Source of the DNA: Ruminococcus sp.
Lineage (GTDB): Bacteria > Bacillota > Clostridia > Oscillospirales > Ruminococcaceae
NCBI GenBank assembly: GCA_017462565.1
Contig: JAFTQW010000063.1
Span: forward strand, 62,001 to 126,000
Reading direction: 5' to 3'
Length of the DNA stretch: 64,000 nt
Position numbers and translations under genes: made by a program. The notes below the pieces were generated by a model. It saw only the letters and a program-made list of their open reading frames with translations, was not told the DNA's origin and did not search any database. Positions 1-64,000 of this stretch are shown here, piece by piece. Position 1 is the stretch's first letter. Each line of letters opens with the position of its first letter.

Positions 1-611
1 TGGTTTGCCAGAAGGACTTTATAGCCGAGACCTATGGTGAATGTTTTCAGTCCGTCCTCGACCTTTTTTATGCTGTGAGAACGTTTTCTGAGCTGAGCCG
101 CAACGCTTTCATATGTTACGATAGGTCCGGCAATCAGCTGCGGAAACATACTGATATAAGCTCCGTAATTAATGAGATTTCGCTCTGCACGAGTTTTTTT
201 CCAATAAACGTCGATGATATATGAAACATTCTGGAATGTATAGAAGCTGATTCCAATGGGGAGAATAATATCTTTAACGGTAAGATTTCCATGGAAGAGC
301 GCATTCAGATTTTCTGTTCCGAATCCCCAGTATTTGAAAAAAATAAGCCACCAAAAATTAAAAATTATACCGAAAGTAAGCCATAGCCGACTCGTCCGCC
401 GATTGCTTTCTATGAATTGTGCAACAATAAAATTAAACAGCAGCGTCAGCAGGAATAGTGCGATGTATACAAACTTTTTCACTCCAAGGCTGTAGAATAT
501 GACACTTCCTACAAATATCACTGCATTCTTATGCTTAGGCGGACTTACCGCATACACAATAAAAAATGCAGGAAGGAATATAAAAATAAATTCCAAGCTG
601 CTAAAAACCAT
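1..611 (-). CDS. MBOAT family O-acyltransferase (AlgI/DltB-like), 5' part only
   Basis: Partial gene that runs off the left edge; its N-terminal ~203 residues are present. The translation begins MVFSSLEFIFIFLPAFF and shows several hydrophobic segments and the family-typical stretches ISFYTFQNVSYIIDVYW and MFPQLIAGPIVTYE. These are characteristic of membrane-bound O-acyltransferases that acetylate exported polysaccharides or cell-wall polymers. The catalytic His region lies beyond the edge. The ATG at 611 is preceded by a weak GGGTGG-like site. A TTGACA-17-TAAAAT promoter lies upstream on the same strand. The family is clear, the acceptor polymer is unknown. It may relate to the glycan operon starting at 2955, but it is on the opposite strand and separated by another gene. 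Confidence 0.85.
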   Translation of the reverse strand, partial: MVFSSLEFIFIFLPAFFIVYAVSPPKHKNAVIFVGSVIFYSLGVKKFVYIALFLLTLLFNFIVAQFIESNRRTSRLWLTFGIIFNFWWLIFFKYWGFGTENLNALFHGNLTVKDIILPIGISFYTFQNVSYIIDVYWKKTRAERNLINYGAYISMFPQLIAGPIVTYESVAAQLRKRSHSIKKVEDGLKTFTIGLGYKVLLAN

Positions 612-672
612 TTTACCACCCTTATTTCATTTTGTTCTACATTTTTATACCTTTTTCAGGCTTTCTATTATT

Positions 673-701
673 ATTTTACAACGTATTTTTATTATTGTCA
701 A
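673..701 (-). promoter_or_regulatory. Sigma-A-type promoter for the MBOAT gene
   Basis: On the minus strand TTGACA (696-701) and TAAAAT (673-678) are separated by 17 bp, in AT-rich DNA about 60-90 bp upstream of the MBOAT start at 611. Confidence 0.6.
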
Positions 702-735
702 TAGAGATTTTTATTTGTAGCAATTTGTAACTTTT

Positions 736-897
736 AGAACTTGTTCTCATAGGATTTGTGCGTAGATTTTCGAGCATAATTTTAATGAGTGCAAGGCAAA
801 AAAGCGAAAGCATACTGTCGTATGGTGAGCTTTTTAACGCAGCAATCGTTAAAATTTGCTGAAAAGATGCGTGCAATATCCTATGAGAACAAGTTCT
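736..897. repeat. Palindromic element, family 1 copy A (MITE-like)
   Basis: A 162 bp element bounded by a perfect 20 bp terminal inverted repeat (736-755 and 878-897). Read on the minus strand its interior aligns almost base for base with the elements at 15552-15712 and 51382-51539. Shared parts are GCAAATTTT, CTGCGTT, and an apical hairpin CATAC-GACA-GTATG (811-824) followed by a pyrimidine-rich stretch and GCCTTG. The terminal arms are unrelated in sequence to those of the other copies. It contains no credible gene and lies between the MBOAT promoter and the terminator of the MBL gene. Confidence 0.8.
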
Positions 898-914
898 TAG
901 CAAATTTCAAGTGA

Positions 915-955
915 TAATATAAAAGCAGCACCGTAAAAAAAGAGTGCGGTGCTGC
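915..955 (-). terminator. Rho-independent terminator of the MBL-fold gene
   Basis: Inverted repeat GCAGCACCG (925-933) / CGGTGCTGC (947-955). On the minus strand it is followed by TTTT and an AT-rich run (915-924). It lies 17 bp past the stop of the gene at 972-2570. Confidence 0.8.
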
Positions 956-971
956 CTTAAAGAGATGGCTG

Positions 972-2570
972 CTAAAATTCCCAGTCGTCGCAAAGCTTGT
1001 TTATCGCTTCGGCCAGCTTATTCATATCGGCATTGGCGCATCCGGAAGAATTTTTAACAAGAGCTGAAAGCCTTTCCGAAGCAGTCAGCAGGCGAGAGTA
1101 GCTTGCCGAAAGATTAGCTGCATTGCGTTTTTTCTTGGGGATAGGAATGGGTTTTGCATCAACGGTTATCTCACCGGAAATCATATCGAATTCCGCTCCG
1201 CTGAAAGGAGCGTAGGCAGAAACATTCAATTCCGATTCAAGCCGATTTACAAGAGCGTTTGCAGAATCATCTTCACCATGATTGACAAAGAACATTTTTA
1301 CTCCCTGTATAGCTTTCGCCCAGTCTATAAGACCGTTCGAGTCTGCATGACCGCTTATTCCGGGAAGCTGTGTTATTTCAGCGCAGACGCTTATTGCCTC
1401 GCCGAAAATGCGAACTCTTTTTGCTCCTTCGATAAGACTTCTTCCAAGAGTATTTCCTGCCTGATACCCTACAAAGAGTATAATATTTTCGCTCTTCCAA
1501 AGGTTATGTTTAAGGTGATGTTTGATTCTTCCGGCATCGCACATTCCACTTGCCGAAATAATAACTTTTGGTCTTGAATCGCTGTTTATAGCTCTTGAAT
1601 CATCGCTTGTTACAGTCCGGATAAGTCCCTCGAAGGCAAGCGGATTTATGCCCGATCTTACGTATGCAAGAGCCTCTTCGTCATAACAGCTTTCACGGTT
1701 GTCAATAAAAATATCAGTTGCCTCGTTAGCAAGCGGGCTGTCCACATAAACCGGAAAATCATCATGACCGATCAAAAGCTTCTGTTCCTTTATTTTCCTC
1801 AGAAAATAGAGCATTTCCTGAGTTCTGCCCACAGCGAACGACGGGATTATAACGCTTCCCCCTCGATCGAATGCACGCTGTAAAACTTTGGCAAGAGCCG
1901 TGACGTAATCTGTCGGCTTTTCGTGGAGCCTGTTGCCGTAGGTTGATTCAATAACTGCATAATCGGCAGAATCAATAAACTGCGGATCACGTATAAGGGG
2001 CTGATCCAAATTGCCTATATCTCCGGAAAAGACTATTTTTCGGGAAATTTCCTCTTCACACATCTCGATGATAACGCTTGAAGAACCGAGAAGATGTCCT
2101 GCATCACGGAATGATACATTGATGCTTGGGCATAGTTCAAACGAAGCGTCATAATGATGCGGAACGAAAAGCTCGATTGCTCCGAGAGCGTCATCCATAG
2201 TATACAGCGGAGTATACTCCTCCTCGCCTTTACGACGGGCTTTACGGCTGCGCCATTCGGCTTCAAATTCCTGAATATGAGCGCTGTCACGGAGCATAAC
2301 GCTGCATAAATTAGATGTAGCTTCGGTAGCATGGATCTCTCCCTTAAAACCGCCTGCAAAAAGCAGTGGGAGCAGTCCGGAATGATCAATATGGGCGTGT
2401 GTCAAAAGGACAAAATCTATATTCGACGGAGATACCGGTATGCGGACATTTTCATACATATCCTCTCCCTGCTGCATTCCGAAATCAACAAGAATTCTTT
2501 TGCCGCAGGCCTCAATATAAGTACAGCTTCCGGTTACTTCATGCGTTGCGCCGATAAATGTTAGTTTCAT
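972..2570 (-). CDS. MBL-fold/beta-CASP metallohydrolase, RNA-processing exonuclease-like (YSH1/CPSF-type)
   Basis: A 532-residue predicted cytoplasmic zinc hydrolase. The N-terminal metallo-beta-lactamase domain has the metal-binding motif HAHIDH (residues 58-63), a downstream DAGHLLGS segment and an FSGDIGN motif. The beta-CASP insertion follows (VIESTYGNR, then VIIPSFAVGRTQEM). A C-terminal Zn-dependent RMMBL block contains ISASGMCDAGRI and SGHAD. This architecture is typical of bacterial CPSF-like ribonucleases of COG1236, distinct from RNase J. AGGAGGT sits just before the ATG. The gene is monocistronic, with its own terminator, and its 5' UTR contains palindromic element D. The precise RNA substrate is unknown; nuclease activity is inferred from the family. 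Confidence 0.88.
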   Translation of the reverse strand: MKLTFIGATHEVTGSCTYIEACGKRILVDFGMQQGEDMYENVRIPVSPSNIDFVLLTHAHIDHSGLLPLLFAGGFKGEIHATEATSNLCSVMLRDSAHIQEFEAEWRSRKARRKGEEEYTPLYTMDDALGAIELFVPHHYDASFELCPSINVSFRDAGHLLGSSSVIIEMCEEEISRKIVFSGDIGNLDQPLIRDPQFIDSADYAVIESTYGNRLHEKPTDYVTALAKVLQRAFDRGGSVIIPSFAVGRTQEMLYFLRKIKEQKLLIGHDDFPVYVDSPLANEATDIFIDNRESCYDEEALAYVRSGINPLAFEGLIRTVTSDDSRAINSDSRPKVIISASGMCDAGRIKHHLKHNLWKSENIILFVGYQAGNTLGRSLIEGAKRVRIFGEAISVCAEITQLPGISGHADSNGLIDWAKAIQGVKMFFVNHGEDDSANALVNRLESELNVSAYAPFSGAEFDMISGEITVDAKPIPIPKKKRNAANLSASYSRLLTASERLSALVKNSSGCANADMNKLAEAINKLCDDWEF

Positions 2571-2597
2571 AATGACCTCCTAAAGTAAAAAGAGTAC

Positions 2598-2771
2598 AGG
2601 CAACACCGCACAAAGCACGCCTGACGGCTTTGCACGTCATCTGCTTACATATTTTCCGTCATATCACACAAATTCTCCTTGCAATACGATAGTATTGCTG
2701 CGTCAAATTTATGCAATCTGACAAAAAATCTGACTACGCATCTGCCGCACAATCTTTGTGCGGTGTTGCCT
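2598..2771. repeat. Palindromic element, family 2 copy D (in the 5' UTR of the MBL gene)
   Basis: A 174 bp element with a perfect 18 bp terminal inverted repeat (2598-2615 / 2754-2771). Its apical hairpin is GCAATAC-GATA-GTATTGC (2681-2698). Read on the minus strand its core aligns with the element at 53954-54117 (GTCAGATTG, TGACGCA, ATGACGGAAAATATG, AGCCGTCA), but the arms and the apical stem differ in sequence. It lies between the MBL-gene promoter (2796-2824) and its start codon, so it would be transcribed as part of that mRNA. Confidence 0.8.
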
Positions 2772-2795
2772 ACAAAGCGATATTTCGTTTATACT

Positions 2796-2824
2796 ATTAT
2801 AACATATATCAACATTTTTGTCTA
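2796..2824 (-). promoter_or_regulatory. Promoter of the MBL-fold gene
   Basis: Minus-strand TAGACA (2819-2824) and TATAAT (2796-2801) with a 17 bp spacer. The distance to the start codon (about 220 bp) means the transcript begins with hairpin element D. Confidence 0.6.
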
Positions 2825-2879
2825 CGTTATTTTGTAAAATTTCACAAGTTTTTTCTTTCTTTTTCGCCCGATATTAGGC

Positions 2880-2909
2880 TTGACATATGTACCGCTGCTG
2901 TGATATAAT
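2880..2909 (+). promoter_or_regulatory. Strong extended -10 promoter of the glycan operon
   Basis: TTGACA (2880-2885), an 18 bp spacer, a TG dinucleotide at 2901-2902, and TATAAT (2904-2909). It lies about 45 bp upstream of the exporter permease start. It is the only strong promoter noticed before the eleven co-directional genes 2955-15546. Confidence 0.8.
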
Positions 2910-2954
2910 AATAAGATAAAATGGAAAAATTATGCACGTTTGAAGGAGTTTCAA

Positions 2955-3731
2955 ATGAACACTATAAAAGAACTTTATGCTTATCGGCAAATGATTTTCA
3001 GTCTTGTAAAAAAAGACCTGCGGGGACGCTATAAAGGCTCGGTTCTCGGTTTTTTATGGACGTTTATCAACCCGCTTCTCCAGCTTGTCGTCTATACCGT
3101 GGTCTTTTCATTCATACTTAAATCTAATATCGAGCGGTATTATCTTTATCTTTTCGTTGCGCTGATACCTTGGATTTTCTTCTCATCGTCACTGACAGTC
3201 GGAGCGTCCTCAGTCGTGGCGCAGAAGGATCTGATAAAAAAGATCTATTTTCCGAGAATGGTCATTCCAATCTCATATGTCACAAGCTGCTTTGTCAATA
3301 TGCTTCTTTGCTTCATTGTTATCTTTGCTGTAATCATATGCACGGGAGCGGGATTTAATTTTGCTGCGCTTCTGACACTTCCGATAATCATGATAGTAGA
3401 ATATATCCTCGCATTGGGAATGGCTCTGCTTGCATCCGCAGTCACCGTTTATTTCAGGGATTTAGAGCATATTCTCGGTATTATTTCAATGATGTGGATG
3501 TATATGACTCCCATTATGTACGATAAATCTATCGTTCCGGAGCGTCTGCTGCCTGTTTTCAATCTCAATCCGATGACTCACGTTATCGAATGCTACCGAA
3601 CCGTTCTTTACAACAAAGCTATGCCCGATCTTTCAACATTGCTTTTTGCAGCCGGTTTAGGAATATTTTTCCTGATTTTCGGCAGCTTTGTATTCAATAA
3701 ACTTCAACGTCACTTTGTGGAGGAATTGTAA
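2955..3731 (+). CDS. ABC-2 type polysaccharide/teichoic-acid export permease (Wzm/TagG-like)
   Basis: A 258-residue integral membrane protein with about six hydrophobic spans and the ABC-2 export permease signature near its N-terminus (SLVKKDLRGRYKGSVLGFLW). It pairs with the ATPase encoded directly downstream to export lipid-linked glycan across the membrane. The ATG at 2955 is chosen because AAGGAG lies 6 bp before it; an in-frame TTG at 2940 would put that site inside the coding sequence. It is the first gene of the operon. The family is certain, but the exported polymer (O-polysaccharide-like glycan or teichoic acid) cannot be read from the permease. Confidence 0.92.
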   Translation: MNTIKELYAYRQMIFSLVKKDLRGRYKGSVLGFLWTFINPLLQLVVYTVVFSFILKSNIERYYLYLFVALIPWIFFSSSLTVGASSVVAQKDLIKKIYFPRMVIPISYVTSCFVNMLLCFIVIFAVIICTGAGFNFAALLTLPIIMIVEYILALGMALLASAVTVYFRDLEHILGIISMMWMYMTPIMYDKSIVPERLLPVFNLNPMTHVIECYRTVLYNKAMPDLSTLLFAAGLGIFFLIFGSFVFNKLQRHFVEEL

Positions 3732-5003
3732 ATGCCGCAGAATGAAATCGCTATTGATGTAAATAATATTACTAAAAGCTTCAAGGTCTTTCTGGATAAA
3801 GGCTCGCAGCTTAAAGAGCGTCTGCTCTTCCGGAAAAGAAACCGCTATGAGGAGCGAAAGGTACTCCGTGGGATAAGTTTTCAGGTCAGAAAGGGCGAAG
3901 CAATAGGTCTTATCGGACATAACGGCTGCGGAAAAAGCACCACGCTCAAGCTCCTCACGAGAATCATGTATCCCGACTCCGGAACGATTACCATGAACGG
4001 CAGAGTTTCAAGTCTTATTGAACTTGGCGCAGGCTTTCACCCCGATATGAGCGGACGTGAAAATATTTACACGAACGCCGCAATCTTTGGTCTTACCAAA
4101 CATGAGATAGATGCAAGATTAGATAAGATAGTCGAATTTTCCGAGCTTGAGGATTTTATAGACAATCCCGTCCGGACTTACTCCTCAGGAATGTATATGC
4201 GTCTGGCTTTCTCGGTTGCTATAAATGTTGACGCAGATATTCTGCTGATAGATGAGATTCTGGCAGTCGGCGACGCCAATTTTCAGGCGAAATGCTTCAA
4301 TAAACTGCGTGAAATAAAGTCTAAGGGAACAACGATCGTTATCGTTTCGCACTCTCTCGGTCAGATAGAACAAATCTGCGACCGTTCCGTCTGGATTCAT
4401 GAGGGTCTTATCAAGGCTGAGGGAGATCCCAAAGAGATCGACCTTGAATACCTCGATTTTATGGGAAGAAAAATGCAGGAAAACGCCAAAAAAGAGCTTT
4501 CGGAAAAGGAAAACTCCGGTGAACAGACTCCCGAAAGCAGCGCTCCCACCGAAAACGATACAAACAGTTCCGCTGCGAAAAACCGCTGGGGAAACGGCAA
4601 AGCGAGAATTGAAAGAATACGTTCCTATTCTTCCGACGGCAGCGAACAGAAGATTTTCCAAACCGGTGAGAGCATTCTATTCAAACTTGATTATACTGTA
4701 AAAGAGAGTGTGGAGGACGCTGTTTTCGGCATAGGTATTTTCAATCGTGACGGCGTTCAGTGTTACGGTACGAACACGAGAATCGACCAGATAAAGCCGT
4801 TTTTGCTCGATAAGAGCGGTTCTGTCGAGATAACGCTTGATGATGTTATGCTGCTTGCTGGCGAATATATCCTTGATTTTGCTATCGAAAGCGGCGACGG
4901 TATTCCCGTTGATTACTACAGAGGTGCGTTTGAGATTCAGATGATCTCAAATCTGGGCGATGTAGGTATAGCTCGGATAGACCATAAATGGAAGCTGAAA
5001 TAA
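3732..5003 (+). CDS. Polysaccharide ABC exporter ATPase with C-terminal Wzt-type carbohydrate-binding domain
   Basis: A 423-residue protein starting immediately after the permease stop. The ATPase domain has Walker A GHNGCGKST (62-70), signature YSSGM (150-154) and Walker B ILLIDE (170-175). A charged low-complexity linker (about 240-275) leads to a beta-rich C-terminal domain (about 275-423) resembling the Wzt C-terminal module. In Gram-negative O9a-type systems that module binds the chemically capped non-reducing end of the glycan before export. TagH-type ATPases have different extensions. The presence of this domain, with a coiled-coil methyltransferase encoded next, suggests export coupled to chain termination; that coupling is inference. 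Confidence 0.9.
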   Translation: MPQNEIAIDVNNITKSFKVFLDKGSQLKERLLFRKRNRYEERKVLRGISFQVRKGEAIGLIGHNGCGKSTTLKLLTRIMYPDSGTITMNGRVSSLIELGAGFHPDMSGRENIYTNAAIFGLTKHEIDARLDKIVEFSELEDFIDNPVRTYSSGMYMRLAFSVAINVDADILLIDEILAVGDANFQAKCFNKLREIKSKGTTIVIVSHSLGQIEQICDRSVWIHEGLIKAEGDPKEIDLEYLDFMGRKMQENAKKELSEKENSGEQTPESSAPTENDTNSSAAKNRWGNGKARIERIRSYSSDGSEQKIFQTGESILFKLDYTVKESVEDAVFGIGIFNRDGVQCYGTNTRIDQIKPFLLDKSGSVEITLDDVMLLAGEYILDFAIESGDGIPVDYYRGAFEIQMISNLGDVGIARIDHKWKLK

Positions 5004-5022
5004 AAGTTTGGAGTGATAGCTT

Positions 5023-6135
5023 TTGAGCAATATAATGCAATTTTTACAAAATATCAGATCGCAGAACGGTTTTAAGGCAAAGCTGCGGAATCGTTTGTTT
5101 TCTTCAATGATCCATGGGTTTGAAGCCATTGAAGCCGACATCAGCTCGATAAATTCTCAGCAGGAAGAGATAATGAAAAGACTGGAAAGCTTGCAGTCAC
5201 GTTTTGATACAGTTGAAATCAAATCTTCCGATTGTATTGGCACAGTTTCGGCGCTGAGAAGCGATCTTGAAAACATCGGAGTTAATCTCCGCAACAATAA
5301 TTCCGCTATAGACAGGCTTTCCGCCGACAGCGAGTTCATTAAATTGAAAATTTCCGGAATGGAAAAAAGTCTCCGCAGCAACGCTTCGCCTGTAATGTCT
5401 GCTCCTCAGAGCGGACAGGCTCAGTCTGTTTCGCAGGCAGACGTTAACGCTCCGCAGGAAAGCGATTACGAAAGCATAGATTACTTTGATTTCGAGAATC
5501 ATTTCCGTGGTTCTATCGAGAGTATCAAAAAGGCTCAGGAATTCTATCTGCCCTATTTTAAAAACAGCAAGAAAGTTATAGATATTGGCTGCGGACGTGG
5601 AGAATTCCTCTCGCTTATGAAGGATAACGGAATTGACGCCTGCGGTGTCGATATTTATGAGCCGTATGTCGATTACTGCAATATGAAGGGACTTTCCGCA
5701 GTTTGCGGCGACGGTTCGGAGTTCCTTTCAAGGCAGGACGAGGTTGACGGCATTTTCGTCGGACAAGTTGTTGAGCATCTTAAAACTCACGAAATTATCA
5801 GGCTGTGCAATACCGCCTATGAGAAGCTTTCCGAGGGCGGAATTATCGTTATAGAAACGCCGAATCCGACTTCGCTTGCTATCTATACCAATGCTTTTTA
5901 CATCGATCCGTCGCACATTAAGCCGGTTCATCCGCTTACTATGAGATATTACCTCGAAAAAGCCGGATTCCGGAAGATAGATGTCATTTTTACTGAAAAC
6001 AGCCGCCCGCAGTTTGAAATTCCGGAACTGAAAATTTCCGGCGGAGAAGATACAGAAGAATTCAACAAGGCTATGAAAAAGGTTTCAGAACTTCTCTACG
6101 GCAGTCAGGATTATGCTGTTATTGCCTGTAAATAG
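5023..6135 (+). CDS. Coiled-coil-tethered class I SAM methyltransferase (candidate glycan-capping enzyme)
   Basis: A 370-residue protein. Residues about 20-125 are heptad-rich (coiled coil), about 125-150 are a Gln/Ala/Ser-rich linker, and about 160-370 form a class I methyltransferase. SAM motif I is VIDIGCGRGEF, followed by GVDIYEP, DGIFVGQVVEHL and IIVIETPNP. The TTG at 5023 is chosen because GGAGTG lies 7 bp upstream; an ATG at 5035 is the alternative. The arrangement recalls WbdD, where a methyl cap and a coiled-coil ruler set glycan length before Wzt recognition. No kinase domain is seen here. The methylated substrate is inferred from the neighbours, not shown by the sequence. Confidence 0.85.
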   Translation: MSNIMQFLQNIRSQNGFKAKLRNRLFSSMIHGFEAIEADISSINSQQEEIMKRLESLQSRFDTVEIKSSDCIGTVSALRSDLENIGVNLRNNNSAIDRLSADSEFIKLKISGMEKSLRSNASPVMSAPQSGQAQSVSQADVNAPQESDYESIDYFDFENHFRGSIESIKKAQEFYLPYFKNSKKVIDIGCGRGEFLSLMKDNGIDACGVDIYEPYVDYCNMKGLSAVCGDGSEFLSRQDEVDGIFVGQVVEHLKTHEIIRLCNTAYEKLSEGGIIVIETPNPTSLAIYTNAFYIDPSHIKPVHPLTMRYYLEKAGFRKIDVIFTENSRPQFEIPELKISGGEDTEEFNKAMKKVSELLYGSQDYAVIACK

Positions 6136-6154
6136 CCTTTGAAAGGACATAAAA

Positions 6155-6664
6155 ATGGAAAACAACAACATTAATATCGAAGAAATCATGGCACAGATAA
6201 AGCGTGAGATAAAGGAGAAAAATTTCTCCTCGGATATGCTCAGCTTCGAGGATGTTCCTTATAAAAAGCCGGTTCAGGTAAGCCGCAGCGGAAACGCTTC
6301 TCTTGATGATGCGGACGAGGCTCTCGCTTACATGAATGCTCACTACTACGTTCAGCCTTACAAGCCGATTGCAGGCAATCCGATCAAAGTTTTCATTAAA
6401 AAGGTTATCAGAAAGCTTACTAAATTTTATGTTGAACCTGTGGTTTTTGAGCAGAACGAATTCAATGCAAACACAGTCAGCGTTCTTAATACTCTGCGCA
6501 ATACAGCCGAAAATCAGCCGTCGAGTGAAACTGATGCGCTTGCCGGAAAGCTTGAAACTCTTGAACTTGCGCAAAAAGAACTTCTCATCAGAATTGAGAC
6601 TCTCGAAAAGGAAAACTCCTCGCTCAAAGAGGCGATCGCCGCAGGAAAGCAGGTTTCGGAATGA
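6155..6664 (+). CDS. Small coiled-coil protein of the glycan operon
   Basis: A 169-residue soluble protein without enzyme motifs. The N-terminus NIEEIMAQIKREI looks amphipathic. The middle (IRKLTKFYVEPVVFEQNEFN, residues about 89-108) resembles a segment often found ahead of methyltransferase domains in glycan-modifying proteins. The last ~40 residues are strongly coiled-coil (LETLELAQKELLIRIETLEK). It starts 19 bp after the methyltransferase and overlaps the next gene by 4 bp (ATGA). It may be the membrane-proximal partner or a split-off half of a composite capping protein; function unproven. Confidence 0.75.
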   Translation: MENNNINIEEIMAQIKREIKEKNFSSDMLSFEDVPYKKPVQVSRSGNASLDDADEALAYMNAHYYVQPYKPIAGNPIKVFIKKVIRKLTKFYVEPVVFEQNEFNANTVSVLNTLRNTAENQPSSETDALAGKLETLELAQKELLIRIETLEKENSSLKEAIAAGKQVSE

Positions 6665-7743
6665 GGATTATCCAGATTCTTCCCACGCTCTCATTCGGGG
6701 ACGCTATCGGCAACGACACGATCGCTCTCAAGGGAGCAATCGCCGACATGGGATTCGATTCCGAGATCTACGCCGAAAACGTGGACAAACGGCTTCCGTC
6801 GGATATTGCTAAAAATATAGGAAGGCTCAAGGGACTTAAACCGGACGATATTATCCTCTATCACAAATCGACGGGAACGGAGCTTACATTTAAGCTGGAT
6901 GAATTTAAATGCCGTAAGATAATGATTTATCATAACATAACTCCGCCTGAATTTTTTGCTCCTTATAGTCCTGCGGCGGAAAGACTTACAAAATTCGGCT
7001 ACGAGGGAGTTGAATTTCTCAGAGATAAGGTTGAACTCTGTCTTGCTGACTCTTCTTATAATAAAAGTGAACTGATTCGTATGGGGTACGATTGTCCGAT
7101 AAAAGTCCGTCCTATACTTATAAAATTTGACGATTATAAGCAGACTCCCGATAAAACCGTTCTCAAAAATTGCAGCGACGGTAAGACAAATCTTATTTTT
7201 GTCGGCAGAATAGCTCCTAATAAAAAGCAGGAGAATATTATCCGTGCTTTCTATTGGTACAAGCGGATTAATCCCGATTCACGTCTGATTCTCGTAGGTT
7301 CGTACACAGGCATGGAGAATTATTTTGAAAGGCTTGTGAAGTACACAAAAGCGCTCGGTCTCGAAGAGGACGTTATTTTTACCGGACATATAAAATTCAG
7401 CGAAATACTGGCTTATTACCACTCCGCTCACGCTTTTGTATGTATGAGCGAGCATGAGGGATTTTGTGTTCCTCTTGCTGAAGCGATGTTTTTTGACGTT
7501 CCGATAATCGCCTATGATACGAGCGCAATTTCTGATACTCTCGGCGGAAGCGGAGTTCTCATCAATGATAACGATCCTGTTTTTGCCGCACACGTTATTG
7601 ACCGTGTTGTCAGCGACAATGCGCTGAGGAATCATATTATCGAGGGACAGAGAAAACGTCTTGAAGACTTTTCCTACAATAAAATCAAAAATATTTTCGA
7701 GAAGCAATTAAAAGATTTTATAAAAGATAAAAACTGTCGATAA
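6661..7743 (+). CDS. GT4-family glycosyltransferase
   Basis: A 360-residue GT-B fold enzyme of the Glycos_transf_1 type. The donor-binding half contains LIFVGRIAPNKKQENIIRAF, and the E-x7-E region is EHEGFCVPLAEAM followed by FDVPIIAYD. It probably adds one sugar from a nucleotide-sugar donor to the lipid-linked glycan at the cytoplasmic face. Translationally coupled to the preceding coiled-coil gene (ATGA overlap). It is followed by an unusual 229 bp gap filled with hairpins. Sugar specificity cannot be deduced. Confidence 0.9.
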   Translation: MRIIQILPTLSFGDAIGNDTIALKGAIADMGFDSEIYAENVDKRLPSDIAKNIGRLKGLKPDDIILYHKSTGTELTFKLDEFKCRKIMIYHNITPPEFFAPYSPAAERLTKFGYEGVEFLRDKVELCLADSSYNKSELIRMGYDCPIKVRPILIKFDDYKQTPDKTVLKNCSDGKTNLIFVGRIAPNKKQENIIRAFYWYKRINPDSRLILVGSYTGMENYFERLVKYTKALGLEEDVIFTGHIKFSEILAYYHSAHAFVCMSEHEGFCVPLAEAMFFDVPIIAYDTSAISDTLGGSGVLINDNDPVFAAHVIDRVVSDNALRNHIIEGQRKRLEDFSYNKIKNIFEKQLKDFIKDKNCR

Positions 7744-7789
7744 CAGCGTTGTTTTTGACGTATATAACGGTGAATTTGTTCCGCTTATT

Positions 7790-7945
7790 CTCTGCAATGA
7801 GTATTTCCCCTTGTTTGGGCATTCTGCCCTAATTATTTTCATTACCTCTTTACGAGGTAATGAAAATAATTAATATCGGGATTCCAAAGGGTTATTCAAC
7901 CCTTTGGCAGGGGTTTAAGGGGACAGCGTCCCCTTTATAATAGGA
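7790..7945. repeat. Modular palindromic repeat R1 inside the glycan operon
   Basis: Four successive inverted repeats: GGGC/GCCC (7817-7829), a perfect 17 bp stem (7832-7848 / 7854-7870), CCAAAGGGTT/AACCCTTTGG (7884-7907) and AAGGGGA/TCCCCTT (7917-7935). The same ordered modules recur at 45680-45865, 56340-56460 and, inverted, at 60690-60810. No gene is visible in the 7744-7972 gap. The stems lack long U-tracts, so termination is uncertain, but they could alter mRNA stability or polarity between the fifth and sixth genes. Confidence 0.8.
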
Positions 7946-7972
7946 CGTCAGTAAAGAAAAGGTGATAACAAA

Positions 7973-9181
7973 ATGAAAAAAATTGGATTTGTGATTCCGT
8001 GGTATGCCGACGGTATTCCCGGAGGAGCGGAAATGGAGCTGCGTGAGGTCGCCGGTCATCTCCACAGCGCAGGAGTCCGGCTTGAAATTCTGACGACCTG
8101 CGTAAAGGAATTTGGCTCCGACTGGAGCGTGAACTACTACAAAGATGGCGACGATTCAACAGCTAACGGCATTACGATAAAGCGTTTCAAGGTGAAAAAA
8201 AGAGATACGGAAGCCTTTGACGCAGTTAATGCCAAGCTTATGAGAAAAGCGCCGGTTTCGCCGGAAGAGGAGGATATTTTCCTCAGCGAAATGGTAAACA
8301 GTCCCGATCTCTACAAGTATATCAGCGAGCATGGCGACGATTATTCGCTGTTTGTTTTTATTCCGTATATGTTCGGAACAACGTATAACGGAGCTAAGAT
8401 TTTTCCCGAAAAATCGGTACTTATCCCCTGCTTTCATGACGAGGGTTACGCTTATATGAAACGTTTTAAGGAGCTTTTTCCCAAAACTGCCGGAATGATC
8501 TTCAATGCACGCCCTGAAGCGGAGCTTGCTCAGCGGCTTTATGGATTTGAGGAAAGCGGCACTAAAACCATTGTTATGGGAATCGGTATGGACACCGGAA
8601 TCATTCCTGATCCGGCGGCTTTCCGTGAAAAATTTAAAATAAATGAACGTTTCATTCTCTATGCCGGAAGAAAGGACGAAGGGAAAAATGTCCACACGCT
8701 TGTAAAATATTACTCAGAGTATATTAAACGTCACGAAACCGATCTCCGACTGGTTCTTATCGGCGGCGGAGAGATCGAACTTCCACCCGCATTGGTCAAG
8801 TCCGGAAGAATAGTTGATCTCGGATTTGTTGACAGGCAGGATAAGTATAACGCTCAGGGCGCTGCGGAATTTCTCTGTCAGCCCTCAATGAACGAGAGCT
8901 TCTCGCTGGTAATAATGGAAAGCTGGCTTTGCGGACGTCCTGTTCTTGTTCATGAGAATTGTCCCGTTACGAGGAATTTCGTCTCGGAATCTAACGGAGG
9001 TCTGTATTTCGGGAATTATTTTGAATTTGAAGGCTGCGCCGACTACATCCTTAATCACAAAAATACAGCGTGGCTAATGGGAAGCAACGGAAAAAATTAC
9101 GTTAAAAAGAATTTCGATTGGGACGTTATTGTCGATAAATACAAGAAATTTTTCAATGAAATTTCAGGAGAGAGCGAATAA
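7973..9181 (+). CDS. GT4-family glycosyltransferase (tandem paralog 1)
   Basis: A 402-residue GT-B enzyme. The N-terminal acceptor half has a glycine-rich GGAEMELREVAGHL segment. The C-terminal half has FILYAGRKDEGKNVHTLVKY and the E-x7-E region NESFSLVIMESWLCGRPVL. AAAGGTG precedes the ATG. It overlaps the next gene by one base. It is clearly paralogous to the gene at 9181-10359: both share the GG(A/S)E N-terminus, the NGI/NGV..KRF/RRF segment, and a near-identical end (GGLY..NYFEFEG..DYI..H). It probably adds a sugar in the same glycan. Confidence 0.9.
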   Translation: MKKIGFVIPWYADGIPGGAEMELREVAGHLHSAGVRLEILTTCVKEFGSDWSVNYYKDGDDSTANGITIKRFKVKKRDTEAFDAVNAKLMRKAPVSPEEEDIFLSEMVNSPDLYKYISEHGDDYSLFVFIPYMFGTTYNGAKIFPEKSVLIPCFHDEGYAYMKRFKELFPKTAGMIFNARPEAELAQRLYGFEESGTKTIVMGIGMDTGIIPDPAAFREKFKINERFILYAGRKDEGKNVHTLVKYYSEYIKRHETDLRLVLIGGGEIELPPALVKSGRIVDLGFVDRQDKYNAQGAAEFLCQPSMNESFSLVIMESWLCGRPVLVHENCPVTRNFVSESNGGLYFGNYFEFEGCADYILNHKNTAWLMGSNGKNYVKKNFDWDVIVDKYKKFFNEISGESE

Positions 9182-10359
9182 TGAAAAAAATTGCACTGGT
9201 GAATCAGCGATATGGTCTTGAAGTAAACGGCGGCTCGGAATATTATACAAGGCTCATCGCCGAACGTCTTACGGATGTATTTCAGGTTGATGTTATTACA
9301 ACAAAGGCTCTGAATTATACAGATTGGAATAATTATTATACGGCTGACGAAGAGGATATAAACGGAGTTCATGTGAGAAGATTCCCTACCGAAAAATGCC
9401 GTGCCGAAGACTTCAACGAATATAACGGCGAGTACCTCTCCAAAATCTCAAACGGTCATTTTTCTGAAGAAGAGGAAAAGATATGGTTCGAGAAGCAAGG
9501 ACCTTTCTGTCCCGCAGCTATTGAGTTTATCAAGGAAAACAGGGATAATTACGATGCATTCATTTTCGTGACGTATCTTTACTACCTTACTGTTATGGGA
9601 ATGCCCGAAGTCGCTGAAAAGTCAGTTTTTATCCCGACGGCTCACGAAGAACCGTTTATTCACTTTAAAACCTTTGAGAAAATCTTCACGCTTCCGAAAG
9701 CCTTTGTATTCCTCACAGACGAAGAAAAAGACCTTGTTCAGAATCTTTTCAACTGCCGTGAGATACCTTGCGAGGTTATGGGCACAGGCGTGGAAATTCC
9801 CTGTGAACCGAACGAAAACGCCTTCCGCAAAAAATTCGGTATAGAGGAAGAATACATTATCTATGTCGGCAGAATCGACGAGGGCAAGGATTGTCCGATG
9901 ATGTTCAAATATTTTATGGAATATAAAAGCCGCCGTCCCGAAAGCAGATTGAAGCTTGTTCTCATGGGCAAGCCCGTATGCAGAATACCGAAGCACGGCG
10001 ATATAATCAGCCTCGGATTCGTCAGTGAAGAGGATAAATTCAGCGGTATTTCAGGTGCGAAAGCGCTGGTACTTCCCTCTAAATTTGAAAGTCTTTCAAT
10101 TTCCGTCCTCGAAGCGATGACGCTTTCCGTTCCGGTTATAGTCAATGGAGTATGCGAGGTTTTGAAAGGTCATTGCGTTAAAAGCAACGGCGGTCTTTAT
10201 TATATGAATTACTTTGAATTCGAGGGTATTCTCGATTATATTTTCTCCCACGATGAAGAGTACGCTCTGCTTTGCAGAAACGCTGAAAAATATATCGAAA
10301 AAAATTACCGCTGGGACGTTATTATGAGAAAATTCAAGGAGGTCATTGAAAGCATATGA
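9181..10359 (+). CDS. GT4-family glycosyltransferase (tandem paralog 2)
   Basis: A 392-residue GT-B enzyme, the tandem duplicate of the preceding gene. It has NGGSEYYTRLIAERL near the N-terminus, YIIYVGRIDEGKDCPMMFKY in the donor domain, and KFESLSISVLEAMTLSVPVI as the E-x7-E region. The start codon overlaps the previous stop (TAATG) and the stop overlaps the next gene by 4 bp (ATGA), so expression is tightly coupled. The N-terminal acceptor half has diverged more than the C-terminal end, consistent with a change of acceptor after duplication. Confidence 0.9.
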   Translation: MKKIALVNQRYGLEVNGGSEYYTRLIAERLTDVFQVDVITTKALNYTDWNNYYTADEEDINGVHVRRFPTEKCRAEDFNEYNGEYLSKISNGHFSEEEEKIWFEKQGPFCPAAIEFIKENRDNYDAFIFVTYLYYLTVMGMPEVAEKSVFIPTAHEEPFIHFKTFEKIFTLPKAFVFLTDEEKDLVQNLFNCREIPCEVMGTGVEIPCEPNENAFRKKFGIEEEYIIYVGRIDEGKDCPMMFKYFMEYKSRRPESRLKLVLMGKPVCRIPKHGDIISLGFVSEEDKFSGISGAKALVLPSKFESLSISVLEAMTLSVPVIVNGVCEVLKGHCVKSNGGLYYMNYFEFEGILDYIFSHDEEYALLCRNAEKYIEKNYRWDVIMRKFKEVIESI

Positions 10360-12503
10360 GCGAGAAAACAAAGAAAAAATTTGCCTTCCCACGCTTTCAG
10401 CTGCAATATATTGTTACTCTTTTGTTTGCCGTACTGATTTTTTATATCAATTTCAGAATTGTCGGAAAGTGCTATAATCCGTTTGTTTACAACGATGAAA
10501 TGGGTTACTGGACTCATGCGTCGGCTATGGCCGGATACGACTGGAGAGGAGTTTCAAATTCTCTTGCATGGTATTCCTTCGGCTACAGCTTTTTGCTTGT
10601 ACCCATTATAAAGCTCTTTGAAAGTTCTGTTGCAATGTACCGTGCGGCTCTGATGTTGAATATAATCATGCAGACGTCGGTATACTTTATGTATATTTAT
10701 ATTCTGAGATTTATATTTCCGAAGCTGAAAAAAACTCAGGCGAGCTTTATTGCGGCAGCGGCAGTTCTTTATACGTCTTATCAGCATAATGCGGGAATTG
10801 CCTTTTCAGAAACTGCGCTTCTTTTTGTAACATCTCTGATTGCTTTCACTATTGTCAGAGTTATAAAAAGACCATCATACCTTAATCTGGGATGCCTCGG
10901 AGCGTTATGTGCGTATATTTTTATGATACATAACAGAACGATCGGCATTGTGGCTTCTGTCGTACTTGTTGTAATAATGGCTGTAATTTTCAAGAAAGTA
11001 AAGATTCGTCATGCAGCAGCATTTATTGCGGTTCTTGCTATCGGATTTGCAGCAAACAGTCTCATTCGTCATCAGCTTGAATCATATCTCTGGATTTCAG
11101 GAAAAGCAGGCGGAAATGATTCCGGAAGCGTTTTCGGCAAAATAAAAATGGCTTTCTCCTCCACTGACGGAATCAAGAGAATGCTTTCGCTTTTTGCCTC
11201 ACAGGCATTTGCCGCATTTGCTGCAACATTCGGAATCGCACTCTTCTCCCTTTGGGCAATTTTAAGAAAACTTATCGGTGAATTGACAAATACAGTGAAA
11301 TCGTTCAAAAAGAAGAAAGGTAATTGCATACTTCCTGAAAACAGCTTTTATATTATCCTTTTTATTTTCTGCTCGTTTATTTCTACATGGATAATAAGCA
11401 GCGTTTTTATGTTTGATTTCGAGAGAATCGATCACGTTATATACACAAGATATTATGATATTGCCATAGGATTTCTCATAATGACCGGCATTTATTATAT
11501 GCTCTGCGCCGATAAAAAAGACTTCCTTTTCATCATGTTCATGCCGGCAGTCATGCTTATCGGAGCAAACAGAGCTTCTGCGCTTATGAACAGCGTAAAA
11601 TTTCCGGTGTTCAGCAGAGTATGCTCACCAGGATTAAGCTGGTATTTCGAGAATTACGACTGCGATTTCTATGCCTACGCAGCAATTTCCCTTACGATTT
11701 TCGGAGTATTGATGCTCATACTGAACATAAAAAAATACAATATCGGTGCATATCTTGCGTCTCTGCTTACCATTATTTTATTTATGAAATATACCGATGA
11801 GGCAAGAGTCGATCTTTTCAATAATCAAAAGGTATACGGCGGCGACCGTGATCTTGTGGAACGAGTTAAGGAAATGCCCCATGATACGCTTTATATTATG
11901 CCGAATGTTGGTACGTTTGCGTCATTTTTACAGTTCATGAATGTGGATGAAAGAATCGAATACGCATACGATATGGAAAATATTTCCGAGAATTCGCTTA
12001 TTTTTGCTGATAAAAGTGATATTATAAATCTGCGAAATTATGAAGTAGTTGATACCTCAGACAGACATATTCTCATAAGAAATAAAATTGTAAATAATAA
12101 TGAAGATTTTAGTCTGCCGCTTTCGTACATGAACACGTTCGATTACAGCTATTATATTGCCGATGAGGATATCATCGAAAGCAATCCGGCAAACAATTAC
12201 GTCTGCTACGGACCGTATCTCAATCTCGAAACCGGAGAGTACACATTCTCTCTTGATATGGATTTTGACAAGTTCAGCGGTGAAAATATAGGATTTGCCG
12301 AAATAAAAAGCAGTTCTGTCAACACGATTTACGACCATATTGAGATCACTGACGATATGATATCAAAAGACGGAAGTCTTGATATAGACCTTAACGCAAA
12401 TGTCGGAGTTTCTATTTCCGATATGGAAATAGTGGTTTTTCTTTATGAACCTGCTGAAATTTCCATGCAGCTTAATTCGATTCAAGTTGATACAAAGGAG
12501 TAA
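10356..12503 (+). CDS. Polytopic GT-C-like membrane glycosyltransferase
   Basis: A 715-residue protein. It has a cytoplasmic basic N-terminus, about 11-13 hydrophobic helices up to residue ~475, then a C-terminal extracytoplasmic beta-rich domain (about 500-715). The first external loop carries an acidic motif (YNDEMGYWTHAS) typical of GT-C enzymes that use polyprenyl-phosphate sugars. The next gene is a GT2 of the type that makes such donors. Together they suggest glycan decoration outside the membrane. The exact GT family was not identified; a purely structural role is possible. Confidence 0.75.
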   Translation: MSEKTKKKFAFPRFQLQYIVTLLFAVLIFYINFRIVGKCYNPFVYNDEMGYWTHASAMAGYDWRGVSNSLAWYSFGYSFLLVPIIKLFESSVAMYRAALMLNIIMQTSVYFMYIYILRFIFPKLKKTQASFIAAAAVLYTSYQHNAGIAFSETALLFVTSLIAFTIVRVIKRPSYLNLGCLGALCAYIFMIHNRTIGIVASVVLVVIMAVIFKKVKIRHAAAFIAVLAIGFAANSLIRHQLESYLWISGKAGGNDSGSVFGKIKMAFSSTDGIKRMLSLFASQAFAAFAATFGIALFSLWAILRKLIGELTNTVKSFKKKKGNCILPENSFYIILFIFCSFISTWIISSVFMFDFERIDHVIYTRYYDIAIGFLIMTGIYYMLCADKKDFLFIMFMPAVMLIGANRASALMNSVKFPVFSRVCSPGLSWYFENYDCDFYAYAAISLTIFGVLMLILNIKKYNIGAYLASLLTIILFMKYTDEARVDLFNNQKVYGGDRDLVERVKEMPHDTLYIMPNVGTFASFLQFMNVDERIEYAYDMENISENSLIFADKSDIINLRNYEVVDTSDRHILIRNKIVNNNEDFSLPLSYMNTFDYSYYIADEDIIESNPANNYVCYGPYLNLETGEYTFSLDMDFDKFSGENIGFAEIKSSSVNTIYDHIEITDDMISKDGSLDIDLNANVGVSISDMEIVVFLYEPAEISMQLNSIQVDTKE

Positions 12504-12508
12504 TTTTT

Positions 12509-13471
12509 ATGAAGCTTATTATTCAGATACCCTGCTATAACGAAGAGGAAACGCTGGAGCTTGCCTATAACGATCTGCCCAGACATATTGACGGAATAGA
12601 TACCATAGAATATCTTATAATCAACGACGGAAGCAAGGATAATACCGTTGCAAAGGCTAAAGAGCTTGGCTTTCACCATATCGTTTCGTTTAAGCAGAAT
12701 AAAGGTCTTGCCAAAGGCTTTATGGCAGGAATCGACGCTTGTCTGCATCTCGGAGCGGATATTATCGTCAATACCGACGCCGATAATCAGTACTGCGGCG
12801 AGGATATTGAAAAGATAGTGCGTCCTATCCTTGATGAAAAGGCGGATATCGTTATCGGCGAACGTCCTATCGACCAGACGGAGCATTTTTCATGGAAGAA
12901 GAAAAAGTTCCAGCATCTCGGAAGCTGGGTAGTACGGGCTGCCTCCGGAACCGATATTCCCGACGCCCCCAGCGGATTCCGTGCATATTCGAGAGAAGCT
13001 GCGCTTCGTCTAAACGTCGTGAACGAATATACTTACACCCTTGAAACAATAATTCAGGCCGGAAATAATAAGATCGCCATGACCTCCGTTCCCATAAGAA
13101 CGAATCCGGAAACACGTCCATCAAGACTTTTCTCCAGTATGTGGCGATATATGAAGCGTTCTTCAACTGTTATAACACGTTCGTTCGTCATGTACAAGCC
13201 TCTGAAATTCTTCATGGCCATCGGCATGATACTGCTTCTTCTCGGAGCTGTTCTCGGGGTAAGATTCCTCATTCTGCTGGGAATGGGCGAGGGAAGCGGA
13301 CATATTCAATCGCTTATTTTAACGGCTATCCTCATTATGATGGGATTCCAGACCGTGACTATCGGTCTGCTCGGAGACACGATAGCAGCAAACAGAAAGC
13401 TTCTTGAGGACGTTCAGTATCGTGTGAGAAAAATGGAATGCGGAGAAAAGAGAGAGAATGAAGAAAAATAA
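12509..13471 (+). CDS. GT2 glycosyltransferase with two C-terminal TM helices (polyprenyl-phosphate sugar synthase, GtrB/DPMS-like)
   Basis: A 320-residue protein. The GT-A domain (about 1-215) has IQIPCYNEEETL, NDGSKDN and the DxD-type NTDADNQY. It is followed by two transmembrane spans (about 233-258 and 268-293) and a basic tail. GtrB-type enzymes transfer a sugar from a nucleotide donor to polyprenyl phosphate on the cytoplasmic face. The pairing with the upstream GT-C-like protein fits the Gtr-type donor/transferase scheme. It overlaps the next gene by 14 bp. The identity of the sugar is unknown. Confidence 0.88.
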   Translation: MKLIIQIPCYNEEETLELAYNDLPRHIDGIDTIEYLIINDGSKDNTVAKAKELGFHHIVSFKQNKGLAKGFMAGIDACLHLGADIIVNTDADNQYCGEDIEKIVRPILDEKADIVIGERPIDQTEHFSWKKKKFQHLGSWVVRAASGTDIPDAPSGFRAYSREAALRLNVVNEYTYTLETIIQAGNNKIAMTSVPIRTNPETRPSRLFSSMWRYMKRSSTVITRSFVMYKPLKFFMAIGMILLLLGAVLGVRFLILLGMGEGSGHIQSLILTAILIMMGFQTVTIGLLGDTIAANRKLLEDVQYRVRKMECGEKRENEEK

Positions 13472-14612
13472 CAAAAAAAGAATCGTTATGATAGGTCCTG
13501 TATATCCTTTTAAAGGCGGTATTTCGCACTATACAGGCGCTATGTCGAAAAATCTTGCAAAGGATTTCGAGGTTTTTACAGTTTCATATAAAATGCAGTA
13601 TCCGAAAATTCTTTTCAAAAGCGAGCAGAAGGATTTCGATAACGATACGCTTAAAATCCACGATACGAAATACCTTATCAACACGGCTAACCCTTTTAAC
13701 TGGATAAATTCTGCAAGAAAGATAAAAAAGCTCAAACCCGATTATATCATAATGCAGTGGTGGCATCCATATTTTTCACCGTGCTACACCGGTTTATCCA
13801 TGCTTACAAGGAAGATACCTAAGATTTTCGTCTGCCATAACGTTTTCCCCCACGAGCGTTTTCCGCTGGACAAATTTCTTACCAGAACAGTTCTCAAAAA
13901 AGGAAAAGCCTATATAACTCATTCTGCTATGGACGCAGAGGACTTAAAGAGTATCGTTGCAGCTCCAAACTACGAAACGACGGTACTTCCGGTTCATAAC
14001 TCCTTTAAGATGAAAAATCTCACAAAGTCTCAGGCAAGATTGGCGGCGGATGTTCCCGAAGATAAAAAAATCCTGCTGTTTTTCGGATTCGTCAGGGAAT
14101 ATAAAGGACTCCGTCATATTATAAACGCAATGCCGGAAATAGTTAAATACGACAGCAATATCCGTCTTATGATAGTGGGCGAATTCCGAAGCGACAAGGA
14201 GAACTATCTTGAACAGATAAAAAAACTGAACGTTGGGAATAATATAGATATTGTTGACGGCTATATTCCCGATAGCGGAATCGAGAAGTATTTCGCCGCA
14301 TCTGACTTAATAGTCCTGCCCTATGAATCGGCAACTCAGAGCGGTATAGTCCAGATAGCATACGGCTTTGAAAAGCCTGTTATAGCGACCAATGTGGGCG
14401 GTCTACCGGAGGTTATCGCCGACGGAAAAACCGGATATATAGTCGAACCGAAAAATCCGAAGGCTCTCGCTGAAGCCGTTATCCGCTTCTTTGACGAAAA
14501 TAAATCAGAAGAATTTACCGAAAATGTCCGCAAAGAGGCTTACCGCTATTCGTGGGACAGAATGAACGAGGCAGTTGTCAGACTTACGGAGAAAATTGAT
14601 AATGAAAAGTAA
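13458..14612 (+). CDS. GT4-family glycosyltransferase
   Basis: A 384-residue GT-B enzyme. The glycine-rich N-terminus is VMIGPVYPFKGGISHYTGAM, a middle segment is IIMQWWHPYFSP, and the donor domain has ILLFFGFVREYKGLRHIINA and LIVLPYESATQSGIVQIA, followed by GGLPEVIADGKTG. The last segments are typical of GT4 members. It overlaps both neighbours (14 bp upstream, 11 bp downstream), so it belongs to the coupled end of the operon. Probably a further chain-assembly enzyme; specificity unknown. Confidence 0.9.
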   Translation: MKKNNKKRIVMIGPVYPFKGGISHYTGAMSKNLAKDFEVFTVSYKMQYPKILFKSEQKDFDNDTLKIHDTKYLINTANPFNWINSARKIKKLKPDYIIMQWWHPYFSPCYTGLSMLTRKIPKIFVCHNVFPHERFPLDKFLTRTVLKKGKAYITHSAMDAEDLKSIVAAPNYETTVLPVHNSFKMKNLTKSQARLAADVPEDKKILLFFGFVREYKGLRHIINAMPEIVKYDSNIRLMIVGEFRSDKENYLEQIKKLNVGNNIDIVDGYIPDSGIEKYFAASDLIVLPYESATQSGIVQIAYGFEKPVIATNVGGLPEVIADGKTGYIVEPKNPKALAEAVIRFFDENKSEEFTENVRKEAYRYSWDRMNEAVVRLTEKIDNEK

Positions 14613-15546
14613 ACCTAATTTAAAGAAACTCCTGAAGCTTGCCGGCAATCTTATCGTTATAGCTGCGCTTGCGTTCGTGGTAAAAAAAATAATGGGAATG
14701 GACGTTAAGCTCTCGGATTTCAAGTCCGGAGCTGTAATGAGTTCATTTGCCATAAGTCTTATTGTTCAGGCAGCTCTTATCGTTATAGCGAGCTTTCCGT
14801 GGCTTGTGTTCACTCAGTCGCTTTCGGGGAAAAAAATCCCCTACTCTGCGGCAATGCCGGTGTATACTAAGTCCAATATCTTCAAATACCTCCCCGGAAA
14901 TGTTTTTCAGTATGTCGGAAGAAATCAGCTTGCGCTCGATATGAGCATAAGTCACGTTGACGTTGCCTGCGCCACGATCCTTGACGTTCTTTTCTGCGTA
15001 TTCTGGACCGGAGTTATTTCGGTTATTCTGCTTGGCGGAAAAATTTCCGAGCTTCTTGGTAAATACGGAAAAAATATTCTCATAATCGGAGCTGCGGGAA
15101 TCGTTCTCGTTATTGTCCTGATAGTATTTATACGACTGAAATTCAGGGATAAGCTGAAAGAGTATCTTTCACGCTATTCCAAAGCCTTTGAAAAAGAAAA
15201 CAGAGCAAAGCTTTTTCAGGGAATTTTCTATTATCTTGCTCATAATGCAGTTTCGGCAGCAATGTATTTTGCCTGCTTAAGGCTTATCATAGGAAATTCA
15301 GCATCGTTTCGTGAGCTTGCCGCTCTGACGGGAGCTTTTATGTTTGCATGGATAATCGGATTTGTAACTCCCGGCGCTCCCGGGGGAATCGGTATCCGTG
15401 AGGGAGTTATGCTGTTTGTCTGCGGAAACGAGTTTCAGGACAGAGTGATTCTGTTTGTACTCGTAATGAGAATAGCTTCCATTCTTGCCGATGTTGCGGC
15501 ATTTATCATTGGACGGATATATAATAAAGCAAAAAATAATTGCTGA
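14602..15546 (+). CDS. Flippase-like membrane protein (lysylphosphatidylglycerol synthase TM / UPF0104 family)
   Basis: A 314-residue polytopic protein with about 7-8 membrane spans. It has the family's KSNIFKYLPGNVFQYVGR segment and a late GFVTPGAPGGIGIREG motif, both typical of the LPG_synthase_TM family that includes MprF's flippase half. No soluble aminoacyltransferase domain is present. The ATG at 14602 is preferred (GGAG 10 bp upstream) over the in-frame TTG at 14575. As the last gene of the glycan operon it may translocate a lipid-linked sugar; that role is inference. Transcription ends at the terminator at 15716-15749. Confidence 0.82.
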   Translation: MKSKPNLKKLLKLAGNLIVIAALAFVVKKIMGMDVKLSDFKSGAVMSSFAISLIVQAALIVIASFPWLVFTQSLSGKKIPYSAAMPVYTKSNIFKYLPGNVFQYVGRNQLALDMSISHVDVACATILDVLFCVFWTGVISVILLGGKISELLGKYGKNILIIGAAGIVLVIVLIVFIRLKFRDKLKEYLSRYSKAFEKENRAKLFQGIFYYLAHNAVSAAMYFACLRLIIGNSASFRELAALTGAFMFAWIIGFVTPGAPGGIGIREGVMLFVCGNEFQDRVILFVLVMRIASILADVAAFIIGRIYNKAKNNC

Positions 15547-15551
15547 ATTAG

Positions 15552-15712
15552 AGCGTGTTCACATAAAAATGTAATGCACGTCTTTTCGGCAAATTTTGAC
15601 GACTACTGCGTTGAAAAAGTTCACCATACGACAAATATGCTTTCACTTTTTCGCCTTGTATTCGCCAAAATTATGCTCAAAAATCCGCACATTCATTTTA
15701 TGTGAACACGCT
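15552..15712. repeat. Palindromic element, family 1 copy B
   Basis: A 161 bp element with a perfect 17 bp terminal inverted repeat (15552-15568 / 15696-15712). Its core matches copies A and C (TCTTTTCGGCAAATTTT, CTGCGTTG, CACCATACGACA, GCCTTG, AAAATTATGCTC). Flanking the apical hairpin it pairs GAAAAAGT with ACTTTTTC where copy A pairs AAAAAGC with GCTTTTT, a compensatory change. It lies between two convergent operons, next to their shared terminator. Confidence 0.8.
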
Positions 15713-15715
15713 TTA

Positions 15716-15749
15716 AAAATGGCGAACCGTAATTGGTTCGCCATTTTTT
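15716..15749. terminator. Bidirectional terminator between the glycan operon and the activase operon
   Basis: AAAATGGCGAACC (15716-15728) pairs with GGTTCGCCATTTT (15735-15747) around a 6 nt loop, with T-runs on both strands. It serves the convergent genes ending at 15546 (+) and 15766 (-). Confidence 0.85.
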
Positions 15750-15765
15750 GTATACAAACGAGAAT

Positions 15766-16995
15766 TTATTTTCTTGCATTAGCAAGCATAAGTTTGATAC
15801 GATTCTCCTGATTAACTCTCGTTGCTCCGGGATCGTAATCAATTGCGACAATATTTGCGTTCGGATTATCTGCCTTTATAGCTCTCGACATTCCCTTTGC
15901 AACAATATGATTAGGAAGACATCCAAATGGCTGTGTACAGATGATATTCTCCACTCCTGACTTAGCCAGAGCCGCCATTTCGGCAGGAATCAGCCATCCC
16001 TCGCCCATTACAACACCCTGATTAATATACTTATCAGCAAGACTTCTCAGGTATTCAAAATCGTGAAGCGGCTCAAAATCGCCCTGTTCCTTCATAATTC
16101 TGATAAGCTCCTTCTGTTTGGAATAAATCAGCTTATACCCCAATTTAAAGAGCCTTGAAGACTTGGTTTGGTGGTCGTAGATCTTCGCATCGTTAAAAGT
16201 TCCGGCAGCACAATACATAACAAATTCAAGAAGCGACGGCACAACCGGTTCGCATCCCTCTGAAATCAGGAAGTCCTCAAGATGATTATTTGCAAGCGGA
16301 CTATACTTAACGTATATTTCGCCGACTATCCCGACTTTTATTTTTTTCTCATCGGTGAGCGGAATTGCTCCGAAATCATTGAGAATATCACGGTAAACTC
16401 TATTCGTTTTCAGATAAAGACTGCTTCCCTTTCGGAAAATGTTTCCGAGTCTGTTCTGCCATTTATCGAGAACCTTCTTGGATTCGCCCTTATTCGCCTC
16501 ATATGCTCTGCACTTATTATAACAGGTCATCAGCAGATCTCCGTAAAGTACGGCATACAGCAGTTTCAGGAACATTTTCGGAGTAATTTTAAATGCGCTG
16601 TCCTTTTCAAGTCCGCTGAAATTCAGTGATACGACAGGCACTTGCGGATAGTTTTTGTCAACAGCCTTGCGGAGCAGATGAATGTAATTCGACGCACGGC
16701 AGCCTCCTCCGGTCTGAGTAATAAGCAGAGCCGTTTTATCCGGATCATATTTTCCGCTGTTCAGAGCGTCCATGAACTGTCCGATAACGAGCAGAGCCGG
16801 ATAACAGGCATCGTTGTGAACATTTTTCAGTCCCTCGTCAACAACCGCACGGGAATCATTTTGCAGAAGCTCCATTTTATATCCCTCTGCTTCAAAAATA
16901 GAAATAAGAAGCTTAAAATGAATCGGCAGCATATCGGGTACGAGAATAGTATGAGTTTTTATCATATCCTCGGTAAATTTTGCGTATTCCGGCAT
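15766..16995 (-). CDS. 2-hydroxyacyl-CoA dehydratase-like / activase-associated protein
   Basis: A 409-residue soluble protein with clustered cysteines: HNDACYPALLVIGQFMDAL, QTGGGCRASNY, TCYNKCRAYE and CTQPFGCLPNH. This matches the C-terminal part of the large clostridial 'CoA-substrate-specific enzyme activase' proteins, where a DUF2229/HgdB-like unit follows two activase domains. Here it is a separate gene that starts 14 bp after the activase stop. The cysteines probably bind an Fe-S cluster. No acyl-CoA dehydratase alpha/beta genes or fermentation genes are nearby, so the substrate is unknown. Confidence 0.8.
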   Translation of the reverse strand: MPEYAKFTEDMIKTHTILVPDMLPIHFKLLISIFEAEGYKMELLQNDSRAVVDEGLKNVHNDACYPALLVIGQFMDALNSGKYDPDKTALLITQTGGGCRASNYIHLLRKAVDKNYPQVPVVSLNFSGLEKDSAFKITPKMFLKLLYAVLYGDLLMTCYNKCRAYEANKGESKKVLDKWQNRLGNIFRKGSSLYLKTNRVYRDILNDFGAIPLTDEKKIKVGIVGEIYVKYSPLANNHLEDFLISEGCEPVVPSLLEFVMYCAAGTFNDAKIYDHQTKSSRLFKLGYKLIYSKQKELIRIMKEQGDFEPLHDFEYLRSLADKYINQGVVMGEGWLIPAEMAALAKSGVENIICTQPFGCLPNHIVAKGMSRAIKADNPNANIVAIDYDPGATRVNQENRIKLMLANARK

Positions 16996-17009
16996 AAAGC
17001 ACCTCCAAA

Positions 17010-19937
17010 TTATTTCTGCTCCATGGCAGCTACAAGGCTTCTCAGACGTATCCTTGCTGCGCCAAGATTGTTGATCTCGTCTATTTTAAGCTGAGTATAA
17101 AGTTTTCCGCCGCTCTCGAGAATATTGCGGACTTCATCACTCGTAACTGCGTCGATTCCGCATCCGAACGAGACAAGCTGAATGAGCTGCATATCGGGCT
17201 GAGTTGTAACGTACTTCGCCGCACGGTAAAGCCTTGAATGATATGTCCACTGATTAAGTACCCCCAGCTTAGGAGTTTTCGCAAGCATAGCAACGCTGTC
17301 CTCGGTAATAACCGCCATTCCAAGACTTGTTATAAGCTTGTGGATTCCGTGGTTTATCTCCTTGTCAATGTGGTAAGGACGTCCGGCAAGAACGATTATC
17401 TTGCGGTTTTCACGGCGGGCCTGCTCGATTATTTCCCTTGCTTTTGCAGCAACGTTTATGTGGTAACGCTCCAGCGCCTCGTAAGCGGCGTCAACTGCGG
17501 CCGGAATACGTCCCTTGATATTATACTTTTTAAGAACCCTCGCAAGAACCTTTTCGACGTTTTTCCTTATATTCAGATCCATATACGGGTGAATGAAATT
17601 ATCGTTATTCAGTCTCGGATTATTGGCAAGCAGAAGTTCGGGATAATAGGCAACAACCGGACAGTTGAAATGATTGTCGCTTCCGCCCTCGTCAAGATTG
17701 TAGCTCATGCAGGGATAGAAAATGAAGTCCACACCCTTGTCAAGCAGATTCTCTACATGACCGTGAGCGAGCTTTGCCGGATAGCAGACAGTGTCCGAAG
17801 GGATAGTGTGCTGTCCGAGATAGTACATAGCACGGGAACTTTCTTCGGAAATAATCGTCCTGAAACCGAGAGTTGTAAAAAGCGTATGCCAGAACGGAAG
17901 CTGTTCGTAAAATCCGAGAGCAAGCGGCAGACCGACCGTTCCCCTGTATCTTTTCGGCTGATGAGTTTTAACGGTATTGATTATGCTGTCGTATTTATAC
18001 TCGTAAAGGTTGGGAATTTTATTCTTTGAAGCCATTCCGCTGCCTTTTTCACAGCGGTTTCCGGAAATAAATTTCCGACCCTTGCCGAAGCTGATAATGT
18101 TGAGCTGACAATGTGCCGTACAGCCTCCGCATTGAGCAGAACGTGAAGTGTAAGCGAATCCGGCAAGTTCTTCTTCGGAAATAATCGTGGAACGCTCTCC
18201 TGCTTGTTCCTTAGCGTAAAGTGCGCATCCGAACGCTCCCATAAGACCTGATATAGCCGGACGGATAACGTTTCTTCCCAGTTCCTTCTCGAACGAACGC
18301 AGTACGGCGTCGTTGAGGAAAGTTCCGCCCTGAACAACGATATTCTTTCCAAGCTCGTCCGGAGATTTCGCACGGATAACCTTATAAATAGCGTTTTTGA
18401 TAATCGACGAGGAGAGTCCGGCGGAAATATCCTCAACAGTTGCGCCGTCCTTCTGAGCCTGCTTTACAGAGCTGTTCATGAAAACGGTGCAGCGTGAACC
18501 GAGGTCAACAGGATGTTCTGCAAAAAGGCCAAGCTGAGAAAACTCGGCAATGTCGTATCCAAGAGCCATAGCGAACGTCTGAATGAACGAACCGCAGCCC
18601 GAAGAACAGGCTTCATTTAGCATAATGCTGTCGATGCTTTTGTTTTTGATTTTAAAGCACTTTATATCCTGACCGCCGATATCGATAATAAAGTCAACGT
18701 CCGGACAGAAATGCGCCGCCGCCTTAAAGTGAGCGACAGTTTCAACTATACCGTGATCGATGGAAAGTCCGGATTTTATCAGATCCTCTCCGTATCCGGT
18801 AACTGCAGAACCTTTTATAGTGATTCCGTCATTCATTTCGGAGTAGATACGTTTAAGCTGGTCGGCAATTTTATCAAGCGGCTGTCCCTGATTAGAAGAA
18901 TAATGGTGATAAAGAATGCGTCCGTCGTCTGTGATAAGAACAAGCTTTGTTGTGGTCGAACCGGCGTCGATTCCAAGATAAGCGTCGCCCTTATATGTAC
19001 GTATATCAGCGTAGCCGAGGTCGAATTTCTTGTGACGGTCGATAAACTCGTCGTATTCCGCATGAGAACGGAAAAGCGGCTCGCCTGTGATAATATTGTC
19101 GGATGCCTTAGCGTTTGTGATCTTTTCTATTACAGCGTCGATTTCAAAACTGTCCTCGGCTTCGGAAGCATATAACGAACAGCCGTAAGCCACGAAAACC
19201 GGAGCTTCATCCGGGAAAACGGCATTTTCCTCATCAAGTCCGAGAGTTTTCACAAAGGCTTTTTTCAGTCCTTTCAGGAAGAAAAGTGGACCTCCGAGAA
19301 ACAGAACCTTTCCCTCTATGGAACGTCCCTGCGCAAGACCGGAAACAGTCTGGTCAACGACAGCCTGAAATATACTCGCAGCAATATCTTCACGTCTTGC
19401 TCCCTGATTAAGAAGCGGCTGGATATCGGATTTTGCAAAAACTCCGCAGCGTGAGGCAATAGGATAAACCTTTTGCGCATGAAGAGAAAGCTGATCAAGC
19501 TCATCGGCAGTAATTCCGAGCAGAGTAGCCATCTGGTCGATAAACGCACCTGTTCCTCCGGCGCATGAACCGTTCATACGCTGTTCCACGCCGCCTGTAA
19601 GGAAAATTATCTTTGCGTCTTCTCCGCCAAGCTCGATAACGGAATCGGCGTCGGGATACTTTTGCTTAACGGCAAGGAATGCCGCATGAACCTCCTGAAC
19701 AAATGGTATCCCAGCGGAATTTGCAAGTCCGAGTCCGGCTGAACCTGTTATACAAACAGTAAATCTTTCATCAGGAAAATCTGCCCGAATCAGTTTAAGC
19801 TGATCGGTAACAGTTTCCTTGACTTTGGAAAAATGCCGCTGATATTTTGAATATATGATATTTTTGCCTGAATCGGTTATGACGGTTTTGACAGTTGTCG
19901 AACCGACATCAATGCCGAGTGAATATAAATTCGACAT
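17010..19937 (-). CDS. Dual-domain acyl-CoA dehydratase activase (BcrAD/BadFG-type ASKHA ATPase, DUF2229)
   Basis: A 975-residue protein. Two ASKHA ATPase domains are seen: the first has GIDVGSTTVKTVI at residues ~8-20 and cluster cysteines in NGSCAGGTGAF and SRCGVFAKSD. The second has LGIDAGSTTTKLVLI at ~320 and EACSSGCGSF with SRCTVFMNSS. The C-terminal third (about 640-975) is DUF2229-like, with Cys motifs AQCGGCTAHCQ, DTVCYPAKLAHGH and FYPCMSY. Such proteins use ATP and a [4Fe-4S] cluster to drive low-potential electron transfer to dehydratases. It is the first gene of a two-gene operon. The physiological partner is not encoded here. Confidence 0.88.
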   Translation of the reverse strand: MSNLYSLGIDVGSTTVKTVITDSGKNIIYSKYQRHFSKVKETVTDQLKLIRADFPDERFTVCITGSAGLGLANSAGIPFVQEVHAAFLAVKQKYPDADSVIELGGEDAKIIFLTGGVEQRMNGSCAGGTGAFIDQMATLLGITADELDQLSLHAQKVYPIASRCGVFAKSDIQPLLNQGARREDIAASIFQAVVDQTVSGLAQGRSIEGKVLFLGGPLFFLKGLKKAFVKTLGLDEENAVFPDEAPVFVAYGCSLYASEAEDSFEIDAVIEKITNAKASDNIITGEPLFRSHAEYDEFIDRHKKFDLGYADIRTYKGDAYLGIDAGSTTTKLVLITDDGRILYHHYSSNQGQPLDKIADQLKRIYSEMNDGITIKGSAVTGYGEDLIKSGLSIDHGIVETVAHFKAAAHFCPDVDFIIDIGGQDIKCFKIKNKSIDSIMLNEACSSGCGSFIQTFAMALGYDIAEFSQLGLFAEHPVDLGSRCTVFMNSSVKQAQKDGATVEDISAGLSSSIIKNAIYKVIRAKSPDELGKNIVVQGGTFLNDAVLRSFEKELGRNVIRPAISGLMGAFGCALYAKEQAGERSTIISEEELAGFAYTSRSAQCGGCTAHCQLNIISFGKGRKFISGNRCEKGSGMASKNKIPNLYEYKYDSIINTVKTHQPKRYRGTVGLPLALGFYEQLPFWHTLFTTLGFRTIISEESSRAMYYLGQHTIPSDTVCYPAKLAHGHVENLLDKGVDFIFYPCMSYNLDEGGSDNHFNCPVVAYYPELLLANNPRLNNDNFIHPYMDLNIRKNVEKVLARVLKKYNIKGRIPAAVDAAYEALERYHINVAAKAREIIEQARRENRKIIVLAGRPYHIDKEINHGIHKLITSLGMAVITEDSVAMLAKTPKLGVLNQWTYHSRLYRAAKYVTTQPDMQLIQLVSFGCGIDAVTSDEVRNILESGGKLYTQLKIDEINNLGAARIRLRSLVAAMEQK

Positions 19938-20029
19938 AGTACACCTCTATTAACTAAATTTGAAAGGAGAAGAACACGCATAATCAGTCTGCCGCTGTTT
20001 TCCTGTGACAGTACGATTTATTTTTTATG

Positions 20030-20165
20030 CAGCCGGAGAATTTCAGCTAACCGTCCTCTCGCAATCGCTTTGCTCTGTTCGCTGCTTCTCAGGTGGACGC
20101 CGTTCCCCTCGTTCACTCCCTGCCAAAGAGTTAATTAACCCTTTGGAATCCTGTTATTAACTCTT
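20030..20165. repeat. Modular palindromic repeat R9
   Basis: The gap between the activase start and the lipoprotein stop (19938-20169) holds no gene. Read on the minus strand it carries the recurring modules: GGATTCCAAAGGGTT..AACTCTTTGGCAGGG, a degenerate GGGGAACGGCGTCC block, and an AGCGAACAGAGCAAAGCGATTG block also seen near 25580, 29590 and 41540. Confidence 0.65.
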
Positions 20166-20169
20166 TATT

Positions 20170-20808
20170 TTATTCTACAGTAACGCTTCCGGATTCCCAG
20201 TGTGAAAACGCATATTTTTCCATAGAACGATTTTCTGATAAATCGGTAAATATATCGGCATCGAAGAAATAAAACTCTATAGGATACACGGTTCCGCTTT
20301 CGGCATTTTCCGGTATATCGAGATAAAACGTCACGATATCGCCGTCTCCGCCTCCCTGCATCGTAAAGCCTGCCGTGAAGAAAAATGCTCCGAGCTTTTT
20401 CTTTTCCATTTCTTCAGGTCTTTCGCCATGCCATTCCATTGCAGATGAAAAATTTGCATCTTCTGCGGCTTCGCCTAACTCATATTCTGCTTCGTTTCCT
20501 TCTTCCTGCGTATTAACGCAGTCAAGCTCTTCCGGATACGCTACATGAATTCCGCAGACGTTCCACTTATCCGCCGCATTTTTCACCGATACCGTTACCT
20601 CGGCTCTTCCTCCGGCGGGAGCAGACGTATTGCTTATAGAGAGGATCGGTCCTTCCTCATCATCGGGAACATCCTTGTATTTTTCGCTGAAAGCTTTTTC
20701 GCTTTCGGTCAGAATATCCTCAACCTTACTCTCTTTTTTTCCGCATCCGCAAAAAGCTCCTGAAACAGCTAAAACAACAGATGTGATCGTTATCAGTATG
20801 CGCTTCAT
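20170..20808 (-). CDS. Lipoprotein with a single cohesin-like domain
   Basis: A 212-residue exported protein. A type II signal peptide (residues 1-21) ends at lipobox FCGC with Cys22 as the probable lipidated residue. After an acidic linker, residues about 53-212 look like a cohesin-type beta-sandwich. The opening strands are LSISNTSAPAGGRAEVTVSV and WNVCGIHVAYPEELDC; the late pair is GDIVTFYLDIPENAESG and VYPIEFYFFDAD. Cohesins bind dockerin modules of cellulosomal enzymes in Ruminococcus and relatives. It overlaps the ClpE-like gene by 4 bp. No dockerin gene is in the window. Weak similarity only; another Ig-like carbohydrate-associated module is possible. Confidence 0.65.
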   Translation of the reverse strand: MKRILITITSVVLAVSGAFCGCGKKESKVEDILTESEKAFSEKYKDVPDDEEGPILSISNTSAPAGGRAEVTVSVKNAADKWNVCGIHVAYPEELDCVNTQEEGNEAEYELGEAAEDANFSSAMEWHGERPEEMEKKKLGAFFFTAGFTMQGGGDGDIVTFYLDIPENAESGTVYPIEFYFFDADIFTDLSENRSMEKYAFSHWESGSVTVE

Positions 20809-23141
20809 TCGGATACGCTCTCCTTATTTCCAACGACAGTAATCTCGCCTGCTTCATCTGTTGATATTGAGATTTCTTTCGTCGAAGAAGCCTGTTCGAT
20901 TATTATTTCAGCAATTTTATTTTCGATATCCTGTCTGATAACTCTTCTGATATCTCTTGCACCATATGGTTTTCCATAGGATTTTTCCGCAATAACGGCA
21001 AGCGCACGATCATCATAGCAGAGCTTGATATCTTTTTCGGCAAGCGGCTCTCTCATCTCATCGAGCATAAGAGCGGCAATGCCTTCAAAATCCTTCTTTG
21101 TAAGCTGATTGAATACAACTATCTCGTCGATTCGGCTTATGAATTCCGGACGGAGGAATTCTCTTAATCCCTTAACAGCTCTTTCTCTGGAAACCTCTTC
21201 TGTTGTTTTATTGAAGCCGACTCCCGTTGATTTATCGGTCGAACCGGCATTGGAAGTCATGCAGATAATGGTGTTTTCAAAATTAACCGTTCTGCCGTGA
21301 GAATCATCGACCTTGCCCTCATCGAGGATCTGCATGAGAATATTCATAACATCCGGATGAGCTTTTTCAATTTCATCGAAAAGAATAACGGAGTACGGAC
21401 GTCTGCGGACTTTTTCCGTAAGCTGACCTGCTTCATCATAGCCTACATATCCGGGAGGCGAACCTATCATTCTTGCAACGGAATGCTTTTCCATGTATTC
21501 GGTCATATCAAGTCTGATAAGCGGCTCCGGAGAATCGAACATTTCCTCGGCAAGAGCCTTTACCAGCTCTGTTTTTCCAACTCCCGTAGGACCTACGAAA
21601 ATGAACGAAGCCGGTCTGCGGCGCTTATTGAGACGAACTCTCGTACGTTTGATAGCCTTTGAAATAAGAGAAACCGCTTCATCCTGTCCGATAACTTTCT
21701 TTTTAAGAGATTCTTCAAGACGGGCAATTTTAAGGAATTCAGTCTCGGCAATTTTGTTTGCGGGAATACCGGTCCAAAGCTCGACTACCTTAGCGATATC
21801 CTCTTCCGTTACCTGAACGTTTCCGGCGGTATCCTTGATCTTTTCCATTGCTTCACGGGCGTGGATAAGCTTTCCCTTAACCTCGGCAAGAGCTTCGTAA
21901 TCTATTTCCGGATTATCCATAATAACGTCCTCCATGCCCTCAAGAACGCTTATTTCCTTTTTAAGAGAAGCATATTCGGCAACTTCCGGAGTACGTATGC
22001 AGGCTCTCGCACAACCTTCGTCCATAAGGTCTATAGCCTTATCGGGAAGGAATCTGTCGGTTATATATCTTTCTGAAAGAACGGCGCATACTCTTAAAAG
22101 ATAATCGGAAATATGAACGTTATGATATTCCTCGTAATGCTTTTTGATTCCGAGAAGAACGTCGACAGTATCTTCGATAGTCGGTTCGCTTACCGTAACG
22201 GGCTGAAAGCGTCGTTCAAGAGCGGAATCCTTTTCAATGTATTTTCTGTATTCGCCGAAGGTCGTCGCTCCTATAACCTGAACCTCGCCTCTTGAAAGAG
22301 CCGGTTTAAGAATATTTGCAGCATTCATTGAACCTTCCGAATCGCCTGCGCCGACAAGATTATGAACCTCGTCAATAAAAAGAATAATATTATGTTCTCG
22401 CTTTACTTCGTCGATAAGGCCCTTAACACGGCTTTCAAACTGTCCTCTGAACTGAGTTCCCGCAACAAGCGCCGTCAGATCGAGCAGATATACCTTTTTA
22501 TTCGCAAGATTATACGGAACCTTCTTATCGTTTATACGCTGAGCAATGCCCTCGGCAATGGCTGTTTTACCAACACCCGGTTCGCCTATAAGACATGGAT
22601 TGTTTTTGGTTCTTCTTGAAAGTATCTGAATAACTCTTGCTATTTCCTTATCTCTTCCGATAATATTATCAAGCTCGCCGTCGGCTGCTTTCTGGGTAAG
22701 GTTAGTACAGTATGTTCCAAGGAATTTAGGCTCTTTTGATTTTTTATCCTTTCTCTGGAAAAGTCCCTTTTTTCCGCCGCTTTCCTGATTATTCCCTGAT
22801 GAAGAGGAATTTTCCTTTGCCGGCTGCTTTTTCTCGGAAACATCCTCCGATTCCTCTTCGCCCGATGAACTTATACCAAACATATTTGAAAGAAAGTTTG
22901 GCATTAATCCGGAGCCGCCCATTTCAAAGCTGTCGCCGTCAAGCATATCCATCATCTGATCGGAAAGCTGATCTACTTCTTCGTTTGAAATTCCCAGCTT
23001 ATCCATATATTCTGCGACCTGCGGAATATTTCTTTCCCTTGCGCATGAAAGACAAAGTCCCTCGTTCTTCTTTTCGTTTCCCTGAACCGACGTTATAAAA
23101 ACAACGGCAGGTCTTTTTTTGCAGTTGCTGCACATTATCAT
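20805..23141 (-). CDS. clpE: ClpE-like AAA+ unfoldase with N-terminal zinc finger
   Basis: A 778-residue HSP100 ATPase. The N-terminus is a C4 zinc finger (Cys4, Cys7, Cys30, Cys33) instead of the Clp N-domain, then a Ser/Lys-rich linker (to ~140). The first AAA+ module has GEPGVGKTA, the second has GPTGVGKTE followed by the usual sensor and C-terminal elements. This layout is that of ClpE, which works with ClpP in stress proteolysis of Firmicutes. The GGAGGA site 8 bp before the ATG supports the start. It is third in a four-gene operon after CvpA. No CIRCE or CtsR operator was recognised upstream. The symbol is by architecture. Confidence 0.85.
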   Translation of the reverse strand: MIMCSNCKKRPAVVFITSVQGNEKKNEGLCLSCARERNIPQVAEYMDKLGISNEEVDQLSDQMMDMLDGDSFEMGGSGLMPNFLSNMFGISSSGEEESEDVSEKKQPAKENSSSSGNNQESGGKKGLFQRKDKKSKEPKFLGTYCTNLTQKAADGELDNIIGRDKEIARVIQILSRRTKNNPCLIGEPGVGKTAIAEGIAQRINDKKVPYNLANKKVYLLDLTALVAGTQFRGQFESRVKGLIDEVKREHNIILFIDEVHNLVGAGDSEGSMNAANILKPALSRGEVQVIGATTFGEYRKYIEKDSALERRFQPVTVSEPTIEDTVDVLLGIKKHYEEYHNVHISDYLLRVCAVLSERYITDRFLPDKAIDLMDEGCARACIRTPEVAEYASLKKEISVLEGMEDVIMDNPEIDYEALAEVKGKLIHAREAMEKIKDTAGNVQVTEEDIAKVVELWTGIPANKIAETEFLKIARLEESLKKKVIGQDEAVSLISKAIKRTRVRLNKRRRPASFIFVGPTGVGKTELVKALAEEMFDSPEPLIRLDMTEYMEKHSVARMIGSPPGYVGYDEAGQLTEKVRRRPYSVILFDEIEKAHPDVMNILMQILDEGKVDDSHGRTVNFENTIICMTSNAGSTDKSTGVGFNKTTEEVSRERAVKGLREFLRPEFISRIDEIVVFNQLTKKDFEGIAALMLDEMREPLAEKDIKLCYDDRALAVIAEKSYGKPYGARDIRRVIRQDIENKIAEIIIEQASSTKEISISTDEAGEITVVGNKESVSE

Positions 23142-23161
23142 AAACAGATTCCTCCTATAAA

Positions 23162-24061
23162 TTACATTTTTGAAGCTATAAAATCGTAAACATATTTGAA
23201 AATATATGTCTTATCAATTGCCTTAACGTTAAAGAAAAGCATATCGCTGTTTCCGAGTATTACATTCAGTCTTACAACAGAAGCTATCAAAGCAACTATT
23301 GCCGCACCCTTTACAATTCCGACAAATCCGCCGAAAATATGAGCTGCAATGCTCATATCCTCCTTTGTATTGCGCATAAGCGATCTGATAATGATAAGAG
23401 CAATCACTATAACTGCGGCAAACAATGCAATAAAGCTTATAATGCGAATCATACTTTTATAAGGCTTTTCAGTATAGGTGTCCGCTATGTATGCAGCCGC
23501 CTTTGAGTTATCATCCGGTTCGATAAGAAGAGGAATAAGCTCTTCGACTGTTTCAGGATGCCCGATAATTTCTTTTTCTGCCGATTCTGCGGCAAATCCG
23601 GTTAAATTATCCTCAACTATTTTCTTTATTATTAAAGCGTAGCCTTCATGAAGCTTCCGGTAAAAATTCTCTTCCTCGTCAACCTTTATGGCATTTATGC
23701 TGTTGACGTATTTATATATCTTCTCATCAAAGTTTTCACCGGAAGCATAAATATCGGCGATCTTATCGTATTTAACGATAACGTTATAGCCGAGAGATTC
23801 AATATGATCGGCTGTTTCTTCAACAAAATCCACCGACGCAGCAGATTTGGCAAGCTTCTTAATATTGCTGTCTCTTACAGTACTTTTATAAATTGAATCC
23901 GATAAGCTTCCGCTTACCGATATTGCAAGAGCGAACGCAAGCAGATATCCTCCGAGAGAAAGAGCCGACCGGAAGAGTCCCTTTCTTTCCGAAATATAAA
24001 TGCAGACCAGAACTGCCGCAACAGCGATCACATCGTAAAACCACCAGAATTCTTCAGCCAA
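23162..24061 (-). CDS. CvpA family membrane protein
   Basis: A 299-residue protein with two N-terminal hydrophobic helices (about 10-25 and 30-50). A long extracytoplasmic charged segment (about 55-200) follows, then two more helices (about 208-232 and 245-268). The GGFVGIVKGAAIVALI segment is a CvpA-family hallmark. The start is TTG at 24061, preceded by GAAGGG; no better ATG exists. CvpA proteins have been linked to colicin V production and to envelope or efflux functions, but the molecular role is unsettled. It lies 19 bp downstream of the DUF5711-like gene and 20 bp upstream of clpE. Confidence 0.8.
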   Translation of the reverse strand: MAEEFWWFYDVIAVAAVLVCIYISERKGLFRSALSLGGYLLAFALAISVSGSLSDSIYKSTVRDSNIKKLAKSAASVDFVEETADHIESLGYNVIVKYDKIADIYASGENFDEKIYKYVNSINAIKVDEEENFYRKLHEGYALIIKKIVEDNLTGFAAESAEKEIIGHPETVEELIPLLIEPDDNSKAAAYIADTYTEKPYKSMIRIISFIALFAAVIVIALIIIRSLMRNTKEDMSIAAHIFGGFVGIVKGAAIVALIASVVRLNVILGNSDMLFFNVKAIDKTYIFKYVYDFIASKM

Positions 24062-24080
24062 AATAATCCCTTCTTTCTTT

Positions 24081-25256
24081 TTAATTACCCGTATCGTAGT
24101 CGATACGATCTATTTTATTATATCCTTTAAGGAAAAGATAATCGTCGCTTCTGACAAATCCGGTGTATGAATCATTTACGGCAGCCGTAGAACGAAGCTT
24201 TCCGCTGAAATCATAAGCCATAACCGAATTCTGAGTCATTATATAGGCAAGCCCCTGAAAAACGGAAACGTCTACGGCAGGAGAATCAAGCTCTATTACA
24301 AGCGGTTCTTTCCCGCTTCCGGAGAAAAGAACGGCTGTATAGTATCTTCTGTCGTCGTTATTGACAATAACGGCAGATTTTCCGCTCATGCTTGCGCCTG
24401 CAACAAGTTCGCCGTCATATTGATAAAACGAGCTGATCTGTCCACTTGTATCGACATATCCGCAGGCATCCGTTCCATAGATAAACGTTCCCTCGGAAGA
24501 ACCGAAAATTTCCAGACCAAGGGTATTAAATCCCGGAGAAGTCCATTTTTCGCCGCTTTCCTTAAAGCTTATCTCTTTGATATTCGTGACCAGAGTGCCG
24601 TTTTCAGCCGAAACAGAGCTTAAAACGCAGCCTTCGCTTTTGTTGATAAAGCTAAGATCGCTTACTCTTTCGGTACATTTTCTCTCATAGATAACGCTTC
24701 CCTTTTTATCATAAACTATAAGCTCACAGCTATAATTATCGGAAGTTGTTATAACCGCAGTAACTCCGTCAGAGCTGAGTCTTGCAAACAAAATGTTGTT
24801 ATCGAAGCTACGGCTGTATAAAACCTCGTCCTCGGTTTCAACCGAGAATTCATTACCGCCGTTTTCATAAACAAGCGCTCTTCCGTTTGCTACACGAAGA
24901 ACGGAATTGCTGTAGGAATGCTGTCTTCTTTTAAGAAGCGTTCCGTCCATATCGTAAAAGTAGAGGTATGTATCATTCTGAACGATAATTTTTTTAACGG
25001 TGTATCTGAGCTGATAATCATTTCCGCCGCTTACCTCAATAGGGAAATTACCATCCGCAAGCTTACCGGAATTGACTATAGTTTTATACTGTTTGCCTAT
25101 TCCACGAAGCTTAGGATACCATATATCAAAGGTAAAGGCAAGAGCTGCTATGATTCCGGCAACAAAGATAAAAACGGTAAATTTTATCAGACGTTTTTTT
25201 CTTTTTTTCCGGTTTTTGAGATCGACTATATCGTCGGCATCGTACATATTAGGCAC
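24081..25256 (-). CDS. Membrane-anchored beta-propeller-like protein (DUF5711-type)
   Basis: A 391-residue protein. A short basic N-terminus (KNRKKRKKR) is followed by one transmembrane helix (about 28-45) and a large extracytoplasmic domain built of repeated beta segments (for example YLYFYDMDGTLLKR, LIVYDKKGSVIYER, VMAYDFSGKLRS), consistent with a propeller. The start is set at the GTG at 25256, which has AAAGGGG 8 bp upstream; the longer TTG frame (25274) would place this site inside the gene. It is the first gene of the four-gene operon with cvpA, clpE and the lipoprotein. Function unknown; a sensor or scaffold is plausible. Confidence 0.75.
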   Translation of the reverse strand: MPNMYDADDIVDLKNRKKRKKRLIKFTVFIFVAGIIAALAFTFDIWYPKLRGIGKQYKTIVNSGKLADGNFPIEVSGGNDYQLRYTVKKIIVQNDTYLYFYDMDGTLLKRRQHSYSNSVLRVANGRALVYENGGNEFSVETEDEVLYSRSFDNNILFARLSSDGVTAVITTSDNYSCELIVYDKKGSVIYERKCTERVSDLSFINKSEGCVLSSVSAENGTLVTNIKEISFKESGEKWTSPGFNTLGLEIFGSSEGTFIYGTDACGYVDTSGQISSFYQYDGELVAGASMSGKSAVIVNNDDRRYYTAVLFSGSGKEPLVIELDSPAVDVSVFQGLAYIMTQNSVMAYDFSGKLRSTAAVNDSYTGFVRSDDYLFLKGYNKIDRIDYDTGN

Positions 25257-25284
25257 GAGCGTATCCCCTTTCAAAAAATAATCT

Positions 25285-25830
25285 CTTATAATGGGATTCC
25301 AAAGGGTGACTTCACCCTTTGGCAGATCAAGGACAGAGTCCTTGCGGGTTTCAGGGCAGAGCCCTGAGGGACAGCGTGAGGAAAAAGGCAGAGCGTTAAA
25401 CTCTCATATATCAAATATTAACAATAGAACATTATTCACGCTGTCCTGAAAAATGAACGGTTTGTTTTTGTTTATCTTGTGAGCGCAGAGCGAACACGCC
25501 GGAAACTTGCGGTTTGACAAGGTAGCGTAAGCTCTAAATGCGCAACCGGTAATTTTAACAAACCGTCCGTTCACAATCGCTGCGCTCTGTTCGCTGGTTA
25601 CGGGACAGCGTGGAATATATTCTACTATAATTTTTATAAAATTATAGCTTTATATTCTGTCTTTTTCACCACGCTGTCCTTCAGGGCTCTGCCCTGAAAC
25701 CCGCAAGGACGCTGTCCTTGACCTGCCAAAGGGGTGTTTCTCCCAACGGTCGCCCGTCCCCTTTGTCACTTCGTGACATTTCCCCACACTGTGGGGAATC
25801 ACCCTTTGGAATCCCTTTATTGGTCGTGCT
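25285..25830. repeat. Large palindrome built of repeat modules (R5/R6)
   Basis: The 588 bp gap between truA and the DUF5711-like gene has no credible gene. It is one giant inverted repeat. The left half runs CCAAAGGGTG..CACCCTTTGGCAG, AAGGACAGAGTCCTT, CAGGGCAGAGCCCTG, GGGACAGCGTG (25300-25380). The right half has the same modules inverted (CACGCTGTCC, CAGGGCTCTGCCCTG, AAGGACGCTGTCCTT, CTGCCAAAGGG; 25670-25735). The centre holds further inverted pieces, including a GTTCACAATCGCTGCGCTCTG block at ~25571-25591. Confidence 0.8.
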
Positions 25831-25843
25831 TCGCATTCTTTTT

Positions 25844-26578
25844 TTAATAAAAAACTTTGTTGAGATAAAGTCCGTGAGCCATTGCTGTTCTTCCGGCACG
25901 AAGTCTATCCCTCGCCGCAAGTATTTCCGGAATTTCATCAGCGGATATCCGCCCCTCGTTTACGTCAATAAGCGTCCCGACAATTATCCTAATCATATTA
26001 TACAAAAAACCGTTGCCTTTTACAAGCATTGTCACCGAATCTCCACAATTTTCTATTTCAAAAGAATAAATAGTTCTCACAGTTGTTGAAACATTTGTAC
26101 AATCAGCACAAAACGATGCAAAATCATGTTCTCCGACAAAATATTCAGCGGCAATTCTTGCTTTTTCTGTATCAAATTTCCGCCTGTAATGGAACATCAG
26201 ATCAGCCGCAAAAGGATTTTTTGATTCGCTGCAATGGAGCTTATAAATGTATTCTTTGCCTTTACAGTCAAATCTTGCATGAAAATCAAGCGGAGCTTCC
26301 TCGCAGCTTAAAATGGAAATATCGTCCGGAAGCTCACCGTTTACTCCTCTCATAAATCCTCTTTCGGATATAAGACTATTCGTTTTAACGTTAAAGCAGA
26401 ACTCGTTTGCGTGAACTCCGGTATCAGTTCTTGAACATCCGACTATCGTAACGGGTTCGTTAAGAACCTTTGAAAGACTTTTTTCAAGAACCTCCTGAAC
26501 CGTTACCGCATTGCTCTGCCGCTGAAATCCATGATAATTAGTTCCCCGATATGCCGTTATTACTTTCAGATTCCTCAT
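25844..26578 (-). CDS. truA: tRNA pseudouridine(38-40) synthase TruA
   Basis: A 244-residue enzyme, the normal length for the family. The catalytic-Asp motif is GCSRTDTGVHA and the N-terminus has the expected AYRGTNYHGFQRQ. A later motif is GNGFLYNMIRIIVGTL. It isomerises uridines 38-40 in the tRNA anticodon stem. GGAGGG precedes the ATG by 7 bp. Its first 14 codons overlap the end of the yfhO-like gene by 41 bp in another frame. In many Firmicutes truA follows the ECF genes; here yfhO sits between them. Confidence 0.95.
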   Translation of the reverse strand: MRNLKVITAYRGTNYHGFQRQSNAVTVQEVLEKSLSKVLNEPVTIVGCSRTDTGVHANEFCFNVKTNSLISERGFMRGVNGELPDDISILSCEEAPLDFHARFDCKGKEYIYKLHCSESKNPFAADLMFHYRRKFDTEKARIAAEYFVGEHDFASFCADCTNVSTTVRTIYSFEIENCGDSVTMLVKGNGFLYNMIRIIVGTLIDVNEGRISADEIPEILAARDRLRAGRTAMAHGLYLNKVFY

Positions 26579-29513
26579 TATTTCCCTCCAAGCCGTCAGC
26601 GTCTGTATCCTGAACGATATCTTGCTTCTCCGGTTTAAAGATTACCTCCGCATCAGCCTCCGGAGCAATTTTATTCTCCTCCGCCTGATCGTATATATCT
26701 TCCAAACCGATAAAGTTGGTGTAATCCTCTTCCGGAACGTACACAGCATCAGCGCTTTCTTTTTCAGCAAGAGCAGCAAGTTTCTTTTTCTTTTTTTTGC
26801 TCTCAAACCATATCAGAAGCAATATAACGGCAAGACTTGCTCCGGATATAAGAACTCCCTCAGTAAAGCCTTCGGGAACGTATTTCAGTCTTATATCATG
26901 CTCTCCGGCAGAAACTCTTACTCCGAGCATCGACTGCATAAGCTTGACTGTTTCCGCCTTTTCACCGTCGATATAAACGCTCCATCCCTTTTCATACGGA
27001 ATCGAAAGGAACATAACTCCGTCTTGAAAAGCGTTTATCTTTCCCTCTATTTCGGTATCGCCGAAGCTTGTTATCTCAAGCTGTTCATCGGCTAAATTAT
27101 TATATGCTTTTTCAAAGGTTTCCTGTCTTAATGTGTAAACCACCAGCTTATAATTACCGGATTGTTTTCCTTTTGTTATGTTGAATTTGACTGTTGAAGT
27201 TTCTCCGACCTGAGCATCGCCCATCGGGAAAACTATCGGGTAGCTTTTAAGAAGATCTCCGCTGTCAATAGTTTTTCCCTCGCATTCTATCACAAGATTA
27301 TCGCATACGCCGCCGTTTGCGCTTGCATAGCCGTAAAGATACGATCCGTCAAATCCGTTAAACGTATATTTAACGCTTGCTTCTTCATTGTCACTGTCTT
27401 CAACAGAAAAAGAATAATTACCGTATCCACTCTGCGAGACCTTGATATTGTTGTATTCCGCGGACGCAACCTCATGTGCATTGAAAACAGATTCATCAAT
27501 TCCGGCAGCAAGCTTTAAAAGCGAATTCTGATATTCAAACGGATTGAATGCTGCGCTGTCCTGCATATTGAGTATCTTCTCATCCATCATAAATCCGATA
27601 GAAAGCGGATACTTATTTCTGTATAAATGTGAAGATCCGGCTTCTCCGACGTATTCCATAGCCATTTCTTCGCTGTTAAGATATCCGTTCTTTTTGATAA
27701 GATACTTTATTCCCATAAGCGAATTAACAACGGGAGTCGAAGTTCTGTAATAATATCTGTTTCCGGCTTCAGAAGCGTAAAGTCCGAGCCGTTTACAGAA
27801 GGTCGTTACAGAAACGTTTGCCGCCGATGAGAACTGCGAAAGACCGTAATATCCGTAAGCGGAGCTGTCGTTAAGAGTCCACGTCGATGTCATTTCTGTT
27901 CTGTAAAAGGGAGAATCATCGGTATTGGCAGCCATGCTGAGAAGCGACTGCGCTTCTTTGTAATTGGTCGGATAATTGTCATACTGAGTTGTTCCGACAG
28001 TTTCAACTCCAAGTCTTGCGTTGCATACAAATTCGGAAAAAACTGCCGCTGCAAGAGCAAAACTCATAAGAGTATTTCTCACATACTTCTTTTTAAACGG
28101 GAAAACCTTTGCTGCAAGGAAAATAAGCAGAAACGCTCCCGTGACTATCATCGAGCTTTTAACAGCCGATTCTTTTATAAAATCCTTACCCTTTGCCATA
28201 TAATTCAGATAGAAAACTGCCGTCGGAGCAAAAAGCATAAGAATAAGCTGATAAACCTTTATTCCCCGTTTAAGAAGAATATCATACGCTCTGAATGCGG
28301 CTGCGGCAAGAACGAAGCTGAAAATAAATGCAAAACGATAGGGTATCTGATTAGTAAAATGAAAACCGTGCCATATAAAGTTCAATTTGTTCATGTTGCA
28401 GCTTACGACGATCACTGCCAGCATTACAAGAGCCGATATCTTCTCTCTTATTTTTATGCCGAACGAGAGCAGAAATACTCCGAAAAGAACTATTGCAAGC
28501 ATTCCGCAGGCAAAATTCGGCAGTCCGTCAACCTTGGTCGGAGCATTGTAAGAAAGCATATTTCCAAGAATATCCGTCCATTTTTCGTAATAGGATGTCT
28601 CTTCCGGAAATTTATTATTTGCACTGTAGGTCAGCTGCAATCCGAAATAAGCCGGAAGAAGCATAAACGCTCCCAAAGCTATTGCAAGAACCGACGATCT
28701 CAGCATTATCCAGAATCTGTGGAACCATAACTTTACGCCTTTGAACTCGATTATACCGGAAGCCGCAAACATGAATACAGAGAAAATGCAGGTAAAAAAT
28801 GCGATATAATAATTCGATACAAGTGAAAGCGCAAGAGCAAATGTGAACGTTTTCCACTTTCCCTCACGGCATATCGCAACAATTCCCAGCATAACGAGCG
28901 GGAAAAGAGCTATGGTATCAAACCACATTACGTTCCAGTAATAACCGAGAGTATAGCTGCAAAGAGCATACATTACCGAGAATATACAAATTGAAAAATC
29001 TTTGCGATGATAGGTATATCTGAGGAAGCTGCTGAAAAAAGCTCCGGAGAATCCTATCTTTGCAATAAGTATAAACGTCAGTGCGTCACGGACATGGTCT
29101 GCGTCGAAAAAAATGGATATCCAGTTAAGCGGACTGGCGGCATAATAGGATATCAGCGACAGGAAATTCGTTCCCAGACCGTTCTGCCATGAATAAAGAA
29201 ACGAACCGCCTGTGAGAAGTTTTTCCCGAACTACCCTGAAAAAAGGGAAATACTGATGCCAGAGGTCAACAACGAGCATTTGTCTGTCGCCGAACGGATG
29301 TATTCCGTTATCGGCGAAGGCAAGCGTCATTATTGCTGCCGGGATCAAAAATGACAGCAGGAAATAAAAAACGCCCTTTTCATACATTATATAGTAGCAT
29401 TTGCCTTTTTTGAACTGATTCCATTTTTTTCTTGTATTGTTAAAGATTTTCTTTGTTTTCTTTCTTCTGCGAGGTTTCTCTTCAAGAATGACCTCTTCTC
29501 TTTCGTTCTCCAT
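26538..29513 (-). CDS. YfhO family large membrane protein
   Basis: A 991-residue protein. It has a basic cytoplasmic N-terminus (KPRRRKKTKK), about 12-13 membrane helices in the first ~490 residues, an extracytoplasmic beta-rich region (about 500-880), one more helix (about 885-905), and an acidic, probably disordered tail. The N-terminal motif LVVDLWHQYFPFFRVVREK and the GLGTNFLSLISYYAASPLN segment match YfhO, which glycosylates lipoteichoic acid in some Firmicutes. Its GT-C-like fold is known from the family. The acceptor here is unknown. GAGAGGA precedes the ATG; the 3' end overlaps truA by 41 bp. Confidence 0.88.
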   Translation of the reverse strand: MENEREEVILEEKPRRRKKTKKIFNNTRKKWNQFKKGKCYYIMYEKGVFYFLLSFLIPAAIMTLAFADNGIHPFGDRQMLVVDLWHQYFPFFRVVREKLLTGGSFLYSWQNGLGTNFLSLISYYAASPLNWISIFFDADHVRDALTFILIAKIGFSGAFFSSFLRYTYHRKDFSICIFSVMYALCSYTLGYYWNVMWFDTIALFPLVMLGIVAICREGKWKTFTFALALSLVSNYYIAFFTCIFSVFMFAASGIIEFKGVKLWFHRFWIMLRSSVLAIALGAFMLLPAYFGLQLTYSANNKFPEETSYYEKWTDILGNMLSYNAPTKVDGLPNFACGMLAIVLFGVFLLSFGIKIREKISALVMLAVIVVSCNMNKLNFIWHGFHFTNQIPYRFAFIFSFVLAAAAFRAYDILLKRGIKVYQLILMLFAPTAVFYLNYMAKGKDFIKESAVKSSMIVTGAFLLIFLAAKVFPFKKKYVRNTLMSFALAAAVFSEFVCNARLGVETVGTTQYDNYPTNYKEAQSLLSMAANTDDSPFYRTEMTSTWTLNDSSAYGYYGLSQFSSAANVSVTTFCKRLGLYASEAGNRYYYRTSTPVVNSLMGIKYLIKKNGYLNSEEMAMEYVGEAGSSHLYRNKYPLSIGFMMDEKILNMQDSAAFNPFEYQNSLLKLAAGIDESVFNAHEVASAEYNNIKVSQSGYGNYSFSVEDSDNEEASVKYTFNGFDGSYLYGYASANGGVCDNLVIECEGKTIDSGDLLKSYPIVFPMGDAQVGETSTVKFNITKGKQSGNYKLVVYTLRQETFEKAYNNLADEQLEITSFGDTEIEGKINAFQDGVMFLSIPYEKGWSVYIDGEKAETVKLMQSMLGVRVSAGEHDIRLKYVPEGFTEGVLISGASLAVILLLIWFESKKKKKKLAALAEKESADAVYVPEEDYTNFIGLEDIYDQAEENKIAPEADAEVIFKPEKQDIVQDTDADGLEGNNEESESNNGISGN

Positions 29514-29559
29514 TTTATTCCTCTCTGTTTTTTAGCGTTGCTTCGCAAGGGTAAAATCT

Positions 29560-29690
29560 ACAAACCATCCGTTCACAATCGCTTCGCTCTGCTCACTGCT
29601 TTATCAGGGGGACTCTGTCCCCCTCATTCACCCCCTGCCAAAGGGGAGTGCATTCCCTTTGGAAACCCAATATTAGCGTGCTTCGCACTC
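29560..29690. repeat. Modular palindromic repeat R8
   Basis: The 183 bp gap between ecfT and yfhO carries, in inverted orientation, GGGTTTCCAAAGGG..CCCCTTTGGCAGGGGG, AGGGGGACAGAGTCCCCCT and the GTTCACAATCGCTTCGCTCTG block. No gene is seen. Confidence 0.7.
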
Positions 29691-29696
29691 TTTTAC

Positions 29697-30503
29697 TTAT
29701 TTGAATAAAATTCCCATAGCTATTGAAGCGGCAAGAAAAAGTATTGTTACCGCCAGAGCAATGTAATCTCTCGGAGCTGATTTAAGCTGACGGAGTCTTG
29801 TTCTGCCGTCGCCTCCGTTATAACAGCGGCACTCCATTGCCGTTGCAAGCTCGTCCGCTCTTCTGAAAGCTGAAACGAAAAGCGGAACAAGTATTGATAT
29901 AAGGTTCCTTGCACGATTTTTAAAGCTTCCGGAGTCTATCTCCGCTCCTCTTGCCTTCTGTGCGGAAATAATTTTGTCCGTTTCTTCGATAAGCGTCGGG
30001 ATAAATCTGAGCGCTATCGACATCATCATTGCAAGCTCGTGCACGGGAAACCTCAGTTTTTTCAGCGGCGAGAGCAGTCTTTCTATCGCATCCGTAAGCG
30101 TTATGGGAGAAGTAGTATACGTCAGCAAAGAAGTTCCCATAATGAGCAATATTATCCTGATTATCATGAAAATGCTTATATTCAGTCCCTCGTCCGTTAT
30201 TTTTATGAACTTCCAACGCCATAAAATTTCTCCGGAATTGACCAGAATAAGATTCAGAACAGCCGTTATCAGAAGAAACGGAACGAGCGGCTTCACGCTT
30301 TTCACGAACATTTTAAGCTTTATCTTTGAAAAGAATATCGCCATGAACGTAAAAACTGCGCCCGCCGAAAGACAGATAATGGAATCGCCTGTAAACAGCA
30401 TTACAATGAAAAGCACTGTAATCACTATCTTAAATCTTGGGTCAAGCCTGTGAATAACGCTGTTTCCCGGAAAATACTGTCCTATTGTAATATCTCTCAG
30501 CAA
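29697..30503 (-). CDS. ecfT: ECF transporter transmembrane component EcfT
   Basis: A 268-residue membrane protein with about five to six helices and the two coupling-helix signatures of EcfT: AQKARGAEID and MECRCYNGG. It connects the two ATPases to interchangeable vitamin-binding S-components. The N-terminus IGQYFPGNSVIHRLDPRFKI is characteristic. The start overlaps the end of ecfA2 by 7 bp. No S-component gene lies in this window, so it probably serves several S-components encoded elsewhere. Confidence 0.94.
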   Translation of the reverse strand: MLRDITIGQYFPGNSVIHRLDPRFKIVITVLFIVMLFTGDSIICLSAGAVFTFMAIFFSKIKLKMFVKSVKPLVPFLLITAVLNLILVNSGEILWRWKFIKITDEGLNISIFMIIRIILLIMGTSLLTYTTSPITLTDAIERLLSPLKKLRFPVHELAMMMSIALRFIPTLIEETDKIISAQKARGAEIDSGSFKNRARNLISILVPLFVSAFRRADELATAMECRCYNGGDGRTRLRQLKSAPRDYIALAVTILFLAASIAMGILFK

Positions 30504-31363
30504 TTTGCCGTTCCTCCTCTGAGCTTTTTCAGCAAAAGATTTTTAGCGTATTCGACCGTATAAACGTCCTTGCCGAAATCCAATCCACGATCTTTGAGCT
30601 TTTCAAAAACCTTTGTTATCTGGGGAACGTCAAGTCCGATCTCTGATATCTCCTTAGACCTCGCAAAAACCTTGACTGTTTCATCATAGCAAAAAAGTTT
30701 TGAATTGCTCATTACAAGAATTTTATCGGCAAACGAAGCGATATCCTCCATGCTGTGGGAGACGATAAGAATGGTATTTTTCGTGCGTCTGTGATAGGCT
30801 TTTATATGCTCGAGAATCTTATCTCTTCCGGCAGGATCAAGACCTGCTGTCGGTTCGTCAAGAATAAGAACCTTTGGCTGCATCGCCATGACTCCGGCAA
30901 TAGCAACACGCCGTTTCTGTCCGCCCGAAAGCTCGAACGGAGAACGTTCCATAAGCTCCTCGGAAAGACCGATATCATGAGCAGTTTCAAGAACACGCCG
31001 TTTGATCTCGGCGTCGTCAAGTCCCATATTTTTCGGACCGAAAGCGATATCTTTATAAACGGTTTCCTCGAAAATCTGGTATTCGGGATATTGAAAAACA
31101 AGTCCGACCTGAAAACGGACATCACGAATTTTCGATTTATCCTCCCATATATCTTTTCCATCAAGAAGTATCTTTCCCGAAGTCGGCTTTAAAAGACCGT
31201 TGAAATGCTGTATCAGCGTAGATTTTCCGGAACCCGTATGTCCCATAACTCCGATCATTTCGCCCTCTTCAATTGCAAGATCCACATGATCTACCGCCGT
31301 TTTTTCAAAAGGCGTTCCAACGCTGTAGGTATACGTCAGTTCCTGTGTTTCAAGAATTGCCAA
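30497..31363 (-). CDS. ecfA2: ECF transporter ATPase EcfA2
   Basis: A 288-residue ABC ATPase: Walker A GHTGSGKST, signature FELSGGQKRR, Walker B VLILDEPTAGLD. It forms a heterodimer with EcfA1 to power vitamin uptake. The start is placed at the TTG at 31363 (AAGGAG 8 bp upstream), just after the ecfA1 stop at 31368. A longer in-frame ATG at 31420 would overlap ecfA1 by 53 bp and lacks support. The C-terminal part carries the EcfA-type extension. Confidence 0.93.
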   Translation of the reverse strand: MAILETQELTYTYSVGTPFEKTAVDHVDLAIEEGEMIGVMGHTGSGKSTLIQHFNGLLKPTSGKILLDGKDIWEDKSKIRDVRFQVGLVFQYPEYQIFEETVYKDIAFGPKNMGLDDAEIKRRVLETAHDIGLSEELMERSPFELSGGQKRRVAIAGVMAMQPKVLILDEPTAGLDPAGRDKILEHIKAYHRRTKNTILIVSHSMEDIASFADKILVMSNSKLFCYDETVKVFARSKEISEIGLDVPQITKVFEKLKDRGLDFGKDVYTVEYAKNLLLKKLRGGTANC

Positions 31364-31367
31364 TGTT

Positions 31368-32234
31368 TTATCTCCTTTTTTCCTGCTGAAAAATCCTGTA
31401 TAACGCTTCCACGCATTCATCCTCTGAAATTATTTCAGGAGAAATATCAAATCCCTCTCTGCGAAGCTCCCAGACAAGCTCCGTCACCTGCGGAACATCA
31501 AGTCCGATCGCTTTCAGCTTTTCAACCTGCGAGAAAACCTTTTCCGGCTTGTCGTCAAGCATAATTTTCCCTTTGTCCATAACTACGACTCTTCCGCATT
31601 TCGCAGCCTCGTCCATATAGTGAGTGATAAGGACTATCGTTATGCCCTGCTCTCGATTCATGCGCTGAATGGTCGCCATAACCTCTTTTCGTCCCTGCGG
31701 ATCAAGCATCGCCGTCGGTTCGTCGAGAATTATACAGTCCGGCTGCATTGCGATTATGCCTGCAATGGCTACACGCTGTTTCTGACCGCCTGAAAGCTGA
31801 CTCGGGGAATGGAGTCTGTATTCGTACATATTGACCGCTTTCAGAGCGCCGTCAACACGTTTTCTCATCTCTTCATACGGAACTCCGAGATTTTCCAGAG
31901 CAAACGCAACATCCTCTTCAACTATCGAAGAAACTATCTGATTGTCGGGATTCTGAAAAACCATTCCGGCACGCTGTCGCAGATCGAAGAGCCTGCTGTC
32001 GTCCGACGTATCGATTCCGTCAACGATCACCTTTCCGCTCGTCGGAACAAGAATTGCATTAAGATGCTTGGCAAGAGTTGACTTTCCGGAGCCGTTATGT
32101 CCTAAAACAGCCACAAATTCGCCTTTTTTTATATTAAGGTCGATTCCCTTAAGAACCTCTTTCGGTTCGGATTTTTCATCGCCGGAGCTGTAGCTGAAAT
32201 GCAAATCTTTGATTTCAATAATATTTTCCATCAT
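31368..32234 (-). CDS. ecfA1: ECF transporter ATPase EcfA1
   Basis: A 288-residue ABC ATPase: Walker [11 protein letters not shown]-loop [11 protein letters not shown], signature [10 protein letters not shown], Walker [14 protein letters not shown]. It is the first ATPase of the conserved ecfA1-ecfA2-ecfT module. Its ATG overlaps the stop of the small membrane-anchored gene upstream (ATGA), so that gene is part of the same transcript. Confidence 0.93.
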
Positions 32235-32599
32235 TCGCCGTACTCTATGCTTTCTATATCGTCTATCCTGATTATTCTTATTGTCTCGGAGGACGTTCCT
32301 TTTTTCTTATCCTCCTTGACGCAGCTTACTTTTATCCACTCTTCATCTGTTTCAAGAACCGTACAAGCGAGCTTATTATCAAACAAACTGTCTATACTAT
32401 CCCGTAATACCATATTACATTTTTTCCCTTTAAGATCATTTATGATTTGCGACATCTTCAATGCTCCTTTTTCAGATTTTCTTTCACCGACATTTTTCTT
32501 CTCAAGTTTTTTCACCTTTGATTCCAGAGTTTTCACTCTGCCCGGATAACCGGAATAACAAAGAATCAAGCCGAGGCAGACTAAACCTATCCATTCCAT
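32231..32599 (-). CDS. Small membrane-anchored protein of unknown function
   Basis: A 122-residue protein. One N-terminal hydrophobic helix (residues 2-18, [17 protein letters not shown]) is followed by a short coiled coil ([14 protein letters not shown]) and a soluble domain (about 50-122) ending in a small beta-rich module ([27 protein letters not shown]). It is coupled to ecfA1 by a 4 bp overlap. I do not recognise the family; it could be an accessory of the ECF module or just share its transcript. Confidence 0.7.
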
Positions 32600-32641
32600 A
32601 TATCATATTTCTCCCTGAAAATAAACTCTGCCGTCGTCTGC

Positions 32642-33505
32642 TCACTTCTGCCATATAGCCGTTGAACCGCAGGGAAGAGTCATTCCCGTTGATTTTACAG
32701 GCAGACCGATTTCATCAAAACTTACCTCGCCGCCGAATTTATCGGTTAAAACAGTCCCGAGAATATATCCCATAACGGACGGTGAAAGTCCGGTCGTATA
32801 GCTGTTTATGAGAAAGAACAGCGGATCATCGGAAAGAACTCCCGAACAGAGCTTAACAAGGTCGTAAACGCAGTTTTCCAGCTTCCAGACCTCTCCTCCC
32901 GGACCTCTTCCGTAGCTCGGAGGATCCATTATAACGGCATCATATTTCTTTCCACGGCGTATCTCACGGGCAATAAATTTCTCACAATCGTCAACTATCC
33001 AGCGAACCGGCTTGTCGGAAAGTCCGGAAGCGGCGGCATTCTCCCTTGCCCACTGAACCATGCCTTTTGAGGCGTCAACATGACACACGGAAGCTCCGGC
33101 AGCAGCGCAGGCAAGAGTAGCTCCGCCCGTATACGCAAAAAGATTCAGCACGTTTATATCACGTCCTGCATTCTTAATTTTCTCGGTCATGAAGTCCCAG
33201 TTCACCGCTTGTTCGGGGAAAAGTCCCGTATGCTTGAAGCCGGTGGGACGGATATTGAACGTAAGCTCTTTATAGCGTATAGTCCACGATTCGGGGATTC
33301 GTCTGCGGAACTCCCATTTGCCTCCTCCTGCATTGGAGCGGTGATAATGACCGTCCGCCCTGTTCCAGAGAGAATTTGTTTTATCCGTTTTCCAGATTAT
33401 CTGGGGATCCGGTCTTACAAGACTGATATCTCCCCATGTTTCAAGCTTTTCGCCGTCTGAAGTATCATGTATAATATAATCTATCCAATTTTTAGCTGTT
33501 CTCAA
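32642..33505 (-). CDS. Class I SAM-dependent rRNA methyltransferase (RlmI/RlmK-like, without PUA domain)
   Basis: A 287-residue protein with SAM motif I VLNLFAYTGGATLACAAAGA, acidic motif II CHVDASKGMVQWARENA, and catalytic motif IV IMDPPSYGRG, all typical of the RlmI-like COG1092 group that methylates 23S rRNA. The N-terminal PUA domain of E. coli RlmI is missing. The start is the TTG at 33505 with AAGGAG 7 bp upstream. The rRNA target position is not known. It is separated from the DUF1963 gene by 16 bp. Confidence 0.85.
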   Translation of the reverse strand: MRTAKNWIDYIIHDTSDGEKLETWGDISLVRPDPQIIWKTDKTNSLWNRADGHYHRSNAGGGKWEFRRRIPESWTIRYKELTFNIRPTGFKHTGLFPEQAVNWDFMTEKIKNAGRDINVLNLFAYTGGATLACAAAGASVCHVDASKGMVQWARENAAASGLSDKPVRWIVDDCEKFIAREIRRGKKYDAVIMDPPSYGRGPGGEVWKLENCVYDLVKLCSGVLSDDPLFFLINSYTTGLSPSVMGYILGTVLTDKFGGEVSFDEIGLPVKSTGMTLPCGSTAIWQK

Positions 33506-33521
33506 ATCAATTCTCCTTAAA

Positions 33522-34376
33522 TCAGCAGCACTGTAAAATCAGCTGCACATTATCAAAATTTCGCTCTGCAAGGTCTTTTTTCCGGATAAAGAAATAAATT
33601 CTTCCGCAGTCTCCGAACATAAGCTCATAGTCGTCCGTTTCTATAGTATCAAGCTGAAACAGCAGAATCCAGTCCGCTGCTTTCTTTTCAATATCGGCTT
33701 TCTCTTCTTCGGAAGTATCCGGAACGCCGTTTCCGTAATCATAGCCTCTCGATACATATTCACATTCACACTGTATAGTATTCTGAATCAAATCGGCATA
33801 GCCGAGAAGCTTTATTCTGATTTCGTCCGAAAACTCGCTTTCACGCAGTTCTTGGTAAATATCAACGGCATCATCATCGTCATGAAAATCCGTACCATAA
33901 AACTCATAAACCTCGCTGTAATCCGGAACATCAGAGATACTCACAAATTCCGGAGTTTTTTCCGGAATAATATAATCCTTATCCAGAGTTTCCGGAAAAT
34001 CCGTCTGTTTCAGCAAAGAAAGGTCGCCGTCATAATAAAAAACTCTCGCCGAGCCTTTATCTTCCGGAGAATATCCCCATGTCATAGTTCCAAGTTCATA
34101 GAAAAAATAAAGCATTCCGGTATCGGGGAGCAGATCATCCTTATCATACGGCTTTATTTCGGCGCAGTTTATCTGAGCGATAAATGAAAGAGGACGATTT
34201 TCTGTAACGCCGTTAAAATCCTCACCCTCGTAGTAATACCACTCAAAATCGGGCGGAAGATCCGGTTTGCCTCCGATTTTTGTTTGCAAAGGCTCTGCTT
34301 TTTTGTCAGTCAGTTTCAAAAAAACGGCATTTTTTGCATACTGACGTGCAAAGTTTTCAATATATTCTTTATCCAT
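33522..34376 (-). CDS. DUF1963 (YwqG-like) protein
   Basis: A 284-residue acidic soluble protein. The motif KIGGKPDLPPDFEW near the N-terminus and SFIAQINCAEI and DTGMLYFFYEL further on define DUF1963. The family is widespread in Firmicutes and has no established function. TAGGAG precedes the ATG. It is 16 bp upstream of the methyltransferase and probably co-transcribed. Confidence 0.85.
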   Translation of the reverse strand: MDKEYIENFARQYAKNAVFLKLTDKKAEPLQTKIGGKPDLPPDFEWYYYEGEDFNGVTENRPLSFIAQINCAEIKPYDKDDLLPDTGMLYFFYELGTMTWGYSPEDKGSARVFYYDGDLSLLKQTDFPETLDKDYIIPEKTPEFVSISDVPDYSEVYEFYGTDFHDDDDAVDIYQELRESEFSDEIRIKLLGYADLIQNTIQCECEYVSRGYDYGNGVPDTSEEEKADIEKKAADWILLFQLDTIETDDYELMFGDCGRIYFFIRKKDLAERNFDNVQLILQCC

Positions 34377-34431
34377 AGCTATCTCCTAAGAATTTATATA
34401 TGCAAATACAATTTCAGACCAATTATTTCAA

Positions 34432-34839
34432 TTATCTGAACTCTTCTTCGCCCCACCAATCAGGAATAAGTTCTTTAAGGCGAATCGTTCTTCTGCTTTC
34501 AAGGTCGAGAAGTATTTCAATATCTCCACTATCCTTGTCAAGCTGCATCATATATTCACGGCAGGCTCCGCACGGCGAACCGACCCTGCCGTCGGGCATT
34601 ACCGCAACAACCTTGTCAATACGGCTCTCACCATTTGTTATCATATTCGCAATAGCGTTTCTTTCGGCGCACATTCCAAGAGCAGAAGCGGTATCTATAC
34701 ACACACCAAGATAAATATTTCCGTTTTGTGTAAGAATTGCCGCCGCAACTCCTCCGGCTTCAATAAACGGGGAGATTTTTCTATCGTTCTGAACAGACCT
34801 TGCACGATCGTAAAGATTCTGCCAAATATCCATACTCAA
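34432..34839 (-). CDS. cdd: Cytidine deaminase
   Basis: A 135-residue enzyme of tetrameric type. Zinc ligands are in GMCAERNAIAN (Cys and the catalytic Glu) and SPCGACREYM (two Cys). It deaminates cytidine and deoxycytidine for pyrimidine salvage. The TTG at 34839 is taken as start because GGAGGG lies 7 bp upstream; the ATG two codons later is the alternative. It begins 3 bp after the GlmM-like gene stop, so translation is coupled. Confidence 0.93.
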   Translation of the reverse strand: MSMDIWQNLYDRARSVQNDRKISPFIEAGGVAAAILTQNGNIYLGVCIDTASALGMCAERNAIANMITNGESRIDKVVAVMPDGRVGSPCGACREYMMQLDKDSGDIEILLDLESRRTIRLKELIPDWWGEEEFR

Positions 34840-34842
34840 ATT

Positions 34843-36198
34843 CTATCCCTCCCGCAAAGCGCATCTTTCCTTGATTTTCCGTGCAATTTCCATAGCCATG
34901 GAATTTATCCTGCCAAAATCGTTTCCCTCTATCATAACTCTGATAAAAGAACCGTTTTCGCCGCCCTCACGAACGATTATTCTGCCTTCGCTGCCGAGAT
35001 CTGTTTCAAAGCTTTCGATAAATCCGGTTATTTCACCGTCGTTTTTCCAGACCTCACGGCTGCTGTCGGATATCCTGACATTCAGCGATATCTGTGGCAG
35101 ACGCTTCATCTCTGCGGCAAGCTCGCTGAGTTTTTTTCCGGTTATTTTCATAATTTCAAGAAGTCTTGCACCGCAGAGCTGTCCGTCGTCGCAGGCGGAA
35201 TCGTCGGTGAAAAAAATGTGACCGCTCTGTCCGCCGCCAAGATTATATCCGCCTTCGATCATGCGGTCGATAACGCTTCTTCCCCAGCCGCCGGATGTAA
35301 CCACGTTTATTCCGTTTTCTTTGGCAAAATTGACAAGTCCCAAACTGCTCATAATGCTTATTACAGCGGTATTTTCTTTAAGCCAGCCCTGTTCCTTATA
35401 GAATTTGGAAAATATGGCAAGCAGCGAATCTCCGTCAACGAGCATTCCGTTTTCGTCTACGGCAAGACAGCTTCCGCCGTCGCCGTCGATAGCAAGACCG
35501 CAGCAGCAGTCTCCGTCTGCGACAAATTCCATAAGTCTTTCAAGATTTGTTATATCGGGAGCAAAATCAGATTCCTCTCCGGCAGGATTTTCCGGAAGCA
35601 TAACAACCTCCGCCCCAAGCTCGGAAAAAAGTCTTTCCGCCGTAATTCCGGCGCTGCTTCTTCCGCAGTCCACAGCAATTTTAAGTCCGCCAAGATCGGT
35701 TTTTACCGCTGATTTTATGTGTTCCATATACTCGTCGGCTGCGCTGCTGCAATTAAGCATTTTACCGATCCCGTCAAAGCGTTTCTCCGCTTCCTCGTGA
35801 AAGCCGAAAACGTAGTTTTCTACTTCCTGCTGAGCGGCTTCGCTAAGGCGCAGACCGCTTCTTCCGAATATTCTTATGCCGCTTGAATCCTCCGAACCGG
35901 CAGCTTCTGTTATCATAATTCCGGCAGCGGCTTTATGCTCTTTTACTATGTAGGAAGCAGCGGCAGCCGGAACTGCTCCGATAGTTTCAGCGTCTATTCC
36001 GGAAGAGCATATCCCGGCGCAGACTGCCGCTTCAAGCACATCCGATGACAGGGTTTTATCTTTTGCAACGATTATTTTTTCTCCCTGTTCCTTGACAAGA
36101 AGCTCGGCAGCAGCTTTTCCTGCCTGCATAGCAAGCTCGCAGGAAAGCCCGGCAACAGTGATGCCTCTTGCGCTGTCTGTTCCGAACAGTTTTGACAT
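34843..36198 (-). CDS. Phosphoglucosamine mutase-like protein with lost catalytic motifs (putative pseudoenzyme)
   Basis: A 451-residue protein of the alpha-D-phosphohexomutase superfamily, normal in length and colinear with GlmM. It keeps the flanking framework (KLFGTDSARG, AAGIMI..GIRIFGRSG, LAIDGDG.CLAVDENG, QSGHI, FIRVMIEG) but has changed every active-site motif. The catalytic SASHN is TEAAG (97-101, Ser to Ala). The Mg loop DGDGDR is DGDGGS (238-243). GEQSGH is GGQSGH (322-327), and the phosphate loop RxSGTEP is REGGENG (410-416). GAGGAG precedes the ATG. Catalysis of GlcN-6-P to GlcN-1-P is therefore unlikely; a regulatory or structural role is inferred. Confidence 0.88.
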   Translation of the reverse strand: MSKLFGTDSARGITVAGLSCELAMQAGKAAAELLVKEQGEKIIVAKDKTLSSDVLEAAVCAGICSSGIDAETIGAVPAAAASYIVKEHKAAAGIMITEAAGSEDSSGIRIFGRSGLRLSEAAQQEVENYVFGFHEEAEKRFDGIGKMLNCSSAADEYMEHIKSAVKTDLGGLKIAVDCGRSSAGITAERLFSELGAEVVMLPENPAGEESDFAPDITNLERLMEFVADGDCCCGLAIDGDGGSCLAVDENGMLVDGDSLLAIFSKFYKEQGWLKENTAVISIMSSLGLVNFAKENGINVVTSGGWGRSVIDRMIEGGYNLGGGQSGHIFFTDDSACDDGQLCGARLLEIMKITGKKLSELAAEMKRLPQISLNVRISDSSREVWKNDGEITGFIESFETDLGSEGRIIVREGGENGSFIRVMIEGNDFGRINSMAMEIARKIKERCALREG

Positions 36199-36235
36199 TT
36201 ATTATTCTCCTCTTTGTTCCAAGGCGAAAACGCCC

Positions 36236-36769
36236 TTATTTCTTTTTTATTTTATATATAATTATTGGCTTTTTTCTGCCGATAAGTTCTTGTATATCTT
36301 TACAGCTTTTTGCTTCTGTACAATTATTGTAAACATTATAGCCTTCTATCCCATTTTCTTTACTAATGCAGAAAACAGTGTGTATTGACGACAAAAACGG
36401 TATTCCCGTCCAGAAAACAGCTATAAAGGCTCCGGCATTTCCGATAGTTCCTGTTTTTTCAGACTCAGCTCCGAAATGTTCAAGCGCTTTGCCGATTTTA
36501 TACGGATTGCACCCGAAAAATCCGAAAAGCATCCTGAACCGTTCCATAAAAAAAGCTATATCGCTCAGTTTCTGCGGAATCTCCAGATAAACGAGAGCAT
36601 TGTGAACCGCAATCACCTCGCATCCGTTGAAACTCATGGGACATATGCCGTAGCGATACCGTGAAACAGCTCCTCTGCCCTGACCGTTTATCATTTTTCC
36701 GGATTCGGTATGATCGGGAAGATTCTCATTATATTTCAGGTTATAAGTCTTTGTTCCTCTGATAAGCAT
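36236..36769 (-). CDS. Papain-like (C39-type) cysteine peptidase fold protein, cytoplasmic
   Basis: A 177-residue protein with no signal peptide or transmembrane helix. The segment FNGCEVIAVHNALVYL (Cys50) resembles the nucleophile helix of C39-like peptidases. His130 in SSIHTVFCI, followed by Asn148/149, would complete a Cys-His-Asn triad. It follows ruvB by one base and could be its operon mate. No precursor peptide or ABC exporter is nearby, so a bacteriocin-maturation role is not supported. The family assignment rests on motif pattern only. Confidence 0.6.
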   Translation of the reverse strand: MLIRGTKTYNLKYNENLPDHTESGKMINGQGRGAVSRYRYGICPMSFNGCEVIAVHNALVYLEIPQKLSDIAFFMERFRMLFGFFGCNPYKIGKALEHFGAESEKTGTIGNAGAFIAVFWTGIPFLSSIHTVFCISKENGIEGYNVYNNCTEAKSCKDIQELIGRKKPIIIYKIKKK

Positions 36770-36770
36770 T

Positions 36771-37829
36771 TCAGAAAGTGAGCTGTCCGCTGTCCTGAGC
36801 GGAATCCTGATCGTGTCTTACGATTCCGAGATGTTCATAAGCAAGCTTGGTCGCAACTCTTCCTCTCGGAGTTCTTCCAAGGAAGCCGAGCTGCATAAGG
36901 AAAGGCTCGCATACGTCCTCAAGCGTTACCGCCTCCTCGTTTATTGCCGAAGCAAGCGTTTCCAGACCGACAGGACCTCCGCCGTAGCCTTTGATTATCA
37001 TTTCAAGCATTCGTCTGTCAAGGCTGTCAAGTCCAAGCTCGTCTATATCGAGACGGCTTAAAGCGATAGAAGCTATATTTTTCGTAACTTGTCCGTTTCC
37101 CATAACATCAGCAAAATCACGCACTCTTTTAAGGAGTCGGTTTGCGATTCGGGGCGTACCTCTTGCTCTTCCGGCAATTTCCGCAGCCCCGTCCGTTTCG
37201 CAGGGAATACCGAGGATCATTGCGCTTCTTCTGATAATATCGGTAAGCTGATCGTTTGAATAAAGCTCAAGCCGCTGAATTACTCCGAAACGGTCACGAA
37301 GCGGAGCCGAAAGCTGTCCGGCACGTGTAGTCGCTCCGATAAGGGTAAACGGCTTCAGATCCATTCTTATCGAACGTGCCGAAGGGCCTTTGCCTATGAT
37401 TATATCAATGACTCTGTCTTCAAGCGCAGGGTAGAGAATTTCCTCAACCGCACGGGAAAGGCGGTGTATCTCGTCGATAAAAAGAACGTCGTTGTCGGAA
37501 AGGCTTGTAAGAAGCGAAACAAGATCGCCCGGTTTTTCGATAGCCGGACCTGTGGTCACACGGAGATTGACCCCAAGCTCATGAGCGATAACGGCTGAAA
37601 GAGTAGTTTTGCCAAGTCCGGGAGGACCGTATAAAAGGACGTGGTCGAGCGGCTCTCCTCTGCGCTTTGCGGCTTCGATATAAATTGCAAGGTTTTCCTT
37701 GACCTTATCCTGTCCGATATATTCATGAAGAGTCTGCGGACGCAGGCTAAGCTCAATATCGCTGTCCTCCTGAGTATTTTCAGGCGTAATAATTCTGGGA
37801 GCGAACTCCATATCCTCTGTCTGTATCAA
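36771..37829 (-). CDS. ruvB: Holliday junction branch migration ATPase RuvB
   Basis: A 352-residue AAA+ motor: Walker [10 protein letters not shown], Walker [12 protein letters not shown], sensor segment [19 protein letters not shown], arginine-finger-containing [17 protein letters not shown], and a C-terminal winged helix ending [15 protein letters not shown]. RuvB hexamers drive branch migration with RuvA. The TTG at 37829 is the probable start (CAGGAG 10 bp upstream). It is separated from ruvA by the SseB-like gene, an unusual insertion. Confidence 0.97.
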
Positions 37830-37853
37830 TTTAAAAAAACTCCTGAATAAATT

Positions 37854-38588
37854 TTATTTTTCAAAATAGCGCTTTTTTCTGACATAAAAAGGCTCGACCG
37901 TCTCCGCAGCTTTTTTGCCCATATCCTGCTCGTAGCTTATAAAGCAGAGATGCTCGTTATGCTTGACCGTCTTTGAGAGATATTTTGAAAGCGGAACGAA
38001 AAGCTTTCTTGTGCTTCCGAGCATATCGAGAACCATAAGTATCTGCGGTTTTTCACAGCCTTTTATCATCTCCATAATAAACGCTCTGTCAACATTAGGC
38101 TGTTTTGAGAGAAATTTGCTTGCCGCTTTTGTTATATGCGAAACAGAATGTTCAACAGGACGGTAAGAGATTATATCGGCTTCGTTATAAGAAATCGCCT
38201 TGATTTTGAGGTTTCTTGCAACCATAAGTATGCTCTTTATTTCCTGCGACGAGAATTCCTTGCCGTAAGAATTCGGATTCAGAACGGCTGAAACGGACTG
38301 GATAAGGTCGAAAAGTCTGAGACAGTTGATTTTATAGCAGTCAACATAACGCTTTGCAAACTGCTGGAGCGCACGATAGCTTGTGAAAAACGGGATAAAC
38401 ATATCGCCGTCAGGATTCTGAGTTGTAACAAGCTCCAGCTGGATTCCGCCCTCGGCTCTTCCTCTCTCCTGTTTCACCGGATTTTTGCAGATAACGTACA
38501 CATCGCTTTTAATAAGCGTCTGTAAAAAAACGGAACGCTGCGCAGGGTCTTTAATTGCCGCTTTCAGTAATTCATCAAGATTCATCAT
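37854..38588 (-). CDS. SseB-like protein between ruvA and ruvB
   Basis: A 244-residue soluble protein. The N-terminal ~120 residues (SDVYVICKNP, then DMFIPFFTSYRALQQFA) resemble the SseB N-terminal domain. The C-terminal part (IMEMIKGCEKPQILMVLDM, then YLSKTVKHNEHLCFISYEQ) is consistent with an SseB C-terminal region. The biochemical function of the family is unknown. Gaps are 24 bp to ruvB and 25 bp to ruvA, so it is co-transcribed with the branch-migration genes. Confidence 0.7.
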   Translation of the reverse strand: MMNLDELLKAAIKDPAQRSVFLQTLIKSDVYVICKNPVKQERGRAEGGIQLELVTTQNPDGDMFIPFFTSYRALQQFAKRYVDCYKINCLRLFDLIQSVSAVLNPNSYGKEFSSQEIKSILMVARNLKIKAISYNEADIISYRPVEHSVSHITKAASKFLSKQPNVDRAFIMEMIKGCEKPQILMVLDMLGSTRKLFVPLSKYLSKTVKHNEHLCFISYEQDMGKKAAETVEPFYVRKKRYFEK

Positions 38589-38613
38589 AATATTTTCTTC
38601 CCTTCTGTATGTA

Positions 38614-39237
38614 TTATTTTAAATTTTTTGAGGTCATAAGCCTTAAAGTTTCTTTTATGAGATCCTGAGTACTCATTTCAGGATCGAGCTTGCGGAGAAC
38701 CGAGGCGGCTTCGCCCTGTGAATATCCGAGAACCATCAGGGCTTCAAGAGCTTCCGTTACGGAGTTTGAAGCTCCTGCGCCGGAAACGTCCGGATAGCCG
38801 GAATTGTCCTGGGATATTGTTCCACCGATAGATTCCGACGATATCTTATCTTTCAGCTCAAGGACTATTCTCTGAGCAGTTTTTGCGCCGATACCCTTTG
38901 TTTTGGTAAACGCCTTGCTGTCGCCGGAGGCCACAAAAAATGCAAATTTCTCCGGAGTCATATCCGATAATATTGATATTGCCGCTTTGGGTCCTACTCC
39001 TGAAACGGAGATAAGAAGCCTGAAGCAGCTAAGCTCCTGCTGGGAAGCAAAACCGAACAGCTCGACATTATCCTCACGGACGTAAAGATAAGTATAAAGC
39101 ATAGCTTCGCTGCCTATCTCTCCGATATGAGAGACTGTGTTATAAGATGTTCTGCATCCGTAGCCGACTCCGCCGCATTCTATAACGACAAGTCCAAGCT
39201 CTTTTACTGTTATTTTTCCTTTTAAACTGTAAATCAT
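38614..39237 (-). CDS. ruvA: Holliday junction DNA-binding protein RuvA
   Basis: A 207-residue protein of normal length. The N-terminal OB fold begins MIYSLKGKI. Two helix-hairpin-helix motifs are seen (LLISVSGVGPKAAISIL and FTKTKGIGAKTAQRIVLELK). A flexible linker with SGAGAS leads to the C-terminal RuvB-binding domain (EALMVLGYSQGEAASVLRKL). AAAGGA precedes the ATG. It tetramerises on the junction and loads RuvB. Confidence 0.97.
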   Translation of the reverse strand: MIYSLKGKITVKELGLVVIECGGVGYGCRTSYNTVSHIGEIGSEAMLYTYLYVREDNVELFGFASQQELSCFRLLISVSGVGPKAAISILSDMTPEKFAFFVASGDSKAFTKTKGIGAKTAQRIVLELKDKISSESIGGTISQDNSGYPDVSGAGASNSVTEALEALMVLGYSQGEAASVLRKLDPEMSTQDLIKETLRLMTSKNLK

Positions 39238-39262
39238 TTTTTATTTTCCTTTGCTGAAATTT

Positions 39263-39748
39263 TTATCCGAAGCGTGTGCTGTGACCATGACATATAGCTA
39301 TAGCAAGAGCGTCGGCAGCGTCGTCGGGCTTTGGTATCTGAGCAAGACCGAGAAGCCGTTTGGTCATTTCCATAACCTGCATTTTCTCAGCCTTTCCGTA
39401 TCCGACTACCGACTGCTTTACCTGAAGCGGAGTATATTCCGAAACGGGAATTCCTCTTTTTGCCGCTGAAAGAACGGTAACTCCCCTTGCCTGAGCAACA
39501 TCAATGGCAGTTTTCTGATTCGACGTAAAATAAAGACGCTCTATAGCCATACATTCCGGACGGAACTTTTCAAAGATGAATTCGATATCATCGTGAATAG
39601 CTTTAAGCCGCTCCGGAAAAGGCGTATTCGCTTCTGTGAGAACTGCTCCGTATTCAATTGGAGCAAAATTTATCCCATCGTAATCAAGAACTCCGAATCC
39701 GACAATTGCATAGCCGGGATCTATTCCTAAAATTCTTATTTTTTTCAT
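39263..39748 (-). CDS. ruvC: Crossover junction endodeoxyribonuclease RuvC
   Basis: A 161-residue resolvase. It has the RNase H-like start RILGIDPGYAIVGFG (first catalytic Asp), the acidic residue in CMAIERLYF and the terminal acidic pair in PDDAADALAIAICH. It cleaves Holliday junctions after RuvAB branch migration. It is first in the ruvC-ruvA-(SseB)-ruvB order, expressed from the promoter at 39799-39828. Confidence 0.97.
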   Translation of the reverse strand: MKKIRILGIDPGYAIVGFGVLDYDGINFAPIEYGAVLTEANTPFPERLKAIHDDIEFIFEKFRPECMAIERLYFTSNQKTAIDVAQARGVTVLSAAKRGIPVSEYTPLQVKQSVVGYGKAEKMQVMEMTKRLLGLAQIPKPDDAADALAIAICHGHSTRFG

Positions 39749-39798
39749 TATTTATCCTTAAAATCAAATAGATATACCTTTTCACTATATTCCATATT

Positions 39799-39828
39799 AT
39801 TATATCACAAAAGCATTGCCGTTTGCAA
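39799..39828 (-). promoter_or_regulatory. Promoter of the ruvCAB operon
   Basis: Minus-strand TTGCAA (39823-39828), an 18 bp spacer ending in an extended TGA, and TATAAT (39799-39804). It lies about 50 bp upstream of ruvC. No SOS box was recognised in the short leader. Confidence 0.65.
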
Positions 39829-39848
39829 TATATTTATTCCATTTTTTC

Positions 39849-39877
39849 TTGATTTTTATAAAAAAATCTGTTATACT
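39849..39877 (+). promoter_or_regulatory. Promoter of pheA
   Basis: TTGATT (39849-39854), a 17 bp spacer and TATACT (39872-39877), about 100 bp upstream of the pheA start and divergent from the ruvC promoter. The ~95 nt leader shows no T-box or clear terminator hairpin. Confidence 0.65.
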
Positions 39878-39975
39878 ATATTGTGGCAGTTTCTGCTGGC
39901 TGAAATTTCACATTAAAAATTTTCTCTTTCGGCTTTCAGAGACGTTTTTACTGATTTATTACGGAGGATTTTTTA

Positions 39976-41103
39976 ATGGATTTACAGCAGCTTCGCAATG
40001 GAATTGACGATATTGACAGTGAAATACTTTCCCTTTTTATGAAAAGAATGAAGCTCTGCAAAGAAGTTGCGGATTATAAAAAGCTTCATGATCTGCCCGT
40101 TTTCCAAGGCGGAAGAGAACAGCAGGTCATCGACCGTATAAAGGCTCTTACAGCTTCGCCCGAGCTTGAAAACGGCACAGCCGCTCTTTTCACGACTATC
40201 ATGGATATAAGCAAGATTCTTCAGAACCGCACTATTCTTGCGGAAACGACAGACTATACGCTTATTCCGACCGATTTTGAAAATGCAGCCAGAATCGGAT
40301 GTCAGGGAACTTCCGGAGCAAATTCCGAAACGGCGGCAAGAATGATTTTCGGCGATAAGAATATAACGTTCTATGATACTTTTGAGGACGTTTTTAAAGC
40401 GGTTCAGTCCGGCGAACTCGATTACGGCATTTTGCCTTTTCATAATTCAACAGCAGGTTCGGTCAACAGCACATACGACCTTATGTCGGAATACTGCGTT
40501 TACATAGTCAAGGAAGTCATCGTTGAGATCAACCATTGTCTCGCCGCCAAAGAGAATATTCCGGTTTCGGAAATAAGTTGCGTTTATTCTCATCCACAGG
40601 CTCTTGCTCAGTGCGGAGATTTTATCTCGGACAACGCTCTTAAAACAGCCGAATACGGCAACACTGCAACTGCGGCTGAAATGGTTGCCTCAAGCAATAA
40701 AGACGAAAAACTTGCAGCAGTATGCTCGATCGAGTGCGCCGAAAAGCTCGGGCTGAAAATTCTTGCCGAGAATATCGCCGACTGCTCTGTGAACCGCACT
40801 AAATTTGTCTGTATTTCACGCAATATGGAATCTGATAAGGACTCCGACGCTTTTTCCGTTATGATGAAGATCCCGCATACCGAGGGAAGCCTTTGCCGGC
40901 TGCTGACTAAATTTTATGTAAACGGAATAAATCTTCTCAGAATCGAAAGCAGACCTGTTCGTGACGGAAGCTTCGACGTTCTGTTTTATATTGATTTCAG
41001 CGGAAAAATCACCGACGACGTCGTTCAGGCAACTCTGCGTGACCTTAAAGAAAATCTCGAATATTTCCGTCTTCTCGGAACTTTTAAAAGCGAAGCAGCG
41101 TGA
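39976..41103 (+). CDS. pheA: Bifunctional chorismate mutase / prephenate dehydratase
   Basis: A 375-residue protein. The N-terminal chorismate mutase (about 1-85) begins LQQLRNGIDDIDSEILSLF and has MKRMKLCKEVADYK. The prephenate dehydratase domain (about 108-285) has GCQGTSGANSE, FHNSTAGSVNSTYDL and the NRTKFVCIS motif. A C-terminal ACT domain (about 295-375) should bind phenylalanine for feedback inhibition; its ESRP motif is visible in RIESRPV. It converts chorismate to phenylpyruvate. GGAGGA precedes the ATG. Its stop codon lies within the first copy of a ~71 bp direct repeat. Confidence 0.95.
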   Translation: MDLQQLRNGIDDIDSEILSLFMKRMKLCKEVADYKKLHDLPVFQGGREQQVIDRIKALTASPELENGTAALFTTIMDISKILQNRTILAETTDYTLIPTDFENAARIGCQGTSGANSETAARMIFGDKNITFYDTFEDVFKAVQSGELDYGILPFHNSTAGSVNSTYDLMSEYCVYIVKEVIVEINHCLAAKENIPVSEISCVYSHPQALAQCGDFISDNALKTAEYGNTATAAEMVASSNKDEKLAAVCSIECAEKLGLKILAENIADCSVNRTKFVCISRNMESDKDSDAFSVMMKIPHTEGSLCRLLTKFYVNGINLLRIESRPVRDGSFDVLFYIDFSGKITDDVVQATLRDLKENLEYFRLLGTFKSEAA

Positions 41104-41267
41104 CGCTGCACCCAATCACGAAGTTACTGCCCACAAAAGGTGTCAAAACACTTCGCTCGGGGTTTACTTTAAATAAATAATGCAATTACAAATTAAAGCG
41201 TGACGCTGCACCCAATCACGAAGTTACTGCCCACAAAAGGTGTCAAAACACTTCGCTTGTGGTTTAC
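41097..41267. repeat. 71 bp direct repeat, two copies offset by exactly 100 bp
   Basis: Copies at 41097-41167 and 41197-41267 are identical except for two bases (41158 and 41160 against 41258 and 41260). The first copy begins within the last codons of pheA and supplies its stop. Each ends in GGTTTAC; the 29 bp between them is AT-rich. There are only two units, so it is not a CRISPR array. Confidence 0.85.
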
Positions 41268-41269
41268 AA

Positions 41270-41570
41270 TAATAACAGGATTCCAAAGGGTGACTCCCCA
41301 CAGTGTGGGGAGATGTCGGCTTGCCGACAGAGGGGACGGGCGCCTGTTAGGCGAATATCCCTTTGGTCGGGTCAAGGGCAGACAGTCCTTGTGGGGTATC
41401 GGGGCAAAGCCCCGTAAAAAGACAGCGTGAGGTAAACAAAAAGACTAAGAACTAACACCTTTCTAAAAATGAAAGTAAAACATACTTCACGCTGTCCCAA
41501 AGTAACCGATACCATTCCGGCTGTTCTTGTGAGCGCAGAGCGAACACGCTGTAAACTATCCCTGAGCAAC
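41270..41570. repeat. Modular palindromic repeat R7 upstream of metH
   Basis: It contains GGATTCCAAAGGGTG, CCCCACAGTGTGGGG, TGTCGGCTTGCCGACA, a CCCTTTGG block, GGGGCAAAGCCCC, the ACAGCGTGAGG / TTCACGCTGTCC pair (41410-41420 and 41486-41497), and a GTGAGCGCAGAGCGAACACG block (41528-41547). The 555 bp pheA-metH gap is thus almost entirely repeats. I found no cobalamin or SAM riboswitch in it. Confidence 0.75.
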
Positions 41571-41658
41571 CTAATGCATACGCTTGCAATTCACAGCCGA
41601 TTAACTGCCCTAATGTCATATTTTTTATTACAGACCATATCAGGAGGATATCATTGCC

Positions 41659-44040
41659 ATGTCTGATAAATTCTATTCCCTTCTCGAAAAAAATGAATTT
41701 GTTTTTCTCGACGGAGGTATGGGAACTATGCTCCAGTCTTTCGGAATCGAAACCGAACACGTTCCGGAGCTTCTCAATCTCACAAATCCGGAAGCCATAA
41801 TGAAAATTCACCGCCTTTACATCGAAAGCGGTTCAGATATTATCTATGCCAACACTTTCGGCGCAAACCGATATAAGCTTGCAAAATGCGGTCATTCCAC
41901 GGAAGAAATAGTCGGAGCTGCCGTGAGCAACGCCCGTACCGCCGCCGGAGACAAAGCTCTTGTCGCTCTTGATATCGGCCCTATCGGACAGCTTCTCGAA
42001 CCGGCAGGAACTCTTAAATTCGAGGACGCTTACAATTGCTACAAGGAAGTCGTACTCGCCGGAAAAGACGCCGATATTATCGTCATTGAAACTATGACCG
42101 ACCTTTACGAAGTCAAAGCGGCTCTGCTTGCCGCTAAGGAAAACTCCGATAAGCCTGTTCTGGTCACTATGACCTTTGAAGAGAATATGCGTACATTTAC
42201 AGGCGTTTCGCCGGAATGCATGACCGCCGTTCTTGAAGGTCTCGGCGCTGACGCAATAGGAGTGAACTGCTCGCTTGGTCCGGAGGAGCTTTTTCCGGTT
42301 CTTGAACGCATTTGTTCGCTCACAACTTTGCCTGTTATTGCAAAGCCCAACGCAGGTCTGCCCGATCCTGTAACGAACGAATACAGCGTCGCTCCGGACG
42401 ACTTTGCCGCAAGCGCACTGAAGCTTGCAGGCGCAGGAGTTGCAATATTCGGCGGATGCTGCGGAACTACACCCGCTCATATCCGCAAAATGACCGAAGT
42501 TCTTACAGGAATCAAACGAAAGCAGCGTAATATTACAAGAAAATCCGGAGTTTGTTCCGCTGTGAACTACGTTGAAATAAATCAGCCGAGAGTTATCGGC
42601 GAAAGAATAAATCCTACAGGAAAAAAACGCTTTAAAGAAGCTCTTCTCGCAAACGATATCGACTATATTCTCGGTCAGGCTGTCGAACAGATACACGCCG
42701 GAGCTGAAATTCTCGACGTAAATGTCGGACTTCCCGGAATCGACGAAAAAGCCATGATGATAAACGCTGTCAAGGCCATTCAGGGAATTTGCGATACTCC
42801 GCTCCAGCTCGATTCTACCATTCCCGAAGTCCTCGAAGCCGGACTGCGTGTGTATAACGGAAAACCTATCGTCAACTCTGTAAACGGAGAAGATGAATCC
42901 CTTGAAGCTATTCTGCCGATTGTCAAAAAATACGGAGCCGCCGTTGTCGGTCTTGCTCTTGATAAAGGCGGAATCCCCAAAACTGCGGAGGGAAGATTCG
43001 CTATCGCCGAAAAGATACTGAAAAGAGCCATGGACTATGGCATTCCCCGTGAGGACGTTTTCATCGACTGCCTCACTCTTACCGCTTCCGCTGAACAGGA
43101 CGGAGTTATGGAAACGCTCAATGCTCTTCACAGAGTTAAAACCGAACTTGGACTAAAAACGGTCCTCGGTGTTTCAAACATTTCCTTTGGTCTGCCGAAC
43201 CGTGAGCTTATTACCCGAACTTTCCTTACAATGGCGCTCCACAGCGGTCTTGATCTGCCGATCATAAATCCTAACGTTGATTCGATAATCGGAGCGGTAA
43301 GAGCATATCGTCTCCTAGCCGGAATAGATCGAAATTCAACCGATTTCATAAGCGTTTACGCTCAGGACGGAGCTGCCCCAGCTTCTAAAACTGCTCCGCT
43401 GCCTGCACAGGATAAAGGAACTCCCGATTTAATATATGCGGTCGAAAACGGACTGAAAAACGACGCAGTCAAAGCTGCTGAAGAACTTCTCGGAAGCGTT
43501 GACGCTATGGAAATACTCAACGGATACCTTATTCCTGCCCTCGATTCAGCCGGAGCAAAATTTGAAAAGGGAAAAATATTCCTCCCGCAGCTCATTCTCA
43601 CTGCCGGAGCAGCTCAGGCTTGCTTTGAGGTAATAAAACAGAAGCTCTCGGCGAGCGGTTCCGAGAGCGTTTCAAAGGGCAAGGTAGTTCTTGCGACGGT
43701 CAAAGGTGACATTCACGATATCGGCAAGAATATCGTTAAAGTCCTTCTTGAAAGCTACGGTTTTACGGTTATCGACCTTGGAAAAGACGTTGACCCCAAG
43801 CTTGTTCTCGAAGCGGCTGTGCAGCATCAGGTTAAGCTGGTCGGACTTTCTGCACTGATGACTACTACTCTCGGCGCTATGGCTGACACAATCGCTCTCC
43901 TGAACAAGGAATATCCCGACTGCAAAACCGTTGTCGGCGGAGCTGTTTTAACGGAATCCTATGCCAAGCAGATAAACGCTGATTTCTACGCAAAGGACGC
44001 TAAACAGACGGTGGATATCGCTTCAGAATTACTGACATGA
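41659..44040 (+). CDS. metH: Cobalamin-dependent methionine synthase without reactivation domain
   Basis: A 793-residue protein. The homocysteine-binding barrel (about 1-290) has zinc cysteines in GVNCSLGP and FGGCCGTTPAHI. The pterin-binding barrel (about 305-560) has GERINPTGKKRFKEA and ILDVNVGLPG. The B12-binding cap (about 590-670) is followed by the B12 domain with the cobalt-ligand motif DIHDIGKNI. The ~300-residue SAM-binding activation domain of E. coli MetH is absent, as in many clostridia, where a separate protein reactivates the cofactor. AGGAGG lies 11 bp before the ATG. It makes methionine from homocysteine and methyl-tetrahydrofolate. Confidence 0.95.
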   Translation: MSDKFYSLLEKNEFVFLDGGMGTMLQSFGIETEHVPELLNLTNPEAIMKIHRLYIESGSDIIYANTFGANRYKLAKCGHSTEEIVGAAVSNARTAAGDKALVALDIGPIGQLLEPAGTLKFEDAYNCYKEVVLAGKDADIIVIETMTDLYEVKAALLAAKENSDKPVLVTMTFEENMRTFTGVSPECMTAVLEGLGADAIGVNCSLGPEELFPVLERICSLTTLPVIAKPNAGLPDPVTNEYSVAPDDFAASALKLAGAGVAIFGGCCGTTPAHIRKMTEVLTGIKRKQRNITRKSGVCSAVNYVEINQPRVIGERINPTGKKRFKEALLANDIDYILGQAVEQIHAGAEILDVNVGLPGIDEKAMMINAVKAIQGICDTPLQLDSTIPEVLEAGLRVYNGKPIVNSVNGEDESLEAILPIVKKYGAAVVGLALDKGGIPKTAEGRFAIAEKILKRAMDYGIPREDVFIDCLTLTASAEQDGVMETLNALHRVKTELGLKTVLGVSNISFGLPNRELITRTFLTMALHSGLDLPIINPNVDSIIGAVRAYRLLAGIDRNSTDFISVYAQDGAAPASKTAPLPAQDKGTPDLIYAVENGLKNDAVKAAEELLGSVDAMEILNGYLIPALDSAGAKFEKGKIFLPQLILTAGAAQACFEVIKQKLSASGSESVSKGKVVLATVKGDIHDIGKNIVKVLLESYGFTVIDLGKDVDPKLVLEAAVQHQVKLVGLSALMTTTLGAMADTIALLNKEYPDCKTVVGGAVLTESYAKQINADFYAKDAKQTVDIASELLT

Positions 44041-44049
44041 TAAAAATAA

Positions 44050-44082
44050 GGACGAACCTGTTTTTACGGTTCGTCCTTTTTT
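44050..44082. terminator. Bidirectional terminator between metH and glyS
   Basis: GGACGAACC (44050-44058) / GGTTCGTCC (44068-44076) followed by T6, with an A-run on the other side giving a T-run on the minus strand. It serves the convergent metH and glyS genes. Confidence 0.85.
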
Positions 44083-44111
44083 ATACTATTACTTTGCCTG
44101 ATCTATTTTAA

Positions 44112-45518
44112 TCAGAATGCCATTTTTGCTTCAAGATAAGCAGCAAGATCGTCAATAGCAACACGCTCCTGCTGCATTGTATCACGGTCACGGACAGTCA
44201 CGCAGTTGTCCTTTTCAAGAGTATCGAAGTCGTAAGTAATGCAGAAAGGAGTTCCGATCTCGTCCTGACGGCGGTATCTCTTGCCGATAGTACCTGTTTC
44301 GTCAAAGTCAACCATGAACTTCTCTGAAAGCATCTCGTAAACTTCCTCAGCCTTTGGAGTAAGCTTCTTTACAAGCGGAAGAACAGCGCACTTGAACGGC
44401 GCAAGAGCCGGATGGAAACGCATAACGGTTCTTGTTTCTTTCTTCTCGTTGCCGTTTTTGTCAACGGAAGTAAGCTCTTCCTCGTCGTAAGCTTCCGTAA
44501 CGATAGAGAGGAAAAGTCTTTCAACGCCGAGAGAAGGCTCGATAACGTACGGAATGTACTTTTCATTTGTTTCCGGATCGAAGTATTCAAGAGACTTTCC
44601 GCTGGTATTGATATGCTGTGTGAGATCGTAGTCTGTTCTGTCGGCTACACCCCAAAGCTCGCCCCAGCCGAACGGGAAGAGGTACTCGAAGTCCGTCGTA
44701 GCCTTTGAATAGAAGCAAAGCTCCTCTGCGGAATGGTCTCTGAGACGGATATTTTCTTCTTTGAGTCCGAGACTGAGGAGGAAGTTCTTGCAGAAGCTTC
44801 TCCAGTAGCTGAACCACTCGAGGTCTGTACCCGGCTTGCAGAAGAATTCAAGCTCCATCTGCTCGAATTCACGTACACGGAAGATAAAGTTTCCGGGAGT
44901 GATTTCGTTTCTGAAAGATTTTCCGACCTGAGCAACGCCGAAAGGAACCTTCTTACGGGTAGTTCTCTGAATGTTTGCAAAGTTTACAAAAATACCCTGA
45001 GCTGTCTCCGGACGAAGATAAAGTTCGGATTTGCTGTCCTCGGTAACGCCCTGGAAAGTCTTGAACATAAGGTTGAACTGACGGATATCGGTGAAATTAT
45101 GCTTTCCGCAGTTCGGGCAGGCAATTTCATGTTCTTTTATATAGTCCATCATCTGTTCATTAGTCCAGCCGGCAACGTTAGTTCCGTCGAAATCCTCGAT
45201 AAGATTGTCTGCACGGTGACGTGTTTTACATTCCTTACAGTCCATAAGAGGATCGGAGAATCCGCCGATATGTCCGGAAGCCACCCATGTCTGAGGATTC
45301 ATAAGGATAGCGCTGTCAAGACCAACGTTATACTTGTTTTCCTGAACGAATTTTTTCAGCCATGCTTTTTTTATATTGTTTTTCAGCTCAACTCCAAGAG
45401 GACCGTAGTCCCACGTATTGGCAAGACCGCCGTAAATTTCAGAACCGGGATATACAAAACCCTTGGATTTACAAAGGTCAACAATTTTGTCCATTACTTT
45501 TTCATTATTTTTCAGCAT
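44112..45518 (-). CDS. glyS: Glycyl-tRNA synthetase (dimeric, single-chain type)
   Basis: A 468-residue class II synthetase of the alpha2 type (GlyQS). It has the N-terminal motif 1 region [20 protein letters not shown], zinc-binding pairs CKECKTRH and CPNCGKHNF, motif 2 [20 protein letters not shown], motif 3 [12 protein letters not shown], and a C-terminal anticodon-binding domain ending with [17 protein letters not shown]. It charges tRNA-Gly. The leader from its promoter (45553-45581) to the ATG is only about 30 nt, too short for a T-box. Confidence 0.97.
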
Positions 45519-45552
45519 TTTTATTTACCTCATTTCAATGATGTTATCTATT

Positions 45553-45581
45553 ATTGTACGTTATATTACAGAAAATGTCAA
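45553..45581 (-). promoter_or_regulatory. Promoter of glyS
   Basis: Minus-strand consensus TTGACA (45576-45581), a 17 bp spacer and TACAAT (45553-45558). Confidence 0.75.
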
Positions 45582-45601
45582 GTGCCTGAAAAAGTTTTTT
45601 C

Positions 45602-45888
45602 ACAGCAGCAGTTTTTGCTTCTATTTGCGTTAATAGGTGAACCTTTTTTCTCTTACTTCTTACCAAAGAGTATTCCCTTTTGGGCATACGCCATAATTAT
45701 TTCAAATTCCCTTTACTGGGATTTGAAATAATTAATTGTGGGTTTCCAAAGGGTGATTCCCCACAGTGTGGGGAAATGTCACGAAGTGACAAAGGGGACG
45801 GGCGACTGTTGGGAGGATTACCCCTTTGGCAGGGGGTAAGGGGGACAGCGTCCCCCTTATCAACGCAAATAGGAGCAAAACTGCTGTT
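45602..45888. repeat. Large modular palindrome R2 between divergent glyS and purB
   Basis: The whole stretch is an inverted repeat. The left arm (45602-45635) and right arm (45857-45888) are complementary over ~30 bp with a few mismatches. Inside are the ATTATTTCAAAT.. hairpin (about 45691-45730), GGTTTCCAAAGGGTG..CCCCTTTGG, CCCCACAGTGTGGGG, TGTCACGAAGTGACA and GGGGGACAGCGTCCCCC. Short open frames cross it on both strands but have no start signals and are artefacts of the palindromes. Confidence 0.8.
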
Positions 45889-45910
45889 ATGAAATAACGT
45901 TTTCATACAA

Positions 45911-45939
45911 TTGACATATTAAGATAAAAATGGTATAAT
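45911..45939 (+). promoter_or_regulatory. Promoter of purB
   Basis: TTGACA (45911-45916), a 17 bp spacer with TGG before the -10, and TATAAT (45934-45939): a perfect extended -10 promoter about 47 bp upstream of the purB ATG. Confidence 0.85.
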
Positions 45940-45985
45940 CATAATGAAATAATGTGCTCTGCGCACGATAAAGGAGATTTTAATA

Positions 45986-47425
45986 ATGAGTAAGAATATC
46001 AACAGCTATGAAAGCCCGTTCTGTACACGTTACGCAAGCGAGGAAATGCAGTATATTTTCTCTGCCGATAAAAAATTCACAACATGGAGAAAGCTCTGGG
46101 TAGCTCTTGCAAGAGCCGAAATGAAGCTCGGTCTTCCCGTTACCGAAGCTCAGGTAAAGCAGCTTGAAGAGCATATAAACGATATCGACTACGAAGTTGC
46201 CGAAGCTCGTGAAAAGGTATGCCGCCACGACGTTATGTCCCACGTTTACGCTTACGGACAGGTTTGCCCGGATGCTGCCGGAATCATTCACCTCGGCGCA
46301 ACCTCCTGCTACGTCGGCGACAACACCGACGTTATCATCATGCGTGACGCCCTTAATGTCGTAAAAAGAAAGCTTGTAAACGTCATGAACAATCTCGCAA
46401 AATTTGCCGATGAATACAAGAATATGCCGTGCCTTGCATACACTCATCTCCAGCCGGCTCAGCTCACTACAGTCGGCAAAAGAGCAACACTCTGGCTCAA
46501 CGAACTCCTTATGGATTTCAACGACCTTGAATACAGAATCTCCACACTCAAGCTCCTCGGTTCCAAGGGAACAACAGGAACTCAGGCTTCGTTTATGGAG
46601 CTTTTCGAGGGCGATACCGACAAAATAAAACAGCTTGAAAAAATGATCGCAGAAGAAATGGGATTCGACAGCGTTGTTCCCGTTTCCGGACAGACTTACT
46701 CACGTAAAATGGATTCTCAGGTTCTTGCGGTTCTCAGCGGAATCGCTCAGTCTTGCAGCAAGTTCTCAAACGATATGAGAATCCTCCAGAGCTTCAAGGA
46801 AATGGAAGAACCCCGTGAAAAAAAGCAGATCGGCTCTTCCGCTATGGCTTACAAGAGAAATCCTATGAGATGCGAGAGAATCACTTCACTTGCAAGATAC
46901 GTCATGATAGACAGCCTTAACCCCGCATTCACAGCCGGAACACAGTGGTTCGAGAGAACTCTCGACGACTCCGCAAACAAGAGAATCTCCGTTGCAGAGG
47001 CTTTCCTCGGAGTTGACGCTATCCTCAATATCATGATGAACGTTACCGACGGTCTTGTCGTATACCCTGAGATCATCCGCAGACGTGTTATGGCGGAGCT
47101 TCCTTTCATGGCAAGTGAAAATATCATGATGGACGCCGTTAAGAAGGGCGGAAACCGTCAGGAGCTTCACGACAGAATAATGGATTACTCAATGATGGCA
47201 GGCGAACAGGTCAAAGTTTACGGCAAGGACAACAACCTTTGCGAGCTTATCGAAGCCGACCCCATGTTCATGGTCACAAAGGAAGAGCTTGACGCCGTTC
47301 TCAAGCCTGAAAACTACACAGGAAGAAGCTCTCAGCAGGTTGACGAATTCCTCAGCGAGTGCATCAATCCTATCCTTGAAGCAAACAAGGACGTTCTCGG
47401 CGAGAATTTCGAGATGAAGAACTAA
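45986..47425 (+). CDS. purB: Adenylosuccinate lyase
   Basis: A 479-residue member of the fumarase/aspartase superfamily. It contains IIHLGATSCYVGDNTD, TRICLAYTHLQPAQ-type residues (CLAYTHLQPAQ) and the signature loop GSSAMAYKRNPMRCER. It cleaves SAICAR in purine synthesis and adenylosuccinate in AMP formation. AAGGAG precedes the ATG. It is expressed from its own strong promoter and followed after 12 bp by a gene for an unknown membrane-anchored protein. Confidence 0.96.
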   Translation: MSKNINSYESPFCTRYASEEMQYIFSADKKFTTWRKLWVALARAEMKLGLPVTEAQVKQLEEHINDIDYEVAEAREKVCRHDVMSHVYAYGQVCPDAAGIIHLGATSCYVGDNTDVIIMRDALNVVKRKLVNVMNNLAKFADEYKNMPCLAYTHLQPAQLTTVGKRATLWLNELLMDFNDLEYRISTLKLLGSKGTTGTQASFMELFEGDTDKIKQLEKMIAEEMGFDSVVPVSGQTYSRKMDSQVLAVLSGIAQSCSKFSNDMRILQSFKEMEEPREKKQIGSSAMAYKRNPMRCERITSLARYVMIDSLNPAFTAGTQWFERTLDDSANKRISVAEAFLGVDAILNIMMNVTDGLVVYPEIIRRRVMAELPFMASENIMMDAVKKGGNRQELHDRIMDYSMMAGEQVKVYGKDNNLCELIEADPMFMVTKEELDAVLKPENYTGRSSQQVDEFLSECINPILEANKDVLGENFEMKN

Positions 47426-47437
47426 GAATAAACTGCT

Positions 47438-48187
47438 ATGAAAAAAGCCATGAAAATCAGTGGGATTATTCTGGGAATAATCCTTATTATTGCTCTTGTG
47501 ATATTTATATTTTGTCCGGGAATTTTCACCTACATCAAGGTAAAGCATAAATATAAGGACATCGACAGAACTATCGGAAAATTTGAAACAGTCGATATTC
47601 CCGATACGTTTAAATCATATGATTTAAACGGCATATCGTTAAAAGCTCCGTATGATTATAAAAAAACTAAAACTTCTCACGGACTGCGTTCTCCTGATGA
47701 AAAGATCACAATTATGATACTCCAGTGGGATATGGCAGAAACTGAGGCTCTTCTGAATGAATACGGTCACGACGTCGATCAGTGGGAACATTACGAATAT
47801 GAAGAATCCGATTACCGAAGCTTTTTCAAAGCCGTTGACGATAAGTATCCTGTAAATTACGACGCAAGCAGCGATATACTGTGGTTTATCAAAGACAGGT
47901 TAAACGCTGAAATGTGTCTGAAGCTGCGTTCAAAGGATAGAAAAGTGTTCCTCGAATTCGCTGACATAAAGGAAAATGCATGGGCTATTGAAAACGCATG
48001 GAAAATGTCCGGCGATGGATTCACCGCTTATGTTTCGGAAGACATATCCGATATGTACAGTGACAGCTTCTGGACTGTGACTATATATCCTGACAGCGGA
48101 GGCAGCGAACATTATTTTGCTGTGATAAAAGGCGCAGGCGAAGAAACATCAAAACAAATTATTTCATCAATGAGGATATCAGAATGA
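47438..48187 (+). CDS. Membrane-anchored protein of unknown function
   Basis: A 249-residue protein. A lysine-rich start (MKKAMK) is followed by one hydrophobic helix (about 5-27, ISGIILGIILIIALVIFIF) and a soluble domain, probably extracytoplasmic. Segments are ISLKAPYDYKKTK, MILQWDMAETEALLNEYG, and FWTVTIYPDSGGSEHYFAVI. It is in the transcript between purB and rimM and overlaps rimM by 4 bp. I do not recognise the family. Confidence 0.75.
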   Translation: MKKAMKISGIILGIILIIALVIFIFCPGIFTYIKVKHKYKDIDRTIGKFETVDIPDTFKSYDLNGISLKAPYDYKKTKTSHGLRSPDEKITIMILQWDMAETEALLNEYGHDVDQWEHYEYEESDYRSFFKAVDDKYPVNYDASSDILWFIKDRLNAEMCLKLRSKDRKVFLEFADIKENAWAIENAWKMSGDGFTAYVSEDISDMYSDSFWTVTIYPDSGGSEHYFAVIKGAGEETSKQIISSMRISE

Positions 48188-48687
48188 AAAAACAATATCT
48201 CGAAGCCGGAAAAATCGTTACAACTCACGGAATAAAGGGCGAAATAAAAATCATGCCCTACACAGACTATCCGGAGCTTCTTTGCGAATTTGACAGGCTC
48301 TTTTTAGGCAAAAATCACGAGGAAATAAACGTCGAGCGTTCCCGTGTTTTCAAAAATATGGTCATTGCAAAGCTGGAGGGATACGATACTCCCGAAGCCG
48401 CCGAAAAGCTCCGCAATAAAATCCTGTATATGCACCGTGACGACCTCGAACTTGACGAGGACACCTACTTCATTCAGGATTTAATAGGAATCGAGGTCTC
48501 CGACGCCGATTCGGGATTTGTCTACGGAAAAATCACTGATGTTATGCAGACCGGAGCTAACGATGTATACGTCATTCAGGGAAAAGACAGGGAATACCTC
48601 GTTCCGGCAATACCAGAAGTTGTTATCACTACCGATATCGACGAAAATACCATGACTATCCGCCCGCTGGAGGGACTTTTTGAATGA
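48184..48687 (+). CDS. rimM: Ribosome maturation factor RimM
   Basis: A 167-residue protein. The N-terminal RimM domain has AGKIVTTHGIKGEIKI and a C-terminal PRC-barrel contains DLIGIEVSDADSGFVYGKI and YLVPAIPEVV. It assists 30S head assembly through S19. It overlaps the upstream unknown gene and trmD by 4 bp each (ATGA), the usual rimM-trmD coupling. Confidence 0.95.
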   Translation: MKKQYLEAGKIVTTHGIKGEIKIMPYTDYPELLCEFDRLFLGKNHEEINVERSRVFKNMVIAKLEGYDTPEAAEKLRNKILYMHRDDLELDEDTYFIQDLIGIEVSDADSGFVYGKITDVMQTGANDVYVIQGKDREYLVPAIPEVVITTDIDENTMTIRPLEGLFE

Positions 48688-49385
48688 AAATAGAAATCAT
48701 GACTCTCTTCCCCGAAATGTGCGAAGCCGTACTCGGCGAAAGCATTGTCGGAAGAGCCAGAAAGGCTGGAAAAATCGAGCTTAACTGCCGTCAGATACGG
48801 GAATATACTCAGGATAAACACCGGCGTGTTGACGATACTCCTTACGGCGGAGGCATGGGAATGGTCATGCAGTGCGAGCCGATATACAACTGCTACAAGG
48901 CTGTTTGTGACGAAATGGGAGCGAAGCCGCATACTATATATATGTCGCCGAAAGGAAAAATTTTCGATCAGCAAAAAGCGGCCGAACTTGCCGGAATGGA
49001 AAATATCCTCATAATCTGCGGTCATTACGAAGGCGTGGATCAGCGTATTATCGATAAAATTGTGGACGAGGAAATTTCTATCGGCGACTATGTTCTGACA
49101 GGCGGAGAAATCCCTGCAATGGCTGTTGCAGACGCCGTTGCAAGAATGTGTCCGGGAGTTTTATCCGATGAGCTTTGCTTCACGGACGAAAGCATTTACA
49201 GCGGTCTGCTTGAATATCCGCAGTATACACGTCCCGAGGTATGGGAGGGTATGGCTGTTCCGCCGGTGCTTTTAACAGGTCATCACAAAAATATCGAAAA
49301 ATGGCGGCATGAACAAAGCCTTGAAATAACCGCAGAACGCAGACCCGATCTTCTGGAAAAATACGGAAATAAGGAACTTTTTTAA
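48684..49385 (+). CDS. trmD: tRNA (guanine(37)-N1)-methyltransferase TrmD
   Basis: A 233-residue SPOUT methyltransferase. It has MKIEIMTLFPEM, the knot motifs IICGHYEGVDQRIID and IGDYVLTGGEIPAM, and the C-terminal RPDLLEKY segment. It makes m1G37 to prevent frameshifting. It overlaps rimM by 4 bp. No clear terminator hairpin follows; the next ~320 bp is an AT-rich region with the HPr promoter and no gene. Confidence 0.97.
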   Translation: MKIEIMTLFPEMCEAVLGESIVGRARKAGKIELNCRQIREYTQDKHRRVDDTPYGGGMGMVMQCEPIYNCYKAVCDEMGAKPHTIYMSPKGKIFDQQKAAELAGMENILIICGHYEGVDQRIIDKIVDEEISIGDYVLTGGEIPAMAVADAVARMCPGVLSDELCFTDESIYSGLLEYPQYTRPEVWEGMAVPPVLLTGHHKNIEKWRHEQSLEITAERRPDLLEKYGNKELF

Positions 49386-49603
49386 GATCTATCCTGCTGC
49401 CTTTATACTTTAAGTATACATCGTGTTATAATTTCCACTTAGACGAATTCAACATATTATAACAAAGATTATTATATATTTTCAACAATTACTATCAACA
49501 TTGTTTTGTAGTGATAATTAACAAGCAAATAAGTTTTTTTTAGCCGGGATTTAATCTAAATGTAGAATTTATTCAAATACAGGGATTTGTAGCAAAAAAT
49601 CCA

Positions 49604-49632
49604 TTGACTATACAAAAATTTGAATGTATAAT
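49604..49632 (+). promoter_or_regulatory. Promoter of the HPr gene
   Basis: TTGACT (49604-49609), a 17 bp spacer and TATAAT (49627-49632), about 75 bp upstream of the ATG. The 49386-49603 stretch before it is AT-rich, with nothing else recognisable. Confidence 0.8.
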
Positions 49633-49706
49633 GAGTACAGCAATTGAAATAAATTTGCAGCTTGACAGTAAGCTTGTCAAGATTACAGAGAATAGGAGAG
49701 TTGTAT

Positions 49707-49979
49707 ATGTTTGTAAGAGAAGTAATGGTTAAGAATCAGGTTGGACTTCATGCAAGACCTGCAACCTTCTTTATTCAGAAGGCTAATGAATTCAAATCAT
49801 CTATCTGGATTGAAAAAGAAGAACGCAGAGTGAATGCAAAGAGCTTACTTGGTATTCTTTCACTCGGTATTGTAGGCGGAACAAACGTTAAGGTTATCGC
49901 TGACGGTGCTGACGAAAAGGCTGCTGTAGACGCACTTATCGAACTTGTAGACAGCGGTTTCAGTGAAGAAAGCAGATAA
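49707..49979 (+). CDS. ptsH: Phosphocarrier protein HPr
   Basis: A 90-residue protein. The phosphorylation site His15 is in VGLHARPAT, and the regulatory Ser46 in NAKSLLGILSLG falls at exactly the Firmicutes HPr kinase site. It carries phosphate from enzyme I in the PTS; as HPr-Ser-P it can act with CcpA in catabolite repression. The ATG at 49707 is chosen (AGGAG about 8 bp upstream) over a longer frame from 49662. No ptsI or EII gene is adjacent. It could alternatively be a Crh-type paralog, but His15 argues for HPr. Confidence 0.93.
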   Translation: MFVREVMVKNQVGLHARPATFFIQKANEFKSSIWIEKEERRVNAKSLLGILSLGIVGGTNVKVIADGADEKAAVDALIELVDSGFSEESR

Positions 49980-49998
49980 TTTTACTTAAAAGCAGTTG

Positions 49999-50040
49999 GG
50001 GCGTTACTTTAATGGTAACGCCCGATTTTGTTTTATTCTA
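49999..50040 (+). terminator. Terminator after HPr
   Basis: GGGCGTTAC (49999-50007) / GTAACGCCC (50015-50023) with a T-rich tail. It also lies just past the convergent spoIVB stop. Confidence 0.85.
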
Positions 50041-50050
50041 TTTTATTCGG

Positions 50051-51280
50051 CTATCCCTCAAAATATTCCGCCATGTTTTCGGCAAATATAGCATAACCCC
50101 GTGTCGGATCGGCTACAAATACATGAGTTACCGCTCCGATAAGCTTTCCGTTCTGTATCACAGGACTTCCGCTCATGCCCTGAATTATGCCTCCGGCAGC
50201 ATCAATAAGACGCTTATCCGTTATGCGTATCACCATATTTCTGGAATCATCGTCGCTGTTGAAATCAACGCTTTCTATCTCGATCGAGTATTTTTCAGGA
50301 GTACAGCCGGAAACCGTCGTATAAATTTCAGCTTTTCCCGTCGTTATTTCCTGACGATAACCCATTGTGAATTCCTCGGCGTTTTCACACAGCTCCTCAA
50401 CAGCCTCGTCCGTAAGATTACCGTAAATTCCGCAGCCGTTGTTCCGGTTAAGAGTACCGTATGCCCCGCCTTTTCTGAAGCATCCACGCAGCTCTCCGGG
50501 AATTCCTTTTTCACCTTTTTTGGCTTCGATTATTTCAACGGGTACAGCTTCTCCGCTGTATAAAGGCACCAGCTCTCCGGTATCAGCATCGCAGATGGGA
50601 TGTCCAAGACCGGCAAATTCTCCGGTTTTTTTGTTGATAAATGTCATCGTTCCGATTCCTGCTACACTGTCACGAACCCACATTCCCCCACGCCAAATAT
50701 TGGTCTTTTGGGAGAAAACAGGTTCAAGAACTGCCGTGAACTCACTGCCGTCTCTTTCGGCAGTAATCTTTATGCCTTTTCCATCGCTTTCAGCTATTAT
50801 CTCCTGAAGCCTGCCGTTGGACACTATCGGCTCTTCGTTAACGGCTTTTATAACATCGCCGACCTGTATTCCCGCATTTTCAGCAGGACATATAGTACGT
50901 CCGCTTTCATCAAGAACAGCCCCGAGCTCTGTGACCATAACGCCGTCCATAAGAAGCTTTATCCCGAACGGATTTCCGCCAACGACAAAAACAGGCGCTT
51001 CCGCTTCACGAACCTGAACGTTTTTAACAGGAATTGCTCCGAAAAGCGAAAGCGTAACCTGATCCGAATGCGGAAACACACTCGCCGTCTGAACGGCGGA
51101 ATCCGCATCAGCCAAACAGCTTATTTCCGGATATTCGGCAATTCTAAGCTCTGCCGACGGTTCTTTTGTTATAACCGCAGGAAGCTTTGACGAATAATAT
51201 CCCGCCGCTGAGAATAAACAAACAAATGCAGCAGATAATACTGCCGCAGTTGACTTGATAATTTTTCTTTTCAAACGCAT
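50051..51280 (-). CDS. spoIVB: SpoIVB-type serine peptidase (S55)
   Basis: A 409-residue protein. A basic N-terminus and one signal-anchor helix (about 6-30) are followed by a PDZ domain (about 110-185: NPFGIKLLMDGVMVTEL, NAGIQVGDVIKAVNEEPI) and an S55 peptidase domain with catalytic Ser in GMSGSPVIQNGKLIGAVTHV. In sporulating Firmicutes SpoIVB is made in the forespore and cleaves SpoIVFA to activate sigma-K. The ATG at 51280 (AAAGGA 8 bp upstream) is preferred over one at 51379. It is not next to spo0A as in Bacillus. It suggests, but does not prove, sporulation. Confidence 0.92.
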   Translation of the reverse strand: MRLKRKIIKSTAAVLSAAFVCLFSAAGYYSSKLPAVITKEPSAELRIAEYPEISCLADADSAVQTASVFPHSDQVTLSLFGAIPVKNVQVREAEAPVFVVGGNPFGIKLLMDGVMVTELGAVLDESGRTICPAENAGIQVGDVIKAVNEEPIVSNGRLQEIIAESDGKGIKITAERDGSEFTAVLEPVFSQKTNIWRGGMWVRDSVAGIGTMTFINKKTGEFAGLGHPICDADTGELVPLYSGEAVPVEIIEAKKGEKGIPGELRGCFRKGGAYGTLNRNNGCGIYGNLTDEAVEELCENAEEFTMGYRQEITTGKAEIYTTVSGCTPEKYSIEIESVDFNSDDDSRNMVIRITDKRLIDAAGGIIQGMSGSPVIQNGKLIGAVTHVFVADPTRGYAIFAENMAEYFEG

Positions 51281-51381
51281 TTTATAATTCCTTTCTCTGG
51301 AATGAGGGATTTTCCCCTCTGATTTATTATACATCAATGCATGAACTTTATTATTGAAAATATGTACCGCTGATTCCATAC

Positions 51382-51539
51382 ATACTAAATGCTATTACAA
51401 ATCACGCATATCTGTCGGCAAATTCTGCACATAACTGCGTTGTCGTCGTCACCATACGACAGTATGCTTTCCTCCTCCGCCTTGCTATATGCAGAATTTG
51501 CCCGGCAGCTATTGCGCAATTTGCAATAGCGTTTAGTAT
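51382..51539. repeat. Palindromic element, family 1 copy C
   Basis: A 158 bp element. Its 21 bp terminal inverted repeats (51382-51402 / 51519-51539) match at 19 positions. Its core shares CACGCAT, CGGCAAATT, CTGCGTTG, and the apical hairpin CATAC-GACA-GTATG (51453-51466) plus CGCCTTG with copies A and B. A second internal inverted repeat (GCAAATTCTGCACATA / TATGCAGAATTTGC) forms the middle stem. It sits between the divergent spoIVB and the membrane gene at 51571. Confidence 0.8.
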
Positions 51540-51570
51540 AAAACAGCGGTATTGTTGGGAGTTTATACTT

Positions 51571-52104
51571 ATGAAAAATAAAAAACAGAAATTTTCAAAA
51601 CAAAAACCTTCAATGACCGCCGCTAAAATAATTCTTATCGTTTTAACGGCTGTTTATCCAATTTTCATGGTCATGATGACCGGCGCCGGTCTTATAAGCA
51701 ACCGCAGCAGCTACGGTGCGGTGATAGCAGGATACGGCGAAAAGCTCATTATTTCCGGTACTCTTATGACCGCCGCTGCCATTCTTTGTCTTTTCCGGAA
51801 GAGCATTCCAAATCTTATTGCGCCCTTTCTTTCGTCGGCAGGTTTCGCTTTATGCATGACCATGACTTATCGTCTTATCAGACACGCCGAATCTGCCGGA
51901 TGGACTGGAGTAGGCAAATATGAAAATCTTCCCGTAAGCGATATGTACAGAGAAAGACTCATTCCCGCAGCTGCGCCTTTCCTGCTGACGCTTGCGATTG
52001 CAATCATTCAATTTTTCTCTTATGACGCCTGCGAGGAAAGACGTATACGGAAAAAGCTCAAAAGAGACAAGGAAAACGCTCCCGCTCCTCCTATTATTGA
52101 TTAA
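51571..52104 (+). CDS. Small polytopic membrane protein, unknown
   Basis: A 177-residue protein with a lysine-rich N-terminus and about four hydrophobic spans (about 18-42, 55-75, 82-102 and 133-150), then a charged cytoplasmic tail (ERRIRKKLKRDKE). No motif is recognised. GGGAG lies upstream of the ATG, just past element C. The 285 bp downstream to the esterase gene is AT-rich with no further gene; short inverted pieces near 52190-52240 are too weak to call. Confidence 0.7.
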   Translation: MKNKKQKFSKQKPSMTAAKIILIVLTAVYPIFMVMMTGAGLISNRSSYGAVIAGYGEKLIISGTLMTAAAILCLFRKSIPNLIAPFLSSAGFALCMTMTYRLIRHAESAGWTGVGKYENLPVSDMYRERLIPAAAPFLLTLAIAIIQFFSYDACEERRIRKKLKRDKENAPAPPIID

Positions 52105-52389
52105 AAACACTCTCCCAGTAATATTGTGAGCTGATTCTGCATATTTTATGCGAAATTCTTTTCAACAGACTAAATATTTTTGAAAAAGGTTGTACAGCAA
52201 TATCCGGATATATAAAAATTGTATATCTGGTACAATGAATGTTCTTGTTAATTTTAGATAAATTTTACAATATATAATTGTAACAAATTACAAATTGCTT
52301 TTTTATCTCGTCTTTTCAGTACTTTAAAATCACTTATATATGAAAACACACTGCTATGTGTTTAATACTCAAGAAAAGGATGATAAAAA

Positions 52390-53955
52390 ATGAAAAAACT
52401 AACCGCAATTTGTATGTCTCTTGTATTTCTGCTGTCCGCAGTCTCCTGCGAATTAAAAAATCAGAGCAGCACACGGGAAAGCTCGTATGAATCTGCAAAT
52501 ATTGAAACAGATTCAGCGGTAAAGCTTACAAACCATATGACGGAGAAAGAACTACAGAACGTCAGCGTCGGCGAACTTACAGTATTTGACCATGAACAGA
52601 TAAAAATCCCCGAAGAAGGTGTCTGGCTCGAGATATGGACTCCGGAACAGCAGAAAGACTACTGGTCGCATTATATTGAAAATCACCCCAATGATACATA
52701 CATTACAGAAGAAGAAATACAGGAGATTATCGATTCAATAGACGAAAATTATGACGGTATGATAAATTCTGCTTTTGTTGACGGACATATGCTATGTTCG
52801 TCTCTGCCATCTTCCAATTATGACGGCGGAGAAATTACATATTTTCAATCAGATTGCATTTATAGAACAGATGACAGCGGATATCATATTTTAGACAAAA
52901 ACGGTAACGAAATTACTCAGGAAGAAGCTGACAAATTAGGTTATGAGGTTAAATTGAATAATTTTGATGAAGTTAAGACGAAAATCCATAAAGATATAGA
53001 GGATATGGTAAATTTCGGAACAATAAAACAAAACGAAGTAGAGAATGAATATGAGCGGACTATTCGTGCATGGGAAGCAATTATAAATAAAAGTTATGTC
53101 GAACTTGAATATGGCACAACAGAAAAATATTTGTATCAAGACTGTGTGTGGGAGATAGATCATGACGCAACAAAAGAAATAGCTGATTTTGTAAATGAAA
53201 TATCAATTTACGACGAGGAACTCGATACCAACTTCATAGTACACGTTACTCTGCCGCCCGATTTTGATCCCGAAAAAACATATCCGGCTTTTGTGCTGAC
53301 AGACGGAGTGTGGCGTTTCGGAAATCATCCGGCGCTCAGAAAGGAAATGGAAAACGGAAACGCAGGCGACGCATTGCTTGTAAGCATCGGCTATGATTAT
53401 TCAATGAACGGCATGGACGATACAAACAGAAAGAAATATTTCTGTGAAAAAGAAAAGGAATTTCTTGATTTCATAACAGATAATCTTATGCCTTACCTTG
53501 GTGAGCAGTACAATGTGGATTTCAGCAATTCCACGCTGTACGGGCATTCGCTTGGCGGAACCTTTGCTCACTATGCCGTTTTTAATTCCGATAAATACGA
53601 AAATCAGCCCTTCGGCAATTATATTATCGGAAGTCCTGCATTCTGGTCGCCGGGATTTCTGCCATACGCAGACCTGTCGGAAGTCAAGTCGGAATACGGC
53701 TATTTTGACAGAAACGATACTCTTGACAAACGCATATTTATCTGCGCCGGAGCTGATGAAGATCCCGTTTATGAAGAATATTACGGCGATAACGATTCTA
53801 CCTTAAAGGGAGTTGAAAATCTGACAAAGCGCCTTGAATCCTATGGCTTTACGAATTTTGAATGCAAATTATATCCCGATTCCGGACACTACGAGTTTAT
53901 TCCGGAAATGCTTAACGAAGTTTTGGCGAAGTTCTGTCCAACGGATAAAAATTAA
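52390..53955 (+). CDS. Lipoprotein with C-terminal esterase (alpha/beta-hydrolase) domain
   Basis: A 521-residue exported protein. The signal peptide ends in lipobox LSAVSC (Cys20-21 region). A Ser/Thr-rich linker and a 200-residue acidic N-terminal region without recognised homology follow. The C-terminal half (about 275-521) is an esterase D/enterochelin esterase-like hydrolase: VHVTLPPDFDPEKTYP, nucleophile elbow YGHSLGGTFAHY, and a C-terminal SGHYEFIPEM with the probable catalytic His. Such domains include feruloyl and acetyl-xylan esterases; the substrate is unknown. AAGGA precedes the ATG. The stop codon touches element E. Confidence 0.85.
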   Translation: MKKLTAICMSLVFLLSAVSCELKNQSSTRESSYESANIETDSAVKLTNHMTEKELQNVSVGELTVFDHEQIKIPEEGVWLEIWTPEQQKDYWSHYIENHPNDTYITEEEIQEIIDSIDENYDGMINSAFVDGHMLCSSLPSSNYDGGEITYFQSDCIYRTDDSGYHILDKNGNEITQEEADKLGYEVKLNNFDEVKTKIHKDIEDMVNFGTIKQNEVENEYERTIRAWEAIINKSYVELEYGTTEKYLYQDCVWEIDHDATKEIADFVNEISIYDEELDTNFIVHVTLPPDFDPEKTYPAFVLTDGVWRFGNHPALRKEMENGNAGDALLVSIGYDYSMNGMDDTNRKKYFCEKEKEFLDFITDNLMPYLGEQYNVDFSNSTLYGHSLGGTFAHYAVFNSDKYENQPFGNYIIGSPAFWSPGFLPYADLSEVKSEYGYFDRNDTLDKRIFICAGADEDPVYEEYYGDNDSTLKGVENLTKRLESYGFTNFECKLYPDSGHYEFIPEMLNEVLAKFCPTDKN

Positions 53956-54117
53956 GGAAGCACTGATTAAATCCAGTGCGCAGATTGCGCCGTCAGATTG
54001 TATAGAAATGACGCAGGCAGGCTGACGCCTGCCAAGGAATTTCTGTGCAAGATGACGGAAAATATGCAAGCAAGATGCGTGCTTAGCCGTCATGCGTGAT
54101 TTAATCAGTAATTCCTT
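53954..54117. repeat. Palindromic element, family 2 copy E
   Basis: A 164 bp element. Its 20 bp terminal inverted repeats (53954-53973 / 54098-54117) match at 18 positions. The apical stem is GGCAGGC-TGAC-GCCTGCC (54016-54033), again 7 bp with a 4 nt loop like copy D but different in sequence. The core agrees with the minus strand of copy D. It begins in the esterase stop codon. Confidence 0.8.
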
Positions 54118-54118
54118 A

Positions 54119-54155
54119 AGAATCTGTCCGCATAATTTCTATGTGAACACACTGT
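54119..54155. repeat. Possible truncated end of a family 1 element
   Basis: AATCTGTCCGCATAATTTCTATGTGAACACACT resembles, with gaps, the right end of copy B (AAATCCGCACATT..TTTTATGTGAACACGCT). No matching left arm was seen, so this would be a remnant. Confidence 0.4.
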
Positions 54156-54191
54156 CATAATTTAAATTTATGAAAAATTTTTCAAAAACCC

Positions 54192-54220
54192 TTGACAAAT
54201 GCGAAAACACACTGTATAAT
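54192..54220 (+). promoter_or_regulatory. Promoter of the leuA T-box transcript
   Basis: TTGACA (54192-54197), a 17 bp spacer and TATAAT (54215-54220): a consensus sigma-A promoter. Confidence 0.85.
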
Positions 54221-54226
54221 GTAATT

Positions 54227-54545
54227 ATTAACTTACAAATGCGATGAAGGGAAATAAAACTTGTAAATCGTTTTCACAGAGAGCTGCCGGTCGGTGAAAG
54301 GCAGTATACAGTTACAGGTCATAGCTCCTCCCCGAGCAGTCGGCTGAAAGACCACAGTTCTCCGTATGAATAATCTATTCGTGCTGCGGCAATTAGGCTT
54401 GAACGGATTCTCCCGTTACAGAGATATGCGTTGTTCCGACGCAGATGAGCGGATGTATTTTTGTACATCAAGAAGAGTGGTACCACGGAGTAGCATATTG
54501 AAACTTCGTCTCTTCCATGCCTTGCATGGAGGAGATTTTTTATTA
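54227..54545 (+). promoter_or_regulatory. T-box riboswitch upstream of leuA
   Basis: A ~320 nt leader. Stem I contains the AGAGAG and GGTGAAAGGCAG elements (about 54279-54304). The conserved T-box sequence AAGAGTGGTACCACGG is at 54472-54487. It can pair with neighbouring sequence as an antiterminator competing with the hairpin at 54508-54540. T-boxes sense uncharged tRNA; the downstream gene implies tRNA-Leu. Two candidate CTC triplets occur at 54325-54330, but I could not fix the specifier by alignment. Confidence 0.92.
54508..54540 (+). terminator. T-box-controlled terminator before leuA
   Basis: TCTCTTCCATG (54508-54518) pairs with CATGGAGGAGA (54524-54534) with one G-U pair, followed by T6. 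It terminates transcription when tRNA-Leu is charged. Confidence 0.9.
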
Positions 54546-54592
54546 TCCGTCCGCAGGCATATATCGGATCAATCAGATTGGAGGAAATATCA

Positions 54593-56251
54593 ATGAAAAA
54601 CACATCAAAGTACACAAGACAATTCTTTGAAGCTCCGAAAACTTCAATGAAATGGACTCAGAAATCTTATATCGACAAAGCTCCCCAGTGGTGCAGCGTC
54701 GACCTCAGAGACGGCAATCAGGCTCTCGTTATCCCTATGAGTCTCGGAGAAAAGCTCGAATTTTTCGAGAAGCTCGTTGCAATCGGTTTTAAAGAGATCG
54801 AGATCGGCTTCCCTGCCGCATCCGAAACGGAATACGACTTCTGCCGCACTCTCATCGAGCAGAATATGATCCCCGATGACGTTACTATTCAGGTTCTTAC
54901 ACAGTCGAGAGAGCATATCATCAAAAAAACTTTCGACGCTTTAAAGGGATGCAAGAACGCTATCGTTCATCTCTACAATTCAACGTCTCTCGCTCAGCGT
55001 GAACAGGTTTTCCGCAAGAACAAGCAGGAAATCATCGATATCGCTGTTACCGGAGCTAAGCTCTGCAAGGAATACCGTGAGAAATATGAGGGCAATTTCA
55101 AATTTGAATACTCCCCTGAAAGCTTTACAGGTACGGAACCGGAATTCGCTCTTGAAATATGCAACGAGGTTCTCGATATCTGGCAGCCTACTCCAGAGGA
55201 TAAAGTCATCATCAATCTGCCTGTAACCGTTCAGCTCTCTATGCCCCACGTTTACGCAAATCAAGTTGAATATATGTGCGAAAACCTCAAATACAGAGAA
55301 AATGTAATCGTTTCTCTCCATCCGCACAACGACAGAGGATGCGCTGTTGCCGATACCGAAATGGGACTTCTCGCAGGCGCCGACCGTGTTGAAGGTACTC
55401 TCTTCGGAAACGGCGAAAGAACCGGCAACGTCGATATCATAACTCTCGCTCTGAATATGTACTCCCAGGGCGTTGAACCTGGACTTGATTTTACCGATAT
55501 GCCTTCTATAACAGAGCTTTATTCAAGAGTTACAAGAATGGATGTAAACGAACGTCAGCCATACAGCGGAAAACTCGTTTTCGCAGCATTCAGCGGTTCT
55601 CATCAGGACGCTATCGCCAAGGGAATGAAGTGGCGTGAAGAGAAAAACACCGAGCATTGGACTGTTCCTTATCTTCCTATCGACCCGTCTGATCTCGGAA
55701 GAGAATACTCCGCCGACGTTATAAGAATCAACAGTCAGTCCGGTAAAGGCGGCATCGGTTATATCCTCGAAACAAGATTCGGCTATAATCTGCCTAAAAA
55801 AATGCGTGAGAACGTCGGATATCTCGTTAAGGGCGTTTCCGACCATAAGCATAAAGAACTTCTCCCGGACGAGGTTTACGAAATATTCAAAACCAATTAT
55901 GTCGATATAACAGCTCCCCTTAAAGTTACGGAAGCTCATTATGTTCAGCAAGACGGCATCGAAGCGACTGTAAGCCTTGAATACAACGGCAGAACAGCTT
56001 CTGCAACCAATAACGGCAACGGACGCTTAGACGCCGTAAGCAACGCTATCCAGTCTTACACAGGACTTAAATACAGCATCAGCACATATTCGGAACACGC
56101 ACTTGAAGTCGGTTCTTCATCCAAGGCCGTTTCTTATGTTGAGATCATCTCGGAGGACGGAAAGAGCTTCTGGGGAACAGGCGTTGATACAGACATCGTT
56201 ACATCGTCCATAAAGGCACTCGTAAGCGCTGTAAATAACATGATAAAGTAA
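54593..56251 (+). CDS. leuA: 2-isopropylmalate synthase
   Basis: A 552-residue enzyme of the long LeuA2/yeast-like type. The catalytic barrel begins with WCSVDLRDGNQALVIPM and contains EIEIGFPAASETEYDF, VSLHPHNDRGCAVADTE (metal-binding His residues) and LFGNGERTGNVD. The C-terminal regulatory domain (about 420-552) should bind leucine for feedback control. It catalyses the first committed step of leucine synthesis. The ATG at 54593 has GGAGGA 7 bp upstream; an in-frame TTG at 54578 is rejected. Confidence 0.96.
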   Translation: MKNTSKYTRQFFEAPKTSMKWTQKSYIDKAPQWCSVDLRDGNQALVIPMSLGEKLEFFEKLVAIGFKEIEIGFPAASETEYDFCRTLIEQNMIPDDVTIQVLTQSREHIIKKTFDALKGCKNAIVHLYNSTSLAQREQVFRKNKQEIIDIAVTGAKLCKEYREKYEGNFKFEYSPESFTGTEPEFALEICNEVLDIWQPTPEDKVIINLPVTVQLSMPHVYANQVEYMCENLKYRENVIVSLHPHNDRGCAVADTEMGLLAGADRVEGTLFGNGERTGNVDIITLALNMYSQGVEPGLDFTDMPSITELYSRVTRMDVNERQPYSGKLVFAAFSGSHQDAIAKGMKWREEKNTEHWTVPYLPIDPSDLGREYSADVIRINSQSGKGGIGYILETRFGYNLPKKMRENVGYLVKGVSDHKHKELLPDEVYEIFKTNYVDITAPLKVTEAHYVQQDGIEATVSLEYNGRTASATNNGNGRLDAVSNAIQSYTGLKYSISTYSEHALEVGSSSKAVSYVEIISEDGKSFWGTGVDTDIVTSSIKALVSAVNNMIK

Positions 56252-56260
56252 TGATTTTCT

Positions 56261-56491
56261 TCTCCCTGTTTTGCAGACAATGACGTCAGTTTAAGGCATT
56301 CTGTGCTTTACTCTCTTGTCAAAAGAGCGTTCATTCTATTGGCATTCTGACATAATTATTTCCGATACCTCATAAAGAGGTATCGGAAATAATTAATACT
56401 GGGTTTCCAAAGGGGATGTACTCCCCTTTGGCAGGGGTACGGGGACAGAGTCCCCGCTTAAATTGACGACATTGTTTCTGCAACAGGGAGA
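56261..56491. repeat. Large modular palindrome R3 between leuA and the ilv leader
   Basis: Outer arms at 56261-56295 and 56457-56491 are complementary over ~33 bp with small gaps. Inside are a perfect 17 bp hairpin (ATTATTTCCGATACCTC / GAGGTATCGGAAATAAT), CCAAAGGGGA..TCCCCTTTGG and CGGGGACAGAGTCCCCG. The module order is the same as in R1 and R2. It begins 10 bp after the leuA stop. No gene is present. Confidence 0.8.
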
Positions 56492-56569
56492 GAACATACC
56501 ATTTGCACAAATTACCATGTTGAAAACTCTCGGACGTTTATGACAATCTTCAAAAAAATCCTCTCCTTA

Positions 56570-56598
56570 TTGATTTTAAAATAAGATAGTGGTATAAT
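56570..56598 (+). promoter_or_regulatory. Promoter of the ilvBN leader
   Basis: TTGATT (56570-56575), a 17 bp spacer with TGG before the -10, and TATAAT (56593-56598): an extended -10 promoter about 30 bp upstream of the leader ORF. Confidence 0.75.
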
Positions 56599-56627
56599 AA
56601 TTTCAAGAATACTCAAAGGAGTGGAGC

Positions 56628-56732
56628 ATGATGAAATCGGTTATTACTTTTTCCGGTATAGTCATTATTAACGGCGCAGTCATTAACGTCCCGGACTGCC
56701 GCTGTGATTCTTTCTGCCCGCAGGAACTTTGA
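56628..56732 (+). CDS. ilv leader peptide (Ile/Val-rich, 34 residues)
   Basis: A short reading frame beginning MMKSVITFSGIVIING with AAGGAG 6 bp before the first ATG. Nine of residues 5-21 are Ile or Val, including the run IVII at 11-14, and the end is Cys-rich (DCRCDSFCPQEL). It lies between an extended -10 promoter and an intrinsic terminator ahead of ilvB. This is the expected layout of a translation-coupled attenuator that senses charged tRNA-Ile and tRNA-Val. Leucine occurs only as the last residue. Such leader peptides are uncommon for ilv genes in Firmicutes, which usually use T-boxes. Its function is inferred; no homolog was checked. Confidence 0.7.
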   Translation: MMKSVITFSGIVIINGAVINVPDCRCDSFCPQEL

Positions 56733-56786
56733 GTAATTGCTTGATTCAGATATAATTCCCTGCATCAAAGCAATGACGCTTGATTA

Positions 56787-56820
56787 AGACCTCCGGCGGA
56801 TTGCCGGGGGTCTGTTTTAT
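56787..56820 (+). terminator. Attenuator terminator upstream of ilvB
   Basis: AGACCTCCGGC (56787-56797) pairs with GCCGGGGGTCT (56803-56813) through one G-U pair, followed by GTTTTATTT. A preceding hairpin (56736-56745 / 56764-56774) and a possible competing pairing of CCCGGACTGCCG (56690-56701) with CGGCGGATTGCCGGG (56794-56808) could form the alternative fold. Confidence 0.8.
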
Positions 56821-56885
56821 TTGCTGAATTACATCGTTCGGGACGTTAATTGCTTGATATTATTTCAGAAAAAGGATTTGTTTAT

Positions 56886-58622
56886 ATGAAAATTTCAGGT
56901 GCAAAAATCGTTGTTGAAACGCTCGTTGAACAAGGCTGCGATACCGTTTTCGGTTATCCCGGCGGTCAGGTTATCAACCTTTTTGACGAGCTTTATCTTA
57001 ATCGTGACAGAATAAATCACGTTCTCACCGCTCATGAACAGGGAGCTTCTCATGCGGCTGACGGCTATGCAAGAGCTTCCGGCAAGGTCGGGGTTGTTAT
57101 CGCAACCTCCGGTCCGGGCGCAACCAATCTTGTAACCGGCATTGCTACGGCTTATCTTGATTCCGTACCTATGGTAGCCATAACGGGAAACGTTCCGTGC
57201 GACCTTCTCGGCAGAGACAGCTTTCAGGAAGTCGATATCGTTGGTGTGACAATGCCGATAACCAAACATAATTTCATAGTTAAGGATGTAAACGAGCTTG
57301 CAGATACGCTCCGTATGGCGTTCAAAATCGCCAAATCAGGACGTCCCGGACCTGTTCTCGTCGATATCCCTAAGGATGTTCAGATCGCAAAATGTGAGTT
57401 TGAACCGAAAAACCAGCCGATCATTCCCTACCCTATTACTTACGCTTCGGAGGATCAGCTTAAAAAAGCTGCCGAGCTTATCGAAAACGCAAAAAGACCT
57501 TATATCTACTTCGGCGGCGGAATAATCAGCGGAAAGGCTTCTCAGGAGCTTATCGCTTTTGCCGACAAGATCGACGCTCCTATGGGATGCTCGCTTATGG
57601 GACTTTCGGCTGTTCCTTCGGATAATCCGAAATTTCTCGGAATGCAGGGTATGCACGGTCATTACGCTTCTTCCGTTGCCGAAGATGAATCCGATCTCGT
57701 TATTGCGCTCGGAGCACGTTTCAGCGACAGAGCTACGGGAAATAAGGCCCGCTTTGCAAAAAATTTCAAGATAATCCATATTGATATTGACGGTGCGGAG
57801 CTTCATAAGAATATTCCCGCGGATATCGCTTTCAACGGTGATATCAAGGACGCTCTTGAACGTCTCACGGCTATAGTTCAGGAGAAAAAGCATCCGGAAT
57901 GGTTCGCACGAATCAGCGAGCTTCGTGAAGAAGAAAACCGACGGACGGCAAGCGCTCTCGCTCACAAATATTCAAAGAACTGCGAAAACTGCACAAGCAG
58001 CTGTGACAAGTCAGGTATTCCTGCCGAAGACCGCATGAATCCGTTTGAGATCATAGACATTGTAAGCTCTCATGCAGGCGACGCCGTTGTCGTTACAGAC
58101 GTCGGACAGCATCAGATGTGGGCGGCTCAGCGATATCCTCTTAAAGCTCCGAGAACCTTCCTCACCAGCGGCGGTCTTGGAACTATGGGATTCGGAATGG
58201 GTGCGGCTATCGGTGCTGCAACGGCTTCCGGCAAGCGTTCGCTCCTCTTCACCGGCGACGGCAGCTTCGGTATGAACCTTAACGAGCTTGCAACAGCCGT
58301 TTCAATGAATCTTCCGCTGGTCATCGTTATAATGAACAACGGAGTTCTCGGAATGGTTCGTCAGTGGCAGACGCTTTTCTTTGATAAGCATTACTCAAAT
58401 ACAACTCTTAACAGAAAAACCGATTTTGTCAAGCTTGCCGAAGCTTTCGGCGCAAAGGGAGCAAGAGTTTATACCAAAGACGAACTTGAAAAAACTGCCG
58501 AAGAAGCTTTTGCTTATAACGGAACTTTCGTTATCGACTGCGCTGTGGACTGCGATGAATTCGTTCTTCCGATGCTTCCTCCGGGCGGTTCGATCGACGA
58601 TATCATAACAGAGATCAAGTGA
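56886..58622 (+). CDS. ilvB: Acetolactate synthase large (catalytic) subunit
   Basis: A 578-residue ThDP enzyme. It has FGYPGGQVINLFDEL, the catalytic Glu in TAHEQGASHAADGYARASG, and the ThDP/Mg motif GDGSFGMNLNELATA ending in MNN. It condenses pyruvate to acetolactate, or with 2-ketobutyrate to acetohydroxybutyrate. The ATG at 56886 follows AAGGA. Between the middle and C-terminal domains is a short Cys-rich insertion NCENCTSSCDKSG (C366-x2-C369-x3-C373) not typical of the family; it may bind metal or be redox-sensitive. Confidence 0.95.
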   Translation: MKISGAKIVVETLVEQGCDTVFGYPGGQVINLFDELYLNRDRINHVLTAHEQGASHAADGYARASGKVGVVIATSGPGATNLVTGIATAYLDSVPMVAITGNVPCDLLGRDSFQEVDIVGVTMPITKHNFIVKDVNELADTLRMAFKIAKSGRPGPVLVDIPKDVQIAKCEFEPKNQPIIPYPITYASEDQLKKAAELIENAKRPYIYFGGGIISGKASQELIAFADKIDAPMGCSLMGLSAVPSDNPKFLGMQGMHGHYASSVAEDESDLVIALGARFSDRATGNKARFAKNFKIIHIDIDGAELHKNIPADIAFNGDIKDALERLTAIVQEKKHPEWFARISELREEENRRTASALAHKYSKNCENCTSSCDKSGIPAEDRMNPFEIIDIVSSHAGDAVVVTDVGQHQMWAAQRYPLKAPRTFLTSGGLGTMGFGMGAAIGAATASGKRSLLFTGDGSFGMNLNELATAVSMNLPLVIVIMNNGVLGMVRQWQTLFFDKHYSNTTLNRKTDFVKLAEAFGAKGARVYTKDELEKTAEEAFAYNGTFVIDCAVDCDEFVLPMLPPGGSIDDIITEIK

Positions 58623-58632
58623 GGTGAACGCA

Positions 58633-59133
58633 ATGAATCAGTATGTAATCGGAATTATAGTTTCAAACATTTCAGGCGCTCTTTCAAGAGTTTCCGGAAT
58701 GTTCACACGAAGAGTTTTCAATATCGACAGCCTTACGGTAGGAGAAACTGAATCTCCGGGATTTTCACGTATTACCGTTACTTTTCACGGCGACGATTAT
58801 ATCAAGGATCTTATTCTTCAGCAGCTTAGGAAGCTTCACGATGTTCGTGAAGTCGAGGTTCTCAGCGAAAAGGAAACCGTTATCCGTGAACTGCTTCTAA
58901 TAAAGGTAAAAAACAGTCCGGAATCAAGACAGGATATAATGACTGCCGTTGAAATATTCCGCTCGAAAATAGTCGATTATTCCCCGACCGCATTAATATG
59001 TGAAATTACTGGCGAAACCTCTAAAATAGACGCTTTTATCGAACTCGTCAAGCCATACGGCATTATGGAAATGTGCCGCACGGGCATAATAGCCGTCGAA
59101 AGAGGCGAAAACTGCCTTAATACCATAAAGTGA
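58633..59133 (+). CDS. ilvN: Acetolactate synthase small (regulatory) subunit
   Basis: A 166-residue regulatory subunit. The N-terminal ACT domain has VIGIIVSNISGALSRVSGMF and RRVFNIDSLTVGETE, followed by a second ACT-like domain. Valine feedback acts through this subunit. The ATG at 58633 has GAGGTG 6 bp upstream (an in-frame GTG at 58624 is part of that site). It starts 10 bp after ilvB and overlaps the next gene by 4 bp. Confidence 0.95.
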   Translation: MNQYVIGIIVSNISGALSRVSGMFTRRVFNIDSLTVGETESPGFSRITVTFHGDDYIKDLILQQLRKLHDVREVEVLSEKETVIRELLLIKVKNSPESRQDIMTAVEIFRSKIVDYSPTALICEITGETSKIDAFIELVKPYGIMEMCRTGIIAVERGENCLNTIK

Positions 59134-59582
59134 AGGCAAAATACCTTCCCGTTGCCACGCTTATCTTCGGAGCAATATGCGCAGCAAGCCACGTATGGCT
59201 TAAGAATATAAGTTCTAAGACTATATTCTTAAAAGCTTTGATCTTACTTTCGGGCGCAGCTTCCGCCGCATCGCTGATTGCCGCCGTAATTCGTATTATC
59301 AGAGGCAATCGTTCAGACGATGAACCGCTGCGGCAGCTTCACCGGCTGAAAAAATTTATCAAAATAATGCTTGTACTTGCCGCAATAACGCTTTTCGCCC
59401 TTATTGAAAGCCTCGGCGGCGACAACGGCGAGTCCGATGATGTTATTTATGCGTTATTTGCATTAATGGGTCTTTTCCCCATGGAAATTTTCTTCACAAT
59501 CGTCTCCGCTGTAATTTATTTTGTAAAAAAGAAACGGTGTAATGCCGATACGAAGAATATCTCCGATGAAACAAAATTATAA
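59130..59582 (+). CDS. Small membrane protein coupled to ilvN
   Basis: A 150-residue protein with four hydrophobic helices (about 4-20, 30-50, 72-92 and 105-130) and a polar tail. The start is GTG at 59130, overlapping the ilvN stop (GTGA); no ATG alternative lies nearby. Family unknown. Its position between ilvN and ilvC suggests co-expression with branched-chain amino-acid synthesis, but a transport role cannot be shown. Confidence 0.65.
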   Translation: MKAKYLPVATLIFGAICAASHVWLKNISSKTIFLKALILLSGAASAASLIAAVIRIIRGNRSDDEPLRQLHRLKKFIKIMLVLAAITLFALIESLGGDNGESDDVIYALFALMGLFPMEIFFTIVSAVIYFVKKKRCNADTKNISDETKL

Positions 59583-59604
59583 TTGCTCAACAGCAATTAC
59601 ATAA

Positions 59605-60880
<1,276 letters not shown>

Positions 60881-60921
60881 TTAAATTAAATATCCTCCGA
60901 TTGAATAATCGGAATGTACAC

Positions 60922-60960
60922 CGCTGCTTTCCCGATTTTTCGGGTTAGCAGCGTTTTTTT
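60922..60960 (+). terminator. Terminator between ilvC and the next gene, abutting its ribosome binding site
   Basis: CGCTGCT (60922-60928) / AGCAGCG (60947-60953) with an inner CCCGA / TCGGG stem, followed by T7 (60954-60960). The T-tract ends 4 bp before the AAAGGAG site of the gene at 60979, so read-through transcripts carry the hairpin right at its translation start. Confidence 0.85.
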
Positions 60961-60978
60961 ATGAAAGGAGCATATTTT

Positions 60979-61593
60979 ATGGGATTTTTAGATTCGCTGA
61001 AAAAAATTTTTGACGCTGCCGAAAGTGCCGGCAAAAAAATCAATGATTCAGTGTTATCATCAGCAGCTCCGAAAAGGCCGGAAACTGCTGTCTCCGGTGC
61101 TCCTGTAAAAAAGACTCCGCAGGATATTCTTGATTCGGGAAATGTTCCTGCCAAAAAGTCCGTACTTATCGAAGATGAATACGGTGACAAAAAATATACG
61201 TTCCGGCTTTCGGGCGATTTTATCGAGTTCAACAGTCACTGTGAACTGGATCCTTCTTACCAGTACGAACCGTACAGCAGTGAGGATTATACCGGATATC
61301 TTGAAAATCATCCTGCCATATTCATCGGCCCTTATGATGATGTTTACTATGCCGTTGAAAACGGTCAGCCTGTCGGAAAAGAATACGAAAAGCTTGATAA
61401 TAAATACTTTGCATTTAAAACCAAACTTCCCTATTATGGAAAACTCCTTTACTGCTACGGTTTCCGTGACGGTACAGCAAGAGAACGTGAAGCGTTCGGG
61501 CTTACTTACAACAAGGATATTGAAGGTACTCCACTTGAAAAAAAGCTTATGGCTGCTCTTGATGAAGCAGCTTCAACATATACTGAAATCTAA
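60979..61593 (+). CDS. Soluble protein of unknown function between ilvC and ilvD
   Basis: A 204-residue acidic protein. An amphipathic N-terminal helix (MGFLDSLKKIFDAAESAG), a Pro/Ala/Lys-rich linker to about 65, and a folded Tyr/Asp-rich domain (DFIEFNSHCELDPSYQYEP, IGPYDDVYYAVENGQPVGKE, YYGKLLYCYGFRDG) are seen. The ATG at 60979 follows AAAGGAG at the right distance; the ATG at 60961 is upstream of that site. No family is recognised. 18 bp upstream of ilvD. Confidence 0.7.
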   Translation: MGFLDSLKKIFDAAESAGKKINDSVLSSAAPKRPETAVSGAPVKKTPQDILDSGNVPAKKSVLIEDEYGDKKYTFRLSGDFIEFNSHCELDPSYQYEPYSSEDYTGYLENHPAIFIGPYDDVYYAVENGQPVGKEYEKLDNKYFAFKTKLPYYGKLLYCYGFRDGTAREREAFGLTYNKDIEGTPLEKKLMAALDEAASTYTEI

Positions 61594-61611
61594 TTAATGA
61601 GGTGAAATAAA

Positions 61612-63276
61612 ATGAGCGGAAATTATTTCTGCGAGGGTGTTGAAAAAGCTTCACAGCGTTCCCTTTTCAATGCGCTCGGACACACTAAAGAGGAAATGAA
61701 ACGTCCTCTCGTTGGTATCGTTTCGTCCTACAACGAGATCGTACCGGGACATATGAACATTGACAAAATCGTTGACGCTGTTAAACTCGGCATTGCAATG
61801 GGCGGCGGAACTCCTGTCGTTTTCCCTGCTATCGCAGTATGCGACGGTATCGCTATGGGACACGCAGGTATGAGATATTCTCTCGTTACCCGTGACCTTA
61901 TCGCCGATTCTACGGAATGTATGGCTCTTGCACATCATTTCGACGCTCTCGTTATGGTTCCGAACTGTGACAAGAACGTTCCCGGACTACTCATGGCTGC
62001 CGCCCGTATCAACGTTCCGACTATTTTCGTAAGCGGAGGTCCTATGCTTGCAGGACACGTCAAGGGAAAGAAAACAAGTCTTTCTTCCATGTTTGAAGCT
62101 GTAGGAGCTTATACTGCCGGTAAAATGTCTGCTGAGGACGTTGAGGATTACGAAAACCACGCCTGTCCGACCTGCGGTTCATGTTCGGGTATGTACACTG
62201 CAAACTCAATGAACTGCCTTACCGAAGTTCTCGGCATGGGACTTAAAGGCAACGGAACTATTCCCGCCGTATATTCAGAAAGAATCCAGCTTGCAAAAAT
62301 GGCTGGTATGCAGGTTATGGAGCTTTACAGAAAGAATATCCGTCCGCTTGATATCATGACGGAAAAGGCATTCCGGAACGCTCTTACTGCCGATATGGCT
62401 CTTGGATGCTCCACAAACAGTATGCTTCATCTTCCGGCTATTGCAAACGAGTGCGGAGTTAATATCAATCTCGATATCGCAAACGATATCAGCGCAAAAA
62501 CTCCGAATCTCTGTCATCTTGCTCCTGCTGGTCACACTTATATGGAAGACCTTAACGAAGCCGGAGGCGTTTATGCGGTTCTTAACGAACTTGCCAAAAA
62601 AGACCTTCTCAACCTCGACTGTATGACCGTTACAGGCAAGACCGTCGGCGAAAATATTGCAGGCCGTATAAATAAAGATCCCGAAACTATCCGTCCTATT
62701 GACAATCCTTACAGTGAAACAGGCGGAATCGCAGTTCTCAAGGGAAATCTTGCTCCGGACAGATGTGTTGTCAAGAGAAGCGCAGTTGCTCCTGAAATGC
62801 TCGTTCACAAAGGTCCTGCAAGAGTTTTCGACAGCGAGGAGGACGCTATCAAGGTGATCTATGAGGGCGGTATCAAAGCCGGAGACGTTGTTGTTATCCG
62901 TTACGAAGGTCCTGCCGGCGGTCCGGGAATGAGAGAGATGCTCTCACCTACTTCCGCAATTCAGGGCGCAGGTCTTGGTTCGACTGTTGCACTCATAACA
63001 GACGGACGTTTCTCCGGTGCGACAAGAGGTGCGGCAATCGGTCACGTTTCTCCTGAGGCCGTTAACGGCGGTACTATCGCTTACGTTAAGGACGGCGATA
63101 TCATTTCGATTGATATCCCGAACTACAGCATTACTCTTGAAGTTTCCGACGAAGAGCTTGAAGAGCGTAAAAAGACCATGTCTATCAAGAAAAAGGAAAA
63201 CATCACAGGTTATCTCAAGCGTTATGCTTCTATGGTTTCTTCTGCTGATAAGGGAGCTATTATAAATAAAAAATGA
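61612..63276 (+). CDS. ilvD: Dihydroxy-acid dehydratase
   Basis: A 554-residue Fe-S enzyme. Cluster-ligand cysteines are in [26 protein letters not shown] and the [12 protein letters not shown] stretch. Other family motifs are [36 protein letters not shown], and [18 protein letters not shown] with [11 protein letters not shown]. It makes the 2-keto acids of valine and isoleucine. GAGGTG precedes the ATG. Oxygen sensitivity depends on the cluster type, which cannot be read here. Confidence 0.96.
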
Positions 63277-63308
63277 AGCCGTTAGGATAGGTCAATTAAG
63301 GGATTATT

Positions 63309-63692
63309 ATGAATATCACTGAAAAAAAGGTAAAAGAAACAGAAGCCAAAACCTATGCGTATTTATCAAGCATTGTTACTGGATTCCTGATTACAGAGAT
63401 ACTATTGCTGATCTATTATTTGATGGAATACCTTACAGATCACACTAACGAAGAAACTTATGTTGAGGAATTACATCATAATGTTGATCTGAATGGACTT
63501 TTGGTATTCGGTTGTTTGGGAGTAATTTTAATATTAATGTCATTTTTCGTTCTGCGGTTTTGGATACGAAAAGTAAAACGCATTGAAAAAAGACTTCCTG
63601 TGATAATTATTTCAAGCGTTTTAACAATCTCTTTACTTCCCGTCTGGGGTTATCTTTCAATCCTGATCTTGTCAATAATAGATCTGTTATGA
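63309..63692 (+). CDS. Small membrane protein between ilvD and leuC
   Basis: A 127-residue protein with three hydrophobic helices (about 18-40, 58-82 and 95-125) and short charged loops. No family is recognised. The ATG is 32 bp after ilvD, with only a weak ribosome site (GGGATTATT). Possibly co-transcribed with ilvD and leuC. Confidence 0.6.
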   Translation: MNITEKKVKETEAKTYAYLSSIVTGFLITEILLLIYYLMEYLTDHTNEETYVEELHHNVDLNGLLVFGCLGVILILMSFFVLRFWIRKVKRIEKRLPVIIISSVLTISLLPVWGYLSILILSIIDLL

Positions 63693-63746
63693 TTTAAAAT
63701 AAATACAAGGCGATAATTAAATTTATATTTGAAAGGAATGATAAAC

Positions 63747-64000
63747 ATGGGTATGACAATGACTCAAAAAATTCTTGCGGCTCATGCAGGACTTGATTCG
63801 GTTCAGGCAGGACAGCTTATCCTCGCCAACCTTGATTTAGTCCTCGGCAACGATATCACATCACCCGTTGCTATAAAGGAGTTCGCAAAGCTGAATAAAG
63901 CCAGCGTTTTCGATAAGGATAAGGTGACCATGGTAATGGATCACTTCGCTCCTAACAAGGACATCAAAGCTGCTGAACAGTGCAAAATGTGCCGTGATTT
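63747..64000 (+). CDS. leuC: 3-isopropylmalate dehydratase large subunit, 5' part only
   Basis: A partial gene cut by the right edge; 84 residues are present. The translation [15 protein letters not shown] followed by [19 protein letters not shown] and [19 protein letters not shown] is typical of the HacA/LeuC aconitase-type family. The next residues beyond the edge should include the Fe-S cysteines. AAAGGA lies 9 bp upstream of the ATG. With leuA it implies that leuD and leuB follow. Confidence 0.92.

Follow-up and report, generated by a model that had tools for sequence, protein, structure and literature searches.

The usual view of MITEs is that of passive substrates for transposases, defined by their ends. 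Among the closest described systems, RUP of Streptococcus pneumoniae is a 107 bp intergenic repeat that uses TA targets and for which the passage devoted to it proposes mobilisation by an IS630-family transposase (Delihas 2007, PMC2229807). The corresponding passages on ERIC (127 bp) and Correia/NEMIS present these intergenic repeats as MITE-like and their transcripts as folding into long stem-loops (Delihas 2007, PMC2229807); as presented there, ERIC and Correia have single end types and affect neighbouring mRNA, in the case of ERIC in an orientation-dependent manner (PMC2229807). The STAXI motif, in the part of its description that concerns us, consists of repeated pseudoknots near DNA-handling genes, with both RNA and single-stranded DNA considered as the acting form (Weinberg 2010, PMC2864571). 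Here we analyse a family of hairpin elements from a window of Ruminococcus sp. DNA (the whole stretch examined, 64,000 nucleotides) together with their relatives in this and other genomes.

Hairpin elements in the window

Three hairpin elements of 162, 161 and 158 bp lie in the window, as a first-pass annotation had reported. Their coordinates stand overall, except that the span 736–897 takes in one flank base per side, the element proper being the 160 bp between TAA and TAA. A fourth copy on the minus strand had been missed, and the MITEs in the window measure about 160–172 bp:

736..897, sense (better-folding) strand +: element 1, class A ends GAACTTGTTCTCATAGGAT; element proper 737-896, 160 bp, TAA on both flanks
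778..857, strand +: structured core of element 1; match to model R1, 92.0 bits, E 2.7e-21
2599..2770, sense strand -: element 4, absent from the first-pass annotation; 172 bp; ends GGCAACACCGCACAAAG; TACA flanks on both sides
2649..2730, strand -: core of element 4, diverged; matches the model weakly, at 21.2 bits, E 0.016
15552..15712, sense strand -: element 2, class A ends GAGCGTGTTCACATAAAA; flanks TTA and TAA, non-identical
15591..15672, strand -: structured core of element 2; match to model R1, 89.4 bits, E 1.3e-20
51382..51539, sense strand -: element 3, class B ends ATACTAAACGCTATTGCAAA, resembling the IS630-family IS at G000:C55:96874-98003
51420..51498, strand -: structured core of element 3; match to model R1, 86.1 bits, E 9.8e-20

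The motifs CTGCGTT, CACCATACGACA and GCCTTG are common to elements 1–3, the arms are near-perfect inside each of these copies, and the compensatory change from AAAAAGC/GCTTTTT to GAAAAAGT/ACTTTTTC is found, all as first described. The arms had further been called unrelated between copies; those at 736 and 15552 instead form one family (GAACTTGTTCTCATAGG / GAGCGTGTTCACATA), and only the copy at 51382 belongs to another end class. The contrast that had been drawn with a simple MITE, which would conserve its termini, also fails, with ends conserved across 43 scored class-A copies (the type of 736 and 15552); it was apparent because just three copies were in view.

Elements 1–3 do form hairpins, and all three had been read on the strand with the weaker fold. 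Compared with dinucleotide shuffles, that strand has fold z values of −11.9 (736), −7.0 (15552) and −9.2 (51382), with 0 of 200 shuffles in each case, and folding energies of −62.6, −51.0 and −62.5 kcal/mol, against −79.8, −72.3 and −76.3 kcal/mol for its complement. Element 4, folded whole, gives −83.1 kcal/mol on the sense strand versus −56.4 on the other. The strand read first carries a GNNA apex. GNNA is a stable DNA tetraloop motif; we have not built upon it because the stems favour the opposite strand.

Distribution

Dozens of copies are present in this one genome, where the model has 71 matches at E ≤0.001; the element's abundance and variability permit statistical treatment. Matches occur in 39 of 60 genomes of the genus, and the core was found in 39 of the 197 genomes sampled from the order, while an exact-type core pattern searched across the class matched only the genome of origin (1 of 291). 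Plasmids gave no match and viral contigs gave 0. In Rfam, the window at gathering threshold returned a T-box only and no element family; with relaxed thresholds applied to 13 loci, the only hits at the L001 element were two microRNA models that scored well under their cut-offs (22.9 against 211 and 20.4 against 160 bits). Within the open-licence part of the literature, we found no account of these repeats. Several copies are located at contig ends. Because of this position, and because no Rfam model covers the elements, their description is useful for annotation.

Ends, target duplications and partner transposases

Four lines of evidence, namely ends, target duplications, an empty site and partner IS, identify the elements as non-autonomous DDE elements (MITEs).

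First, conserved terminal inverted repeats are present in class A and in other end groups, with recognisable ends missing in 47 of the 216 model rows of the end-type survey. Several end types thus surround a common core, and therefore MITEs with different transposase ends share it.

Second, identical 3-bp flanks border 30 of the 43 scored class-A copies, 29 of them TNA, against a mean of 13.5 and a maximum of 25 in 2000 re-pairings of the flanks. Copies of the GGCAACACC class have identical 4-bp flanks in 24 of 33 cases (mean 5.6, maximum 12 in 2000 re-pairings). Element 4 carries a third type of end, with duplications of 4 bp. For class B, the TA duplication was assessed by eye, and TA is missing from one side of several copies.

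Third, the check for empty sites that had been proposed at first pass yielded one paralogous site, in class A, at which the target is empty and carries a single TAA (L019 versus L040), the one clean case among five candidates.

Fourth, the same genome harbours an IS5-family IS with class-A ends and an IS630-family IS with ends like those of class B (the copy at 51382). For end types outside classes A and B (GGCAACACCGCACAAAG, TATTGCTCCACCAATTAA and GGGCACCTCTAAAAAC), no transposase was found in the DNA examined.

Conserved termini with a matching transposase, which the first-pass annotation had named as evidence against its structural reading, are thus found genome-wide for two end types, IS5-like and IS630-like. 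Covariation among many aligned copies, the absence of which it had named likewise, is strong. The MITE assignment and a conserved fold both hold, because ends and transposases match while covariation is strong.

A conserved fold with a preferred strand

Read on the sense strand, the entire element is a single long hairpin. The 216 model rows were reduced to 198 by dropping identical rows and rows with more than 4 gaps, and then to 51 representatives under 80% identity for the genus; the set from outside the genus has 22. Compensation is seen in 25 of 28 pairs, and the covariation score is 0.707 versus 0.216, with 0 of 500 shuffles reaching 0.707, in an alignment that was fitted to the model, which favours covariation. 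Unpaired bases are conserved while the stems around them are replaced, outside the genus as well. A small internal loop (C-AA-G / C-GCA-G) appears to occur twice in the core, its two copies facing each other.

Of 48 divergent elements (3 of the 51 representatives, which have no flank, being left out), 45 with RNA parameters and 46 with DNA parameters fold better on the complement of the strand read first; for the outer arms alone, the sense strand folds better in 44 of 48. Mismatches lean the same way: G.U outnumbers A.C by 85 to 30 in the core of the 51 representatives, by 97 to 23 in arms outside the model (13 of the 51, without usable arms, left out) and by 39 to 9 outside the genus. Counted per sequence, G.U exceeds A.C in 28 of the 51 representatives and falls below it in 16, a count that includes two internal-loop columns holding C.A by nature. 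Among loci that were identified independently of the model, 18 core representatives show a clear G.A excess (p 0.001) and a weak one of G.U (p 0.06). C is rare at mismatches, and A.C is not below its composition expectation (23 versus 16.8); base composition explains part of the strand bias.

Alternative explanations

One alternative is that the elements are ordinary hairpin MITEs, in which the core is shared by descent, the ends changed along with their transposases or were swapped by recombination, and the strand bias comes from transcribed-strand mutation or composition with no selection on the fold. The end duplications and partner IS agree with it, as does the scarcity of C at mismatches, and so does the near-symmetric decay of inserted copies: changes private to single copies, counted only in clusters with at least 3 copies, divide 122:102 and 79:68. 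We nevertheless regard this reading as rather unlikely. Compensated double changes lie far above expectation and come after singles (28 versus 2.7, 105 versus 9.1 and 271 versus 33), unpaired bases persist where stems are replaced, and the excess of G.A over C.T is not given by deamination alone.

The timing of these changes also weighs on arm homogenisation, by which template switching or hairpin conversion would copy one arm to the other and leave complementarity as a by-product of replication. Near-perfect arms that differ between copies agree with it, and the class-B copies L079 and L088 (93% identical) are separated by four compensated changes, all near one another, with no single change, a pair that looks like a converted tract. 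At ≥97% identity, however, there are 20 single changes and 0 double, and homogenisation gives no reason for the strand preference of the outer arms; we consider it improbable. Among the three readings first offered, a single-strand structure (RNA or one DNA strand) fits best, and a double-stranded DNA hairpin and arm homogenisation are disfavoured because neither predicts a one-strand bias and compensated doubles arise only after single changes.

Covariation and conserved loops might instead point to a family of structured RNAs, cis-acting or small regulatory ones, that is repetitive in appearance only, and one relative carries a tandem array in the sense direction upstream of an ORF. Against this very improbable reading stand the target duplications and the empty site, an unbiased orientation to genes (52 of 114 sense) and private changes that are independent of that orientation; on the last two grounds we rejected a local regulatory role. 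Clustering of 779 flanking ORFs revealed no strong recurrent neighbour, the groups found at ≥4 loci being just three small ones (8, 8 and 6 loci), and a gene partner for the elements was likewise rejected. An apparent sense-wise placement of class B and C copies with genes (10 versus 2, a small sample) was set aside, one of the ten being a mislabelled class-A copy and the 196-locus set unbiased. So was an ORF in the core: that of classes B and C is readable as acidic codons on one strand, but in class A the length on either side of the stem is different by one base (by eye).

Least probable of all, by analogy with the attC sites of integrons, the elements might be folded single-stranded DNA sites for a recombinase acting on one strand, as the one-strand fold, conserved unpaired bases, variable stems and sense-strand preference under DNA parameters would allow, but their duplications and ends are of DDE type and no recombinase-like recurrent neighbour was seen by eye among the 779 flanking ORFs. 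In the clusters of these ORFs, no integrase group was noticed.

A model for propagation

We consider it probable that the elements are MITEs which resident DDE transposases mobilise in trans, that their end types share an asymmetric core and that the fold of one strand is needed for their spread. The resident transposases would recognise the element ends, while several end types carry one homologous core. The near-symmetric private changes and the unbiased orientation to genes lead us to infer a role of the fold in propagation and not for adjoining genes; lineages that spread would keep compensating, and inserted copies would decay close to neutrally. With less certainty, RNA rather than single-stranded DNA may be the form in which the folded strand acts, and the two loops that face each other may form a putative protein-binding site.

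More tentatively, the core might be a conserved one-strand module, of RNA or single-stranded DNA, that is needed for propagation and has been repackaged between unrelated DDE transposase ends across an order of gut bacteria. Such a module would be a parasite of several transposon families, loosely like SINEs that keep an RNA fold.

Comparison with known systems

Unlike in the usual view of MITEs, the middle is kept here, the ends differ and compensation favours one strand, which opens the question of whether the spread of a relative of DNA transposons can depend on a folded strand of RNA or DNA. The IS5-family and IS630-family IS (models NF033580 and NF033545) match classes A and B in ends and target preference; the MITE interior, by inspection, is missing from those IS, so only the ends correspond. 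RUP, compared by its published description rather than by sequence, has its nearest counterpart in class B, whose ends are IS630-like, but the core studied here is found between IS5-like and further ends as well, and a one-strand fold is conserved. From ERIC and Correia, as those passages portray them, the present elements differ in having several end types and an unbiased orientation. With STAXI, to the extent of the description cited above, they share a conserved structure that might act either as RNA or as single-stranded DNA, whereas here that structure is one long hairpin held inside MITE ends.

Copies in the window and beyond

The three hairpins of the first-pass annotation lie where it placed them and fold far better than shuffled sequences. 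A covariance model of the core (the folded middle that the elements share), built from 45 cores, detected one more core in the window, a diverged fourth copy (E 0.016). The element around it stops immediately upstream of an ORF of 532 aa that has the same orientation. The only Rfam match in the window was a T-box leader; in 13 further loci searched at relaxed thresholds, only two microRNA models fell over elements, at L001 and far below threshold.

Elements and Rfam match in the window
736–897: class A element (IS5-like ends)
2599–2770, minus strand: fourth element, ends GGCAACACCGCACAAAG, TACA on each side
15552–15712: class A element (IS5-like ends)
51382–51539: class B element (IS630-like ends)
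54235–54516: T-box leader, 102.2 bits

In its own 2.63-Mb genome, the 15552 copy matches 47 places, a total that includes some fragments and some reverse hits produced by the palindrome, and a pattern search with the 51382 core gives six. The model gives 71 matches there at E ≤0.001 and 86 at E ≤10, counts in which an element at contig ends may figure twice. Within the genus, cores turn up in 39 of 60 genomes. A sample of 197 genomes from the order has them in 39, spread over 24 of 111 genera; these order counts are lower bounds, the filters being stricter. Both surveys include the own genome. The core is also present in named public records titled Ruminococcus sp., Oscillospiraceae bacterium and similar, all MAGs, which suggests a Ruminococcus-like gut bacterium as the source. 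Two of these records coincide with contigs of genus relatives G018 and G335, their flanks being identical. Two phage records from human faeces, neither of them annotated, contain a related stretch. Class A copies L083 and L086 lie in a MAG titled Alistipes sp. (JAMPAJ010000001.1), another phylum; this MAG is probably mislabelled or mixed.

Conserved ends and transposase partners

The ends had been described as not conserved between copies; comparison of more copies reveals clear conservation. Most class A copies start with GARYYTGT, and 30 of the 43 with both ends placeable have identical 3-bp flanks, 29 of these TNA; re-pairing the flanks 2,000 times gives 13.5 on average and never more than 25. 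The same genome contains an 884-bp IS with ends GAGCCTGTTCAGTATCTTTT and TAA on either side, each of whose two ORFs matches one half of the IS5-family model NF033580, both below a cut-off set for the whole protein. A similar IS is found in one genus relative, and a more distant IS5-like element in that relative has other class-A-like ends. In the own genome, a pair of paralogous stretches (L019 and L040) differs by one class A element, with a single TAA in the empty stretch and TAA on both sides in the filled one; against this clean case, none of four further empty-site candidates was clear. In another class A copy (L035, G000:C6:20679–20855), an insert of about 60 bases interrupts the core.

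Class B ends (TATACT...CTATTGCAAA) resemble those of a 1,130-bp IS (G000:C55:96874–98003), whose second ORF scores above the cut-off for the IS630 family, the first ORF matching the remaining half; the TA duplication, judged by eye only, is not clean in all class B copies. Elements with GGCAACACCGCACAAAG-type ends have identical 4-bp flanks in 24 of 33 cases (mean 5.6, maximum 12 in 2,000 re-pairings). A longer element (L078, 5606–6050), possibly a nested or composite MITE, combines class-B-like outer ends with an interior that resembles the GGCAACACCGCACAAAG class.

Of 216 model matches, 169 have ends that could be located, and a loose rule sorts these into 20 groups. Several of the groups are clearly different, including GAACCTGT, TATACTC, GGCAACACCGCAC, TATTGCTCC, TATAGCAATACAACA, GGGCACCTCTAAAAAC and AGGGTGTGTTGACAC; one core therefore occurs in many end types. 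Beyond classes A and B, no IS with corresponding ends was recognised in the genome DNA examined.

Fold and covariation of the core

In a set of 40 diverse cores, the share of cells that pair is 86.7% (60.0 in shuffles), 25 of 28 pairs show changes on both sides, and compensation is seen in 297 cells (93 in shuffles). None of 500 shuffles reached the covariation score of 0.707, which is favoured by an alignment fitted to the model, and structures shifted by one to three columns score 0.11–0.17.

Conservation is highest at unpaired positions, namely CAAGG on one side, (A)ACGCAG opposite it, and the apex. Among the 51 genus representatives (cores below 80% identity), the apex is U-N-N-C (U in 50, C in 45); outside the genus it is U-N-N-C or U-N-N-U. 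One internal loop seems to be present twice, in opposite orientation: the outer loop, CAAG/CGCAG, occurs in 30 of 51 representatives under a strict rule and the inner, CGCAG/CAAG, in 18 (27 when relaxed). Class A has an inner-loop variant in which A·G beside A–U replaces C·A beside a G–C pair. In B and C copies, tandem G·A and A·G interrupt the Watson–Crick pairs of the inner stem, and G–C and C–G are swapped between copies.

Core units also occur expanded outside the usual MITE form, as five tandem model matches about 107 bp apart in the sense direction (L306, 2019–2536; G465:C82), directly upstream of an ORF that looks, by eye, like aspartate-semialdehyde dehydrogenase. Four weak 132-base matches (E 2.6e-4 to 0.04) may represent another related repeat whose loop is longer.

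Weak 132-base model matches in the own genome (G000)
C31:23844–23975
C8:37839–37970
C26:28530–28661
C27:27960–28091

Bias towards one strand

Several comparisons favour the sense strand, the complement of that first read. First, among 48 divergent elements it has the better fold in 45 under RNA parameters, in 46 under DNA parameters, and in 44 when the outer arms are folded alone. Second, with two loop columns excluded, the cores of the 51 representatives contain 85 G·U against 30 A·C cells and 73 G·A against 13 C·T. Third, the outer arms, never seen by the model, give 97:23 and 78:12 (38 of 51 representatives), and 22 representatives outside the genus give 39:9 and 31:1. Part of this bias is composition, because C is rare at mismatched positions: G·T exceeds the composition expectation (97 versus 60), and A·C is not below it (23 versus 16.8). 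Loci detected independently of the model supply 18 representatives, which show a weak G·U excess (p 0.06) and a clear G·A excess (p 0.001).

A double-stranded hairpin or cruciform gives no reason for a strand preference, and neither does homogenisation of the arms. Because the loops vary like RNA motifs, we lean towards the folded strand acting as RNA rather than as single-stranded DNA.

Probable timing of selection

Pairs of copies at ≥97% identity show 20 single and 0 double changes, and those at 94–97% show 64 and 2; compensated doubles in successive identity bands number 28, 105 and 271, against 2.7, 9.1 and 33 by chance. One pair at 93%, with four neighbouring compensated changes and zero single ones, looks like conversion. 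Changes private to a single copy are near-symmetric between strands (122:102 and 79:68), with ratios of 20:16 and 20:22 for copies lying with and against their neighbours. A first small sample had suggested that elements lie sense-wise with genes; across 196 loci, a simple ORF rule gives 114 same-direction settings, and in 52 of them the sense strand runs with the flanking genes, which shows no such bias. Only three groups among 779 flanking ORFs recur at four or more loci. We infer near-neutrality for copies once they are inserted; the fold would matter to lineages still spreading, with a putative role in propagation.

Comparison with known elements

Short intergenic MITEs that form long stem-loops are already known, as are the IS630-like ends of RUP (Delihas 2007, PMC2229807). 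In the open-licence literature, we found no description of one structured core common to MITEs with unrelated transposase ends, nor any report that the fold of a single strand is constrained in MITEs.
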